NCBI RefSeq assembly: GCF_032854445.1
Contig: NC_088295.1
Location: 20,137,385 to 20,201,384 of the forward strand
Direction of reading: 5' to 3'
DNA length: 64,000 nucleotides
From: Liolophura sinensis
Lineage: Eukaryota > Mollusca > Polyplacophora > Chitonida > Chitonidae
In this document: positions 1 to 64,000 of the stretch, in pieces
How the letters are laid out: every line of letters starts with the position of its first letter
How positions within the stretch are numbered: position 1 is the first letter of the stretch
Notes under the pieces: generated by a model
Seen by the model: only the letters and a program-made list of their open reading frames with translations
Told to the model about the DNA's origin: nothing
Database searches by the model: none
Translations under genes and position numbers: made by a program

Positions 1-448
1 GTGTTCGAACTTACCAAATTTTCAATTCGTGCTGGAAACATCAAACTGTGCATGGATGTGGACTTCAAGTATAACTAGTTTGATTTCTTTTTCGAACCGT
101 GTAAAATGTATCTTTAATACATAAGATTCCACGATGGCCTTTTCTGACCAAACAGTTGTTAGTGTCACAACTTCAGTATTAAAACTGTATAAGCATGTAG
201 AGGTATGAATGCATTTGCTCAATGGACCATGGAACATATTATTTCAAGCAGCAGACACAATTGCATGAGATGTTGGACTGGTTGAAAAATAAAGAAATAA
301 ATAAATTTTCCAGGACAGTATTTTATGGTCTTTCATCTGACATATTTGCATCCTTCGTTTTAGTTTTTTGTCTGCCCTTAAATGAAAACCACAGACTAAT
401 GCATCTAACAATTATTTGTTAATCGGTATTATATTTTATATATTTTTT

Positions 449-590
449 TGATTTATTTATTAGGTTGGTGTTAACACTCTACTCAAGAATATTAACCTAT
501 ATGGTGGTGGCCATCATTATGGCGGGCGGAAACCTGTCAGAACCATCGGCAAGTGCTGGCAGACCTTTCCATGTACGACGGTGAACCATG
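449..590 (-). mobile_element. Diverged SINE-A fragment
   Basis: Reads TTTATTTATTAGGTTGGTGT, then CTACTCAAGAATATT and a GGCGGGCGGAAACC motif in the order expected for the reverse complement of the SINE-A tail and body. The tRNA-derived head is missing or too diverged. Confidence 0.7.
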
Positions 591-1309
591 TTTAATGCTA
601 TGTTCAAGAACTTTTTTTTATTTACAAGCACATGACAGGCGTCAGGTTTAGGGATGGAGAAAACTGGAATGCCTGGAGTATACCACTGACCTACTGACGT
701 AGGTACCTTAAATCTCAACTTTGTCTGCATGGCAAGAGCTGAATTCAAACACATGACCTCACGGGGCATGGGCATGGTTAAAAGTCTCTGCCAGCCTGCC
801 CTTTAATCATCCATGCCAGTGAGGAAACAAAGTGTGGAATCATATAAATTTATTTGATGAATAGCACATTTAAAAATATTCACAAAATCATCTCCCTTGG
901 TACACGTGTGGAATGTATGGTAATTACTGAGGCATGTATGCTTGTCTGTGAGGCCAAGCTAAAAATAGAAATGTACCAAATGTGGTATTGGACGGCAGGT
1001 AAAGACTATATCTGCAGTTGTTACTGAAAAAACATAATAATAAAATAATGTAAATTTCAAATATAAATAAAAGTGTGTGAATACCACTGAATAAAGATAT
1101 TATCTTAAAGTCAGAACTCTAAAAGTGGCAAAAATAAATTAACAAAACAGTTGAAGTGATAAAACAGTGATGAATCAGTTGATAATGTATCACAGATTAT
1201 CTGACTGAACAATATGACTTCTGGGAGATCGTGCAATGATGTATCTGGTTTCACACTCTCGCAAAAGTTACTGGTCACTGTGAATATGACACTTTCTCCA
1301 CAGGGCCCA

Positions 1310-2040
1310 CTTCTTTATACTGAGCTTGTGTTGAGAGTGACAAGATGACAGCACATACACACGCCCCCCACTCTTTTACACTGAGCTCATGATGACCGTG
1401 ACAAGATGACAGCACATACACAGGTACCTCTTCAGTTACAGCGAGCTCATGCTGGGAGTGACAAGGGAACAGTCACTACACAGCCCTCTACCCCCACTCC
1501 TTTACACCGAGCTCATGTGGAGAGTGAAAAGATGAGTCCTGTCCCCCTTCCTTTACAGTGAGCTCATGCCGAGAGTGACAAGATGAGTCCCGTCCCCCTT
1601 CCTTTACACTAAGCTCTTGTGGAGAGTGACAAGATGAGTCCTGTCCCCCTTCCTTTACAGTGAGCTCATGCTGAGAGTGACAAGATGAGTCCTGTCCCCC
1701 TTCCTTTACAGTGAGCTCATGCTGAGAGTGACAAGATGAGTCCTGTCCCCCTTCCTTTACAGTGAGCTCATGCTGAGAGTGACAAGATGAGTCCTGTCCC
1801 CCTTCCTTTACACTGAGCTTATGTGGAGAGTGACAAGATGACAGTCTCCTACACAGGCCCCTACTTCTTCACAGTGATTTAATGATGAGAGTGACAAGAT
1901 AAGAGTCCCTCCACATGTCCCCATCCTTTACAGTGAGCTCATGTTGAGAGTCCCAGGATGACAGCTTCTACAGTGGTCTCCCTTTCTTTACAATGAGCTC
2001 TTCTTGAGACAGACAAGATGACACTCCCTCTACATCTGTT
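1310..2040. repeat. 51-bp minisatellite
   Basis: About 13 units of the pattern TTTACAGTGAGCTCATGCTG / AGAGTGACAAGATGAGTCCT / GTCCCCCTTCC. The central four or five units (about 1545-1815) are nearly exact with a 51-bp period; units become longer and more diverged towards both ends. It lies just downstream of the stop of the UPF0193 gene. Confidence 0.85.
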
Positions 2041-2138
2041 CTGGCTGGGAAGTACGCGTAAACTTACATCCAATTAAAATATTACATTCTCTGTCCACAG
2101 CTCTGGTTCCATCAGAGTAATGTTGGTTCCAGTAATCT

Positions 2139-2264
2139 TTATGGTGCCAATGCCTCAGGAATTCCACCTTTTTCTGTCTTTGAAGACTTTGCCTTTTCAG
2201 CATCTAACATTTTCTGTAGTTCAGCACACTTTTTCTTATCTATAATTTCCATATCCCTGATTTT
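2139..2264 (-). CDS. C22orf23: UPF0193 gene terminal coding exon 7
   Basis: 126 nt encoding residues 196-236 and the TAA stop (2139-2141). Starts KIRDMEIIDKKKCAELQ and ends GGIPEALAP. Acceptor is a long polypyrimidine tract ending TTTTACAG. I saw no AATAAA signal on the minus strand immediately downstream, so the 3' end is undefined. Confidence 0.88.
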   Translation of the reverse strand, partial: KIRDMEIIDKKKCAELQKMLDAEKAKSSKTEKGGIPEALAP

Positions 2265-5200
2265 CTGTAAAAAAAAGAAATAGAAATTATGATCTTTTCT
2301 TTATTAACTTTCTCTTATCCATGGGTCTTTAATATATACTTCGAAGACATACATAGAATACAGTGGGTAACAAAATCATGAATATAGCCATGTTCTAAAG
2401 CCATTAGCAACAGGTAAATAAGGATTTTACATCAAAAAGACACGGTGGCAGTCAGATTAAAACTTAGTGATTAATTCAGGCATGGGATATATTAACAATG
2501 TTAATCATGTCAGCTTTTCACTGTTGACACGTTGCTGACTGCAGATATGGTACAGACTGATGACACATTACAGATTTTGTTTTGATTGGTTTTTATTGCT
2601 GTACTCAACCTTTTTTCCTCATATGACAGTGGCTAGGTTTATGTGTGGAGGGAAATGGAGTAAATGTTTGTAACTGTATATGTGGGAAGGCCTGCCAGCA
2701 ACCTACACATGGTCGTGGGTTTTCCTTCCACCACAATGCTGGCCGCTGTCATATAAGTGAAATATTCTTGAGTACAGTGTAGAACACCAATCAAATAAAT
2801 AAATAAATAAATAAATCAAGTTTGTAACTTGCCAGCAGTCTGTAACTCAGACATGTTACAGATTGTTGACATGCTACAGGCTCCTGTGATGTTACATATT
2901 TCTGTCATGCTACATACCTGCTGACACATCACACACTGCTTACATGATACAAACTGCTGACACATCACACACTGCTTACATGCTACAGGCTCCTCAAACA
3001 TCACACATTGCTTACATGCAACAGGCTCCTGACACATCACACACTGCTTACATGATACAAACTGCTGACACATCACACACTGCTTACATGCTACGGGCTC
3101 CTGACACATCACACACTGCTTACATGATACAATTTATTTATTTATTTTATTGGTATTTTACGCCGTACTCAAGAATATTTCACTTATACGACGACGGCCA
3201 GCATTATGGTGGGTGGAAATCAGGCAGAGCCCGGGGGAAACCCACGCCCATCCGCAGGTTGCTGCCAGACCTTCCCACGTATGGTCGGAGAGGAAGCCAG
3301 CATGAGCTGGACTTGAACTCAAAGAGACCACATTGGTGAGAGACCCCTGGGTCATTATGCTGTGCTAGTGCGCTAACCAACTGAGCCACGTACATGATAC
3401 AAACTGCTGACACATCACACACTGCTTACATGTTACAGGCTCCTGACACATGATACACTGCTTACATGCTACAGGCTCCTGACATATCACACACTGCTTA
3501 CATGCTACAAACTGCTGACACATCACACACTGCTTACATTATACAAACTACTGACACATCACACACTGCTTACATGCTACAAACTGCTGACACATCACAC
3601 ACTGCTTACATGCTACAAACTGCTGGCACATCACACACTGTCTACATCATACAAACTGCTGACAAGTTCGAGACTGCTTACATCATACAAACTGATGAGA
3701 CCTCTGAACCAACACAATGGCTGTTCAATACTCACTTGTGATATTTCAGTCTCTATCATTGGTCTATATTCACTGGCCTTTCCTATCTTTTCCATGTCTG
3801 CCAAGAATGCTCTCCTTTCATCTATCTCCTTTTGCACTGTAATCATCAAGCGTATAGTTCATAAAACAACTACATGCAACTTAAAAAATCAGCAAGTACA
3901 GTACACAAAACAATTAACTTTAAAAATCAACAATGATCTTGAGCTCTTATGAATCAGTTAATACATAAAATCTGTCAAACTTTTGTGTCATCTTTCATCA
4001 AGGGTACAAACTTACACCCCATGAAAATTATCTTCACTATTATGGGTCCCGTTTCACAAAGCGCATGTAATGTTACGTGCACGTATCTTCCATGACATCC
4101 AGTAATGCAGGTACTGTGTCCCCATGGCAGTTACGTAAACACAGTGCTACGTGCGCTATGTGAAACGACAAACATGCCCTTTGTGAAACAGAAAACATAC
4201 AAAGGGAGACAATCTGTACATCAGAAAGATTATGTGTTGGATTCAGTACCCCATTACAACTTCCCTTTTTTCGGGACGGATGAATTTAAATCTGTATTTT
4301 ACGGTATAAATCGTTTTTTTGCTCCCAGGCACCCATTTCTGGCCTACAGGTACATGCTTGGTATTGAAATGCTAGAAACTGTCTAAACTTTGAGGAGTTA
4401 TGAGCCTTATTGATGAAAGTTTGAAACTGCTGGCGAGAAGACACTAGGTGTGGGGTAGTAATAAGTCTGCGAGTGACGTCCCCTTGACGTTGCTAGGTAC
4501 CCCTCACAGTTGAAGGTATAAGAAAGTCCAGATTATGACGGTCAACCTGTCAAGATTTTTATGGCTGCTTTCTCACAGGTTGGGCAAGGTAGGCACCAAA
4601 GTTTATTGGCCACGGAATTCTTGGGGCTGAGATACAGTGCTAAACGTTAGTGTTATCGCTTATGGTTAATTAGGGGTCTGAGGACTGTTTGCGTCCCATG
4701 CATTTATTTGATTGGTGTTTTACGCCGTACTCAAGAATATTTCACTTATATGACAGCAGGAAGCATTATGTTGGGAGGAAACGGTGCAGAGCCCGCGGGG
4801 AATTCATACATTTATGTAAGTATAATAATATCAGATGATATGATCAAAAAGACACTGACAATTATACAAAAATCAACCAGGTTTACAAATACTGTATTTC
4901 AACCTATGTTAAGCATTATTCACCTGACACATTTTTCTTATTTCTCACTGATTCTTCACCTCTTAAAGGCCAATTAAGCATTTTTTTTTGTGGAGTCTGG
5001 TAAATTTATTTATGATCAAAAAGACACTGACAATTATACAAAAATCAACCAGATTTACAAATACTGTATTTCAACCTATGTTTAGCATTATTCACCTGAC
5101 ACATTTTTCTTATTTCTCATTGATTCTTCACCTCTTAAAGGCCAATTAAGCATTTTTTTTTGTGGAGTCTGGTAAAGTTATTTATGATCAAAAAGGCACT

Positions 5201-8200
5201 GACAATTATACAAAAATCAACCAGATTTACAAATACTGTATTTCAACCTATGTTTGGCATTATTCACCTGACAACATTTTTCTTATTTCTCACTGATTCT
5301 TCACCTCTTAAAGGCCAATTAAGCATTTTTCTTTGTGGAGCCTGGTAAATTTATTTATGATCCAAAAAACACTGACAATTATACAAAAATCAACCAGATT
5401 TACAAATACTGTATTTCAACCTATGTTAAGCATTATTCACCTGACACATTTTTCTTATTTCTCACTGATTCTTCACCTCTTAAAGGCCAATTAAGCATTT
5501 TTTTTTGTGGAGTCTGGTAAATTTATTTATGATCAAAAAGACACTGACAATTATACAAAAATCAACCAGATTTACAAATACTGTATTTCAACCTATGTTT
5601 AGCATTATTCACCTGACACATTTTTCTTATTTCTCATTGATTCTTCACCTCTTAAAGGCCAATTAAGCATTTTTTTTTGTGGAGTCTGGTAAAGTTATTT
5701 ATGATCAAAAAGGCACTGACAATTATACAAAAATCAACCAGATTTACAAATACTGTATTTCAACCTATGTTAAGCATTATTCACCTGACACATTTTTCTT
5801 ATTTCTCACTGATTCTTCACCTCTTAAAGGCCAATTAAGCATTTTTCTTTGTGGAGTCTGGTAGATTTATTTATGATCCAAAAAACACTGACAATTATAC
5901 AAAAATCAACCAGATTTACAAATACTGTATTTCAACCTATGTTAAGCATTATTCACCTGACAACATTTTTCTTATTTCTCACTGATTCTTCACCTCTTAA
6001 AGGCCAATTAAGCATTTTTTTTTGTGGAGTCTGGTAAATTTATTTATGATCAAAAAGACACTGACAATTATACAAAAATCAACCAGATTTACAAATACTG
6101 TATTTCAACCTATGTTTAGCATTATTCACCTGACACATTTTTCTTATTTCTCATTGATTCTTCACCTCTTAAAGGCCAATTAAGCATTTTTTTTTGTGGA
6201 GTCTGGTAAAGTTATTTATGATCAAAAAGGCACTGACAATTATACAAAAATCAACCAGATTTACAAATACTGTATTTCAACCTATGTTTGGCATTATTCA
6301 CCTGACAACATTTTTCTTATTTCTCACTGATTCTTCACCTCTTAAAGGCCAATTAAGCATTTTTCTTTGTGGAGTCTGGTAAATTTATTTATGATCCAAA
6401 AAACACTGACAATTATACAAAAATCAACCAGATTTACAAATACTGTATTTCAACCTATGTTTAGCATTATTCACCTGACACATTTTTCTTATTTCTCACT
6501 GATTCTTCACCTCTTAAAGGCCAATTAAGCATTTTTTTTGTGGAGTCTGGTAATTTTATTTATGATCAAAAAGACGCTGATAATTCTACAAAAATCAACC
6601 AGATTTACAAATACTGTATTTCAACCTCTGTTAAGCATTATTCACCTGACACATTTTTCTTATTTCTCACTGATTCTTCACCTCTTAAAGGCCAATTAAG
6701 CATTTTTTTGTGGAGTCTGGTAAATTTATTTATCAGAAGTGTTGGCATTCAAGTATCATTTTAAAGCATTTAAGAGATCTTTCAAGTGAACAAAAACCTT
6801 AGGGAAATACACTAGTTGATATGGATGGATAAAGTTGTGTGATGTAGAATTGCTTGCCTAGGATGTTGACTGAACACTTACATTCATCAAATCTGTCCAC
6901 CTTGACCTTGACCTTCATCTTGCGTTCAGCCAACTCTCTGATCTTGTTCATGTCAGGTGGAGGAAGATCTTCTCCATATGCCATGATGTTAGCCAGCTTT
7001 ATCTTTTCCTTGGCTGATCTGGTCCCTAAGAAAACACAACAGAGGGCAAAGTGCAGGGTCTCAGCATCTCAGGAGTTTTCACAGATGTTTAAGAAACAAT
7101 AAATGCTGGATAATAGGTACTTTGTACCTTATATCTAACCCTCATATAATTACAAATAGGTAACATACAGCAGCATGACCATACTTTACATTCTGCAATA
7201 CTTATGCTTACTCGATTCTGTACTAAAAACAACTGAATAGAAGAATATATCTACAATAACATCAAATATTTTAGGTATTACAAGCGCAGAAAACATGCAT
7301 GAAATGGCTCTTACTTCTGGGAGGTGGCTTGTAATCTGGCTTTTCAAAATCTCCCCTCCTTTCCATAGTGTCTTTGGAGCGGATTCCTCCAGAGTACTCT
7401 CTGAAATAAAACACCATGAACAGATGAAAGTGATGGAACACCTTCTGAAAACAATACCTCTAATGCCCAAAGCAGGTCAACAGTAACCTTTCAACTGGGA
7501 TGTTGGGAGAAACAAGTGGTTAATATGCAGAATTCCATATTGTCCTGCAAATAGTACAAATATATCAATGCCCTTTCAGCGACAATACCGCAAAAAAAAA
7601 AAAAAACAGTGTAAGGGGTATTAGAAACGTGGCATTTAAAGAACCAAAGTGGAGCTGTGTCAGTTAACAACAAGTGCTCTCAGAGCATAAATCAAAGAAA
7701 GAGCCAAAACCCACTATCTGTCCAAAGAGTCCTGAATAGACACTTTTCCCCTAGAATTTTTTGTTTTTAGACATGACAGTCGTTTGTCATACAAAAACAT
7801 CACTTCCATATTAAGCATTCACTCTACTTCAAATCCTATAATGCCTAACGTGCAGAGGTACTGACGTGATTCTCTTATTCCTTCTAAATTTACACTCTTC
7901 ACCGAATTACACCAATACACTAAATAATAATTATCAAGTTAACTTACCGAACATTTATGACCTTAGATGGCTGTTTTTGTATTACAGGTTTGGGCTTTTG
8001 TGGAGTAAATGTTGGGGGAACATCAAGGGGTAGGGTGGATCCCTCTGTTCGAATAAAGGAAAGAACATATGAGATTACAACATATTACATGGATACTCTG
8101 GTTATGTCTTCAACCAGTACAACCCAATACCATTCTTTGATTGGTGAAGACAAACAATGTATTTGACCTAAACATTTGCGTAGGAAATCATTTTCAGAGG

Positions 8201-10426
8201 CAACTGAAGCCATAAAGGTCATAAAAGTAAAATATTACACTTTGTGCTGAAACTTACATTTTCCCAGTCTTATCTTTCTAAGATGAACAGAGTTCTCAGA
8301 GTCAGGCAACATAAGTAACTTGATCATGTTTAAAGTAAAATACAGTATCTTTAATATCCATGACACGTTTCTAAGAAGATACCATTTACATGTATAGTTA
8401 AAGAGGAATAATGAGGTCACCAGCCTGCCTGTAATACTGACTAAGCCCACTATCAAGCTCTTGATGAGATGCTTGTGCAGATTTTCCTCCTTAACAGCTT
8501 AAATACTACAGAAAAAAAAATCTAGTAACCCCCCAGCAGCAGTGAGAAATGCAAATGAACCTTAGCTGTAGCATAGGAATCACTTTGAGGCAACAGAGAG
8601 AATATGTTCACAGACAGAATGGTTTCCTGAGTCATATTCACTATGAGGGACCTTAACTCTAAATAAATGATGCATAGCAAGGGTCTTTTGGACTGCGGTG
8701 AGAAGATAAGGTTCTTGTATGTAAAGAGCTTTGTGAGATGATTTCTTGACACAGGAAATCTTGTCAAATTTATAACACATCATACATTAGAAACTGTCAA
8801 ATTCCACAGGCTTTTCCCTCATTCTGCTTTTTGTCGGTGTACAAAATCAATTGTGCTGTATTTAAATGTCGTCTGTAAAAAATCTGTTTACAATGTCTTT
8901 CAAGTCCCATATTTACTAACCTGGCAATAGTTCACAACTGGTGACACAGCTGACCACCAGAAGTAACGCAAACGCTGTTATACATTCTGAGCAGGTATAG
9001 AACAACCCACCAGAAGTAAGGCAAAAGCTGTTATAAATTCTGTTATAAATACGCTTAGATATTATTTGCTTAGGATATGAACAAATGGGCCAGACATAAA
9101 AGACATAAAAACAAACTGACAGACAGATGATGGAGATGACAACAGGAAAAAACGTAAGAAAAATAACAAAACAAAAGCAACAAAAAGAGGGAAGCCAGAT
9201 AAAATAAATTCTCCACATAAAATCTAAATGGTACTTACTCCTCAAAGAATTTTCAAGATGTCTCTGCTGGAAATTAGTAAGTTTAGACTCTTTCATCATC
9301 TCTGGAAAAATATAAAAGCAAAAGGTTTTAAACAATTGTCACTTCATATGAAAAATTTATTTATTTATTTATTTGGTTGGTGTTTTACGCTGTACTCAAG
9401 AATATTTCACTTATACGACAGCAGCCAGCATTACGGTGGGAGGAAACCGAGCAGAGCCCGGTGGAGACTCACGACCATCCGCGGGTCGCTGGCTGATCTT
9501 CCCACGTACGGCCGGAGACAAAGCCAGCATGAGCTCAAAGTGACTGCATTGGTGAGAGGTTCCTGGGTCATTACGCTGTCCTAGTGCACTAACTAACTGA
9601 GCGGAGGCCCCCAATATGAAATACATAAACCATATTTTTTGAATCCCTGGTCCCAAAAAGAAAGTTTTCAAGAAGCCCTGATTTTCTTAGAGACGTTATC
9701 TTCTCTTGCAATTCATACAAACTCAAAGTCTATTTTGGTAAATTCAAGAAACAATAACCTCATCCTCAAATGAACTCTTAAGCTCAGATAATATAAACAG
9801 GTAATATATAATAATATTTAAGACTGAACTCTATTTAACTACACTCTTTAATACACATTATTAGAAAATAAGAAATTTTAATTCTTCAGAAAATTTAAAG
9901 GTATGATTTAAATTGTTTTTCAATTTTTGGAATAACTTTGTTCATTTTCCTTAAACCCATAATCCTTGTTTTAATGTAGATATTCGTGTATTCTGTAAGA
10001 TAACACAACTCATATGGAAACGAACCTGTCACATGAAACTTCAAGAATACTGAACAGGATGCAATTAACACGACTTATTGAGATGTCAAGTTTACTGTGC
10101 AGCCATTGTTATTGGCTGACCAACTTACTCTGCAGTTCGCGATGAAAAGCGACTATTCAACAGAAAATGAAAAAAAAAAAAACAAAGCCGTCAACTGTAC
10201 AACACTCAACACGGAATGAACGGAAATTGGACACTAAATTATCTAAAGAATGAAACAAAACCAAGGCCATCACTTTGATAAACTCAGTTATATTAGACTA
10301 CCCAATAAAGAAGTGAACATGACTAAACAAACCTTTCAACAAAGATTGGGTTTCCTTGCTGTAATTCGCAGTCTGCGAACTCCAAAACCCTCCTTGAGCG
10401 ACCCTTGTTACTCGGTTCGAAGCCAT
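2139..10426 (-). CDS. C22orf23: UPF0193 (EVG1) family protein, C22orf23 ortholog; seven exons, 236 codons
   Basis: Joining 10333-10426, 9239-9301, 7948-8044, 7315-7400, 6882-7025, 3736-3836 and 2139-2264 on the minus strand gives a 711-nt open frame with ATG, stop and GT-AG at every junction. The protein starts MASNRVTRVAQGG, has the family signature MMKESKLTNFQQRH at residues 33-46, a proline-rich middle (residues 57-82) and a charged, probably helical C-terminal half with ERRAFLADMEKIGKASEYR near residues 168-186 and TEISQKIRDMEIIDKKK near 191-207. These match the vertebrate UPF0193/EVG1 protein (about 217 residues) in order and spacing. The molecular function of the family is not established. 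No signal peptide or membrane segment is visible. The model looks intact. Introns 5 and 6 are expanded by satellites and a SINE, so most of the 8.3-kb gene is repeat. Confidence 0.9.
2682..2818 (+). mobile_element. 5'-truncated SINE-A copy
   Basis: Plus-oriented body and tail: CACAATGCTGGCCGCTGTCA, TATAAGTGAAATATTCTTGA, then ACACCAATCAAATAAATAAA and a (TAAA)n tail. Begins in the middle of the element; no tRNA head. In intron 6 of the UPF0193 gene. Confidence 0.85.
2850..3720. repeat. 36-bp minisatellite in UPF0193 intron 6
   Basis: Repeats of CTGACACATCACACACTGCT TACATGCTACAAACTG (36 bp), about 16 units, interrupted by a SINE at 3133-3390. Because 36 is divisible by three, the array gives long false open frames with a 12-residue repeat. 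The array ends next to the donor of exon 6. Confidence 0.9.
3133..3390 (-). mobile_element. Full-length tRNA-derived SINE-A with 12-bp target duplication
   Basis: The reverse complement begins with a tRNA-like head (box A TGGCTCAGTTGG; box B GAGTTCAAGTCC), continues with the body GGCTTCCTCTCCGACCATAC and ends in the AGTACGGCGTAAAATACCAA tail plus an A/T-rich repeat. The flanks are identical 12-mers TACATGATACAA at 3121-3132 and 3391-3402, a target-site duplication cut within the 36-bp minisatellite. Confidence 0.92.
3736..3836 (-). CDS. C22orf23: UPF0193 gene coding exon 6
   Basis: 101 nt encoding residues 162-195, with EIDERRAFLADMEKIG and the strongly conserved TEISQ just before the donor GTGAGT. 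Acceptor GATTACAG. The 36-bp minisatellite of intron 6 ends within about 40 nt of this donor. Confidence 0.9.
4046..4195. mobile_element. Hairpin-forming MITE-like element (GTTTCAC type)
   Basis: Starts CCCGTTTCACAAAGCGCATG and ends GTGCGCTATGTGAAACG, an imperfect inverted repeat of about 25 nt at the ends, with further pairing inside (CCATGACATCCAG against CCCCATGGCAG). Related in sequence to the hairpin at 58449-58562. Confidence 0.5.
4702..4802 (-). mobile_element. Truncated SINE-A copy
   Basis: Tail and first part of the body only (TTTATTTGATTGGTGTTTTA, CGCCGTACTCAAGAATATTT...). It abuts the left end of the 172-bp satellite, so the body was lost or replaced at that border. Confidence 0.8.
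4820..6745. repeat. 172-bp satellite, 11 monomers, three-monomer higher-order period
   Basis: The landmark TGGAGTCTGGTAA recurs at 4991, 5163, 5336, 5508, 5680, 5852, 6025, 6197, 6370, 6541 and 6711, a spacing of 170-173 bp. Three monomer types alternate: GATCAAAAAGACAC, then AAGTTATTTATGATCAAAAA with GGCAC, then GATCCAAAAAACAC, giving a period near 517 bp. The whole array is in intron 5 of the UPF0193 gene. Short open frames of about 61 codons repeat in it and are by-products. Confidence 0.93.
6882..7025 (-). CDS. C22orf23: UPF0193 gene coding exon 5
   Basis: 144 nt encoding residues 114-161: a basic segment (RSAKEKIKLANIMAYGED) then ELAERKMKVKVKVDRFDE, corresponding to the 'ELDRFEELVKEI' region of the family. 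Acceptor TTTTCTTAG, donor GTAAGT. The 172-bp satellite begins about 130 nt downstream in intron 5. Confidence 0.88.
7315..7400 (-). CDS. C22orf23: UPF0193 gene coding exon 4
   Basis: 86 nt encoding residues 85-113 (REYSGGIRSKDTMERRGDF...YKPPPR). Acceptor ATTTCAG, donor GTAAGA. Phases agree on both sides. Confidence 0.87.
7948..8044 (-). CDS. C22orf23: UPF0193 gene coding exon 3
   Basis: 97 nt encoding residues 53-84 plus two bases. The segment is rich in Pro, Lys and Gln (LPLDVPPTFTPQKPKPVIQK), like the low-complexity middle of the vertebrate protein. Acceptor AACAG, donor GTAAGT. Confidence 0.85.
9239..9301 (-). CDS. C22orf23: UPF0193 gene coding exon 2
   Basis: 63 nt encoding E32-R52 with the family signature MMKESKLTNFQQRHLE. 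Acceptor TTTTTCCAG, donor GTAAGT. A SINE inserted at about 9354-9613 lies only 52 nt upstream of this exon, in intron 1. Confidence 0.9.
9354..9613 (-). mobile_element. Full-length SINE-A with short target duplication
   Basis: Tail at left (TTTATTTATTTATTTGGTTG), body, and a tRNA-like head at right ending near ACTGAGCGGAGGCCCCC. ATATGAAA flanks both ends (9346-9353 and 9614-9621). Inserted in intron 1 of the UPF0193 gene, 52 bp from exon 2. Confidence 0.88.
10333..10426 (-). CDS. C22orf23: UPF0193 gene coding exon 1
   Basis: Encodes residues 1-31 plus one base. ATG at 10424-10426; donor GTTTGT directly follows at 10332. The next codon (E32) is split G|AG. No nearer in-frame ATG upstream is needed, because the start matches the short N-terminus of the family. 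Confidence 0.82.
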
Positions 10427-11002
10427 TTTGGAAGTGCTTGGAATCCAGGAACGTCACTTCCGTCAACAAATGGGAGATAATCCTGGTTGATTGACAACCA
10501 TCAGCCGGACAACAACACGTGCAGGAACTGTCTAGTCTAGAAGTTTATGTTGCGCGCAAACTGTTAATGTTTTTTTCTTCTTGAATAATAAGGACAAATA
10601 ATTCCATGTCACATTAGTTGTCACATGAGCATCGTTTTGGCGATGACAACCCACACCCACGTCGTCACAGACCGAACGTGTCTCGGCCTGTTAATTTTTA
10701 GACAAAATTAAAGTTAGGCCTTTATTCGAGGGCGAAAGTGGCAACATCTTCAACAGACTGCCGGAATATACCACGGACCTCGACATAAATCTGTTAAACC
10801 ATTTCCTGTGTAAGATGTTGATTATTTAGAAAATTATTAGGTGTCCAGCAAATTAATTTAAAAAGAACCACCCAATGCACTTAAAACCCCTCAGCCTTGA
10901 GCGCACATACACTGTAATGAATAGATCCAACTTAACGGTGGTTTGTAATAATGGGTACATCTTCAAGTGGCATTCAGAAAGTTGTGAAACATAAAGCAGG
11001 AG
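10427..11002. other. Upstream region of the UPF0193 gene
   Basis: No gene found. It should contain the promoter of the UPF0193 gene on the minus strand. The stretch has several CpG-containing words (about 10620-10690) but no clear TATA box at a suitable distance from the ATG, suggesting a TATA-less promoter; this is inference. Confidence 0.35.
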
Positions 11003-11092
11003 AATACCTTTTTAAGATAACAACTTTCTTTTTATTTCAGGCTACTTAATACCTTTTTAAGATAACAACTTTCTTTTTATTTCAGGTTACTT
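11003..11092 (+). repeat. 45-bp tandem duplication of a splice-acceptor-like segment
   Basis: Two adjacent copies of a 45-bp unit ending in ACTTTCTTTTTATTTCAGG. Each unit looks like a polypyrimidine tract plus AG on the plus strand, but no plus-strand exon is recognisable nearby. Confidence 0.7.
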
Positions 11093-11495
11093 GGGCTAAA
11101 CCATTCTAGAGTGTTTACCAGCCATTTATAAAATTTCAACTGAATGACCCCAGTGACCTTGAAGAAAAAGATCCAGGTCGCTGAATATCAACAGAGTTCT
11201 TTTTCATGCCAAGGTGTAATCATGGTGTAAATTTGGTGAACTTGGGCTAAACTGTTCTAGAGACAGATTTTTTACAAGCCTTTTATAAAATTTAACTTTA
11301 ATGACCCCAGTGACCTTGAAGGAAAAGGTATAGGTGGCTGAAAATCGATAGGGCTCTTCCTTATGCCAAGGTGTAAGTGTGGTGTAAGTTTAACGAACTC
11401 TGGCTAAGCCAATCCAGAGAAACAGCATTTACAAGGATAGGGACAGACGAATGCATGGACTGACAGATGCTTTCCGCCACAACAATACCCCTTGG
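11093..11495. repeat. Two-unit dispersed repeat of about 175 bp
   Basis: Two tandem, diverged copies carrying TTGGGCTAAACC/TGTTCTAGAG, then ATGACCCCAGTGACCTTGAA and ATGCCAAGGTGTAA. It ends with GGACAGACGAATGCATGG and CAACAATACCCCTTGGCC. This looks like an interspersed repeat tail, not a gene. Confidence 0.6.
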
Positions 11496-11519
11496 CCAAT
11501 AGTGGCTGAGCAGTAAAAA

Positions 11520-14103
11520 TTTTAACGTGTTATGTCACAGTCCAGAGGATAAAAGTTCATATTTTACAGTTAATCCACAATGCACTGTATTTCCGTTTTT
11601 AATAAAGCTGATCATTGATAATAAAGGTTCTTGATGTAACTGCATGCAGCAAACCACACAGGGCATAAAACATTTTGAATGTTTCTTATTTAAATTAAGG
11701 ACAAAACCACTGTGTTTGCCTACAACATAAGTTTTATTCAGTATAAAAATACTTTCATTCATAAAACTGGAGTAAAGTTCTGCATAAGGGTACAAAAGAG
11801 AAAATGAGAATCAACAAGCACAAAATATTAGGAAATGGATGCACACACATGTACATAACCTACACTGGAAAAACCATAAAACCAGAAACTACATGTTCCA
11901 ACATCTTGTGAAGGCCACTAATCCCAAAACTCCATATACCAACATCTTGTGTAGGTTACTAATACAAAAAATCAACTGCTACACCGAGCACAAAAACTGA
12001 AACACACACATGCACCAAAACAAAAAGGCATAAGAAAAAGTCTTTCTTCAAATATCATGATTTAGTTCAAACCTGTTGCACTGATAAACCACTAAATATC
12101 CACCAATGCCAAAAACATAACATGTCCTGATCAATGTTAGTAAAAACAAACATGGAAATTCTCTTTCCAGAAATCATACCCTGAAACGAACATACCCATC
12201 TACATATATCACAGATCTAACGTCATCTGCAAAATTAACATGGTAACTGAATTCTAGAGGAGCTTCAGAGTTTTGTTTGATATAATTCGCCACAGGGTAG
12301 CAAATCTAATTTAACAATAAATGTATGTGCATCTTATACTAGACCAAATACTGTATGTATACCAACAATTCAGAGTCTTCATACAAGCTTGATGACACTG
12401 CTGGTGTTAAGTGTTACAGTAAAATAACTTTTCACTGAATGTCAAAAACTTTTTGTAATGAGGAACTAAGTAATACAATTCTTTGGTTAGGCCTACATAA
12501 AAACATTTAAATTTAACATTCAAAAGAAAAAATCATCCAATAAATATCATTAAGTAAATTATTGTGTCCAACTGTTAATGACAAATGCAAATATAAAACC
12601 TGTATTATGAGAAATAATGGAGAGACATAAAAAATAAAGTAAATACAAATGTCAAAGTAAATACACGGCTGCATTATGATTATATATGTATTGTAACTAA
12701 ATTTTACAATAATAGATCATAATGAATGAATATCAATGGCCCCATGTCACATCACAGCCATATTCCGACAATACTATGTAGACACTATTTAGTTCAAGGC
12801 CTTGTAATGGAAACTAAAATACATATATGCACACTTAACCATGGGCCCACATATATAAGGCCATTTTTTTGATTCTAAGATTATATGAGTCACTTTAATA
12901 GTTTAAAGAGTCATGTCCACAAGTGGTAATTTTTAGATTCTTTAACTCAGCTGGTAATTTTTCCAATGTAAAACTAAAAGTTATTTATGATGTAGACTGT
13001 AGATAAGGGCAATATGAGCACAAATTATTATGGCTTTTTGCCATATGAATATTATTTGTCATGAGGATATTGACATCTGAGTAAATATACTAGTATGCAT
13101 TCCATTCAATGTTGAGTGCTTTTAATACACCAGCTATGACAGGGAGTCTACAGTACATTGTTAATACTAGCCCTTTGCTAATCACACATTATGAAATCCT
13201 GTGAAACAATTCTGGTTGTTACAACAAAGAGGACAACACTGTTAAAACTCTCAGTATGTGTACTGCACCTTATATTATTTCGTTTATGAATTCTAAGGAT
13301 GTTACAAACTCAACCTATTCACAGTATCATACATGTTGGCTGAAGATCATGGGACATCAGTATAAACTCAAACAAGGGAAGTCAGTATATGAAGGTTTGT
13401 CACTGTCATGGTCCTAGAATGTACTATCTTTTAAAATATATAACAAACTCATACAACAGAAATGAAAAGTAGTGCATGTAAGTAGTGTAAACAGAGTTAA
13501 GTAGGGAGCAACTGCATATATGTGACAAGGGAGGCATTGCATCTGATGGTCAATTGTACCAATGTAACCTATGCATCTTCTGTAAAGAAATTATCCACCA
13601 CCAGTATCGAATTGGGTTCGACAGTTTAAAGCCAATAAAAGGATTCTATAAAATTATCATGAACCACATAACAAATTCTTTTCGAAAAAAAAGCACTTTG
13701 AGCTGTCCACAATTGTCTCTTTCGCTCCATGTCACTATACTTGTATAGAATACAAACTCTCAGCTCATTTATCAGGACTACATCTACGTGTACATACTTA
13801 CATAGAATATTCTTTAATAGTTGATATACCAGTCCACTCAGCCATCTGACCTGTCAAAATCTGGGTCCCAAATCTGTACAGTACATGTCTTGATTTCCAA
13901 CATCAAAAGTAAAGACGAACATAAGTCATGTCTTGGGCAATTACACATCTTGTAGCATTGACATTTCTAAGTGAAGGATAGAGTACCTTTCCGACCTTCT
14001 CCAAGAAGGCTACAGCATGTATCCTAGATATTCACTGATTACTCTAAATCACTGAAATGCATGAATGTAGACTATGAAGATGTGTAGACTATGAAGATGT
14101 CTC
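11520..14103 (-). other. Region downstream of copy A stop, possibly long 3' untranslated sequence
   Basis: 2.6 kb of AT-rich single-copy-looking DNA without recognised coding sequence or SINE. Minus-strand AATAAA words occur (for example opposite TTTATT near 11731), so a long 3' untranslated region is possible but unproven. A 45-bp near-duplicate (CCAACATCTTGTG...) lies at 11896-11960. Confidence 0.3.
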
Positions 14104-14256
14104 TCACAAGCACTTGGTTCCTTTTGCAATGAACACATACTCCGACTCGGCACTACTGTTGGCACCACGTTTCTTGCCTGCAGAACGACAGGTAAGCCAG
14201 ATGTGGATCGGGTGTATCAAGGAGACAAGCATTAGTACCAGCAGGAAAATATTCAC
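14104..14256 (-). CDS. SLC43-like copy A, terminal coding exon 10
   Basis: 153 nt encoding residues 482-531 and TGA (14104-14106). Last membrane segment VNIFLLVLMLVSLIHPIHIW, then a basic tail CRSAGKKRGANSSAESEYVF and IAKGTKCL. Acceptor GTTCACAG. Five codons longer than the matching exon of copy B. Confidence 0.9.
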   Translation of the reverse strand: MNIFLLVLMLVSLIHPIHIWLTCRSAGKKRGANSSAESEYVFIAKGTKCL

Positions 14257-17200
14257 CTGTGAACACAATAAACAAAATGTAGTGAAAAAGCAAAGGACAT
14301 AAAAGTATAAAGAAGAAATATCACCTGGCATACAGGTAACAAATAACAAATTTTTTTCTCTTCAAGTTTCTGTTATTTACCTGTAATTAGATGTAGTTAT
14401 ATGGAATTCGTAAATCACACCAGTCTTTCAAAAAACAATCTTGTACAGCCTTGTTTTGTCCAGGTTTATTTATTTTATTTATTTATTTGATTGGTGTTTT
14501 ATGCCGTACTCAAGAATATTTCACTTATACGATGGTGACCAGCATTATGGTGAGTGGAAACCGGGCAGATCCTGGGGAAAACCCACGACCATCTGCAGGT
14601 TGCTGAAAGACCTTTCCACTTACGGCCGGAGAGGAAGCCAGCATGAGCTGGACTTGAACTCACAGCGACCACATTGGTGAGAGGCTCCTGGGTCATTACG
14701 CTGCGCTAGCGTGCTAACCAACTGAGCCACGCAGGCCCCCTGTCCAGATTTAAAATGAGCGCAGAATTCTCTCTGTGCAAGTAAAACACTAAAATTTTTC
14801 TTCAAATTCACCTATTCACCCGAAACACTGTCCTGTTACATCACACCATAATGCCAGCTGATGTCATAAAAGTCAAGTATTCTTGAGTACAGTGTAATAA
14901 ACTTCACAGAAATAAATAAATAGATAATACACCTATAATAATTCACCTATAAAATACGACTCTTGCCTATTGTCTTTTGATCTTGCTGTTTATTTTAATA
15001 AATGAGACTTCAATTATAACTCTACATATACGTGTAGATACTTCAGTGTACATGTATTCAACTCATGCATTCCAAACCCTTTGCTATTATTAATGTGTCT
15101 GTGAACATGAATGTTCCTCACCTTCTGGGGTCCTTTTGGGGGTGATTCTAGCCAGATAAAGAGAGGGTACTGCAAACACCCAACCACTCCACTGATCACT
15201 ATCATCACACCATATAGAAACCCAAAGTAGTCTGCAGGAAAGCTGAAAACAGAAAAAAGAACCAAGAAACCATAAACATACTAGTACTTTGACTGAAATG
15301 TAATGTCATTTTCAGCATTACTTCTGTCCTAATTGCGTGTGATTTTGTATATATAGTGCTGGAATGCAATGCTGAACTTGTCCTTTACACCTACGCAGGT
15401 ATTTGGAGAGACAAGCGAGGACGTACCTAGATAGCCATTGTAAAAGTGTTTGGCATAATCGGACATGGAACTGAGCCAATATCTTCCATTTTATACATAT
15501 CTTTATAATCAGGTTGTTATACATCATATGTGTACATGTGTACATCATATTCGTACAGATAACTCTCCATTTTTCATGAGGCAGGTTGCAACAATTTTTC
15601 ACTTACACATGAGGAAAAAAGCAGTGCTGAATACCACCAACCTTTGATACGTTACTGATGAACTTTCCCATGTGATACATACAAACCTATCTGCCATAGT
15701 CAGTAACATTTGGTCTCAATAAATGTATAACTGCGCTATTATAAACAGTTTCGAAAACTGACTGCACAGCCTATTGTCACAAAGTCTCCACAAAAAATGG
15801 GGCAAAGGGAAGCTATAAATAATTGCACACTAATAATTATGAATGCTGGATCCAGGTTTTCCAACCATTCGACAAGCATTCTGGAAATATTTGCAAATGC
15901 AAAATATGTCCTGTACTGACGTGAGTCATCAGAAAACTGGTCATGTCAAAGTATTCAACAAAAGCAAAACTGCCTTAATCTTTTAGAAACTTGATTTGTC
16001 TAGGTGTAGCAAAATGAAAAAAGGATAATTAACCATTTTGTAAACTTGAAATTGCTAGCAATTTGCATTTATAAGACACTTGAATGCACAAGTTCAGCTC
16101 AGCTGAATGCATAAAGAACTGAAGACATGAATCTGGTAATTTACGGTGACTAATATGCACAGAAATGAAATGCTCCAGTGAACATATCCCTTGCGTCATC
16201 ATGCTTTATAAGCATGTAAACCTTCAGGTTAATACATCCAATACTTTTTAAGATACCAACCCTAACACCTCGTTTAACAGTGATTCTAATACATAATACA
16301 CTAAATCAGGAATTCAATAATTTACGGTATGTAATATGCACATACCGAATCAATGCTGGAATATCCCCTCGAGGTAGTGTGCTCTACATGGGAGCAAACC
16401 CTGAGCTCAGTAAATGCACTACTTTTTGAGACACCACCCTTAACATTTTGTTCAACATTCCTTATTCTCTATTAGTGGACACCGAGGCTCAGGGTACGCC
16501 ATAAGCTAAAAAGTCTGGAAAATTCTAGACGAAAGAAAACTCCATAGTTTTGTCAAAAATAGACAAAATGCTCAAAACATGAACTCAAAAAATCTGGAAA
16601 AACTAATTTGTGACTGACAGACAATTAAAAAAAATTGTCAGAAGTGAATACATGAAAAATAATAGGACTACAGATTAAACAAACAGTTGTAGAAAATAGT
16701 TTGTACAACACATGTTCACAACACATACTGGCTTTCTCTCCCCCCTGAAGGTCTGGCAACAAGCTGCGGGTGGTCGTGGATTCCCCACCAGCCTCTAACC
16801 GGTTTCCTCCCACCATAATGCTGAACGCTGTCATATAAGTGAAATTTTCTTAAGTACAGCATAAAACACCAATCAATTAAATAAACAAAATCCCATCATG
16901 TACTCTTGTAGCACATTCTGCCTAAATATCTTAACTGTGACACTGAAACAACATGACAATGGCGTGCTGCCTCACTGAAACAACACGATAAAGACATCAC
17001 ACAGGAAACCTCACCCAGACACTTCTACTCTACAAACCAAGTTGCTTACGGTGAGAATGCTGAAATGTTTCTCTCTTCTAATGTACACTAAGACAGGTCA
17101 TCTGTACTACATATCTACTTACACCATTTGTATATAGGCAGCTGCTGTCCCGTACATGAAGGACCTGAAGAAAGTGAGGACGATGAAGTCGACATACAGG

Positions 17201-20200
17201 ACCTCTGCAGAGGGAACAAGGACCAGACAGGACAGAAGCAGGGCAAGGCAAGAGGTCAAGGTCAAGGGCACAACAGATGGCTGCAGATGGCGCTCTGTGA
17301 TAGATGGTTTACCTACAAACACAGAACAATGATGAACAAAACGAGTAACAATTAAAGTCTGTGAATGATGTGACGAAAACACATGGATAATCTCTTACTC
17401 ATATCAGACTGACAGGTGTTACCTGGAAGTAATCTGGTTGTCTGTTGTTACATTGGAAGTGTAAATGTGACTGACTGTACTGAGTATTTCACATGAAATA
17501 CATGATCTGTATAAGAGCAACAATGACAACACAAAAATGACGCAAAATATTCATAAATAACTGTCATCAGAAGCTTACCTGCACCTCTGCTGTTAAGTTC
17601 TAAAACAATAACACAATACTGCATGAAAATTCAGAGGAACACTCGTATAGCCTGATCGAATCAGAGAGAAGCGACTGCCACTATCGAACATTAGGCCTGG
17701 AGTTTTATTTGGACACTGAATTGAGAGTCTTCCAACATGTCTTATGCATGTCTAACATTTTATTGTGAATGAAATATAAGAAGAGTTTCATGGGGTTATT
17801 TTTGATAAAGGTATGTGTTGTTGACGATTGATTACAACAACAACAATCAAATTTCAGTGACCGATTGTCACTGAATTCTGGTACAAAAATATACTCAAAG
17901 TTGTTTTAGAACTCATAGTTTATGAAACAGGCATATAATGCTGGAGTTTCTATGGTCTTGCCTTAATTAAAAGTATTTAGATACTTTTTTCCGACCGAAA
18001 TGATTCACGTTACTTCGCTGTGGTTTGTAAAGTCCGCGATGATGTTCAGCATTTTGGATTGTAGGATATAGAATCCAGGATTTTAATAATTACAAAAACG
18101 GTTCATGTGTTATATTGCTATCATTAGAAAGAGTAGATTTCATACTATCTGTGTTCTTTAAATTAATATTTAATATAGCACTAGTTGATAGAAATTACTG
18201 GTTTTTTCTTTATGATTGCATGGGGAAAAATTACGCCATTTTAGCCATATTGGTTTCGCCATCATAGTAAATCATAGACAGGGCATAGTAAGAGGCGAAT
18301 GCTGTGCGATGCACGTCGGCCAATCAAAATGTAAGATTTTTGGCGGTTAGCACTGCCTACTTTGTCTACACACTATAAAAGGGCATCGATCATGGCATCT
18401 GACAGATGGTCCTGGAGGTCTACAACAGTCAAGACAAGGGCAAAAGCAAAGGCAAGATCACGGGCAAAAGCAAAGGTAAGATCGTGGCAGGGCACAGAGG
18501 ATTAGTTAGAAGAATACCACAGATGAAGATTTAAGGATTCTGAAGAATACAAACACAAGACAGCTAAATGGTTTCAAGACATAATCTATACATTGATGAA
18601 CCTCAGACAGGGAGACAGCACAGAGATTTACCAGGGATCGCCAATGTTCCCAAGAGGAGCCGATCTTAATTGACAGCGGGCAGAGCTTGTGTATTTGAAT
18701 CCGCGGGAGATTTGCTATCTTCAGTATATCATGCAGGAAGGATTTAGTGTTATACTGGAGGAGCTGTGACTATATGAGTTAAAGAGTTACTTCTCTTACA
18801 TTAAAATATATGGAATACGTTTAGGTAGAAATTCCAGCACATATGCCTGCTGTAATAATTTTAAGTTGCTAAAGACTGTTCACTGTCTACAGCCGTGTCA
18901 ACAAGCTCCGCCAGAGTTATTCCCCCTGAAACTCTCCCTTGCAAATGGTATTGCTGACTCTGATAGAATATTTGATGATTTGACTGTATATATGTGAATA
19001 AATGCATTTCACCGTTTAGTGTTCGAACTGAAAAACAAATCTTAGGATCTTCTATTATGCTCTTCTTGCCGATTTACTGAAATAAGTTGTGAGACTTGAG
19101 TTTTCCTCCGAGAGTTATCCCGGAACAATTTGGTGTATTAAATAGAATAACACCATTGAATTAATGACTGGAGTATTGAGAGTAAATCCATATTTCTGTA
19201 GTGGTGTCTCCAAACACTTGAGGTAAATGTTGGTCTCATATGGTACTAAAATATAAAACCTTTTACCTCGGAGTCTATAGAGATTAACTGGTGATAAACA
19301 GAGAGTGGAGCAAAGTCTGTATTCTTAGTCTCTACAGGTCATAAGACTGGGTTTTAAAGAAGAATGGGCTACAATATTGATACCCCCAACACTACTTCTG
19401 ATAATCATACAGCATGTTCACTAGACCAAAACATCCTGCATCATTTCACTGTACATAGTGTAATGTCCCTTCAATCAAGTTTATGCTCTCTATGTACTCA
19501 CCGTTGTTTCGTGTTCTCTCCAGGTCAAATATGAAGCCACCAAAAAGGGAGGTAAACACACCACCCAGCTGGATGAACAAGCTGACATTTGTGTAGTGGC
19601 TCACTGCAAAATACAAGGCAAATAAATCATCAGTTCAAATCAATCAAATCGTAGAAGAAGACCTCAAGATCGTGTCTCTCATTTGTTCCATTTGTTTTCC
19701 ATAAGATGTTGGTTTATAAACAAGACAAAGGTACCAAGTAAATATCTGTCCACTTTTCAGACCAAGTAATCAAGCCCTGCCACTGACCAGCCGGCTTCAT
19801 TCCCATACCTAAGCTCTCCTCCTGATTTGTGATGTAGTTCAGCCAGGGGTTCAGTGTACCGATGAAGTAATAAAAGCGTAGCTGTAATACACTCAGCCAG
19901 AACACGTGAGAGAGGAAGACCCGAGATAGCGTACAGTTCAGAAGGCTTGGCTTCACATCTCTCAGCGGAAGCTCTTCTGCTTCAAGGGCTGAAAAAAGAA
20001 ATAAGAATCACATGGTGATGGTTCAGTACCAAATAAATGTGATGATATGTGTAGTTAACCAAAGCTTCGGACTTAACATTGTGCTTAACAATTTTTTCAG
20101 ACATGTGCAGACAAACAAGTTTTTAGACTGCATGTATGTGTAATGTGCCTCCTTGTTGCAGGGTCGATTTTCATCGCTCTTTTATCTAGTGCTGCGTCAC

Positions 20201-23200
20201 TGAGACAACTTACTGAAGGCAAGTAAGCCTTATGGCATATTTTACATGTATGTACTTACCTTCCGTTGAAATTTGCACTGTCAGTTGTAAAATATCTACT
20301 CAAAAAGTGCATGCGGATAAACTGACCAATGCTACCGATACACTGACAGAGGTAACTAGTCTCTAGCCAGCGGGGTGGAGAAGTGGTGGGGTAATACATA
20401 GGCTAGTGGAACAACTATCCCACCTTATTATAGGTGACGGTAAATAGGCGGAAGATCTACGATTCCGGACATCCTGAGACAGGTTCTAAGTGCCTTTTGA
20501 CAAATTAAGGTACACACAAACAATTATAGACAAATTTTATCTTGACAATTAATTTGTATACCAGATGGAGCTTATCTGAATAGACAGGGATCATCCACAA
20601 CTTACTGCAAGAAGGAATTCTGATCAAACATTATCATAAAAACCTGGGTAAACTCATTATTTTAATATTCTTTGAGATAGAAAACATGCAGATATGGCTT
20701 CATAAAACATTAGCTTAATAAGTATTATTGCCTTGCTGAAACTATGCCATAAAATATGACAAATACTGTGCTGAGGTATACTGGTGACTGGCGGATAAGA
20801 GGCCTTTCACAGGAATATACATCTTTTCACTTTTGGTTTGAATGCTGAGTTACATTGTTCGATTTTGCAAATTACAAAACTACAGATACATATCTTTTTC
20901 GTTACCCAGAAAAAAAAAAAAACATTTCCTACCAACCTACTCGTTTTTTCCACTGGGCATGGGTTGCTGGCAGACTTTCCCACGTATGACCGGAGGGGAA
21001 GTCAGCATGAGGTGAACATAAACTCGAAGCAATCACAATGGTGAGAGGTTTCTGGGTCATAATGCAAACCACTATGCCATAGAGGCAACAAAAAAATGCT
21101 CTTTGAATGCTTTTTCTTATACGCCCTATTCCCCAAATGTCAGAAAATGTTATTTCAATATTACATTAGTATAGTGTGGTAAGATTCCCCTTCAATGTCA
21201 CTAACTACTATTTGATGTAGATGTCTCGGGTATGACATATACTAATTCTTCTCAGTTTTTGTACAGGTATTAGTAGTGTTGAAAGTAGAATGTTACATTT
21301 CTTTACCAGCCTTTTGGAAAAGTACAGATACAAGTAAGTTGTTCATTAGGTGGTTGACCGATTTGAGAAAAAACAAACTCAATATTCCTGCTACAATTTC
21401 ATATATACTGGCTAAAACGAGCAGACTGGGTGACCACAAATTAGAAGAAATAGAGTAAGCACCTCATTTAGTGTACATGTTGTCCCTTGTACACGCAAGC
21501 TAAACTGTGCAAAGATAGACAGTGAAAATTTCTGAGCTGATTTCCTTACAGAAATATAGGAAGTTTTCCAAAAATATAGGAAGGTCTGAAAAATATAGGA
21601 AATACACCCTGAGGCCTGTAATAATATAGTAATGTTCTTTGATTACCTAGTGTACCGTTTCCATTAAGGGCTCTGACTGCCTCCTCTGCCTCATCAAGGT
21701 CACTATTGTCAGGCTCCACTTTGGGGATGAAGGTTTTAGGAAGCAGTACAAATGTACTGAAGATGACCATGACGTGCAAGGCAGAGATGAACAAGTAGGA
21801 ATACTGTCGGGAAATGCCATTTTCGTAGGCAATCTGAAGCAGACAACATGAAACAATCAATCAGAAACTCTATGCCAAACCATGAAAACATCAATGTGAA
21901 ATGGACATCACACTATTAATCTGAGCCAGGTAAGACCAAACCGCTGACCTGGCACAGGTAATTTTCTAGTGTCTTAGAAATTCCGAAAAACATATGCACA
22001 TGTAAAAAACATTGGATGCACACAGCTATTATAAATGTGGATTAAAACCATTGGTGTCCAGATTTAGCTACTGGCCCTAAAAATTATAACCTGTTTAAAA
22101 GAGTATGTTACCAGGGATGGCTTCTGAGAAACATAATACTGACTTTAAATCCACAAATAGATAGATTTACTGCCCTAGTCATCTCCAGCCAGCCGCCGGT
22201 ACTGCTCTGCGGGTGACGTCATAGATGGCCAACCCAAGCCTAGCTGGCCCAGATTACGATCAACATGATGTCATTTTTGAGAAGGATTCTAGCTACTCAG
22301 AATCAAATATACTGCCTTATAAATTTGAACCCGCAGTGGACAATATTGAGATTTCGATTGATGACACTGTACATTTCCTGTGTTTATTTTAAGATTTTAC
22401 ATCTATTTACCATACTTTCCCTCTGTCTGCTTCACAATAAATATCATCCTATTACCCGAGGGATTCAAAATTCATAAGTGTACACAATGGTAAATATAGG
22501 CACATGGTATTGTTGGCATTCCAAACAAGAGTCACATACAAAATAAATACATGTAGGACATGGATGTCGGCGTTACAGTGTATAGAGATTTCCTATCTAT
22601 CAGTTTTCAGTTCAGTTAATAGCTTTTTATAAGTACTGTGCCATTGTGGAAATTCACCTGTATTCCCATTGCAGCTTTCAGCGGTAAAATGGCGAGAGCA
22701 GATATGGTTGTTTTTGGTGGGTACAAAACCTTTCCTTTTTGTGCTGTAAAACCACAGCTTTCTTTGGGCCTAACTAACTCTAGGGTCTTTATAAATGTAT
22801 GCAGAACAGCAAACCATTTCCTGGAGAAATTTGATATGCCTGCTGTCAGTCTTGTAGCTTTTTCAACACTGGACAAAATGGGGAAGCTCTGACAGCTTGT
22901 GAAGGTTGGACTTTTATGACGTAATTCAGCTGAGATTACCTAGTGTTGGCGACAAAAAATGCATAAAACCAGCCTCATTATCTAGTGATTTTAAGTGCAA
23001 CCTTACTCAGATTAATGTACCCTTTTCCAATATTTTTTTTACACTCAATTTAACAATATAAGAATGGGTAGCTACTTGTAGTAATGAATAAATAATGAAT
23101 AAATCATGAATCTGGACACTAATCCTTTAACTATCTGAAAAAAAAGTAACGTAAAATTGAAACAACGACAGCCAATAAATTGCCTCTTCTCACAATTCTC

Positions 23201-26200
23201 ACCTGGTTATTGGCCTGATCTTACCTTGACCACCAACTGGACAGCAGCTGAAGCATCAAATGACCCTGACAGCAATCCCACCACTGTGGATCCTCCCACA
23301 GCAAACAGGTTAGCCACCTGCAAGGAGGAAGAGATAAGCTGTAACTTGTCAGTAACACTGAACACTGTTAATTCTACCTGTATTACACTACCCTAAAAAC
23401 TGGTCAATATCAAATTTTTAAATTAACATCACACCATTTCTTCTACAGGGATTTGAATATTTACAGGTATCCTATCTTTGTGGAAGTGTTAAGTTTATTT
23501 ATTTTTTGGATTGGTGTTTCACTTATTTGACAGTGGACTTCAATATGGTGGGCGGAAACCCTGTAGAGCCCAGGAGAAACCCATGGGCATCCGCAAGTTG
23601 CTGGCAGATCTTCCCCTGTAAGGCCTTTGAGGAAGCCAGCATGAGCTGGACTTAAATTCACAACAACAGCATTGGTGACCGGCTCCTGAGTCATTGCTCT
23701 GCACTTGTATGCTTATCCCCTCGACCCAAACTGTTAAGTCGTAGATGTTAAAATAATAAGAGTGTATTCCTAAATATCGTGGTGGAAACCATCTAATGCC
23801 TTTTTATGAAAGATTGGTAAAATCTTCATGCACACATTTTGTTCTATTGGTGTTTATCATTTGCAAGAACATTGTTGCTGCTTGATTGAAGCTGAATTTT
23901 TCACATCCACAACTCCCTGCATTAGCCATAGACAATTTCTGAAAGGCTGCAACAATCATATGTGACAAGTTTCTCACCTGTATATTGGTGACGAGGACAG
24001 GCAGGCCACCGATAGCCAGACAAGACAAGCCTATGTACATCAGCCAGGGGGTGGAGGTGTTAAGGAAGGCAGTCACCAGACTCCCACACAAGAAGAAACA
24101 CCTGCAGAGAGACACACACAAAGCTGTAACAATTTGGGTGGTTTCACAAGCATGACTAGGCAGTATAAGTTGGGAAATTGGAGTGTCACATCAGTAAACG
24201 GTTCAACAACAGCAGATTAGTCTTGAAAAATAGCAACCTGTCAGTTGAAGAAGTTAATGTGCTGTGCAATACATTTACAATGGTTCAGTGGTAGACAATG
24301 GATTTAGCACAACAAGTGTACATATGTATGCAAGTCCACAACATTGAAATCCAACAACTTCTTTCTCATGGTCAGGTGCATGTGTACAATGTTGGAAATA
24401 AGGGAATTCATGGTGCTGTCCCTTGGTGGTGTGACTTCGTTGCTTTATATTTCAAGACAGGTTGCTATTTTTCAAGACTAATCTGCACATAATCAGTACA
24501 TCGTAACATCAGTGGGTATACACAATACGATTATCCAATGGATCACTTTAATTTATTCAGCATTTTATCATGTTTGCAATGTGTTATTCCAGCATATCCT
24601 GAAAGCATTATTCTTTGTAGACACGTAAAATTACACTTTTCTGTGAAATTGACAAATCCAACCAAAATATTTTTTTCTCAAAAATCAACTTCAAAATATG
24701 CAAAAATTGCACTGAAAGTTGCTCTCTCATATGTGAAAAGGTTGAGGAATAAGGGTACTCTAGTGAACTAAATCTTTTAGGAAACATAAGTCAATGATTA
24801 CAGATATTAATTATTGTATATGTCCCTCCATGATAAAATGCACATATTAGCACTCAAAAGCTGTAAAAAATAAAATACACACCCTCTAGGGTAAATATGC
24901 AAATGAGTTCATAAAAAAAAAAAAAAAACAACAATTTAAACCTAGTTTAACTTGAACTGATTTCAGTAGTGGAAATGCCTGAAAACCAATGATGAATTGA
25001 GACCTAAAATGAACATAAAGTTGGCCACTTTATATACATAGAAAAATATGTAATGAATTCTATAAAGTTTTGAAAGCCAAGAAGATAAGTTCAGAATTGG
25101 GGTTCAGAATTCTGAGTAGCCATGTTATAGAAGCCCTTATGAACTTGGCCAATCACTAGCACTGAAAATGTCATGTGATAATTGGTTGTCATGACAAAAA
25201 ACCTATTAGCTTTCAATTGTCAGTGTGGTTTCTTACAGCCGATAGGCAGAAATCGATGCAATAAATTAGATTTTGCAGTTAGTTTAAGTGTTAAACTGAT
25301 GCATTTTGGACCACACATTTATGAGCAGGGAACTGAGAATGACTGCCCGTGTCACAATGTGTACATGTTGGGCAGGATGCTGCAGTAACTTGTCAGGGGG
25401 AGCTAGCAAGAAAAACGCCTCAAGATAGCCAATGTTTGAAGGAAAATATTGTGACTTTGCATTATTTTTCCTTAGCAAAGTCAGATTTATTACTAAAATG
25501 TCTTCCCAAAATCTGCATGAAAGAGTTTGTTATCAATTAGAATGTCCTGCTATGTCCGTTAAATTGCCTGAAGTCTGTCCAGCCAGGTAGGCCAAAGGTA
25601 TATATTACACCCATGCAGGACAAGGGCAAGCAGGACTGCTAAAACAAGACGCTTGTGTTCACGAACATTGCCCTGACCCAGCGCCAAACTAAAAGAAACA
25701 TTGCCCCTAGGAACACAGGAGAGAGCAGAGGCGTTTTTGTTTCTATTTTCTCATTGCTTATACCGATGGTACAGCAGAGCTTCAGGGTTTTGTGACGTTA
25801 CTCTAGACAGCTATAACATGGCAAAATAACATCACCAAATGAGTGGCTATGTACTCATGATTGTTTGCTATTTTTTATTTTGTTGATAAGTGGTGTAGAA
25901 TTTTTTTTATATTTTTAGAACATTTCTGGAATACTACTTTATTAAATAATTCAAGTTTAGTGGCTGACTTTTTGTTCATTTTAAGCTTGATGTTATGTCC
26001 TATGATCACACATGTTTTAATCTGAAAGATGAATTAGGTCACATAGGAAATTTTAGCACGGACATTTTCTATAAACCCATGCAAACTTTTGGATGGCTTA
26101 ACATACATTAAAACGATTCTGGCCATTCGTGTCCCAAACGTGTACTGGATGTGACCCATAAGTGGTGAAGAGAAGGTCATCAAGGTCGTTCCCACGGTGA

Positions 26201-29200
26201 AGGCCAACTGTAACTTCTCGTCTTGCTCTGGACAGCTGATCACTCCAGACGTCATATTTTCTGCTGGTGTGGTGATGTTGGAGGAGTTGTCTCCCCTGTG
26301 AAAACAGAGCTCGGCGTAAATCCCCTCTTTCTTGAGAACAAATACCAGAGAGCCCCATCCGTACACCAGGCCTCCAAACAACATGCATTCCAACACTGCC
26401 CATACAGCCATCAAGTATTTCCTCCATGGTCTGAAAACCATACAATAGGTACATGTAGTTAAGAAATATATGTGGATCTCAAGGTGGTATAGCCTTTACA
26501 GGCCATCAAACATCAAAACGCTGAAAACCTAATATTGCTGCAGGGCTTATTCTGTATTGTTTCTTACATTAAGTTCAGTCCCTGCCCAACAATGTTCATA
26601 TCCAGTCTCTGTTGCTTTGACTACTGCTTTATTTAAAAGAAAAGACAAAAAATAAAATAAACTTAGTTATTTCAGAAAAGAGGTGGAAACAGACATAAAC
26701 GGTCATAGCCAGTTTGGTCTGACGTGCTTGGTTCACATGTAATTTTTATCAATCAACATTTATTCTGGAGTTCTTAAGAGGCCACGGCATGGCAACAGGA
26801 ACAGCTGCATTCTAAGGTAATAGAAGTAACTCAAACAGCTCATCTGTAGAAGACATAGGAATACAAAATTTCGGCTCAATACATAAAGTACTTATATAGT
26901 GAATCTGGTAATTTACCGTAATTAATATGTATACGGCGCATCAGCGATGGATCATCCTTCACATGTCATTGTAAATGTAAAACTTCTGGTCAATACATGC
27001 AGTGCTTTTTGAGAAACCACCCCTAACATTTTGTTTAACACTGATTTGAATACATTGATTACGCTAAGTCGTGAATTTGATTATTTATGGGATTCAATAT
27101 GCACACACCCAATCAACGAAGGAATATCCCCCTCATGCTATTGTGCACTACATGCGTGCCAATCCTGAGCTCAATAAAAGCAGAACTTCTTAAGATACTA
27201 CCCCCTAACATTTAGTTTAACACTGCTTTCCCTATTTTCTTTTTCACGCCAAGGTAAATAACCTGTGCTATGTGCTATACCCAGTCTGATATACAAAACA
27301 ACTGTTGCACATCTGCAGGGCTCAAAATGTTCGATATTTCAAGCTCTTCAGAGTGATGACAAAACAACTGCAATCATCCAATACGAGCTTAAGTTGTGAA
27401 ATATGTATTAGATTCCATGTATAGATATCCTAAACCAACATGAATAAAATAACATGGATAAAATAGAACAAGCACTCATTTAAGCATCATTTCCATGTTA
27501 CAAAGTCATCTTTGTGATTTGAGGTTATTTTGTTTTGATCTTTAGAAACAAGTGAATGTCCAAACATTTTGACCCCTGATCTGTGGAATATATCTACTGG
27601 ACTGATAACATACTGTGAATCATTCCAATATACAGTAAATGATTCCTGTATATTGAGAATCATTCCAATATATTGTGAATCATTCCAATATATCCTGTGA
27701 ATCATTTGTTATACCGTCAATCATTCCAATACATTGTAAATCATCCTTTTATACCGTGAATCATTCAATATGCTGGGAAACATTCCAATATACAGGGAAT
27801 CATTCCAATATGCTGGGAATCGTTCCAATATACTGGGAAACATTCCAATATACTGGGAATCATTCCAATATGCTAGGAATCATCCCAATATACAGGGAAT
27901 CATTCCAATATGCTGGGAATCATTCCAATATGCTAGGAATCATTCCAATATACTGGGAAACATTCCAATATACTGGGAAACATTCCAATATACTGGGAAT
28001 CATTCCAATATGCTAGGAATCATTCCAATATACTGGGAAACATTCCAATATACTGGGAAACATTCCAATATGCTGGGAATCATTCCAATATACTGGGAAT
28101 CATTCCAATATACTGGGAAACATTCCAATATACTGGGAATCATTCCAATATATCCTGTGAATCATTTGTTATACCGTCAATCATTCCAATACATTGTAAA
28201 TCATTCTTTTATACCGTGAATCATTCAATATGCTGGTAAACATTCCAATATACTGGGAATCATTCCAATATACTGGGAATCATTCCAATATATCCTGTGA
28301 ATCATTTGTTATACCGTCAATCACTCCAATACATTGTAAATCATCCTTTTATACCGTGAATCATTCAATATGCTGGGAAACATTCCAATATCCTGGGAAT
28401 CATTCCAATATACTGGGAATCATTCCAATATATCCTGTGAATCATTTGTTATACCGTCAATCATTCCAATACATTGTAAATCATTCTTTTATACCGTGAA
28501 TCATTCAATATGCTGGGAAACTTTCCAATATACTGGGAATCATTCCAATATACTGGGAATCATTCCAATATATCCTGTGAATCATTTGTTATACCGTCAA
28601 TCACTCCAATACATTGTAAATCATTCTTTTATACCGTGAATCATTCAATATGCTGGGAAACATTCCAATATGCTGGGAATCATTCCAATATACTGGGAAT
28701 CATTCCAATATGCTAGGAATCATTCCAATATACTGGGAATCATTCCAATATATCCTGTGAATCATTTTTTATACCGTCAATCATTCCAATATATTGTAAA
28801 TCATTCAATATGTTGGGAAACATTCCAATATGCTGGGAATCATTCCAATATGCTGGGAATCATTCCAATGTGCTAGGAATCATTCCAATATACTGGGAAT
28901 CATTCCAATATGCTAGGAATCATTCCAATATACTGGGAATCATTCCAATATATCCTGTGAATCATTTTTTATACTGTCAATCATTCCAATACATTGTAAA
29001 TCATTCAATATGTTGGGAAACATTCCAATATACTGGGAATCATTCCAATATACTGGGAATCATTCCAATATACTGGGAAACATTCCAATATGCTGGGAAT
29101 TATTCCAATATGCTAGGAATCATTCCAATATACTGGGAATCATTCCAATATGCTGGGAATCATTCCAATATGCTGGAAATCATTCCAATATACTGGGAGT

Positions 29201-30155
29201 CATTCCAATATGCTGGGAATCATTCCAATATACTGGGAAACATTCCAATATACTGGGAATCATTCCAATATGCTAGGAATCATTCCAATATACTGGGAAT
29301 CATTCCAATATATCCTGTGAATCATTTGTTATACCGTAAATCATTCCAATACACGGTAAATCATTCTTTTATACCGTGAATCATTCAATATGCTGGGAAA
29401 CATTTCAATATACTGGGAATCATTCCAATATACTGGGGATCATTCCAATATGCTGGGAATCATTCCAATATGCTGGGAAACATTCCAATATACTGGGAAT
29501 CATTCCAATATACTGGGAAATATTCCAATATGCTGGGAATCATTCCAATATACTGGGAAACATTCCTATATACTGGGAATCATTGCAATATACTGGAAAT
29601 CATTCCAATATGCTGTAAAGCCCCTATTGTACCTAAATTACTGGTTTACTCCTCTACATGGTTTCATAGATCTTATTCTGGTATGACTGAAAGTTGTCTG
29701 CACAGTGACTAATTGAGTGTGGCCAAAAGACAAACCTTCAGCCTTTCAACAGGAGTCAGCATAGGTATGGTACATATGTGAGGTAGAATGGGTACAACAG
29801 GTGTCAGGACAGGTACTTTGAGGCAGAATGGGTCCAATATGTTTAGGAAGCCAGCATAAGCCATACTTGAACCCAAAGCAACTGCAGTGCCGAGAGCCTC
29901 CAGGAGGTAGAACGGGTATAATATGAGTTGGGGTGGTTCAATATGAGTCAGGTGGGTGCAATGAGTCGAGATGGGAACAATACAACTCAGAATGTGTACA
30001 ATGTGAGTCAGGATGTATACATGCAATTCTCACCTTTTTCGGGCCTCTGTGGCAATGTTTACTTTCATCGGCACATTATCCTCAGGCTGTTTATCAATCA
30101 ACTGTGCATTAGTTACCTCCCCTGAAGGCACCCCACTGTATTTTGTTTCCGACAT
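14104..30155 (-). CDS. SLC43-family transporter, SLC43A3-like, copy A; ten coding exons, 531 codons
   Basis: Joining 30034-30155, 26107-26430, 23978-24101, 23225-23317, 21647-21833, 19809-19988, 19502-19603, 17123-17312, 15122-15242 and 14104-14256 gives an uninterrupted 1596-nt frame with GT-AG junctions and matching phases. The product is a major facilitator superfamily protein with about 12 hydrophobic segments. Family marks include LECMLFGGLVYGWGSLVFVL in the first membrane segment, QDEKLQLAFT, FDASAAVQLVVK, FIGTLNPWL and FPADYFGFLYG. They fit SLC43A3 (human about 491 residues) better than SLC43A1/A2, because LEC, FVxK and GTLN are A3-type. Human SLC43A3 is a plasma-membrane purine nucleobase transporter and SLC43A1/A2 carry large neutral amino acids, so the substrate here is inference. 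NSSNIT in the first outer loop is a likely glycosylation site. A 40-residue cytosolic N-terminal tail is added by a separate exon. A paralogous copy B lies upstream. Confidence 0.87.
14469..14740 (-). mobile_element. Full-length SINE-A in copy A intron 9
   Basis: Tail at left, tRNA head at right ending CTGAGCCACGCAGGCCCCC. Flanked by TGTCCAGGTTTA (from 14457) and TGTCCAGATTTA (from 14741), a 12-bp target duplication with one difference. Confidence 0.9.
14847..14925 (+). mobile_element. SINE-A tail fragment
   Basis: CATAATGCCAGCTGATGTCA, then AGTATTCTTGAGTACAGTGT and AAATAAATAAATAGA. Opposite orientation to the neighbouring full-length copy. Confidence 0.75.
15122..15242 (-). CDS. SLC43-like copy A, coding exon 9
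   Basis: 121 nt encoding residues 442-481 (FPADYFGFLYGVMIVISGVV... QYPLFIWLESPPKGPQK). FPADYFGxLYG matches the human FPSEHFGKLFG motif. Acceptor TGTTTTCAG, donor GTGAGG. Confidence 0.92.
16120..16490. repeat. Dimeric dispersed repeat, copy 1
   Basis: Two units of about 185 bp, each with GAATCTGGTAATTTACGGTG-like sequence, then a CATGTA-rich segment, TCAGTAAATGCA-like sequence and ACCCTTAACATTTTGTT. A second dimer with the same order is at 26880-27250. In intron 8 of copy A. Confidence 0.75.
16728..16890 (+). mobile_element. 5'-truncated SINE-A copy
   Basis: Body from GGTCTGGCAACAAGCTGCGG through CACCATAATGCTGAACGCTG to ACACCAATCAATTAAATAAA. No tRNA head. Confidence 0.85.
17123..17312 (-). 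CDS. SLC43-like copy A, coding exon 8
   Basis: 190 nt encoding residues 379-440 plus two bases. Starts KPSITERHLQPSVVPLTLT and ends FRSFMYGTAAAYIQM. The donor was placed at GT|GTAAGT, because this restores M-V-F-P across the junction in both copies. RSFxYGxxAA is a family motif. Confidence 0.9.
18320..18505 (+). other. Promoter-like block with a 37-codon basic open frame in copy A intron 7
   Basis: CCAAT at 18320, TTTTTGGCGG at about 18336, TATAAAAGGG at 18374, then an ATG at 18392 opening 37 codons (MASDRWSWRSTTVKTRAKAK, then ARSRAKAK and VRSWQGTED) with the stop at 18503-18505. A GTAAGATC donor-like site interrupts the frame after ARSRAKAK. The predicted start site, about 28 nt after TATA, falls past the ATG, so the frame may not be translated. 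No family recognised. It may be part of a retroelement long terminal repeat; AATAAA occurs at about 18998. Confidence 0.3.
19502..19603 (-). CDS. SLC43-like copy A, coding exon 7
   Basis: 102 nt encoding residues 345-377 (SHYTNVSLFIQLGGVFTSLF GGFIFDLERTRNN as two pieces). Acceptor TTTTGCAG, donor GTGAGT. FDLERTR corresponds to the 'MDRLKQK' type loop of the human protein. Confidence 0.9.
19809..19988 (-). CDS. SLC43-like copy A, coding exon 6
   Basis: 180 nt encoding residues 285-343: end of the central loop (EAEELPLRDVKPSLLNCTLS), then WLSVLQLRFYYFIGTLNPWL. Acceptor TTTTTTCAG, donor GTATGG. A 176-nt stretch from 19799 (inside the intron) to 19974 is identical to copy B. Confidence 0.92.
20940..21085 (-). 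mobile_element. SINE-A head/body fragment without tail
   Basis: GGTTGCTGGCAGACTTTCCC, ACGTATGACCGGAGGGGAAG, and GGTGAGAGGTTTCTGGGTCA in SINE-A order. The tRNA head is decayed and the A/T tail is absent. Confidence 0.75.
21647..21833 (-). CDS. SLC43-like copy A, coding exon 5
   Basis: 187 nt encoding residues 222-283 (IAYENGISRQYSYLFISALH... then the acidic central loop DNSDLDEAEEAVRALNGNGT). Acceptor TGCTTCAG, donor GTAATC. 92 nt (21706-21797) are identical to copy B. Confidence 0.9.
23225..23317 (-). CDS. SLC43-like copy A, coding exon 4
   Basis: 93 nt, phase 0 on both sides, residues 191-221 (VANLFAVGGSTVVGLLSGSF then DASAAVQLVVK). FDASAAV is the family FDxSxAV motif. Acceptor CCTTGCAG, donor GTAAGA. 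Confidence 0.9.
23493..23730 (-). mobile_element. SINE-A copy with internal deletion
   Basis: TTTATTTATTTTTTGGATTG followed directly by GTGTTTCACTTATTTGACAG, so about 25 bp around TACGCCGTACTCAAGAA are missing. The rest runs to a decayed head at about 23730. In intron 3 of copy A. Confidence 0.82.
23978..24101 (-). CDS. SLC43-like copy A, coding exon 3
   Basis: 124 nt encoding residues 150-190 (CFFLCGSLVTAF... GLPVLVTNIQ), two membrane segments. Acceptor CTCTGCAG, donor GTGAGA. The GG-x(4-5)-TN-x-Q ending parallels the human A3 'GGILFLITNLQ' region. Confidence 0.88.
24212..24486. mobile_element. MITE-like element with perfect 31-bp terminal inverted repeats
   Basis: GCAGATTAGTCTTGAAAAAT plus AGCAACCTGTC at 24212-24242 is the exact reverse complement of 24456-24486. 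The 275-bp unit has no coding capacity. Flanking target duplication is not obvious. It lies in intron 2 of copy A. Confidence 0.8.
26107..26430 (-). CDS. SLC43-like copy A, coding exon 2
   Basis: 324 nt encoding residues 42-148 (PWRKYLMAVWAVLEC... RMARIVLM). Contains the first membrane segment, the outer loop with NSSNIT and the second membrane segment. Acceptor TGGTTTTCAG, donor GTATGT. An in-frame ATG lies inside the acceptor (26439-26441), giving a possible alternative start. Confidence 0.88.
26880..27250. repeat. Dimeric dispersed repeat, copy 2
   Basis: Two tandem units of about 185 bp matching the dimer at 16120-16490: AATCTGGTAATTTACCGTAA, ACCCCTAACATTTTGTTTAA, AATCAACGAAGGAATATCCC, and CCTGAGCTCAATAAAAGCAG. 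In intron 1 of copy A. Confidence 0.75.
27600..29612. repeat. 2-kb array of a 20-bp repeat with a 140-bp higher-order unit
   Basis: Basic unit CATTCCAATATACTGGGAAT, about 100 copies, with variants ACTGGGAAA, GCTGGGAAT and GCTAGGAAT. Between about 28145 and 28640, and again more loosely on both sides, a 140-bp unit containing TATCCTGTGAATCATTTGTT and ATACCGTCAATCATTCCAAT recurs. The array fills much of intron 1 of copy A. Stop-poor frames up to 189 codons are produced in all phases; they are not genes. Confidence 0.95.
29735..30020. repeat. Degenerate short-period repeat with an embedded SINE-A fragment
   Basis: Loosely repeated words such as GGTACAACAGGTGTCAGG, GGTATAATATGAGT and AATGTGAGTCAGGATG, period about 20-30 bp. 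Between 29847 and 29901, AGGAAGCCAGCATAAGCCAT and ACTTGAACCCAAAGCAACTG match the SINE-A body in minus orientation. Confidence 0.55.
30034..30155 (-). CDS. SLC43-like copy A, coding exon 1 (N-terminal tail)
   Basis: ATG at 30153-30155 opens 40 codons beginning MSETKYSGVPSGE and ending ATEARK, then AG|A splits R41. Donor is GTGAGAATTGC. The exon continues into 5' untranslated sequence to about 30194, where TTTTTATTGCAG looks like an acceptor, so at least one non-coding exon lies further upstream. The matching exon of copy B (56977-57098) has the same length, phase and donor sequence, which is the main reason for accepting this as the true start. The tail is hydrophilic and acidic/basic mixed, as expected for the cytosolic end of a major facilitator. 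Confidence 0.82.
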
Positions 30156-30194
30156 TTTTTACAATGTATTGAGGTGTCAGCCGACAGACAACAA
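30156..30194 (-). other. 5' untranslated part of copy A exon 1 with upstream acceptor
   Basis: Just upstream of the copy A ATG the minus strand reads TTTTTATTGCAG then TTGTTGTCTGTCGGCTGAC. Copy B has TTTTTGCAG then CTGTTGTCCGTTGGCTTTC at the equivalent place (57099-57142). The conserved polypyrimidine-AG and the similar sequence after it indicate a splice acceptor, so each transcript has a non-coding leader exon. Confidence 0.6.
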
Positions 30195-30849
30195 CTGCAA
30201 TAAAAATGTAAGCACAAATAAAATAAGTACATGTATCATGTTTCAATGCATAATTGTTAATGTGATATGTGATATGTTTTTCACGTTGAGTGTACAAATG
30301 AAGGAAATTCCTGTTGTTTACCTATCTGTACTCCTGTCACATATTCTGCAGGAGATAATTTAGCTCTGTCTGACTATGGGATCTAAATCAATGCTCTGTT
30401 ACAGACTGTGCAAAATGGCAGTATGTCAGGGGGCTTGTCAGGTACATGTACCTGGTCAAGAAAGCTTTGTTTTCTTCTTTTGTCCCTCATCACAACATAC
30501 AAGTTCAAGTTCCTCAGGCATAATATCACTCTCAGAGCACATGCATGTTAGTAACGGCTACATATGTGAATGTTAGTATGTGCTGTACGCACACATGTGC
30601 ATATCCTGAATTAGTCAAGTACTCGAAAGTTTACATCCTGTATCATGTGAACACTCTCATCTGCTCGGTCACCAGACCTTGATATGCACCAAGTTACATC
30701 ATATTACTAAATTTAGACATTAATAAATATTTTAGACATTATCAAATGTCTTTATGAAAAGGAAATGGTTTGTTGGACTTGTAGTTTCCTCATTTAGCTG
30801 TTACTTTAAAAACACTAGTTAGAGTTGTTGTTTAACACTTTTCATTTTT

Positions 30850-30925
30850 ATGATGGTGGTCCCCACTGTCTCAAGCAAACCACCGACCTTTGGCAAGTTA
30901 CTGACAAACCAGGGTTGTTATCAGC
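30850..30925. mobile_element. Possible SINE-body fragment
   Basis: ATGGTGGTCCCCACTGTCTC, AAGCAAACCACCGACCTTTG and GCAAGTTACTGACAAACC resemble a body segment (CCACCGACCTTCGGCAAGTTACTGACAAAC type) that I know from molluscan interspersed repeats. No head or tail seen. Confidence 0.35.
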
Positions 30926-31344
30926 TATCAACATATTCCTATTTCTTTGAACAAATTCTTGTCATAAAGGTAATTAGTATGTCAAATATGCTAAATTCAG
31001 ATGCTGTGTACTATGAGCACAATTTAAAGCTGGATAACAACAAAAAGGTTACCAGTACACACAAACGGATGGCTCAGTGACATGATAAATGATATTATGT
31101 TGGGTTAAGTCACATAATCCATGCCATGATTTCATCTGAAACTTACATATACTTACTGTACAAAGTTTGAATTAAAAACAATTACACAATATTACATGTT
31201 AATGAGATGTAAAATGGCTTCACCTTGAGGGAAAAAAAAGCATGGTTTGAATATAAAAGCAGTCTGATTGTTTTCCTCAGAACAACTTGTATTCTCTCTA
31301 ATCTGTATTCAAAATGTTCACTGTTCGAAAGTAAAGACATTCAC

Positions 31345-31482
31345 GTGCGTTCACATGGTCAGTCTTGTGCATATGCAGCCGGTCAGCCTTGTGCATATGC
31401 AGCTGGTCAGCCTCGTGCACATGCAGCTGGTCAGCCTTGTGCACATGCAGCTGGTCAGCCTTGTACATTTGCAGCTGGTCAG
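31345..31482. repeat. 24-bp minisatellite
   Basis: About 5.5 units of GGTCAGCCTTGTGCATATGC AGCT. The 24-bp period gives an eight-residue repeat in open frames on both strands. Confidence 0.9.
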
Positions 31483-31764
31483 ATCTATTTCTTTCCTACA
31501 CATTTTTATCACTGTTAAAATATGCAATGTCTTAAATAATAACATGTGAAAATGAGTCCGATTATTTCAATTATCACGTTTCACAAAAGCTGGTCAAATC
31601 ACCTACTGTATATATTACATGTGGGTATGCCTACTGTATTTAACCAGCCAGCATTAATTCTATACCATTGTCCTGGCCTCAATTATAGCATGGTGTCTGT
31701 CTATAATTAAGTAGGTAAAGGTGTTGGTAGCTGGACTGAGGTTTTAACGAGATCAATAAAAAGA

Positions 31765-31779
31765 ACACACACACACACC
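31765..31779. repeat. (CA)n microsatellite
   Basis: Short CA run in intergenic/leader-intron sequence. Confidence 0.9.
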
Positions 31780-31912
31780 AAAAACAAGGAAACAACAACA
31801 AAAAAAACCCTGTAAACAATCTGTTGTTTGTTTAAAGTGTTGTACATGTAAAGAATGACAGGACTTTATTCAACTGTAACAGTGCTGAGTGACATGATCA
31901 AACAGGCAGACA

Positions 31913-31917
<5 letters not shown>

Positions 31918-31948
<31 letters not shown>
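31918..31948. repeat. (TC)n microsatellite
   Basis: About 14 TC units, one strand pure pyrimidine. Confidence 0.95.
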
Positions 31949-31949
31949 G

Positions 31950-33481
31950 AATCCTTGCTCAGAACAACTTGTGTTTCAAAAATACATGGCACTAACTATT
32001 TCAACACCCTTGCAATGTGAATAACTGACGACATGTAAACAGTGTAGCTGTGACTGCTCACTTCAGTGCTGTGACCTGATAAATGCCTGCTGCATATCCA
32101 GTTAAGCTAACACAATGAAGAGGGAACATGATTTCATCACACACAGCAATGCAGTGACAGTGTAGAATATACCATTCCATAATGGATTATGCATTTTCAT
32201 AAACTGGACTGAAACAGCTGTATATCCTCTCTCAACAGATGGTCTGTCTTGTGAATTTTGTGAGTGACATCGCATGCTGGGAGCTGTAGAGTATATATTA
32301 TTTATTTATTATTATTTGACATAAACTATCCAGCACTTGGCCGATTTGAATACGAACAAAAAACTGCCAATGGGCAGTGCTCATTATCTGTGCTGCCAGC
32401 ACCATAACACATGCAGTTCTGTTTTCAGTAGCTTGGAATTGGACTAGATTCTGATTTTGTCAACAACTTCAATAAAGGTTAGCTCAGTACCTTAAAACTA
32501 GTGCCAATCTCTTCTTAAGGGCTGATTGACGGGGTGATTGAGTGGCTGACACAGGAGAAAGGACTGTTTTTAGTTATATCCTAGCCTTGGTCACGCTTGA
32601 ATAAATGTACTATCCTTAAAATTAAGCTTATGCTAGCTATGGCACTTCTCTATCTATGCCACCAGTCAATCATTGATTTTGTACTGTATTAAATGTCTAT
32701 AATTAGATACCATTATAAGCATGTTGTATAGCGTGACCACAAAATACACGGTCAAGAATGGCTCAAAGTTGTTAAGAATGCAAACAAAATACAATAGGTA
32801 ATCAATTCAATGCAGAGGCCAGTCTGTACATGAGTATTGTGGATGTTGTGGAAGCTGGTGATCAGCCAAGTGGGTCACAATAATACTGCAGGCCTACATC
32901 ATCATACTGTGAATAAAATAAATATTTTTCCTCACTAAGCTACAATTCCACAGCACAAATTTTAACCACCATTGAAATTTAACATTCTTGTTTTTAATAT
33001 GCTTCTGAAACAAAAACACCATTACTTAAGACACTGTTTACAAACTAGCACGCGTGTTTTCCCAGTCTATGCACGATGAGCACGTGTTGAGCTGACGTGC
33101 AAATCAGTGAGTCTGGCACATGCACAGTTTACCGTTTACTAAACCTGTGTGTACAATTAACTCGCACTCACTCGTCAATTATATTGTTGTGTTCCTGAAG
33201 TTGTCTACCTTTATGGAGGGTAGACTAATCCACATATACACCTCCCAATGAAAACGAAACTGTACATTATTCGAGAAGGTCACATAAAATACACACGTCT
33301 CATAAGGAGGCCAGATTTCGATATGCGCCAAAAACAATCAAGTAGACATGTAGTGTTTAAAAATGACCTTTGGATACATGTAATCTACGGAGAGCCGCAT
33401 TGGGCATAAACATATCGTCCTGTTTTTAAAATCCTATACGAAATGTTTCCTTTCACATCAAAAGAGAAAAGCCGTTCTTAC
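31950..33481. other. No gene recognised
   Basis: AT-rich sequence in the presumed leader intron of copy A. No SINE, satellite or conserved frame seen. Confidence 0.4.
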
Positions 33482-33740
33482 CAAATACCTCCTATTTCTC
33501 TCGCACTGGTTGCTCAGTTCTGGCTGTAAAACAGCACGAGGCTCGACAGATCGCAGCTTGCCGCCAAGTGCTGACCACCCCACAGGGTCGATCACCCGCT
33601 TCACAACAGGCAGGCCTATCGTTACGACATTCAATGCAGGGTTTAACCTTGCCCCTGGCGGCATGCATATCAGACCGTGATGTTTTGATTAACCGAAGAA
33701 TAGGGGACAGTCGGCCAAGTCCATATACCATAGTAACACT
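33482..33740 (-). other. Candidate non-coding leader exon and promoter area of copy A
   Basis: Minus-strand sequence ending at 33482 (...AATAGGAGGTATTTG) is followed by a strong donor GTAAGAACG. The stretch is richer in C, G and CpG than its surroundings and has no continuous frame into exon 1. It is a plausible 5' untranslated exon 3.3 kb upstream of exon 1. The right-hand boundary (start site) is a guess. Confidence 0.3.
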
Positions 33741-34221
33741 AACTATACATTACATTGCCGTACATTCAAGGCCGATTAGGGCATCTAAAAACAGTCTAGT
33801 TCTAGCAGCCGATATGGACTTGTGAACATATAGAATGTAGGCCTATATTTAACTTTTTGTCATCAAACGTATTCATTTGGTTTATTTAATTGATATGAAG
33901 AGTGAATATTCTGGTCTACCGGCATACATATAGCCTAATTACGCCTATAAATACAATGTAGGCCTATCGGTCAGCTCAGACGATTGTGGCTGACGGAAAT
34001 TTATAGAATTTAAATGACCAAAAGCCGCAAATAATCGACTTCATTTCACAACTGTGCATCTTTCAACTTTATGGTTCATTTCTAAAAGCTTGCAACTTGT
34101 TTACGTAACAAAGGCTGAGTATTACAGTGTAGGCGTATTTTGAGGAAAACATGTCACTTGACGCATTTTGATGAAACGCTGCGGGGGAGGTGAGAAGCTT
34201 TGAGTTAGATGACAGCCCATA

Positions 34222-34262
34222 TATTTATTTCTTTGATTATTTATTTGATTGGTGTTTAACGT
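34222..34262 (-). mobile_element. SINE tail relic
   Basis: TTTGATTATTTATTTGATTG followed by GTGTTTAACGTC, the tail end of a SINE of the A or B type. The rest is lost. Confidence 0.5.
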
Positions 34263-34269
34263 CGGACAG

Positions 34270-36420
34270 GGGACATAGGACAAAACCATATCAAAAGGTA
34301 CATACCCACAATAATTAGTCAATGTGGCCACTGACGCTGTTAACTGTAATCGTCGTCATGGAATACATTGAGTAGATATACTTTCCTGTACTGACAACAC
34401 TATCAGTTTAGGAAATGATATCTCCTTATAACTGTTAAGCTCCTGGACAAAGATCAGCACCTTGAATGCTATGACCAGAAAATCTGTTTTCTCCGACCCG
34501 GAGCATAGATTTATCGCCATAATCTGCGATAAGGCAGAGGCCTTAAGAAAATGATACATATATATGCACCAGTTGTTTGGATAGGCCTATAGTCGCTTTG
34601 TATATATATATAGCCGACTCGAGGGATTTTGACAGAACTTGCTTGGTTGGGTTCGGTAGTAATGTGATCGGTTTCCTCGGTTTCCTGTGGTATTTTTTTT
34701 TTGTACAAAATTGCTTTTAGAGAGTATATATTTCACGGCAGAGCCGGTCGTCTATATATTTCATCAAAGAGCTTCCGTGATGCCGGCAAAAATTCTCTTC
34801 CCGTGACATGCCATGATTTGGATGTTCATGATAGATAGAACATTCCTTAAGTTTTCCATCATTGAGAACTGTTAACTGCTTCTCCTTACACATGACGCCG
34901 TTGTAATTTCCTGCTTTTCTTTCCTAGCTGTTTGGTGTTTAGTATTATATACAATACATTTTGAGATTATTGGCTCCACAGGTGTCTGTTGTGGTTTTCG
35001 AATGTCTGTTTCGACGTTTCCAGCCCACCCATCATCGGATACTCAACTCAGTTGTAACAGTCGATGAGAAACAGAACTTGATTCTTGTTGTTGCCTACGT
35101 TTATATAGTCGTATCATAGCTGATGAAATGAACCGACAGTAATATAGTCAGGGCGTTCATACGAATACGGGTTGCACTGCATGAGCGGAGATGTGCTCCT
35201 TAAGGTTACTCAATCGCGTTGATTTTCCTTACTATATATTTATGTTGTAAATTTGTCAATTTGTCAATTTTTCAAAAATATATATAACCTAACTTTCGCG
35301 TGGTAAAATGCCAAAGCACCGCGTGCAGTTTGCACTTTTCTCAAAACATATTTCTTATAACATATCAAAAAATTAACATGGCATGACCACCGTTGTTTTG
35401 AGGTGTGGTTGCTGAAAGTGAAGTCATAGCATTATGTTACCTTGGGAACCTCTAGGGGGTAGGAAGTAACACTGGCAAAAAACTTTTTAGTTGTATCCAA
35501 AACAGAAAAAATTCTGATGTATTTTAACTAGATACAAACTAGCGGTGCAGATATTTATAGTGCATCAGCAACCTAAAATGTGCGTGTGGCAGTATTACCC
35601 AATCAGTGCTCAAAATAAAGGTGTAGGTCTTCGTGACGTAAATAACCTTGACGGAGATGACACAGAGCTGGCTTTTGTCAGCCTGGTTGATGTTATGAGT
35701 ATTGTAGAGGTCACTCAATACATTTTGTTATTTAGCACTTAAAATTTCGGCATGCACACTGGACACTTGTGTTTCTTGGGCGTTCATAGCAGTCATAGAA
35801 TGCCCGACCACAGCTTTAACGACACAGGCAAACAGTATAACAGCATAACAAAGAAATCAAATAATTAGTCTGTAACCATACTGAACGGGACAGTGGTATA
35901 AACTTGGTGTCCAGATAACGTAGTGATCCAGCTATAGAAGTCAAGACAAGTTGACGGTAGTGAAGGCCACAAAAATTGCGGATGGCAGGAGATTCTATAA
36001 ATATTGGGTATGTTTCAAGAGTGAACATATTTCGAGAAATGATATATAGTGAGAGGATTTAAATAACCTATAATGTCAATTTAAAACGCAGGAATACTTA
36101 ACTTTCGCTAAAGCTCAAATTTCTGTATCTTAATACCACAAGTGCCTTTAATGATATAATTTAAAAGCAAATCGATTTTAATCCTGCAATTTCTCACAGT
36201 AACTTAACTCAGATTACATGGGAAGTAGCATTTATGCCATGATGTTCTTTCACATTTAACCTTTTCACCACAACCAAAGTGTCGAGTAAAATTTATCTGA
36301 TCAAATTCGGAATATATAGATTTGCTATGTGTCCTATGAGTTAGTCCCCGTGGGTGCATGCACTTACCTGTGCTGGCGCATGCATGGACAGCTTTGGGCA
36401 CGACTGAGCGCGTCACCTGG
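34270..36420. other. No gene recognised
   Basis: Intergenic. Only short incidental frames; no recognised repeat family and no splice-supported coding segment. Confidence 0.4.
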
Positions 36421-36425
36421 TCGCT

Positions 36426-36427
<2 letters not shown>

Positions 36428-36466
<39 letters not shown>
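36428..36466. repeat. (TA)n microsatellite
   Basis: About 19 TA units; can form a cruciform. Confidence 0.95.
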
Positions 36467-36468
<2 letters not shown>

Positions 36469-36994
36469 TGGTCTATGTCTGATACACCTGAGTTGTCTGG
36501 TATATAATACTGTTTTTTTTGGGTAAGATATATTTTGACACCATGGTTTGACACATTAGCGAATTTTAGCACGCATGATTTGACCATAAACATCTTCAAT
36601 ACAGACGCAAAGCAATCCCCGAATTTATTATGGAGATTTTCTTCTTGAAATCAAACACATGAGTGTGTCCTTTATTCACAGCGCTTGGGGTGAGATGCAC
36701 ATTGCCTCTTTGATGTGTTTATGGTATCATGCACACGTTCAGTACTTTCATTAATCCGTTCCCAAAGAGATTAAAATGTGAAGATGTCTAATTGCTGGGA
36801 GGTGTTAAAGTGGGGTTCTGAATAAACAGGCAGAATTATGCGTGAATAAAATGTCCCGTACTGTTAGTTCTCACTTTAAAAGATACGCGTATGGATAGGT
36901 TTCACAATGCTAGTGATGAACGCAATGACAAAAAAGCACTTTGTACATAATGACATAATCACAAGCTGTAGGAAGAGACTTCTCCCATCACCCG

Positions 36995-38100
36995 CTTCCC
37001 TTCCTAGACATTCTCATCTCAAAGGCCAACACCACAACTAACTATCTACAGAAAACCCACTAACACTGGACGTTATATCAGATGGAGTAGTTTTACACCC
37101 AAAATCCACAAAATCGACCTCATCAGGACATCACTTCACAGATCTGGCAGGTATGCAGCTCATATAAAATGTTTCACTCATAATTACAACATCTTAAGAA
37201 AACCTTACTACAGAATGAATTCCCACAACATACAAATGACCAAACCATTAAACATTTTCTAGACAATAAATTCAAACCTAAAACAGAGAAATTAAGACAA
37301 TTTGGCTCTGAAAAGAAACTTATCTATCTTAAATTACCGTATCTCGGTCCCTGAAAAGAAACTTACCTGTCTTAAAGTACCGTATCTCGGACCATTCACA
37401 AACCGGCTTCGCGGTGACCTGAAAAGTCTTAACAAGCTCATTTCCTGCACCAAAATAGTTTTGATTTCCGAAATTAATGTGACATTAGCTCTTTCTTTCC
37501 TTTCATAGACAGAGAGGACCCTGGACTCAGACGTAAAGTTGTTTACAAAATCAGCTGTGGGGAATGTCCTGAAAGATATATCGGTAAAAACATACACTGA
37601 CTGACAGGTTACTTGAACACGACGCCAGCAGTTCTAAATATAAATTTTCTGCTGTAGTTGACCTCTGCCTCGAAACTGGGCGTAGTCCATATGAACTCAC
37701 GCACGAAACTCTTGATTACAGTTCAACCGATTTCAAACTGAGAGTAAAAGGGTCAGTGTATATAGGCCTTTTCCTCAGCACCATTATTTTGATTCAGTGC
37801 TTAGAAATAATTGTATGCACCTAATGCGGCCTCAAGCTTTTTTTTGTTTGTTGTTTCTATACAAAATACATAAAGCTGACCAATGTGAATTTTTCTGTAT
37901 ATACCCTTGTACCCTGAATACAAAGGTATATACAAGCAAAGTGTTATTGTTTCACTCAGGTGACTATAGCTCATTTGCATGCTTTTATGAGTTTTTTGTC
38001 ATTTCCAAGCTGTATATATATACCATGTCACATTATTGTCACTTTGCAGTTTACCACTACACCTGATGATGGGTGAAGTATCTTCCGAAAGTTTGTGAAT
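36995..38100 (+). mobile_element. Degraded Penelope-like retroelement, 3' part
   Basis: Plus-strand pieces, separated by frameshifts and stops, read FLDILISK near 37010, then KPTNTGRYIRWSSFTPKIHK near 37060-37120, LKVPYLGPF near 37370-37400, and VYKISCGECPERYIGK near 37540-37590. Penelope-like elements carry the FLDI...RKPTNTGxY and LPY.G blocks after the reverse transcriptase and the VYK.C..C...YIG segment of a GIY-YIG endonuclease, in this order. The reverse transcriptase core is not visible. At 38063-38090 a CTGATGA...GAAA core follows, then TTTGTGAATAAG. A 40-bp internal duplication (37310-37390) and many stops show it is dead. Confidence 0.7.
37540..37615 (+). pseudogene. GIY-YIG endonuclease segment of the Penelope-like relic
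   Basis: VYKISCGECPERYIGKN is followed by HxLTD and, after a stop and shift, LEHDASSSKYKFS. The two cysteines and YIG are kept. The usual GIY is VYK, as is common in Penelope elements. An in-frame stop follows NIH. Confidence 0.6.
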
Positions 38101-38154
38101 AAGTCATTATGTATACAGTGTTTTTTGTCGTTTTGTTCATCACTAAGTTTTCAC

Positions 38155-38171
38155 GTTCTCTCTCTCTCTCT
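38155..38171. repeat. (CT)n microsatellite
   Basis: Short pyrimidine dinucleotide run just left of the 32/29-bp minisatellite. Confidence 0.85.
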
Positions 38172-38199
38172 GCCTGCATCTTATGGGTTTGTCGTCAAG

Positions 38200-38560
38200 T
38201 TGATCAGTATATCAAGATGTTTGTCGTCAACTAGACCAGTATATCAAGATGTTTGTCAGGGAAACCAACATATCAAGATGTTTGTCGTCGAGCAGACCAG
38301 TATATCAAGATGTTCGTCGTCGTGCAGACCAGTACATCAAGATGTTTGTCAAGGAAACCAGCATATCAAGATGTTTGTTGTCGAGCAGACCAGTATATCA
38401 AGATGTTTGTCGTCGAGCAGATTACCATATCAAGATGTTTGTCGTCAACTAGACCAGTACATCAAGATGTTTGCCAAGGAAACCAGCATATCAGGATGTT
38501 GGTCGACGAGCAGGCCAGTATATCGAGATGTTTGTCATCGAGCAGACCAGTATATCAATA
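38200..38560. repeat. Mixed 29/32-bp minisatellite
   Basis: Units CAAGATGTTTGTCGTCGAGC AGACCAGTATAT (32 bp) and CAAGATGTTTGTCAAGGAAA CCAGCATAT (29 bp) are interspersed, about 11 in all. Open frames up to 190 codons cross the array and are repeat-driven. Confidence 0.88.
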
Positions 38561-39250
38561 CTTTTTATACATTGTTCTCAAAGAGAATATATTTTTTGCT
38601 TGTTTATGTATATTCTGGACTTCTGATTGCTCCAAAGCACATGAAGCATGATATAACGCTCAGGTAAATAAAATATAAAGGACAGTAGATCACGGAGAGT
38701 CCGACGAGAGAAGCGTATTTAACAGATAGTTCTGACTGAGTGCTTGTCTAGGAGACAAATGTACGTTGTTTGGTTTTCAAAGTAATATATAAATATATAA
38801 TCTTCATCCGAAGTCTTTCACAGAAACAATACCATCATAATTAGTTCAAGAGTCCTAATAGAGACATTCATTTCCCACTGTTATGCATTTATTCTCAACA
38901 AAGTACGCACACATGCGCTACTTTAGGTTGTTCCCCCCACAGCCTTAATTAATGCCACGCGCACAAGATCTTTACTATGCGTAGGCACGAACAACTACAC
39001 CATGCTCGAGCGTTAATCATTACGTTACACTGTTGAGAATTCCACTATAGGCCAGGCGCACGTGACAGGTAAGACTCAAGAGCAGATAGGCCTAGATGTG
39101 GCATCATACATCAAGTAAAGGGAATTTGGTGGCGAGGGTCACAAAGCTCTATACTGCCCTTCCATTACAAAGCTAGTGAGATAAACAATGTTTTCCAGAT
39201 TTGAATTTTAAATTGCTCTTAATGTTAACACTTAAAATATTTTAGAACAT

Positions 39251-39900
39251 CCTCAATGGCCGATGTGGTTAGCATGCTAGCGCCGCACAAAGGTCCAGGG
39301 GCCACACATCATTATGGTCGCTGTGAGTTCAAGTCCATCTCGTGTTAGCTTCCTTTCCAGCCGTATACGTGGGAATGTCTGGCAGCAAGCTGCGGATGGT
39401 CGTGGGTTTTCCCCAGACTCTGCCGTTTTCTCTCCCACCATAGACCGGCCCGGATAGCACAGTTGGTAGAGCGTCCGCTTCGGGACCGGTAGATCCAGGA
39501 TCAATCCTTGATCGAGTCACACCTAAGACTTTAAAAGAGGAAGTTGTAACTTGGCTTGGCGTTCAGCATGAAGGGGATAGTGCAACGACTGGTTGACCCG
39601 TATCAGTATAATGGCTCGGGCGGTGCGGCTTACTTGCCTTCGGTAAGTCGTCTCAGTGAAGCAGCACTAAATAAAAGAGCGGTGGAAATCCGTCCTGCAA
39701 CAAGGAGGCACATTACACGTGCATGCACCCTAAGGATTCTTTCGTCGTCATATGACTGAAAAATTGTTGAGTACGACGTTAAACCCCATGCACCCACTCA
39801 CTCACTCTCCCACCATAGTGTTGGGCGCCGTCGTGTAAGTGAACTATTCTTCAGTACGGCGTAAAACACAAATGAAATAAATAAGTAAATTTAATCGTAG
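39251..39900 (+). mobile_element. Full-length SINE-A, split by a SINE-B insertion
   Basis: Head-to-body part at 39251-39443 (TGGCCGATGTGGTTAGCATG head, GTGAGTTCAAGTCCATCTCG box B region, body to TCTCCCACCATAG), then, after the insertion, 39819-39900 with GTTGGGCGCCGTCGTGTAAG and the tail GTACGGCGTAAAACACAAAT. The two parts join into one element. Confidence 0.88.
39444..39805 (+). mobile_element. Full-length tRNA-derived SINE-B inserted in SINE-A
   Basis: tRNA-like head with box A TAGCACAGTTGG and box B-like GATCGAGTCAC, a body containing GCGGTGGAAATCCGTCCTGC AACAAGGAGGCACATTAC, and a tail TGAAAAATTGTTGAGTACGA CGTTAAACCCC plus (ACTC)n. The 13-bp TCTCCCACCATAG occurs at 39431-39443 and 39806-39818: a perfect target-site duplication. 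Confidence 0.92.
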
Positions 39901-39909
39901 AATGAATGG

Positions 39910-41520
39910 CAAACTCAGGTTGTTGTTTTCCTTCATTACAATATATACGAAAGGCTTCCCTAATAACGCTAATGATTTCAGAGCAATGAACGTCACAGGT
40001 TATTACTACAGAAGCATCAGTGTGCCTAGGATATCCCATCAAACACCTTCAATCTTCTTTTCCTTCACTTAAGCACTTGTATGTTGTGTGACAGTTATCA
40101 CTGAAAAAAGCTAGTGTGTAAGAATATTTCATTAAACGCCTTATTCTAAGTTTCTTAAAGTTTACGAGCTCAGCTTTCTGGTAAGTTCCGTGGACGAAGT
40201 TTCCAGAGTATCTGGCGCTCTGCTCCTAATCTCTTACTTTACTTACTTCTTTAGTGATCTGGTGATTTTAATTAAGGTTGTGTTGGAAATTGGTCTTTCG
40301 ATTTTTGATTTTTTATGGTTGACGATTGGATCAGTTTCTCCTATATGCTGCACGGTAGTCTTATTACATCTTTAGCCACAAATTTAACACATTTGTTTAT
40401 TACCGTTATTTGTGTTTGAAGCTGTTCTCATGAATACGTATTTTAATATTTATTAGGCCATGGTCACTTATACTGATGGAGGAATCCCACATTACCGCCC
40501 TGAGTAAATCACACATACCTCTGACAATTAGCTGTTGAACTTCCCAACGGCTATAACGCTAAGGGTTTTATCCAGAAGTGGGGACAGTATGTATGTCATA
40601 TTGGTGAAACGTCAAAGTCAACTGATTGTCAACAAACATCGTGTAAGGCCACCTGAACGACAATAAGAGCGCTTCCGCCGCTTATTTCCATCATCGCCCC
40701 AGACTGTTCTCAAAGATTCCCTCTACATGTCTTTGATGTTTGAACCAAATCTCATGTTTCCGATGACGGAGGTATCTGATAAAAGAAACCATATGCGGAC
40801 AAATTTTACTCGTGATTAAATCAAATGTATGGAAATCTGATCGACAAGTTCACATGCAATTTTCAAAATTCTCCTCATTTCACGTGCATGTTGATGCAAA
40901 ACGCTTGCGCAATAATGTGGTGTTATGACGATAGTAATGGCACGTCGTGACCAGCCTAACTGTATTCCTTATTCGTTTATTTTATACAATCGTTGTTTTT
41001 CGGAAAACACTGAAGTCTCGCCAGGACTAAGCAGACACGTGAACAATGAGGTCACTCGTTCGAACTAATTTCCCATACATTGTGGCTCAATGTAAGTCAA
41101 GAATTTTAAAAGCTATTTAGTTTGTAAACATAATGGTTCATATCAGCATCAGACGAGTCCTGATTTTATCACATAAAGGAAGTCTTAAATTCACTTAGCA
41201 AGTCTGACTAATCGAAATATATGATTACCTAAAGGTATGCGAAATACGGTAAAATACATATCCCATGCCCACGATACAATAAAGATTGCACGAGATATCT
41301 GTTACTTGACTTTTGCAAAAATTTATGGTGTCACATGATGGGGAATCACTTCGTTTTTGAAGATGTGCTTCCCATTATATTGTATAGTTTATTATGGTCT
41401 TCCCGTCACCGCGTACTGCAATACAGAGGAAGGAAGGCCTATCTCTTGTGGTCAGATAGTACCACACGGTCATCTCTTTGTTATCATTACATCATTACGA
41501 CCGACATACGGATCAGCGCC
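39910..41520. other. No gene recognised
   Basis: Intergenic sequence without a supported coding segment or recognised repeat. Confidence 0.4.
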
Positions 41521-41527
41521 CCATCAG

Positions 41528-41650
41528 CGTTTATCTCACGTCCCAATCGAAATGGTGAGATAAGTTAAGCGAGAAGACCAGTCTACATGATGTCCATGCT
41601 GACTACGGGAAATCAATACGAGATCTACAGGCAGATAGCGGCTTTAGAAG
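41528..41650. repeat. Dispersed repeat, copy 1 (pair at 61168-61288)
   Basis: CTCACGTCCCAATCGAAATG, GTGAGATAAGTTAAGCGAGA, TGACTACGGGAAATCAATAC, GAGATCTACAGGCAGAT match the second copy at about 85 percent by eye, same orientation. Confidence 0.75.
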
Positions 41651-41911
41651 CGGGCCATTTGTTTGCTGAGTGAACACAAAACATGGCCACCGTACATGTA
41701 CTTTGTGCCAGAGAAATTCATCCAGTCCACAATGGCACCAAACCTAAAAAAAAAACACGTCTTTAGTTGGTCCAACACCTGGGTTGAAATCAAAAGAAAA
41801 TATTCGCGTGTTTCGTAAACGGCTCAGCGTGACATTCTTGTAACAAATCAGAGTACATTGCCAACATGTAAGCTATCTGCTGACAACATATTTCATGGTA
41901 ATACTGAAAAC

Positions 41912-42125
41912 CCTTTTGTGAAGGCGAAAGTACAAAAGTGCGAAGCAAAAGGACAAAATGGCGAGGCGAAAGTACAAAACGGCCAGGCGAAAGTACAGAA
42001 GTTCGAAACAAAGCAACGACGTTTTGTCACCTCGCTATTTTGCATTTTCGCATCGCCCTTTCGTACCTTTCTGTCGTCCATTCGTTGTTTTGTTTCGCTT
42101 TCTCATTGTTTCGTCCTTTCGCAGT
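41912..42125. repeat. Short-period repeat folded as a purine/pyrimidine inverted structure
   Basis: Left half (41912-42010) repeats GGCGAAAGTACAAAA-like 20-bp units; right half (42020-42125) repeats the complementary theme TTTCGTACCTTTCTG / TTTCGCTTTCTC. The two halves can pair imperfectly into a long hairpin. Confidence 0.65.
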
Positions 42126-42239
42126 TGTTTTCTGGTCTAAATAATCAAGAGAAAGGACGGAAGGCACGCTTGGCCACTACTGGCTTCTATACCGTAGACA
42201 TGAAATATGAGAAAAATTTGTCAATAACAGTGTGTTAAA

Positions 42240-43235
42240 GCTATGTGTGGAAACAAGTTTCGTGTTAATACGCAAAGCTGTGTGGGAGACTACAGGCGGA
42301 AGGATGGACGCACGGGACACATGCATTTTAACATACTTTTAAGGCATGAAATGTTCCCACAGACCATTGTTGTTTACCAGTTGATCTGCATAAATCACGT
42401 TTTTAAGAACTATTAATTATCAGTGTGGTGGAGATGAAACAAAAACCATATATGACCCGGATTCAGTGGAATTTAAATTTTCTTCATATTGAGGAGGTGA
42501 TCAGAAATGTGCCTTTGAAAATAATTAAGAAGCTAATTTATGTCAGTACACACACTGTGTTTCTACGTACAATCGGGAAAACTGTAAAAAGTTTTACTGG
42601 AATAAGACTTCAATATTCTTGACAAACGTGCACAATTTGACAATATTTAATAGCAAAGAAAATACAACGTATATACTTCCTGATCCCCACACATAGACTT
42701 GACGGTTCTTTTATACCGTAAAATCGAAGTGGCTAAATTTGAAGATCAAAATCATATCTTCATCAGAGTATAATATTATATACCGGACATTGACAATAAA
42801 TGCAGGAAATAGTATATTCATAGGACAGAATAAATCACTTTGTCCAGGTGTCTAGGTATGATCTATATTGAAAATATAAACGCAAAGACGCCCATTTGGC
42901 CTTGACAACAGCAAACGCGTATCGATGTACACCGCTATTACGGATAATAGAAATCATTTAACATACATGAGGAAAATAAGTTGTCAGTAACATATAGTCT
43001 GATAGTACTAAAGTGAACCAAAACGTATGTGGAAGATGGACTGCAGCAAATTTGGATTATTATATTCCTGACATGTTATTCCTTGTCGAGAAATCCACCA
43101 TGCCAACAATATTAATAGCAGAAATTTATGAAGATAACTGCACTAGCCATGTAGAAAATAGATGACAGCAACCACAGCTGTTCTCTCATTGTCATACCAC
43201 TGTACCAGTTCAGATGCAATCTGTTGAAACCCTTA
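42240..43235. other. No gene recognised
   Basis: Intergenic AT-rich sequence. No supported feature. Confidence 0.4.
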
Positions 43236-43236
43236 A

Positions 43237-43424
43237 GTTTTATGGAAGGGGATATTCGCCAAAACTGTATGCGTGTAACTTTGAACGTTGCAAGTTCTAC
43301 ACTGCTATGTAAGTCTGCAGCTTCTGCCATGTGTCTACCGACATTCGGCTATGTGGTTACCGACATGTGGGTATGGTATGTAATCTGAATATTGTAAATT
43401 GTGATGCCGAAGGTTCTGTTTTTC
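43237..43424 (+). repeat. Left arm of a 2.2-kb inverted repeat
   Basis: About 188 bp, from TTTATGGAAGGGGATATTCG to GTGATGCCGAAGGTTCTGTT, nearly the reverse complement of 45237-45424 (roughly 90 percent by eye). A further related segment, CTGCTCTCATCTGTGGCGAT at 43518-43538, is also in the right-arm region. Confidence 0.85.
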
Positions 43425-44271
43425 GATGGTGTGCGTTTGTTTCCACCATTGCAGTTCTGGCTATGGATGAGACCCACGTGGCAGTACCGCTGTTAGCCAC
43501 ATACACGTCTTACAACACTGCTCTCATCTGTGGCGATGTGCCTTTGTGACAATTGCGTCATTGTGACGCCCCCTGGCGTTGTAATCAACTAGACGAAAAA
43601 ATAATAATCTCTCCTAGTCATGGAAGTACAGTCCACTTCAGAGCAAACTGTTCAGTAGTCATTGTTGTTGTTAAGATAATAAGACATCAGTCAAAGCTGA
43701 GTTATGCTAATTACACAAAAAATTACCGCGACTTTTTAGTAGTTTTGCCGAAGATTAAGATTTCATTGCAAGTGTTGTAACAAACTTTGAAAACACTTTT
43801 GAATTTGTAATGATATTATGAGGGTTGTTAATATTTCAGCAGTTGATTCAAATTCGTTGTTGTTTACATTTTGGTCGAAGTAGTCCGTAGTCCCCGCCAT
43901 CGTCTTGCATGGGCACACTCACAGTCAAAAGTTGCCCAGCATGGGTTTAGGGGGCCCCTAAATTTACACTGACTTTCAAAACGTAGCATTGTTTTTTTTT
44001 GTTTGTTTTTTTTTTTTGCATATCTGGCTTGCAACAATCCATATGTTTGCCCAGGGTCCTATGATAATATTGTGCTTAGAGATGTTAGAGTAAAGACATT
44101 CAGCCCTGGTGCCTAGGCAATTCTCCCGATATACACTTGAATAGGTCCCCTGTAACACTGAAACATTAGCATTAGCATTTTGTATGCTAGTGGATACTAA
44201 GCACGTTGTATTGGGTACTCACTTGAAATGTTACAAACAATACGTGTATCAGGTGGTATTCTTCACATTTG

Positions 44272-44632
44272 ACAGGCACAGATAGCACAGCTGGTAGAGC
44301 GTCCGCTTAGGGAGGTGGGGGGGGGGGGGGGTAGATAAGGGGTCAATGCTGGGTCGAGTCACACCTAAGATCTCAAAAGAGGAAGATGTAACTTCCTCCC
44401 TTGGCGTTCAGCGTGAAGGGGATGGCGCAACGACTGGATGACCCATGGGTGGTGCAGCTTACTTGCTTTCGGTAAGGCGTCTCAGTGAAACAGGACTAGA
44501 TAAAAAAAGAGCGGTGGAAATCTGTCCTGCAACAAGGAGGCACATTACATGCACTCTAAGGATTCCTTCGTCGTCAAATGACTGAAAAATTGTTAAGTAC
44601 ACCGTTAAATCCCAAGCACTCACTCACTCACT
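44272..44632 (+). mobile_element. SINE-B copy with a poly-G tract
   Basis: Head GATAGCACAGCTGGTAGAGC GTCCGC, body GCGTTCAGCGTGAAGGGGAT and AACAAGGAGGCACATTACAT, tail TGAAAAATTGTTAAGTACAC CGTTAAATCCC with ACTC repeats. Flanks CTTCACATTTG (44261-44271) and CTTCGCATTTG (44633-44643) are a target duplication with one mismatch. A run of about 16 G replaces part of the head at 44314-44330. Confidence 0.9.
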
Positions 44633-45119
44633 CTTCGCATTTGCTCACTGAGTAGGCCTATTACTTTCCCTTTCAAGGACGACAAGAACAAATGTGCACT
44701 TCTATATATATTGAACCCAACGTCAGACAGAAATGAAAGCAAGTTCTATGATTATACATGAACATGATTAAAAAAGCAACGGTGTATTTGAAGAGTTTGC
44801 TTGTAGACTTTATTTGAGTTTTATTTGAACTTCATGCGAGTAATATCATTAATACCAGTAAAGGTCTACGGCCCGTTCATGTGGCAAGGGTCATGGGGGT
44901 ACTAGCCAACAGCCAACACAAGAATACATACCAAAAATAGTCTCGGGGCAATAAAATTTTAAAACATAAAGTCTGATAAATTTACCTTTCACCAAAAGAA
45001 AATATTTCTTATGAAGTAAGAAACAAAAGAGCACACAACTACGTCCGAACATGGGAATTCAGCTGAAACGAAATGTCGTAATTTACCATTGACAGAAGCG
45101 CCCCCTGTTGTCATAACGG

Positions 45120-45166
45120 GCATCGCCACAGATGAGAGCAGCTCGAGCGCTCATCTGTGGTGATGC
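45120..45166. repeat. Near-perfect hairpin inside the right arm
   Basis: GCATCGCCACAGATGAGAGC and GCGCTCATCTGTGGTGATGC pair around the loop AGCTCGA, with two mismatched positions. Confidence 0.85.
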
Positions 45167-45236
45167 ACCGTTATGACACCATGGGTCGCTAATACCTCCC
45201 TTGAAATTTCAATGCGCTTACAAGCTTTCTCGTTGC

Positions 45237-45424
45237 AAAAACAGAACCTGCGGCATCACAATTTGCAATGTTCAGATTACATACCATACCCACATGTCGG
45301 TAACCACATAGCCGAATGTCGGTAGACACACTACAAAAGCTGCAGACTTACATAGCAGTGTAGAACTTACAACGTTCAAAGTTACACGCATACAGTTTTG
45401 GCGGATATTCCCTTCCATAAAGTT
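45237..45424 (-). repeat. Right arm of the 2.2-kb inverted repeat
   Basis: Reverse complement of the left arm at 43237-43424. Together they could be the termini of a fold-back element or two independent copies of one repeat in opposite orientation. Confidence 0.85.
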
Positions 45425-45697
45425 TTTGTATAATGTTTACCCAAAGGGGGTGACTGCAACGGCTAGTTTGTTTCATGCAAATAGCTGAAAATCATCCCAA
45501 ATCGCCCATATGTTGATGTGATACCACTATACCGGTCACAGGTCAAAGTGTATTGACCAGGGATATTGTACACGACAGGAAAACAAAGATGTTTGTGGCG
45601 GATATACTGTTGTAGACAAAATTAAAACTGTCCTATCACTGTCACTGTCTATATTTGAAGGCAATCAGTCACAGCGTTCTCATATTTCTGACCAAAC

Positions 45698-45718
45698 AAA
45701 GATGGCGGCGGCCATTTT
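45698..45718. promoter_or_regulatory. Palindromic YY1-like site
   Basis: AAAGATGGCGGCGGCCATTTT contains the YY1 consensus AANATGGCGGC on one strand and CCATTTT on the other. It is 0.4 kb downstream of the copy B stop. Function unproven. Confidence 0.3.
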
Positions 45719-46094
45719 GTTTTAAGTACATTTCTGAAAAAATTGAAGGCAATTGGCCACAACGGTCTGAGGTACTTGCAAGCAGTGGCATTCAAAATTA
45801 GCCTAAGAACAACAACTCCATCATTTACAATAACCCTGTCTTCCTATACAGTTGCTCGTCCCAGCTGATATGTCCGACGCGTGACCAAAAGTTGCAACGT
45901 ATATGCGTTTCGAAAATGAAATCCGCCATCCAGTACATGACGAAAAACAACATCTCCAAGAAGATTATGCGACGTCAACAAAGCCGCCCTTCCACACATT
46001 CTGTTGTGATACTTTCGAAAATCCGACGTCATCGGTTCGTATAGTTTCGTAAATTCTCTAAATAACATTCCTTGCATATTAAACACAATGTACC

Positions 46095-46232
46095 TCAAAA
46101 GCATTTGCTTCGTTTTGCAATGAACACATACTCTGATTCGGCAATATTGTTGGCACCACGTTTGGTGTTAAGCCAGATGTTTATCGGGTGGATCAGGGAG
46201 ACAAACATTAGTACCAGTAGGAAAATATTCAC
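46095..46232 (-). CDS. SLC43-like copy B, terminal coding exon 10
   Basis: 138 nt encoding residues 483-527 and TGA (46095-46097). VNIFLLVLMFVSLIHPINIW, then NTKRGANNIAESEYVFIAKR. Lacks five codons of the basic tail found in copy A. Acceptor GTTCACAG. Confidence 0.88.
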   Translation of the reverse strand: MNIFLLVLMFVSLIHPINIWLNTKRGANNIAESEYVFIAKRSKCF

Positions 46233-49200
46233 CTGTGAACACAATAAACAGAACATGGGGAAGAGTAAAAATTATAGTGCATTGAATTAGTTTTTCCTTC
46301 AATACATGCACCCGATAAACAAACTGTCATTCCATTTAACATGCTTTAGGTATTTACATAGTGAATACAAATGCCATGTCAAGCACCTCAGAGTTTTGTC
46401 TACATTAATACATAGAAAAGGGTTCCGTGTTCACAGGGGTAAACCATGTAAATTGTTTCTTCAGGTCTCTAGATTTAGATGCTTCACCCTTCACCCCCAA
46501 ATACACATACTGGCTGATTCTTTTCTGATCTGGGTGTCGTAAGCCAAAGAGGATAAGTCACTTATATTTCTTATTCCACCAAAACCCCGTTAGAACACAC
46601 TTATTTGCTACGAAGGTTAAAGAATTCAGCCCCTACTTTTGCGAAGCGTAGAACATATATTTGTGTACATCACCTTCTGAGGCCCTTTTGGGGGCGTCTC
46701 TAGCCAAATAAAGAGAGGGTACTGTACACATCCCAGAACTCCACTGATAACTATCAGCATACCATATAAAAACCCAAAGTAGTCTGCAGGAAATCTGACA
46801 ACAGCAAAAAGCAAAGACGTTTTGTGTAACAAATGACCTCCAATACAAGAGTGAACAGTAACAACTCAGGTTTTTTCACTTAAAGGCCATCTCAGAATAA
46901 CCAAAGGTGACACCCCACCGATTTAAAGTTACCAATCATGACACTCCATCATGAAATTCCACCATATGAAAATTACCAATTATGACACCCCACCATAATA
47001 AAGGTTGCAATCTTAACATCATTACATTCCACTACATTAAAGTTACGATAGTTACAGCCCACTATATCGAAGTTCACATCATGACATCCCATCATATCAA
47101 AATTACCATCACGAGGGGCCCACCATGTCAAACTTATCAATCACGACACTCCACCATGACAACCCACAGTATCGAAGTTACCATTTATGATACTCCATCA
47201 TGACATTCCACCATACCATAGCTAACGTCACGGCAACACACCATGCCAAAGTTTCAACCAGGACACCTATCTGCGGAGCGTACTGCATTCTTGCCTTTGC
47301 AACTTTGCTGGGCGGGCAAACTGGTAACGTATCACTCACATTTTGGAAGACAACAGTCGTCATTTCGCCTTGGAACCGAGTTGCCATTGCACTGGAAAAG
47401 GTAACCTATAGGTCTAGCCTATTTACATGTACTTACGCCGACTGATCTGCTATATATACATGTATACTTACACCATTTGTAGAAAAGCAGCTGCTGTCCC
47501 GTACATGAAGGACCTGAAGAAAGTGAGCACGATGAAGTCCACATACAGGACCTCTGCAGAGGGAACAAGGACCAGACAAGAAAGCAGCAGAGCAAGGCAA
47601 GAGGTCAAGGTCAAGGGCACAACCGATGGCTGCAGGCGGCGCTCTGTGATAGAAGGTTTACCTACAAACACAGGACGGTAGAGAATAATCCCTTTGTCAT
47701 CACGACTGAAAAGAAACAGCTTGGGCAGATGAGTGAAGGTGTACAAGTAACAAAGTTACCTGTACTTAAAAACACAGGAGAAGTGGGAATAAACTTTTAG
47801 CTGATGACACCATTTACAAATATCAGGACGGAATAGAAACAACATCAACGAATGAAACCATTCACATCAGGACTGCAGACACAACATCAACCGCTGAAAC
47901 CATTAACGTCACGACTCCAGACACAACATCAACCGATGAAACCATTAACGTCAGGAATGCAGAGACATCAACCAATGAAACCATTAACATCAGGATTGCA
48001 GACACAACATCCACCAATGAAACCATTAACGTCAGGAATGCAGACACAACATCAACCGACGAAACCATTAACATCAGGACTGCAGACACAACATCAACCA
48101 ATGAAACCATTAACGTCAGGAATGCAGAGGCATCAACCAATGAAACCATTAACATCAGGACTGCAGACACAACATCAACCGATGAAACCATTAACGTCAG
48201 GAATGCAGACACAAAATCAACCAGTGAAACCATTAACATCAGGAGTGCAAAGACATCATCAACGAATGATCCATTAACGTCAGGAATGCAGAGACATCAA
48301 CCAATGAAACCATTAACACCAGGACTGCAAACACAACACCAACCGATAAAACCATTAACATCAGGACTACATAAACAACTTTGACTGATGACTTAAGTCA
48401 AACGAAGACGATTCCAAACCACACAGCTATGGTATACGGCGAGTCTGTTGAGTTAAAACATTAAGAATACTGAGCTTCTGTTGCAGTGGCCAAAGTGGAG
48501 CTGGTATGGGTGGTCTCCTCTAGTTATTTAATTTCATGCTGATATTTTGTTTGTTTTAACTGATTAATATTAAATGTAAAACTCCTTCTTTGGTGAAAAC
48601 ACCAGTCGGGTATTGAACGTAGTGGGATGATCTATCTCCCCTCCAACCTACCTTAATGATTAAAACTATGACATCTCAGAGCTACAAGCTTTCTGCAACA
48701 TTTGACTGAAGCATTAATTTCACAGTTGTGCTTAAAGTTGTCATGCAGAACAAGTTTACTATCTGTCCATATATATATTGTGTATATACTCACTATTGTT
48801 TCGTCTTCTCTCCAGGTCATATATGAAGCCACAGAAAAGAGAGGTGAGAACACCTCCCAGTTGGGTAAACAAACTGGCATTTGTGTAGTGACTGACTGTA
48901 AAATAAGAAGGCGATTAATTTAGAATAAATTGGAAAAATTCACATGCTAAAATACAAAAACCCCAATCAAATGGTGGTGGTCACAAATGTACAAAGAGAA
49001 GCAGAACGACTGTCACAGTCAAGTATATAGGTGATGGTCCACGGGCCGCCTAGGCTGTTTGATGATGTTAGGAGACTAGCCTATGAATAATTTGCGAATC
49101 ATGGACAGAGCATCCGCAAAGTCGCAAAAGGGACTCCCAGTCCAGCATTATGATACAAGCTCCAGGTAATATTTATACTGGCCAAATACTGCACTGAGTT

Positions 49201-52200
49201 TTACTGGTCGACAATTTTGACACATACATGAAAGCGGCGGAAATCGTTTGACGCAGTGTGTCGAGGTCTTTAGTAGGAAGAGACGTGCATGGTTTTCACT
49301 CCGTTTGCATGATGAGTTACACAGCCTGATTGTGTAAATTACTGTTTTTCAGATACCGATTTTCAATAACGATCTCGGTCCGGTTTCACGAAACCTTTGT
49401 TTTGCTTAATCAAATGTATTTTGCTTACCAAGATGGTACTTTACTTATGCAATGTTTGGCAAGGTTTTTCGGGAAACGCTTCATGTAATTTACTGACCTT
49501 AAAAAGTTTCAAGATCTCTTTTCCCGTGTTTAAAATATCTGACCAGTAAACTGCCAGTGCGTTAATCTGATTGAGAATATTTAATAATATCCTTTAACAG
49601 CACTGAATTTTTACTATGTTGATTGTGGTTGGGATGAAAAGTGGGATCAGAACATATGGCCCCGCTATATTCCCATACCTAAGCTCTCCTCCTGATTTGT
49701 GATGTAGTTCAGCCAGGGGTTCAGTGTACCGATGAAGTAATAAAAGCGTAGCTGTAATACACTCAGCCAGAACACGTGAGAGAGGAAGACCCGAGATAGC
49801 GTACAGTTCAGAAGGCTTGGCTTCACATCTCTCAGCGGAAGCTCCTCCGAGTGTACGGCTGAAAATATAAAAATGGTGATATAAGTTAATATCTGAAGGT
49901 GATAGTTTTTTGATTTGATTTGATTGGTGTTTTACGCCGTACTCGAGAATATTTCACTTATACGACAGCGGCCAGCATTAGGGCGGGTGGAAACCGGGCA
50001 GAGCCCGGGGGAAACCAACGACCATCCGCACGTTGCTGACAGACCTGCCCACGTACGACCGGAGAGGAAGCCAGCATGAGCTGGATTTGAACTCACAGCG
50101 ACCGCATTGGTGAGAGACTCCTGGGTCATTACCCTGCGCTAGCGCGCTAACCAACTGAGCCACGGAGGCCCCTCTGAAGGTGATAGTCTGGTCAATTTTG
50201 AGCGAACAACAGAAGATATTTATTTATTTATTTATTTGATTGGTGTTTTACGCCGAACTCAAGAATATTTCACTTATACTTCGGCAGCCAGCATTATGGT
50301 AGGAGGAAACGGGGCAGAGCCCGGCGGAAACCCACGATCATCCGCAGGCCTTCCCTGCGGAAAAACCTTCCCACTTACGGCCGGAGAGCACCAGAAGATA
50401 GCATATATCATTGCAAAATATGTACATGTGATGTAAAAATAAAATATCATGAAATGTCGTCTTACTACCTGGGTTATCGTTTTCATTAAGGGCTTTGACT
50501 ACCTCCCCTGCCTCATCAAGGTCACTTTTGTCAGGCTCCACTTTGGGGATGAAGGTTTTAGGAAGCAGTACAAATGTACTGAAGATGACCATGACGTGCA
50601 AGGCAGAGATGAACAAGTACGAGTACTGTCGGGAAATGCCATTTTCGTAGGCAATCTGAAACAGACCACAACAAGGCATCAATCTGACAAGCAAGGAACC
50701 CCACACTATCAGCCTAAAGAAATAACAGCCAACTATCAATCTAAAATAGGCCACAACAAAGTATCAGTTTGAAATAGGCCACAGCAAAGTATCAGTCTAA
50801 CAAACAGGTAACCCCATACTATCAGCCCCATACAAATAACACCCAACCATCAATCTGAAATATGCTAAAACAAAGCATCAATCTGAAATAGGCCATAACA
50901 AAGCGTCAATCTGAAATAGGTCACAACAAAGTATCAATCTGACAAACAAGGAACCCAACACCATCAACCAGAACAAATAATTGCAAACCATCAATCTGAA
51001 ACAGACTATAACAAAGCCTCAGTCTGTAATAGGCCACAACAAAGTATCAATCTGACAAACAAGGAACCCCATACCATCAGTCTGAATAAATAACAAAACA
51101 TCCTCAATCTGAAACAGACCATGTATTTATTTCTTTGGCTGGAGTTTTACGCCGTGCTCCGCTGGTATAGGATTGTCTGCATGGACGCACAGATCCAGAG
51201 CATTTCACTCATACGACGGTGGCCCAGCATTGCGGTGGGAGGAAACAGGGCCCTAAGTTAATGTACATTTTAATGATTGTAGACGGTTATCATGTTGTTA
51301 ATGTCTAGTAACATACTCCCATTACTGTTCTCCAGACGCCGGGAAAATCATGCAGACTAATCTTAACTTGATATGTATATATATGTATATATCAGATATT
51401 TTTTCACTTTAGACATTAGGATCTTAGGAATAACTTTATTCCCAGGACGCCACTGGAGCTATTCGATTACCTGTAATCTAAACAAGCTGGTAAATTATTA
51501 AATGTGTAGTTAAGTTTTAAAATAATACATATTGTTTCAACAAGAAATACAATATATGATGCTGATGTTCAGTTGTTTCCAATAATCAAATAGTACTGGT
51601 AATTGACAGTAGCAAGCAACATGAGTTAGCCCCGCTTGGTTATTATGTAGGCTGTGTAATGAAATGACAAAGGGCTTAGGGTTACATGTAACAAATTACA
51701 CACGCTCTTCGAAATTAGGGCCTCATAAATGACACACAAATCATAAGCTTTTCGGTTTTGTCATGGAGCTATACGGTCTATAGTTCTATGTTTTATATAC
51801 CATGTGATATCATGACTTAATTGTATGCGGGTTTCTTATCTCAAGTGACCTAACTGAGAAATGTACACTTTCAGTTCATAGACTCTCATTGTAAATAATG
51901 CCGGGTCCAATACTATACAGTGCATACTATTGATATTAATAACTAGCTATTTAATAACGAGAAGCACAATCTGAAGCAATGCTTATAACCAGTACATATA
52001 CTGGAGAGCTGGTTAAACACGGGGAAGAAGCCTTACCTTGACAACCAACTGGACAGCGGCTGAGGCATCAAATGAGCCACACAGTAAGCCCACCACGGTG
52101 GACCCTCCCACAGCAAACAGGTTAGCCACCTGGGGGAGGAAAGAAGGGTAGAGTGAAAAACATGACAACCACTTGCTGAAAAAAAGTTAAGACAGAGGCG

Positions 52201-55200
52201 GCAGAAGCATTTCCGACTGCCCCGAGCAACTCTCATACCACTATAAACTATGGTATGGAGCCGCCTCGACAAAGGAAGTTCTGGCAGCTTAGACTGCCGC
52301 TTACAAATTCTAGGCAATTTCTAGAGACAGGGAAGAAACATTAATATCATACAATTTAAATCACCAAACACTGCTTTGTTGTAAACCTATAATGCCCAGA
52401 GCTCTAAAAGAAATAAAACTCACAAGTACTGATGTGCAGGCTTTAGCTGCATGTGGAGCCATAACAACTTAAAGCATCTCTTGAAAGAACTGGACTCTCG
52501 ACAGCACACACCACATAAGGATCTACTTGGGATTTATGTACTCTCTATGCTACAGTTCCTCACAAACATTTTATTGACAGGTTTTCATCGTTGCTCAAGT
52601 CAAACGCAAAGTACGTTCTAGGCGACTAAGTAAAATCAGTATCTGATACATTTCTCAAGAAAGATTTAGGGTTGAGTTAGGGCTTTCTTCTTTTCTCTTT
52701 TTTTTTTTTTCGTTTTCTTCCTCATACTTTTATTTCCGCTCAAATAATTGTCCCAGTCATGGTTGATGTGGTCACGAACGAGGAATGATAGAATGAAAGA
52801 TCTGGACTAAACAAGTCATACACTCCAGGGACAGGAGTGCCAAAAAGCTATAGTCGGCTTTCTTGTCAAGGAACAATCAGTGAGGCAAAGCTTGAAAGAA
52901 ATCAGATTTCTGACAAAATCTTGTAATTAAATTTTTATCTAAGCTCAGTGCTGAACAGACAGAAAGATCAACGGTCAACAGCAATGTAAATCCTCTTTTC
53001 CAGTTGATAATAAAACAGTAAAATTTTTGTCACTGCACGAGAGTGTGTTTTGGAGACATTTAACAGACAAATCGGAAAAAAAAAAACGCAGAACCAATAT
53101 GGCATTGGCTGCCACATTGGGGTTCATAAAATGGTAAGTGTTTTCTCGAAAAACTGTGCACACGGTATACATAAAACGGTAACATATTTAAATAATGGCC
53201 ACCTAATCATCGATCCGCCTGATCCTCGATCCCCCTAATCATCGATACACCTAACCATCAATCCAGCAAATCATCGATCCCAGCAAATCATCGATCCGCC
53301 AGCCACTATATTCTCAGGAAGCTGTATGTAGTTTTTACCTGTATATTCGTGATGACAATGGGCAGACCGCCGATAGCTAGGCACGACAAGCCTAGGAATA
53401 CCAGCCAAGGGGTGGAGGTGGTAAGGAAGGCAGTCACCAGACTTCCACACAGGAAGAAACATCTACAGAGAAACGCATATAAACCACAATCAACTGCACC
53501 CGATTACCTGGTATAATCAAACAGTGAATATTTGATCATTTGTGAGCTGGAAATTATGAAAAACCTGCTCCCAAATATTGATTTTTGCAATTCACAATTC
53601 CTGCAATACAAGTTGGTGTTCAAAGCTATCGATAGCATAACAGAAAATGTGAAGTTTGAATAAGTTCTTGTCATCTAATGCTCTATCTGAATTTTCACAT
53701 GTTTTAACATACATCAAAACGATTCTGGCCATCCGTGTCCCAGACGTGTACTGGATGTGACCTAGAATTGGTGAAGAGATCGTCATCAAGGTCGTTCCCA
53801 CGGTGAAGGCGAGCTGTAACTTTTCATCCTGCTCTCGACAGCTGATGACTCCAGACATATTTTCTGCTGGTATAGTGATGTTGGAGGAGTTGTCTCCCCT
53901 GTGAGAACAGAGCTCGGCGTAAATCCCCTCTTTCTTGAACACAAATACCAGAGAGCCCCATCCGTACACCAGGCCTCCGAACAACAAACATTCCAGCACA
54001 GCCCATACAGCCATCAAGTATTTCCTCCATGGACTTTGCCTGAAAACCATACATTAGTGAGTTGAGAAGTTAACGGTAGCCTAACAAAACCAGAACAGAA
54101 TGTTTCAAAATATGTCCATATAACATGATGTTCTAAATAACATATCTTCACTTGGGTGAGCTGCATGGAAGTCCATTTTCTTCATGGATATGTATCATTA
54201 TGTTACAAATGGATGATGTAAGCCTCACTGATATTACTGAGCACCTACCATTAGGCCTACAGTACTACACAACACTGGCACAGTAAGAAATCTTCTATGT
54301 ACACACCAATCACGAACCTGGTCATTGGCACATAGGGCCTACCCTATGCAATATACGTACATGTGTGTAGATGTACAGTTTACTGAGGCCGATAATATTC
54401 CATTGGCCAGTCACGTCTTTTCCTTACAAAACTTATAAAAGTATATTTGCTTCCCCTGGTGTTGATTATATGAGAAGAGAGATGACTTTTTTATTTTTAA
54501 CCAAGCATGGACGATTTCAATCTACATCGTAAGATATTAATGATGAAACTTTTAAATCAAAGCTCGGCTCTCAAACGCCTCTGTTGAAAGCTTCGAAAAA
54601 TTTGCCAAACATGCCAGCCATTAGGTAAACAAAATCGTAGAATGAAAGATCTATGACGCTATGCTTTGTAACCATGTAACTAATTTCGCTTAATGAGGGA
54701 CCAGGGCCTGTATAAGCATTTAACATCACCCCTGTGTGTACAAACAGTTGCAATAAAAACGTAGCTGAAACATTTTTATACGTTCTCTTACTTCATAACA
54801 TGGTATATTGTATACGTAATAAATATATGATATATTTATTATGGCTTCTTAACCTAGGAGTCGTGGCAGATATTTATAACGGAAGTTGCAAGTCAATCAC
54901 TAGACCAGTCTCCGAAGCAATTTTCAACAAAAACCACCAAAGATCTAATAAGGTATATATAAATTACGAAGTCACAAAGTCTACGTACATACAGAAAAGC
55001 AGTCAGCAGTTTTAAATGATGTCGGAAAGACGAAAGGTATGTTCAATAAGCGCGTGAATGTAACTATTCGTAGAGCCAACATGATTATATTATTTCATGC
55101 GATGCATATATCTCCCGTTGCCTCTGGTTACGCGGAATTAGACAATTATGAAGTAGAGTGGCTGAGAATCAGAACAATGGGAATTTTACTCATTGAAAAG

Positions 55201-57098
55201 GGACAGTACACCAAGGCGAGCTTTGACCTATCGCCGGAATTGCGCCAAAAATGACGCAATCGGCATGTCTTTGACAATTGTCAGTCGTTGGCAAACAAGA
55301 TGTTCAGAGCGTTCCTCTGACTCCATATATTTACGGTAGGAAACGTGGCATTTATGAAACATGAAATTCTTCACGAATTGAATAGCACAGTCGAAAAGTC
55401 TTTTGCACTGTTACAAAATGTAGCATTGAAGATAAAAACAAATTTGTGCAGAAATGACAAATCCGGACAAACTCACGATCTTCCTCCTCACAAAATTGCT
55501 CCTACTATCCACAACACTACTTCAAAATCACGTGAAGCAATCGTATCGAATTGGCCCAAGTGTAAAAGAGTGGCCTGTCTTAAGTTTTTACCAATAACCA
55601 ATAAAGAAGTTGTGCCTCAAAAATATAAAAGATTACAGCATAAAGAGTAAAACCAGAGCGGTGAAGGCAGTGTGATAGTAGGCAAATCACGCGCATTGCC
55701 GGTGGAATCTGGCCTCTTGTCAATTTAACCAATTCAGGGTTTTATCCCCAATGTTCATCCATAGGATTAGAGTCGTATAAGCGAAATATCCTTACTTACG
55801 GAGTAAAACACCAATCAAATACATAAATAAATAAATGGACGCTCTATATATATTTACTTGTCCGAGAACTATACTCATTGTAAAACTTAGATTGAAGGCA
55901 TTTGCTGGGAAAATCTTGACACGGTAATAACTTGTGACGTTGATTGAGCTGGACACACATGATCTAACAAATGCTACAATCAAGGCTAGACATGATGTAC
56001 ACGTCAAATGCAGGACCATGTGGTATAATTTGCCAAATATAAAAGACAACAGCATAGAGATTAAAACCAGAGCCAGTGTGATAGTTGTCAAATGGTCAAA
56101 GGTTAGAAGTATCCTGTGCATGGTATATTCTGGGGTACAACTTTCTTCATCCCTAAATCAGGAATTGAAAGTGTATAATATCTATTATGATACTGAAATT
56201 CATGTGTTATAATAAACACATATGCACTCATACATTAAATGTTTTGTAATTGTGGAATAACAAATTCAAGAATATATTATTTTTGGACCGATTTGGGACT
56301 AGATTTTGCAGCAATAAATTGTAACGTTGACTTACAGGGTCACATCACGCACAGGATCTAACAAATGCTACATGGGCAGATTTGCACTAGCTGCATGCAT
56401 ACAGGGATATTTCGTTATATTGCTATTGAAGTATAAAGGATGGTTAACAGCGTTGAAACTACATGTATACCTATTTACGTAAACATGGTGATCTCGATTT
56501 AGCAATGGTTTTCAAACTTTAAACACCCCCCATAAGTCGTTTTAAATGCCTTCAGAATAATTCCAAAGCTTTAGAAAATAAACATAACACCACCACATAA
56601 AAGCTTTGTTGTTCTGATGTTACAGTTGTCATGTCGGTGTAATCCTGAATAACTTCTGCGAGTAAAATGAAAATGGTTCATGTGTGGCCTGGAGGCATTT
56701 TACGCGTGAAACGACGGACCAGCTAGAGGTAGGTGAAGTGGTTATTCGGGTCGCCACCTGTGTCCTACTATTTAAAAAAGGGCGTTTGTCTCTGAATGTA
56801 GGTTGAATATCCAAGAATATGGCGTACTCAAATATTCCTCAGGCAACGAGTATACTGGGACTATGTTACAGTGGATATCAGCTCGTAAGTTGATATAATG
56901 CGAATCGTGAAGAATACATTGTAAATCATGATTAATCATTACAAAATGACAGGAATTATATATGTGCAATTCTCACGTTTGTTGGGCCTCTGTGACCTTT
57001 TTTATCTTCAGCTGTTCATTGTGATCGGGTTGTTTTTGTATCAGCTCTTTATCAGTCATCTCCCCTCTGGGTACTCCACCATATTTTTTGTTCGACAT
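46095..57098 (-). CDS. SLC43-family transporter, SLC43A3-like, copy B; ten coding exons, 527 codons
   Basis: Joining 56977-57098, 53713-54039, 53339-53462, 52037-52129, 50469-50655, 49679-49858, 48794-48895, 47472-47661, 46674-46794 and 46095-46232 gives an open 1584-nt frame with the same exon order and phases as copy A. Exon lengths are 122, 327, 124, 93, 187, 180, 102, 190, 121 and 138 nt; only exons 2 (one codon more) and 10 (five codons fewer) differ from copy A. Motifs are retained: LECLLFGGLVYGWGSLVFVF, QDEKLQLAFT, FIGTLNPWL and FPADYFGFLYG. The N-terminal tail and exons 3 and 10 differ most from copy A, while exons 5, 6 and 8 are nearly the same. All signs are of a functional gene: no stop, no frameshift, usable splice sites (the exon 9 donor, GTGATG, is weaker than its copy A counterpart). 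Role as for copy A, by family: multi-pass plasma-membrane transporter with substrate unproven. Confidence 0.87.
46674..46794 (-). CDS. SLC43-like copy B, coding exon 9
   Basis: 121 nt encoding residues 443-482 (FPADYFGFLYGMLIVISGVL... FIWLETPPKGPQK). Acceptor GTTGTCAG. Donor GTGATG lacks the usual purine-rich extension, so splicing here may be less efficient. Confidence 0.88.
46885..47260. repeat. Degenerate 26-30 bp repeat in copy B intron 8
   Basis: Words such as ATCATGACACTCCATCATGA, CCACCATATCAAAATTACCA and CATCATATCAAAATTACCAT recur with loose period across 370 bp. Confidence 0.7.
47472..47661 (-). CDS. SLC43-like copy B, coding exon 8
   Basis: 190 nt encoding residues 380-441 (KPSITERRLQPSVVPLTLT... 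FRSFMYGTAAAFLQM). Donor GT|GTAAGT as in copy A. Acceptor GTTTGTAG. Long near-identity to exon 8 of copy A. Confidence 0.9.
47850..48375. repeat. 42/39-bp minisatellite in copy B intron 7
   Basis: About 13 units of GAAACCATTAACATCAGGAC TGCAGACACAACATCAACCA AT. Periods are 42 and 39 bp, so both strands stay open for more than 120 codons (a 14-residue repeat on plus). I do not regard either frame as a gene. Confidence 0.92.
48794..48895 (-). CDS. SLC43-like copy B, coding exon 7
   Basis: 102 nt encoding residues 346-378 (SHYTNASLFTQLGGVLTSLF CGFIYDLERRRNN as two pieces). Acceptor TTTTACAG, donor GTGAGT. Confidence 0.88.
49378..49484. mobile_element. Hairpin-forming repeat of the GTTTCAC type
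   Basis: CGGTTTCACGAAACCTTTGT at the left and GGCAAGGTTTTTCGGGAAACG at the right pair imperfectly. In intron 6 of copy B. Confidence 0.45.
49679..49858 (-). CDS. SLC43-like copy B, coding exon 6
   Basis: 180 nt encoding residues 286-344 (VHSEELPLRDVKPSLLNCTL... FIGTLNPWL). The first 14 bases of the exon differ from copy A, and the rest plus ten bases of the following intron are identical to it. A complete SINE sits 48 bp upstream of the acceptor. Confidence 0.92.
49907..50172 (-). mobile_element. Full-length SINE-A with perfect 15-bp target duplication
   Basis: Tail at left (TTTGATTTGATTTGATTGGT), intact body, tRNA head at right with CTAACCAACTGAGCCACGGA GGCCCC. TCTGAAGGTGATAGT flanks it at 49892-49906 and 50173-50187. 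The intact structure and perfect duplication suggest a young insertion. It lies 48 bp upstream of the acceptor of copy B exon 6. Confidence 0.93.
50220..50391 (-). mobile_element. 5'-truncated SINE-A adjacent to a full-length copy
   Basis: (TTTA)n tail and body up to CTTACGGCCGGAGAGCA, head absent. ACAGAAGATA and CCAGAAGATA at the two ends are a likely target duplication. Intron 5 of copy B, 78 bp from exon 5. Confidence 0.87.
50469..50655 (-). CDS. SLC43-like copy B, coding exon 5
   Basis: 187 nt encoding residues 223-284 (IAYENGISRQYSYLFISALH... DKSDLDEAGEVVKALNENDN). Acceptor TGTTTCAG, donor GTAGTA, weaker than the GTAATC of copy A. Shares a 92-nt identical block (50528-50619) with copy A. 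Confidence 0.88.
50660..51120. repeat. Degenerate repeat in copy B intron 4
   Basis: Recurring words GAAATAGGCCACAACAAAGT, ATCAATCTGACAAACAAGGA and ACCCCATACTATCAG in a compound unit of about 120 bp, three to four times. Starts at the acceptor side of exon 5. Confidence 0.8.
51123..51255 (-). mobile_element. SINE-A fragment with internal insertion
   Basis: TTTATTTCTTTGGCTGGAGT, TTTACGCCGTGCTC, then about 34 bp of foreign sequence (GCTGGTATAGG...GATCCAG) before AGCATTTCACTCATACGACG and the body to GGGAGGAAACAGGGCCC. Confidence 0.75.
52037..52129 (-). CDS. SLC43-like copy B, coding exon 4
   Basis: 93 nt, phase 0 both sides, residues 192-222. Encodes VANLFAVGGSTVVGLLCGSF and DASAAVQLVVK. Acceptor CCTCCCCCAG, donor GTAAGG. 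Confidence 0.9.
53205..53305. repeat. AATCATCGATC short tandem repeat
   Basis: About seven loosely spaced units of AATCATCGATCCxxC (CATCGATCCGCCTGATCCTC, CTAATCATCGATACACCTAA). In intron 2 of copy B close to the exon 3 donor. Confidence 0.75.
53339..53462 (-). CDS. SLC43-like copy B, coding exon 3
   Basis: 124 nt encoding residues 151-191 (CFFLCGSLVTAFLTTSTPWL, then GLPIVITNIQ at the end). The acceptor is CTCTGTAG rather than CTCTGCAG as in copy A, changing the split codon from Met to Ile. Confidence 0.88.
53713..54039 (-). CDS. SLC43-like copy B, coding exon 2
   Basis: 327 nt encoding residues 42-149 (QSPWRKYLMAVWAVLEC...). The first outer loop keeps GDNSSNIT. Acceptor TATGGTTTTCAG, donor GTATGT. 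One codon longer than copy A, although A has an extra residue in the loop and B has two extra at the start. Confidence 0.88.
54100..56976. other. Intron 1 of copy B; repeats but no coding sequence recognised
   Basis: Holds a SINE tail fragment and two members of a short dispersed motif (below). Short frames at 55.0-55.65 kb have no recognised family and no convincing splice sites. Confidence 0.4.
55760..55838 (+). mobile_element. SINE-A tail fragment
   Basis: GTCGTATAAGCGAAATATCC, GGAGTAAAACACCAATCAAA and an AAATAAATAAATAAA tail. Intron 1 of copy B. Confidence 0.78.
56977..57098 (-). CDS. SLC43-like copy B, coding exon 1 (N-terminal tail)
   Basis: ATG at 57096-57098 opens 40 codons (MSNKKYGGVPRGEMTDKELI... 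VTEAQQ) and ends AC|G. Donor GTGAGAATTGC is the same as in copy A. The acceptor TTTTTGCAG at about 57143-57151 implies an upstream non-coding exon that I could not locate. Confidence 0.82.
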
Positions 57099-57142
57099 TG
57101 TAGCACTTTATTGAAATCCATTCGAAAGCCAACGGACAACAG
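57099..57142 (-). other. 5' untranslated part of copy B exon 1 with upstream acceptor
   Basis: Equivalent of the copy A leader segment. After TTTTTGCAG the minus strand runs 44 nt to the ATG. I see no clear partner leader exon in 57.2-64 kb, so the promoter may lie in the unresolved region or beyond the window. Confidence 0.5.
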
Positions 57143-57149
57143 CTGCAAA

Positions 57150-58440
57150 AACAACAACAAAAGAAAACTCATAAAGACACGTTGCGTTTTTACACATGTT
57201 GTCGGCGCCGCTCTGCGTCGTCAGCAGATCAGATTGAGTGATAATGCTTAACGCCACATTGGCAATATGCCAGCTATATCAAGGCGATAACAAATGGGAG
57301 GATTTAGTATTATCACAATGTTTAAGAACATTAAAAAATACCATAGTGAAAATCAATATCATAACCAAAGCATTATTTATTCATTCTATGTCAAAACATT
57401 CCTCAATTTTAGGGAATCATGTAAGTACTTCTACATGTATGCTCAATGGACACGGGCGATGAGTTGACTTGGTATACTGTGTATGTCAAAAATAAATGTG
57501 GAAAGTATATGAATTATACAGGCATTAATCTAATCAGAAATGGGTATTCAAGGAAAACAAAGGAATTTAGTGATGAACAATCCATGTCATGAATTCACTT
57601 CAAATTTATGATCGTGCAAAACCTCAGTTTTAATTTTGTACTGCATACATTGGCATTGATCGTACCATTGACCTTTCTTTTCTCATCTGTAACGATTGCA
57701 ATAGCCAGTATTAGTAAACAACAGGACAACCATGGAATATTTCCTTCTCTGCTAGAAAGTATCCTGAACAATTTGTGTACCGAAGTATGGGATATAACTA
57801 TTCTAATCCACCAGGGATGAAACGCTTACTCCACCGAAGACTGATTTCTTGCTTTATTCAGTTCTAGTATAACAAGTATTCTCCTTTTAGTAATTGCTTT
57901 AGTACGGAGCCGTTTTTCTTGGAATGGGCAGTTTGGTAAAAGTTTTGAACCGCACTTTAAGTAACAAGTCTCTAATATTACCGAATCAGATTTGCCTTAG
58001 TTAACTTGCACCGGAAGAAGAGATGACTCCATCGCACTGAGCTTAGTTTGAGCAAGGGATAACTTTTCTCCCGCCTTAAGGAACGCTGGCCTACACTTGT
58101 ATAATTATATAGTCCGTTGTACATTTCTCTGTTTACGAAGACATTTAGTTAGAATACTGGTGAAGTATTCCGGATGAGTCTTTGGTTGAAATGATCAGTT
58201 CAGCTGACGATGTTCATAAATTCAGCTTGGACCACAGTCGCCACTGCGAGAAATGTACCGATGTTCCTAAATACAACGGTATAATCTTTCTGCCGAACCC
58301 ACTGGTTTATGGGGATTATGGGAATCTATTGGGGAAAGGACTACCAGAATGTAGAGAAAAGCGACACTTTGAAAGTGAACCTATTTCTTACAATAAATAA
58401 CAACAAAATGTACTTGCCTTTATGTGGGTTGATATAACCA
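57150..58440. other. No gene recognised upstream of copy B
   Basis: Expected to hold the leader intron of copy B. A 72-codon plus frame at 58182-58400 has no recognised family and uses a non-ATG first codon. Confidence 0.35.
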
Positions 58441-58448
58441 GGGGCCGG

Positions 58449-58562
58449 TTTCACGAAGCACTCTTAACGTTACGTTCACTAAACTACCACGGCAAAAAGT
58501 ACTCTAGGCATTACGTCGTCATGGTAGTTGCGAGCTCGTAACGTTAAGAGAGCTTCGTGAAA
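58449..58562. mobile_element. Fold-back element with 26-bp inverted repeats
   Basis: TTTCACGAAGCACTCTTAAC GTTACG (58449-58474) is, with one mismatch, the reverse complement of 58537-58562. Inner ACTACCACGG/CATGGTAGT also pair. 114 bp, non-coding; a MITE remnant or hairpin repeat. Confidence 0.75.
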
Positions 58563-59339
58563 GTGGGAACAGGCCTTTAATGAGCAGTCCAGCGTGGACA
58601 CAACCGTTCAACTGGTATATACGTTGAACACCTACCTCGTACATATACAGCGGTTAAGCGTACACATGCAGCAAGCAAACACATAGTATGCAGAGCCATT
58701 CAAACTACAGTATCAATCACAAACAAACCTTTTCCCTATACCACCAGTCAAACTAGTATGTCCAGCTTGCCAGTCTAGTGTAGCCTCAATATATACGCCT
58801 GTAGCTTGCCGTAGTCAATCTGATACAGAGCTTTTCATATGGTATAGTCTGTCACACAGCTATACAGGTAACAAAATACCTTAGCATTTGTTTGTACTAT
58901 TTGTCAAACATGGCTGAAAGGAATTTTAGCTCAGTGGAGTGGACTGGAAAGCTGGTAACGTTTTATATTATACACTGTTTACGTTCGTTGACTAAAACAT
59001 GCGGCAAATGATAATCTGTCATTGACAAACAAGTACCACTGAAATAAATATAATGATTACATACAGCTTAAGACGGTACCGGTGTGCCACTAGTATTTTT
59101 GGAAAAATGGGTTAGTCACTTGGTAAAGATACCAGCTGTGGGTCGGAAGATTGTGAAATTTTTGACATTTTACGTGGCGATGTCTCGATTTCATTATCAG
59201 AATAATTGATCAAGTTTGAAAGAAAATATCGGTTAAATAACAGGGATTATATGAATGCTCAATACAAGTCCGACCTATTTAATAGCCTGAGCTATAAGGT
59301 GGTACACTGTGTGGAGGTAATCAAGGGGGCATAACCTTC

Positions 59340-59550
59340 ACATCTGACGAGTTCTGACGACATATGTCTATAATTCAGAAGCTAAACTAAAACCTGTATC
59401 TTGACTGGACTAAAGCTTAGGTCGAATGCATGAAGAACATACGAAGAACATAACATTCCCATGCGAATATCTAACAGGTTGTCATCACATATGGCTAGAA
59501 TTCAGTAGCTAAACTAAAACCTGTATCTTGATTGGACGGGAGCATCTTTC
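59340..59550. repeat. Two-unit direct repeat of about 125 bp
   Basis: GACATATGTCTATAATTCAG AAGCTAAACTAAAACCTGTA recurs as CACATATGGCTAGAATTCAG TAGCTAAACTAAAACCTGTA at about +124 bp. Confidence 0.7.
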
Positions 59551-61167
59551 TCGATAGTAAACCCAAATTTCACCAAAAAGTTATTACAAAGCTGAAGTCT
59601 TCCAAGTCTTCCGAAAATACGCTGGATGAGGCAGAAGATCTTGATGCCGATTTCTTCCAGTTCCAGAAGATGCAAATCGAATCACCCTCAAGCATTCATA
59701 ATACCAAGCATGAAGCAAACACCAATCAGGCCGAAAGGTGGAAGTCGGCGATTCTAATATGAAGACCACAAGGTAAGAAAGCTTTCGACTAATAAGAATA
59801 CTTTATTTAAACATCCGTACGGGTTCGTTTTGACAACTGCGTGTGAGTTGTTCATAACTGCGTTTGAGTTGTTCATATCTGGGCTGAAACAGACCGTAGT
59901 TACATGTATAGCGTAACCTATCCACCCTTTATTTTGAGTTCATCTTGCCTAAGCCATCAAAGGTGCAAATCTTGGCAAGATGCCAACATGCATGACGTGA
60001 AATGTTAGATGTTGCCTGTGTGATCTCTACTTTCTAGGCTAAAGAATTAAGACGTGTGTAAAAATCAATTTAGAGCATAAGCAGTCCAACAATTCTTTTA
60101 CATTATATAATCTTTTACATTGCAATAGTAACAGTCAGCCAGTAAGAAAATGCGTGTTCAGGTACGGGTATATCCCGCTTTCCACCCAAATAGCTAAACG
60201 TTTGCATTTGTCATGTAAAGTGCCTGTGTTCTTTGAATTATGTATGTTAAATGAGTACTTTCCCAAAACAAAGAGGCCTACTGGCCTACTTGAGCATACA
60301 TGAATGAGGACTATAAATCTAGGCTGCATCTTTTGGGGTAAATGTTTTAGTAAAGGTTTACTCATGACCGGTAAAAGTTTACCAAGTTAAATGTTAACTT
60401 TTACGTTACGAAACTAAACGTGTCCTTTCATGTGAAGTGAAACTTCACTGAATCGAATGTTTCCCACTACAACTTTCCCTCTGTTCCAGCGGAAGCTGAG
60501 TGTATGTCTTCACGGAGGCAAATGACCGATCAGTGCTGGTTATCGCACGGGAAGATATATTGTGACTTCGTACAATGATTTGTCACAAGGATATTAAATA
60601 TCACACTGCAACCTCAGCAGAAATGCATATATTTACAGCCTCCATTGTGACATTTGTCTTGAATTTTCCGATTTAATTCTCTCAAAATCACTCTAATTTA
60701 CTGAAGTAATGGACCGCTTGCAACTAGACAGGAAATCGTCCCACTTCGGTGCTGCAGTGAGGTGTAAATTATCTCATGCAGAAAAACAAGTAAAACTATA
60801 TATGTTATTACTGTGTAATGCAACGATCCGCTCATCTGATGTGATCAGCTATATCAATGCTCGTTCATCTGAAACGGTATCGGTCATTTGCCTTCCATGT
60901 TCGTGAAGAGCCTTTTGGTTAAACGACCTGTCGGCGGTTGACGTATGCTGATTGTTAGGTCTCTGAGCCAGAGATTCTGGCTCGAAACCCGGAGAGGTCT
61001 CAAGCAATTCCCAGCAATAAAATGTGTGCTTTAGAAAGTGTCATCGCAAATACCCATTACATTCCTTATGTCAGGGAAAGACTGCCGTTCTTCAGAGAGC
61101 AATACACGGCCGTCTCCCTCCTGTCACACAAAGGGTAACTTGGGAATTAGAGTTCTAACTGTGTGTC

Positions 61168-61288
61168 TGCCTCACGTCTCAATCGAAATGGCGAGGTAAG
61201 TTAAGCGAGTAGACAAGTCTACATAATGTCCATCCTGACCACGGGAAATCAATAGGAGATCTATAGGCAGATGTCTGCTTTACACGCC
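61168..61288. repeat. Dispersed repeat, copy 2 (pair at 41528-41650)
   Basis: CTCACGTCTCAATCGAAATG, GCGAGGTAAGTTAAGCGAGT, ACCACGGGAAATCAATAGGA, GATCTATAGGCAGAT. Same orientation as copy 1, 19.6 kb away. Confidence 0.75.
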
Positions 61289-61859
61289 AGCAATTAGTTA
61301 TCAGGGTGAAGCGATTTTAGCGAAACAGGAACCAGTTGACTTCTGTGAGGAAAAAAGATGATGATTTGGTAGGTGCAATATAAAATACCACAGCCTGGAG
61401 AGTAAGACCAGAGCATCGACGACAGTGTGATATTTGGCAAATTTCCACTGGTAACCGGTAAAATGCGGCGAAGATCTGGGTAGTATTCATGCAAAAAGTC
61501 AGACATTGGCTGGCATTTCGTCATTTGTGCTATTTTTAAACTTCTTTCCCACCTATTACGATTTTTACGCCGATTTACAGACATGTCATACCTTTGTGCG
61601 TTGCAGGAAAGTCTGTCTGTCCTGCATAGTCATAAAACTTCCCAACGAAGACAATTTCAAGATGTTAAAACAAATCGCGACGCTTCTTATGTTCGCCGCG
61701 GTCCGCGCTATGATGGTTCGAAATTAGACGTGTTTTTCAAATGGCCTCGATTGTGGAAGATGTAGTAGATGTAGCACGACATAACACGAAGTGGACCGAT
61801 GAGGACAGAGCTACGATGAACAAACGCACGACCGCGAATGGACTACTGTTGACAATGTC

Positions 61860-62485
61860 AACCAGACCCATCCACGATGATTAACCTTGTAAACCACATG
61901 ACGATGCTAACACGACGTATCTACAGACCCATCCAAGATGATTAACCTTGTAAACCACATGACGATGCTAACACGAGGTATCTACAGACCCACCAAGATG
62001 ATTAACCTTGTAAACCACATGACGATACTAACACGACGTATTTACAAACCCATCCAAGATGATTAACCTTGTAAACCACATGACGATACTAACACTACGT
62101 ATCTACAGACCCACCAAGATGATTAACCTTGTAAACCACATGACGATACTAACACGAGGTATCTACATACCCATCCACGATGATTAACCTTGTAAACCAC
62201 ATGACGATGCTAACACGACGTATCTACAGACCCACCAAGATGATTAACCTTGTAAACCACATGACGATGCTAACACGAGGTATCTACAAACCCATCCAAG
62301 ATGATTAACCTTGTAAACCACATGACGATGCTAACACGACGTATCTACAGACCCACCAAGATGATTAACCTTGTAAACCACATGACGATGCTAACACGAC
62401 GTATCTACATACCCATCCACGATGATTAACCGTGTAAACCACATGACGATACTAACACGACGTACCTACAGACCCACCAAGATAC
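61860..62485. repeat. 59/61-bp satellite with alternating units
   Basis: About 10.5 units of ACCCATCCAAGATGATTAAC CTTGTAAACCACATGACGAT GCTAACACGACGTATCTACAG. From the second unit on, ACCCATCCA (61 bp) and ACCCACCA (59 bp) forms alternate strictly, giving a 120-bp dimer. Confidence 0.93.
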
Positions 62486-62489
62486 CCAA

Positions 62490-64000
62490 TAACCGCCCCT
62501 ATTAAAACATGGTGACGACGCCAGTGTCGTGGCCTGTCGTAGCTATTTTCCTGGCGAATTTGGAATGTTTCTTGGAATGGTAATGGGAGAAAGAGTTTAT
62601 GTACAAGAGGCGCAAGACATACAAGGACATAGATATCCCAATCTTAGAAAATAAGCCCGTCTGTGCAGCTACTCTTGGTACTAACATCTACCTACAACAT
62701 TTTAGAAGTTCCTTCCTTGACATAATATCAGAAAACAGCAATAAGCAGTGCTGTGAACGGTATTGATGTGGTTAAAAAAAATTTCTTGTACGTCTACGTA
62801 TTCTGTGAAATAAATTTGTTCCATACAAGACATACTTGCCACTACAGCCACTTTCCAACGCCATGTTATTTGGAACTCTATCAGTGTCTGTAACTAAGGA
62901 ATCAAGTAACCTTGTAAAGGGGAACCTGATTGGACCGTGAATCATCTTATATATGAGGGAAAGTTTGTCACATTTCAGGATTTTGAAGAATTAATGTTTC
63001 AGTAATTCAAGGTAGATGATGTCGGACATCGCTAACTTGATTAAATGAATATGGAGACACCTAGGTACCCATTCGATATGGCCTATCATCTAACAAACCT
63101 CACGTTTATGGCACAGGTCTCGTTTACTTCGTGCTTCAAATGTTTATTCAAGTAGTAAACAAAGTATCCAATTCCCAGTCAACTGGTAAACACCGAGGAT
63201 GAGATAATTTTATTCAGAAAATAATTACGGTTGTTAAGTGTTAAAATGTTTGTCGAAATGTTTAGCACAATGTTTGGACGTGGTAAATAAGGAATACTCA
63301 CCTAGGCTTGATTAATACATATGTTGGCCAGGGTATAACGAGTTTATATGTAATTTACAGGGAGATAACTCTTTCAGCACTTCTCGAATCGGAATCCTCG
63401 ATCAATTTCGTAAATCACGGAAAACACAGTCTAGCTGACGACGTAGTGGTTTCCATGGATACCGAACGTGAGCAGCTGCTTGGTGTTAAGTGCTCAGCGT
63501 TCGGGTTATAAATATAGAGCCATTTATTCCCGAGATAAAAGTGTGATGTTACGATCAGCTCCTATTGCCATGTATAATTAAATGTGTTTGTGTGGGCTTG
63601 TGGCTGTTTATAAAAATTTGTTACGGCTTCGTTGAGAAAGTCACTTTCAAATATCGTAAGTACCTCTGGCTGACTTTTGGCCATTTTTTTTTCTCTAATC
63701 GTGTAAGCCAGTATACCATATGATCGACAGTTTGTGCAACGGCTCTAACAAGAATTTCAGACGATTCCAGAGTGAGTTCGTGGAAGGCCGCAATCACAGA
63801 CGACAAATTTTAAAGTAATACTGCGTTTTACAACGTAAACGGATGTATTCCAAAATGGCCCTTGTCAATTCGGTGAACATTCGGTAAACATTTTAAGTGC
63901 GATTATTTCTATAGTTCGTGTCTACTACATTAAGCGCTAACGAGATACGTCTAGCTGCACAGCTCAGTGACGACATGGTGGCGGGTGAACACCACGCAGT
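62490..64000. other. No gene recognised
   Basis: Right end of the window. No supported coding segment, SINE or satellite. Confidence 0.4.

Follow-up and report, generated by a model that had tools for sequence, protein, structure and literature searches.

The window analysed here is the 64,000-nucleotide stretch C1:20137385-20201384 of a genome assembly of 609,464,459 bases in 632 contigs. It contains two genes for SLC43A3-like transporters, copies A and B, which we rebuilt from conserved splice sites, modelling the coding exons only (Table 1). All eight introns are present in both copies, and the coding exons agree in length between them, save exons 1 and 9. Both products match the Pfam family MFS_1. 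The nearest solved relative of copy A is ENBT1 (SLC43A3; 9l38, E 1.3e-73), matched over residues 14-470 of the query with 251.5 bits, versus 138.1 bits for LAT4 (9jbs); these two are the sole solved sequences matching at E 0.001. The pair therefore sides with ENBT1 rather than with the LAT members, and, judged by this resemblance, its products are putative nucleobase transporters. The genes lie in the same orientation with their coding regions about 19.7 kb apart, and constitute an old tandem duplicate pair.

Table 1. Gene models, coding exons and identical tracts in the window (positions within the window), together with the least diverged exons of three tandem SLC6 pairs located elsewhere in the genome.
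Feature	Position	Strand	Description
Gene copy A, SLC43A3-like transporter	14104..26441	-	494 aa, nine coding exons; splice-site model, open frame
Gene copy B, SLC43A3-like transporter	46095..54050	-	490 aa, nine coding exons; splice-site model, open frame
Coding exon 4 of A	21647..21833	-	187 nt, dS 0.063
Coding exon 4 of B	50469..50655	-	187 nt
Coding exon 5 of A	19809..19988	-	180 nt; first 14 bases outside tract
Coding exon 5 of B	49679..49858	-	180 nt
Coding exon 6 of A	19502..19603	-	102 nt; diverged comparison, dS 0.725 vs 48794-48895
Coding exon 6 of B	48794..48895	-	102 nt
Probable recent conversion tract, A side	19799..19974	-	176/176 identical to 49669-49844; dS 0, 38.7 silent sites
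Probable recent conversion tract, B side	49669..49844	-	same 176/176 identity and zero silent change
Second tract in coding exon 4, A side	21706..21797	-	92 identical bases
Second tract in coding exon 4, B side	50528..50619	-	92 identical bases
SLC6 pair L001/L002, low exons			dS 0.20, 0.22, 0.38 (three exons) vs 0.61 to saturation
SLC6 pair L003-L004/L005-L006, low exon			dS 0.28 (one exon) vs 0.81 to saturation
SLC6 pair L023/L024, low exons			dS 0.23, 0.26, 0.34 (three exons) vs 0.81 to 2.83

The window also contains repeats. A dispersed element of about 130-270 bp, 80-89% alike between copies, occurs at 3133-3390, 9359-9602, 14473-14742, 49906-50176 and 50218-50388. Gene B carries two of these copies in its intron 4, and gene A has one in its intron 8. 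The element resembles a SINE, and similar translated matches are found at other loci that we compared. A tandem array with a period of 172 (11 copies, 96%; a period of 345 bases is seen as well) occupies 4839-6733, and a 20-bp unit, repeated about 100 times, fills 27610-29615, upstream of gene A. Downstream of gene B, the segments 43239-43423 and 45237-45421 form an inverted repeat whose arms are 185 bp long, match at 94.6% and lie about 1.8 kb apart.

Over 1464 aligned coding bases, copies A and B show 140 differences, and these are unevenly distributed. As originally predicted, a block of 176 nucleotides is identical between the copies at every position. It runs from base 15 to base 180 of coding exon 5, which is exon 5 in our nine-coding-exon models and had been counted as exon 6 before, and extends into the first ten bases of intron 5, which read GTATGGGAAT on the minus strand in both copies. 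The two blocks lie 29.9 kb apart, and when the genome was searched at the DNA level, outside runs of N and very common words, no third copy was listed. The earlier description of the exon start needs correcting: the first 14 exon bases were thought to differ throughout, and 7 of the 14 do so. The longest identical coding runs of the pair measure 167 bases (exon 5 plus one base of exon 6), 92 bases (exon 4) and 41 bases. The 92-base run represents a second tract, left unmentioned in the original prediction, and is separate from that in exon 5, since the intron between them, intron 4, shows no relationship between A and B.

The original prediction had interpreted the exon 5 block as the product of a recent conversion rather than of protein constraint, and had proposed a comparison of silent divergence exon by exon. 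NG86 dS for exons 1-9 amounts to 0.244, 0.479, 0.448, 0.063, 0.074, 0.725, 0.252, 0.572 and 0.294, respectively. All silent changes in exon 5 fall within its first five codons; beyond these, none of 38.7 silent sites is changed, as against 0.24-0.73 in the seven exons other than 4 and 5, so that the silent-site test supports the proposed reading. In these seven exons 11.1% of bases differ, and at this background the probability of 167 identical coding bases is about 3e-9; judged against the same exons, an exon 5 tract devoid of silent change has a probability of about 2e-6. We further assessed the runs by shuffling the sequences of A and B. When codon pairs were shuffled, the 167-base run was reached in 0 of 20,000 trials; a longest run of at least 92 bases appeared in 269 of 20,000, and a second-longest run of that length in none of 20,000. 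With silent codons alone, the 53-codon run was reached in 42 of 20,000 shuffles and the second run in 5 of 20,000.

Silent change is also heterogeneous among exons, the observed value being reached by just 5 of 5000 codon shuffles. Without exons 4 and 5, 722 of 5000 shuffles reach it, which is not significant, indicating that the excess sits in those two exons. Exons 4 and 5, and no others, are demonstrably out of line. Given this figure, we do not claim older conversions in exons 1, 7 and 9, even though their dS of 0.24-0.29 is below that of exons 2, 3, 6 and 8. Between A and B, exon length correlates negatively with dS (Spearman -0.77, p 0.016), and a pooled contrast of long versus short exons without 4 and 5 gives p 0.018, both ideas having been formed post hoc; as a general cause, by which long exons convert and short ones escape, exon length was rejected, as the relation is absent in three SLC6 pairs (rho 0.08, 0.03 and -0.36).

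The introns of the two copies had been described as sharing nothing. They are indeed largely unrelated, but two remnants still align: intron 8 retains 63.6% identity over 129 columns at its 3' end, and intron 3 has a weaker match (69% over 104) close to its own 3' end. Where introns of A and B match most strongly, the matching segments are repeat copies in introns that do not correspond. Identity ends at or near the exon edges, as is expected where homology ends. The ten shared bases past the donor of exon 5, which had been taken as an argument for conversion, are present, but they make a weak argument, since another donor of the same pair shares nine: at exons 1-8, identity continues past the donor for 9, 2, 5, 3, 10, 7, 7 and 4 bases, and at 30 donors of the three SLC6 pairs for 2 to 9. 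Ten bases thus appear to lie at the top of the range, only slightly unusual and near what chance yields, and the seven other donors of the pair and the 30 SLC6 donors rule them out as proof of conversion. In a comparison of intron flanks over 34 exons with clear splice sites, the low-dS group being exons already called patches, we detected no significant leakage of similarity into introns beside low-dS exons (9 low-dS versus 24 other exons per side, four pairs; p 0.20 to 0.67). It is therefore the silent-site contrast, and not the shared intron bases, that carries the conversion reading.

To place these observations in a wider context, we compared 12 pairs of other genes in the same genome, 11 of them linked and one, which we call unlinked, with its members 16 Mb apart on one scaffold. 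The pairs were taken from exon lists before their own divergence had been seen, although some were chosen with the first results already in view; only rows of at least 15 codons were kept, or of at least 8 in the SLC6 dS comparison. Three pairs (slc6_C12, p450_C9 and p450_C12) were set aside as young, their introns being alignable. Heterogeneity equal to or above that observed was reached, out of 3000 shuffles, in 0 for slc6_C8 and slc6_C8b, 17 for slc6_C4, 19 for akr_C6a, 41 for the unlinked akr_C12, 222 for slc5_C8inv, 784 for akr_C6b, 1702 for p450_C1 and 1893 for slc5_C9. We do not count akr_C6a and the unlinked akr_C12 as evidence, as some of their rows, inspected by eye, are doubtful and include flanking and SINE-derived matches; their outcomes indicate that the heterogeneity test alone is not specific. 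In the strongly diverged pairs of this comparison, no single-exon patch was seen.

Three tandem SLC6 pairs with unalignable introns do contain single exons that are far less diverged than their neighbours (Table 1). The exon around L001:2886-3086 encodes the same protein in L001 and L002 (100% over 67 codons, at 97% DNA identity), and shares 38, 61 and 58% protein identity with genes three, four and five of the cluster, which shows that it is not a slow exon. Its counterpart is low in two of the three SLC6 pairs and saturated in the third, while the exon at L001:6497-6625, low in L001/L002, has counterparts in the two remaining pairs, matched by eye, whose dS is 2.01 and 1.90; the identity of the low exons thus varies from pair to pair. 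We extended the comparison to the 10 pairs of the five-gene cluster and the 3 pairs among L023, L024 and L025. L023/L025 is a young pair, and L024/L025 has dS of 0.42 and 0.24 in the same low exons as L023/L024, versus 0.82 and 1.38. Some single rows in the more diverged cluster pairs drop to dS 0.66-0.80 at 53-72% nucleotide identity, which tells us that dS is noisy near saturation. Taken together, three pairs of one family and the SLC43 pair, all of them tandem, support a recurrent process. One of these SLC6 genes has a peculiarity of its own: L003:4631-7298 (G000:C4) is a tandem array of 30.7 copies of an 87-bp unit with 94% matches, the unit running from the 3' end of coding exon L003:4550-4682 through its splice donor into the beginning of the intron, so that the array multiplies an exon-intron junction inside the gene and sets dozens of possible spare donors one after another.

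The identity in exons 5 and 4 is best explained by recent interlocus gene conversion confined to exons, to which we assign a probability of about 0.88 on the basis of two sequences from one species. What we find is a local excess of identity that includes silent sites and stands against a diverged paralog background, and this excess is not accounted for by slow sequence, as judged from exon 3, from the SLC6 cluster copies and, more weakly, from a distant paralog. Conversion could also have been templated by cDNA, the reverse-transcribed mRNA of one copy having repaired the other. While this would account for the exon-only effect, with low-dS stretches ending at exon edges here and in seven low-dS exons of the three SLC6 pairs, non-homologous introns alone would produce the same confinement, and both copies retain all their introns. 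In addition, the tract holds ten intron bases that are missing from spliced mRNA, though these may be shared by chance, and of the first 22 intron bases downstream of the SLC6 patch exon L023:1108-1240, 20 are shared with its partner. A cDNA template is accordingly improbable.

Alternatively, exon 5 might have been frozen in both copies by purifying selection, acting either on the protein or on overlapping signals within the exon, as could be suspected from the fact that all 55 codons following codon 5 are the same in A and B. However, exon 3 has a dS of 0.45 despite a single nonsynonymous difference over its 31 codons, so that a well-kept protein sequence alone fails to explain the unchanged silent sites of exon 5. 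The relatives listed elsewhere in the genome are all distant. The best match among them, at C1:10.80 Mb (L021-L022), shares 36-60% amino acid identity by exon, and its exon 5, at 46% amino acid and 55% nucleotide identity and a pS of 0.78, falls among the values of the remaining exons; this suggests that exon 5 is under no special constraint, although the gene is distant and the control correspondingly weak. Third-position GC of exon 5 (0.60 and 0.65) is likewise inside the range of other exons, and we consider a frozen exon very unlikely. That the assembly wrote the exon of one copy into the other is the least probable explanation: the Liolophura japonica assembly GCA_032854445.1 (hifiasm, purge_dups and YaHS; PMC11068029) was built at just 14x coverage, with purging of haplotypic duplications, but PacBio HiFi reads with a mean of 8,347 bp far exceed the 176-bp block, which makes such an artefact unlikely, the available part of that report mentions no short-read polishing, and the comparable SLC6 patches fall short of full identity, their substitutions being mainly silent (in the L001/L002 patch exon, 7 of 43 silent sites are changed and the protein is unchanged), as would be expected of real past events.

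For gene conversion, we envisage that the introns of the pair lost nearly all similarity and left the exons as isolated islands of homology. A recent break inside exon 5 of one copy would then have been repaired from the other, a step we infer from the identity itself, overwriting at least 166 exon bases; another event would have overwritten the middle of exon 4, and each conversion would have ended where homology ends. For yeast, a minimal efficient processing segment of about 200 bp has been suggested, according to the available text of PMC3924818. Exons 4 and 5 are at present 187 and 180 nt long. Outside these two exons the longest identical run is 41 bases, well short of the yeast figure, which would make the start of conversion hard to explain if exon 5 had already been as diverged as the remaining exons. 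It is therefore easier to imagine that conversion was repeated from an early stage, while one exon after another dropped out.

Conversion limited to exons, next to an intron that cannot be aligned, has been described for GOT1Sd/GOT1Sr of the copepod Tigriopus californicus, where, as far as the available text of that study goes, it was shown with several populations and GENECONV, unlike in the chiton pair, and where the coding regions are little diverged, whereas seven of the nine exons of the chiton pair have a dS of 0.24-0.73 (PMC3728101). The mammalian BMP8A/B, DDX19A/B and TUBG1/2 pairs resemble the chiton genes in being neighbouring paralogs that are homogenised in part and diverged in part; their converted fragments, however, taken from the accessible sections of a study that selected its gene pairs for intron similarity, span exons and introns, while the chiton tracts stop at exon edges (PMC2720389). 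Primate class I ADH paralogs likewise have conversion tracts inside tandem multi-exon genes, but in the portion of the report at hand their introns stay alignable and carry tracts, unlike those of the chiton pair (PMC3409193). Our search of open-licence papers listed none that appeared to treat gene conversion in chitons. The chiton case is an ordinary event of a kind already described, with a sharper contrast among exons than in GOT1Sd/GOT1Sr.

It is possible, if rather doubtful, that old tandem transporter genes of this chiton keep swapping single exons long after their introns and most of their exons have diverged past what minimal-homology rules allow, yielding patchwork proteins; repair would then have to tolerate islands of about 100-270 bp, perhaps imperfect ones, or use a cDNA template. 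In pairs like the one described here, introns act as firebreaks, making each exon its own unit of concerted evolution, and gene trees or divergence dates drawn from the whole coding sequence of such pairs would mislead. If the recurrence holds genome-wide, such exons would measure the limits of shortness and divergence within which an island of homology can still undergo conversion in an animal germ line.
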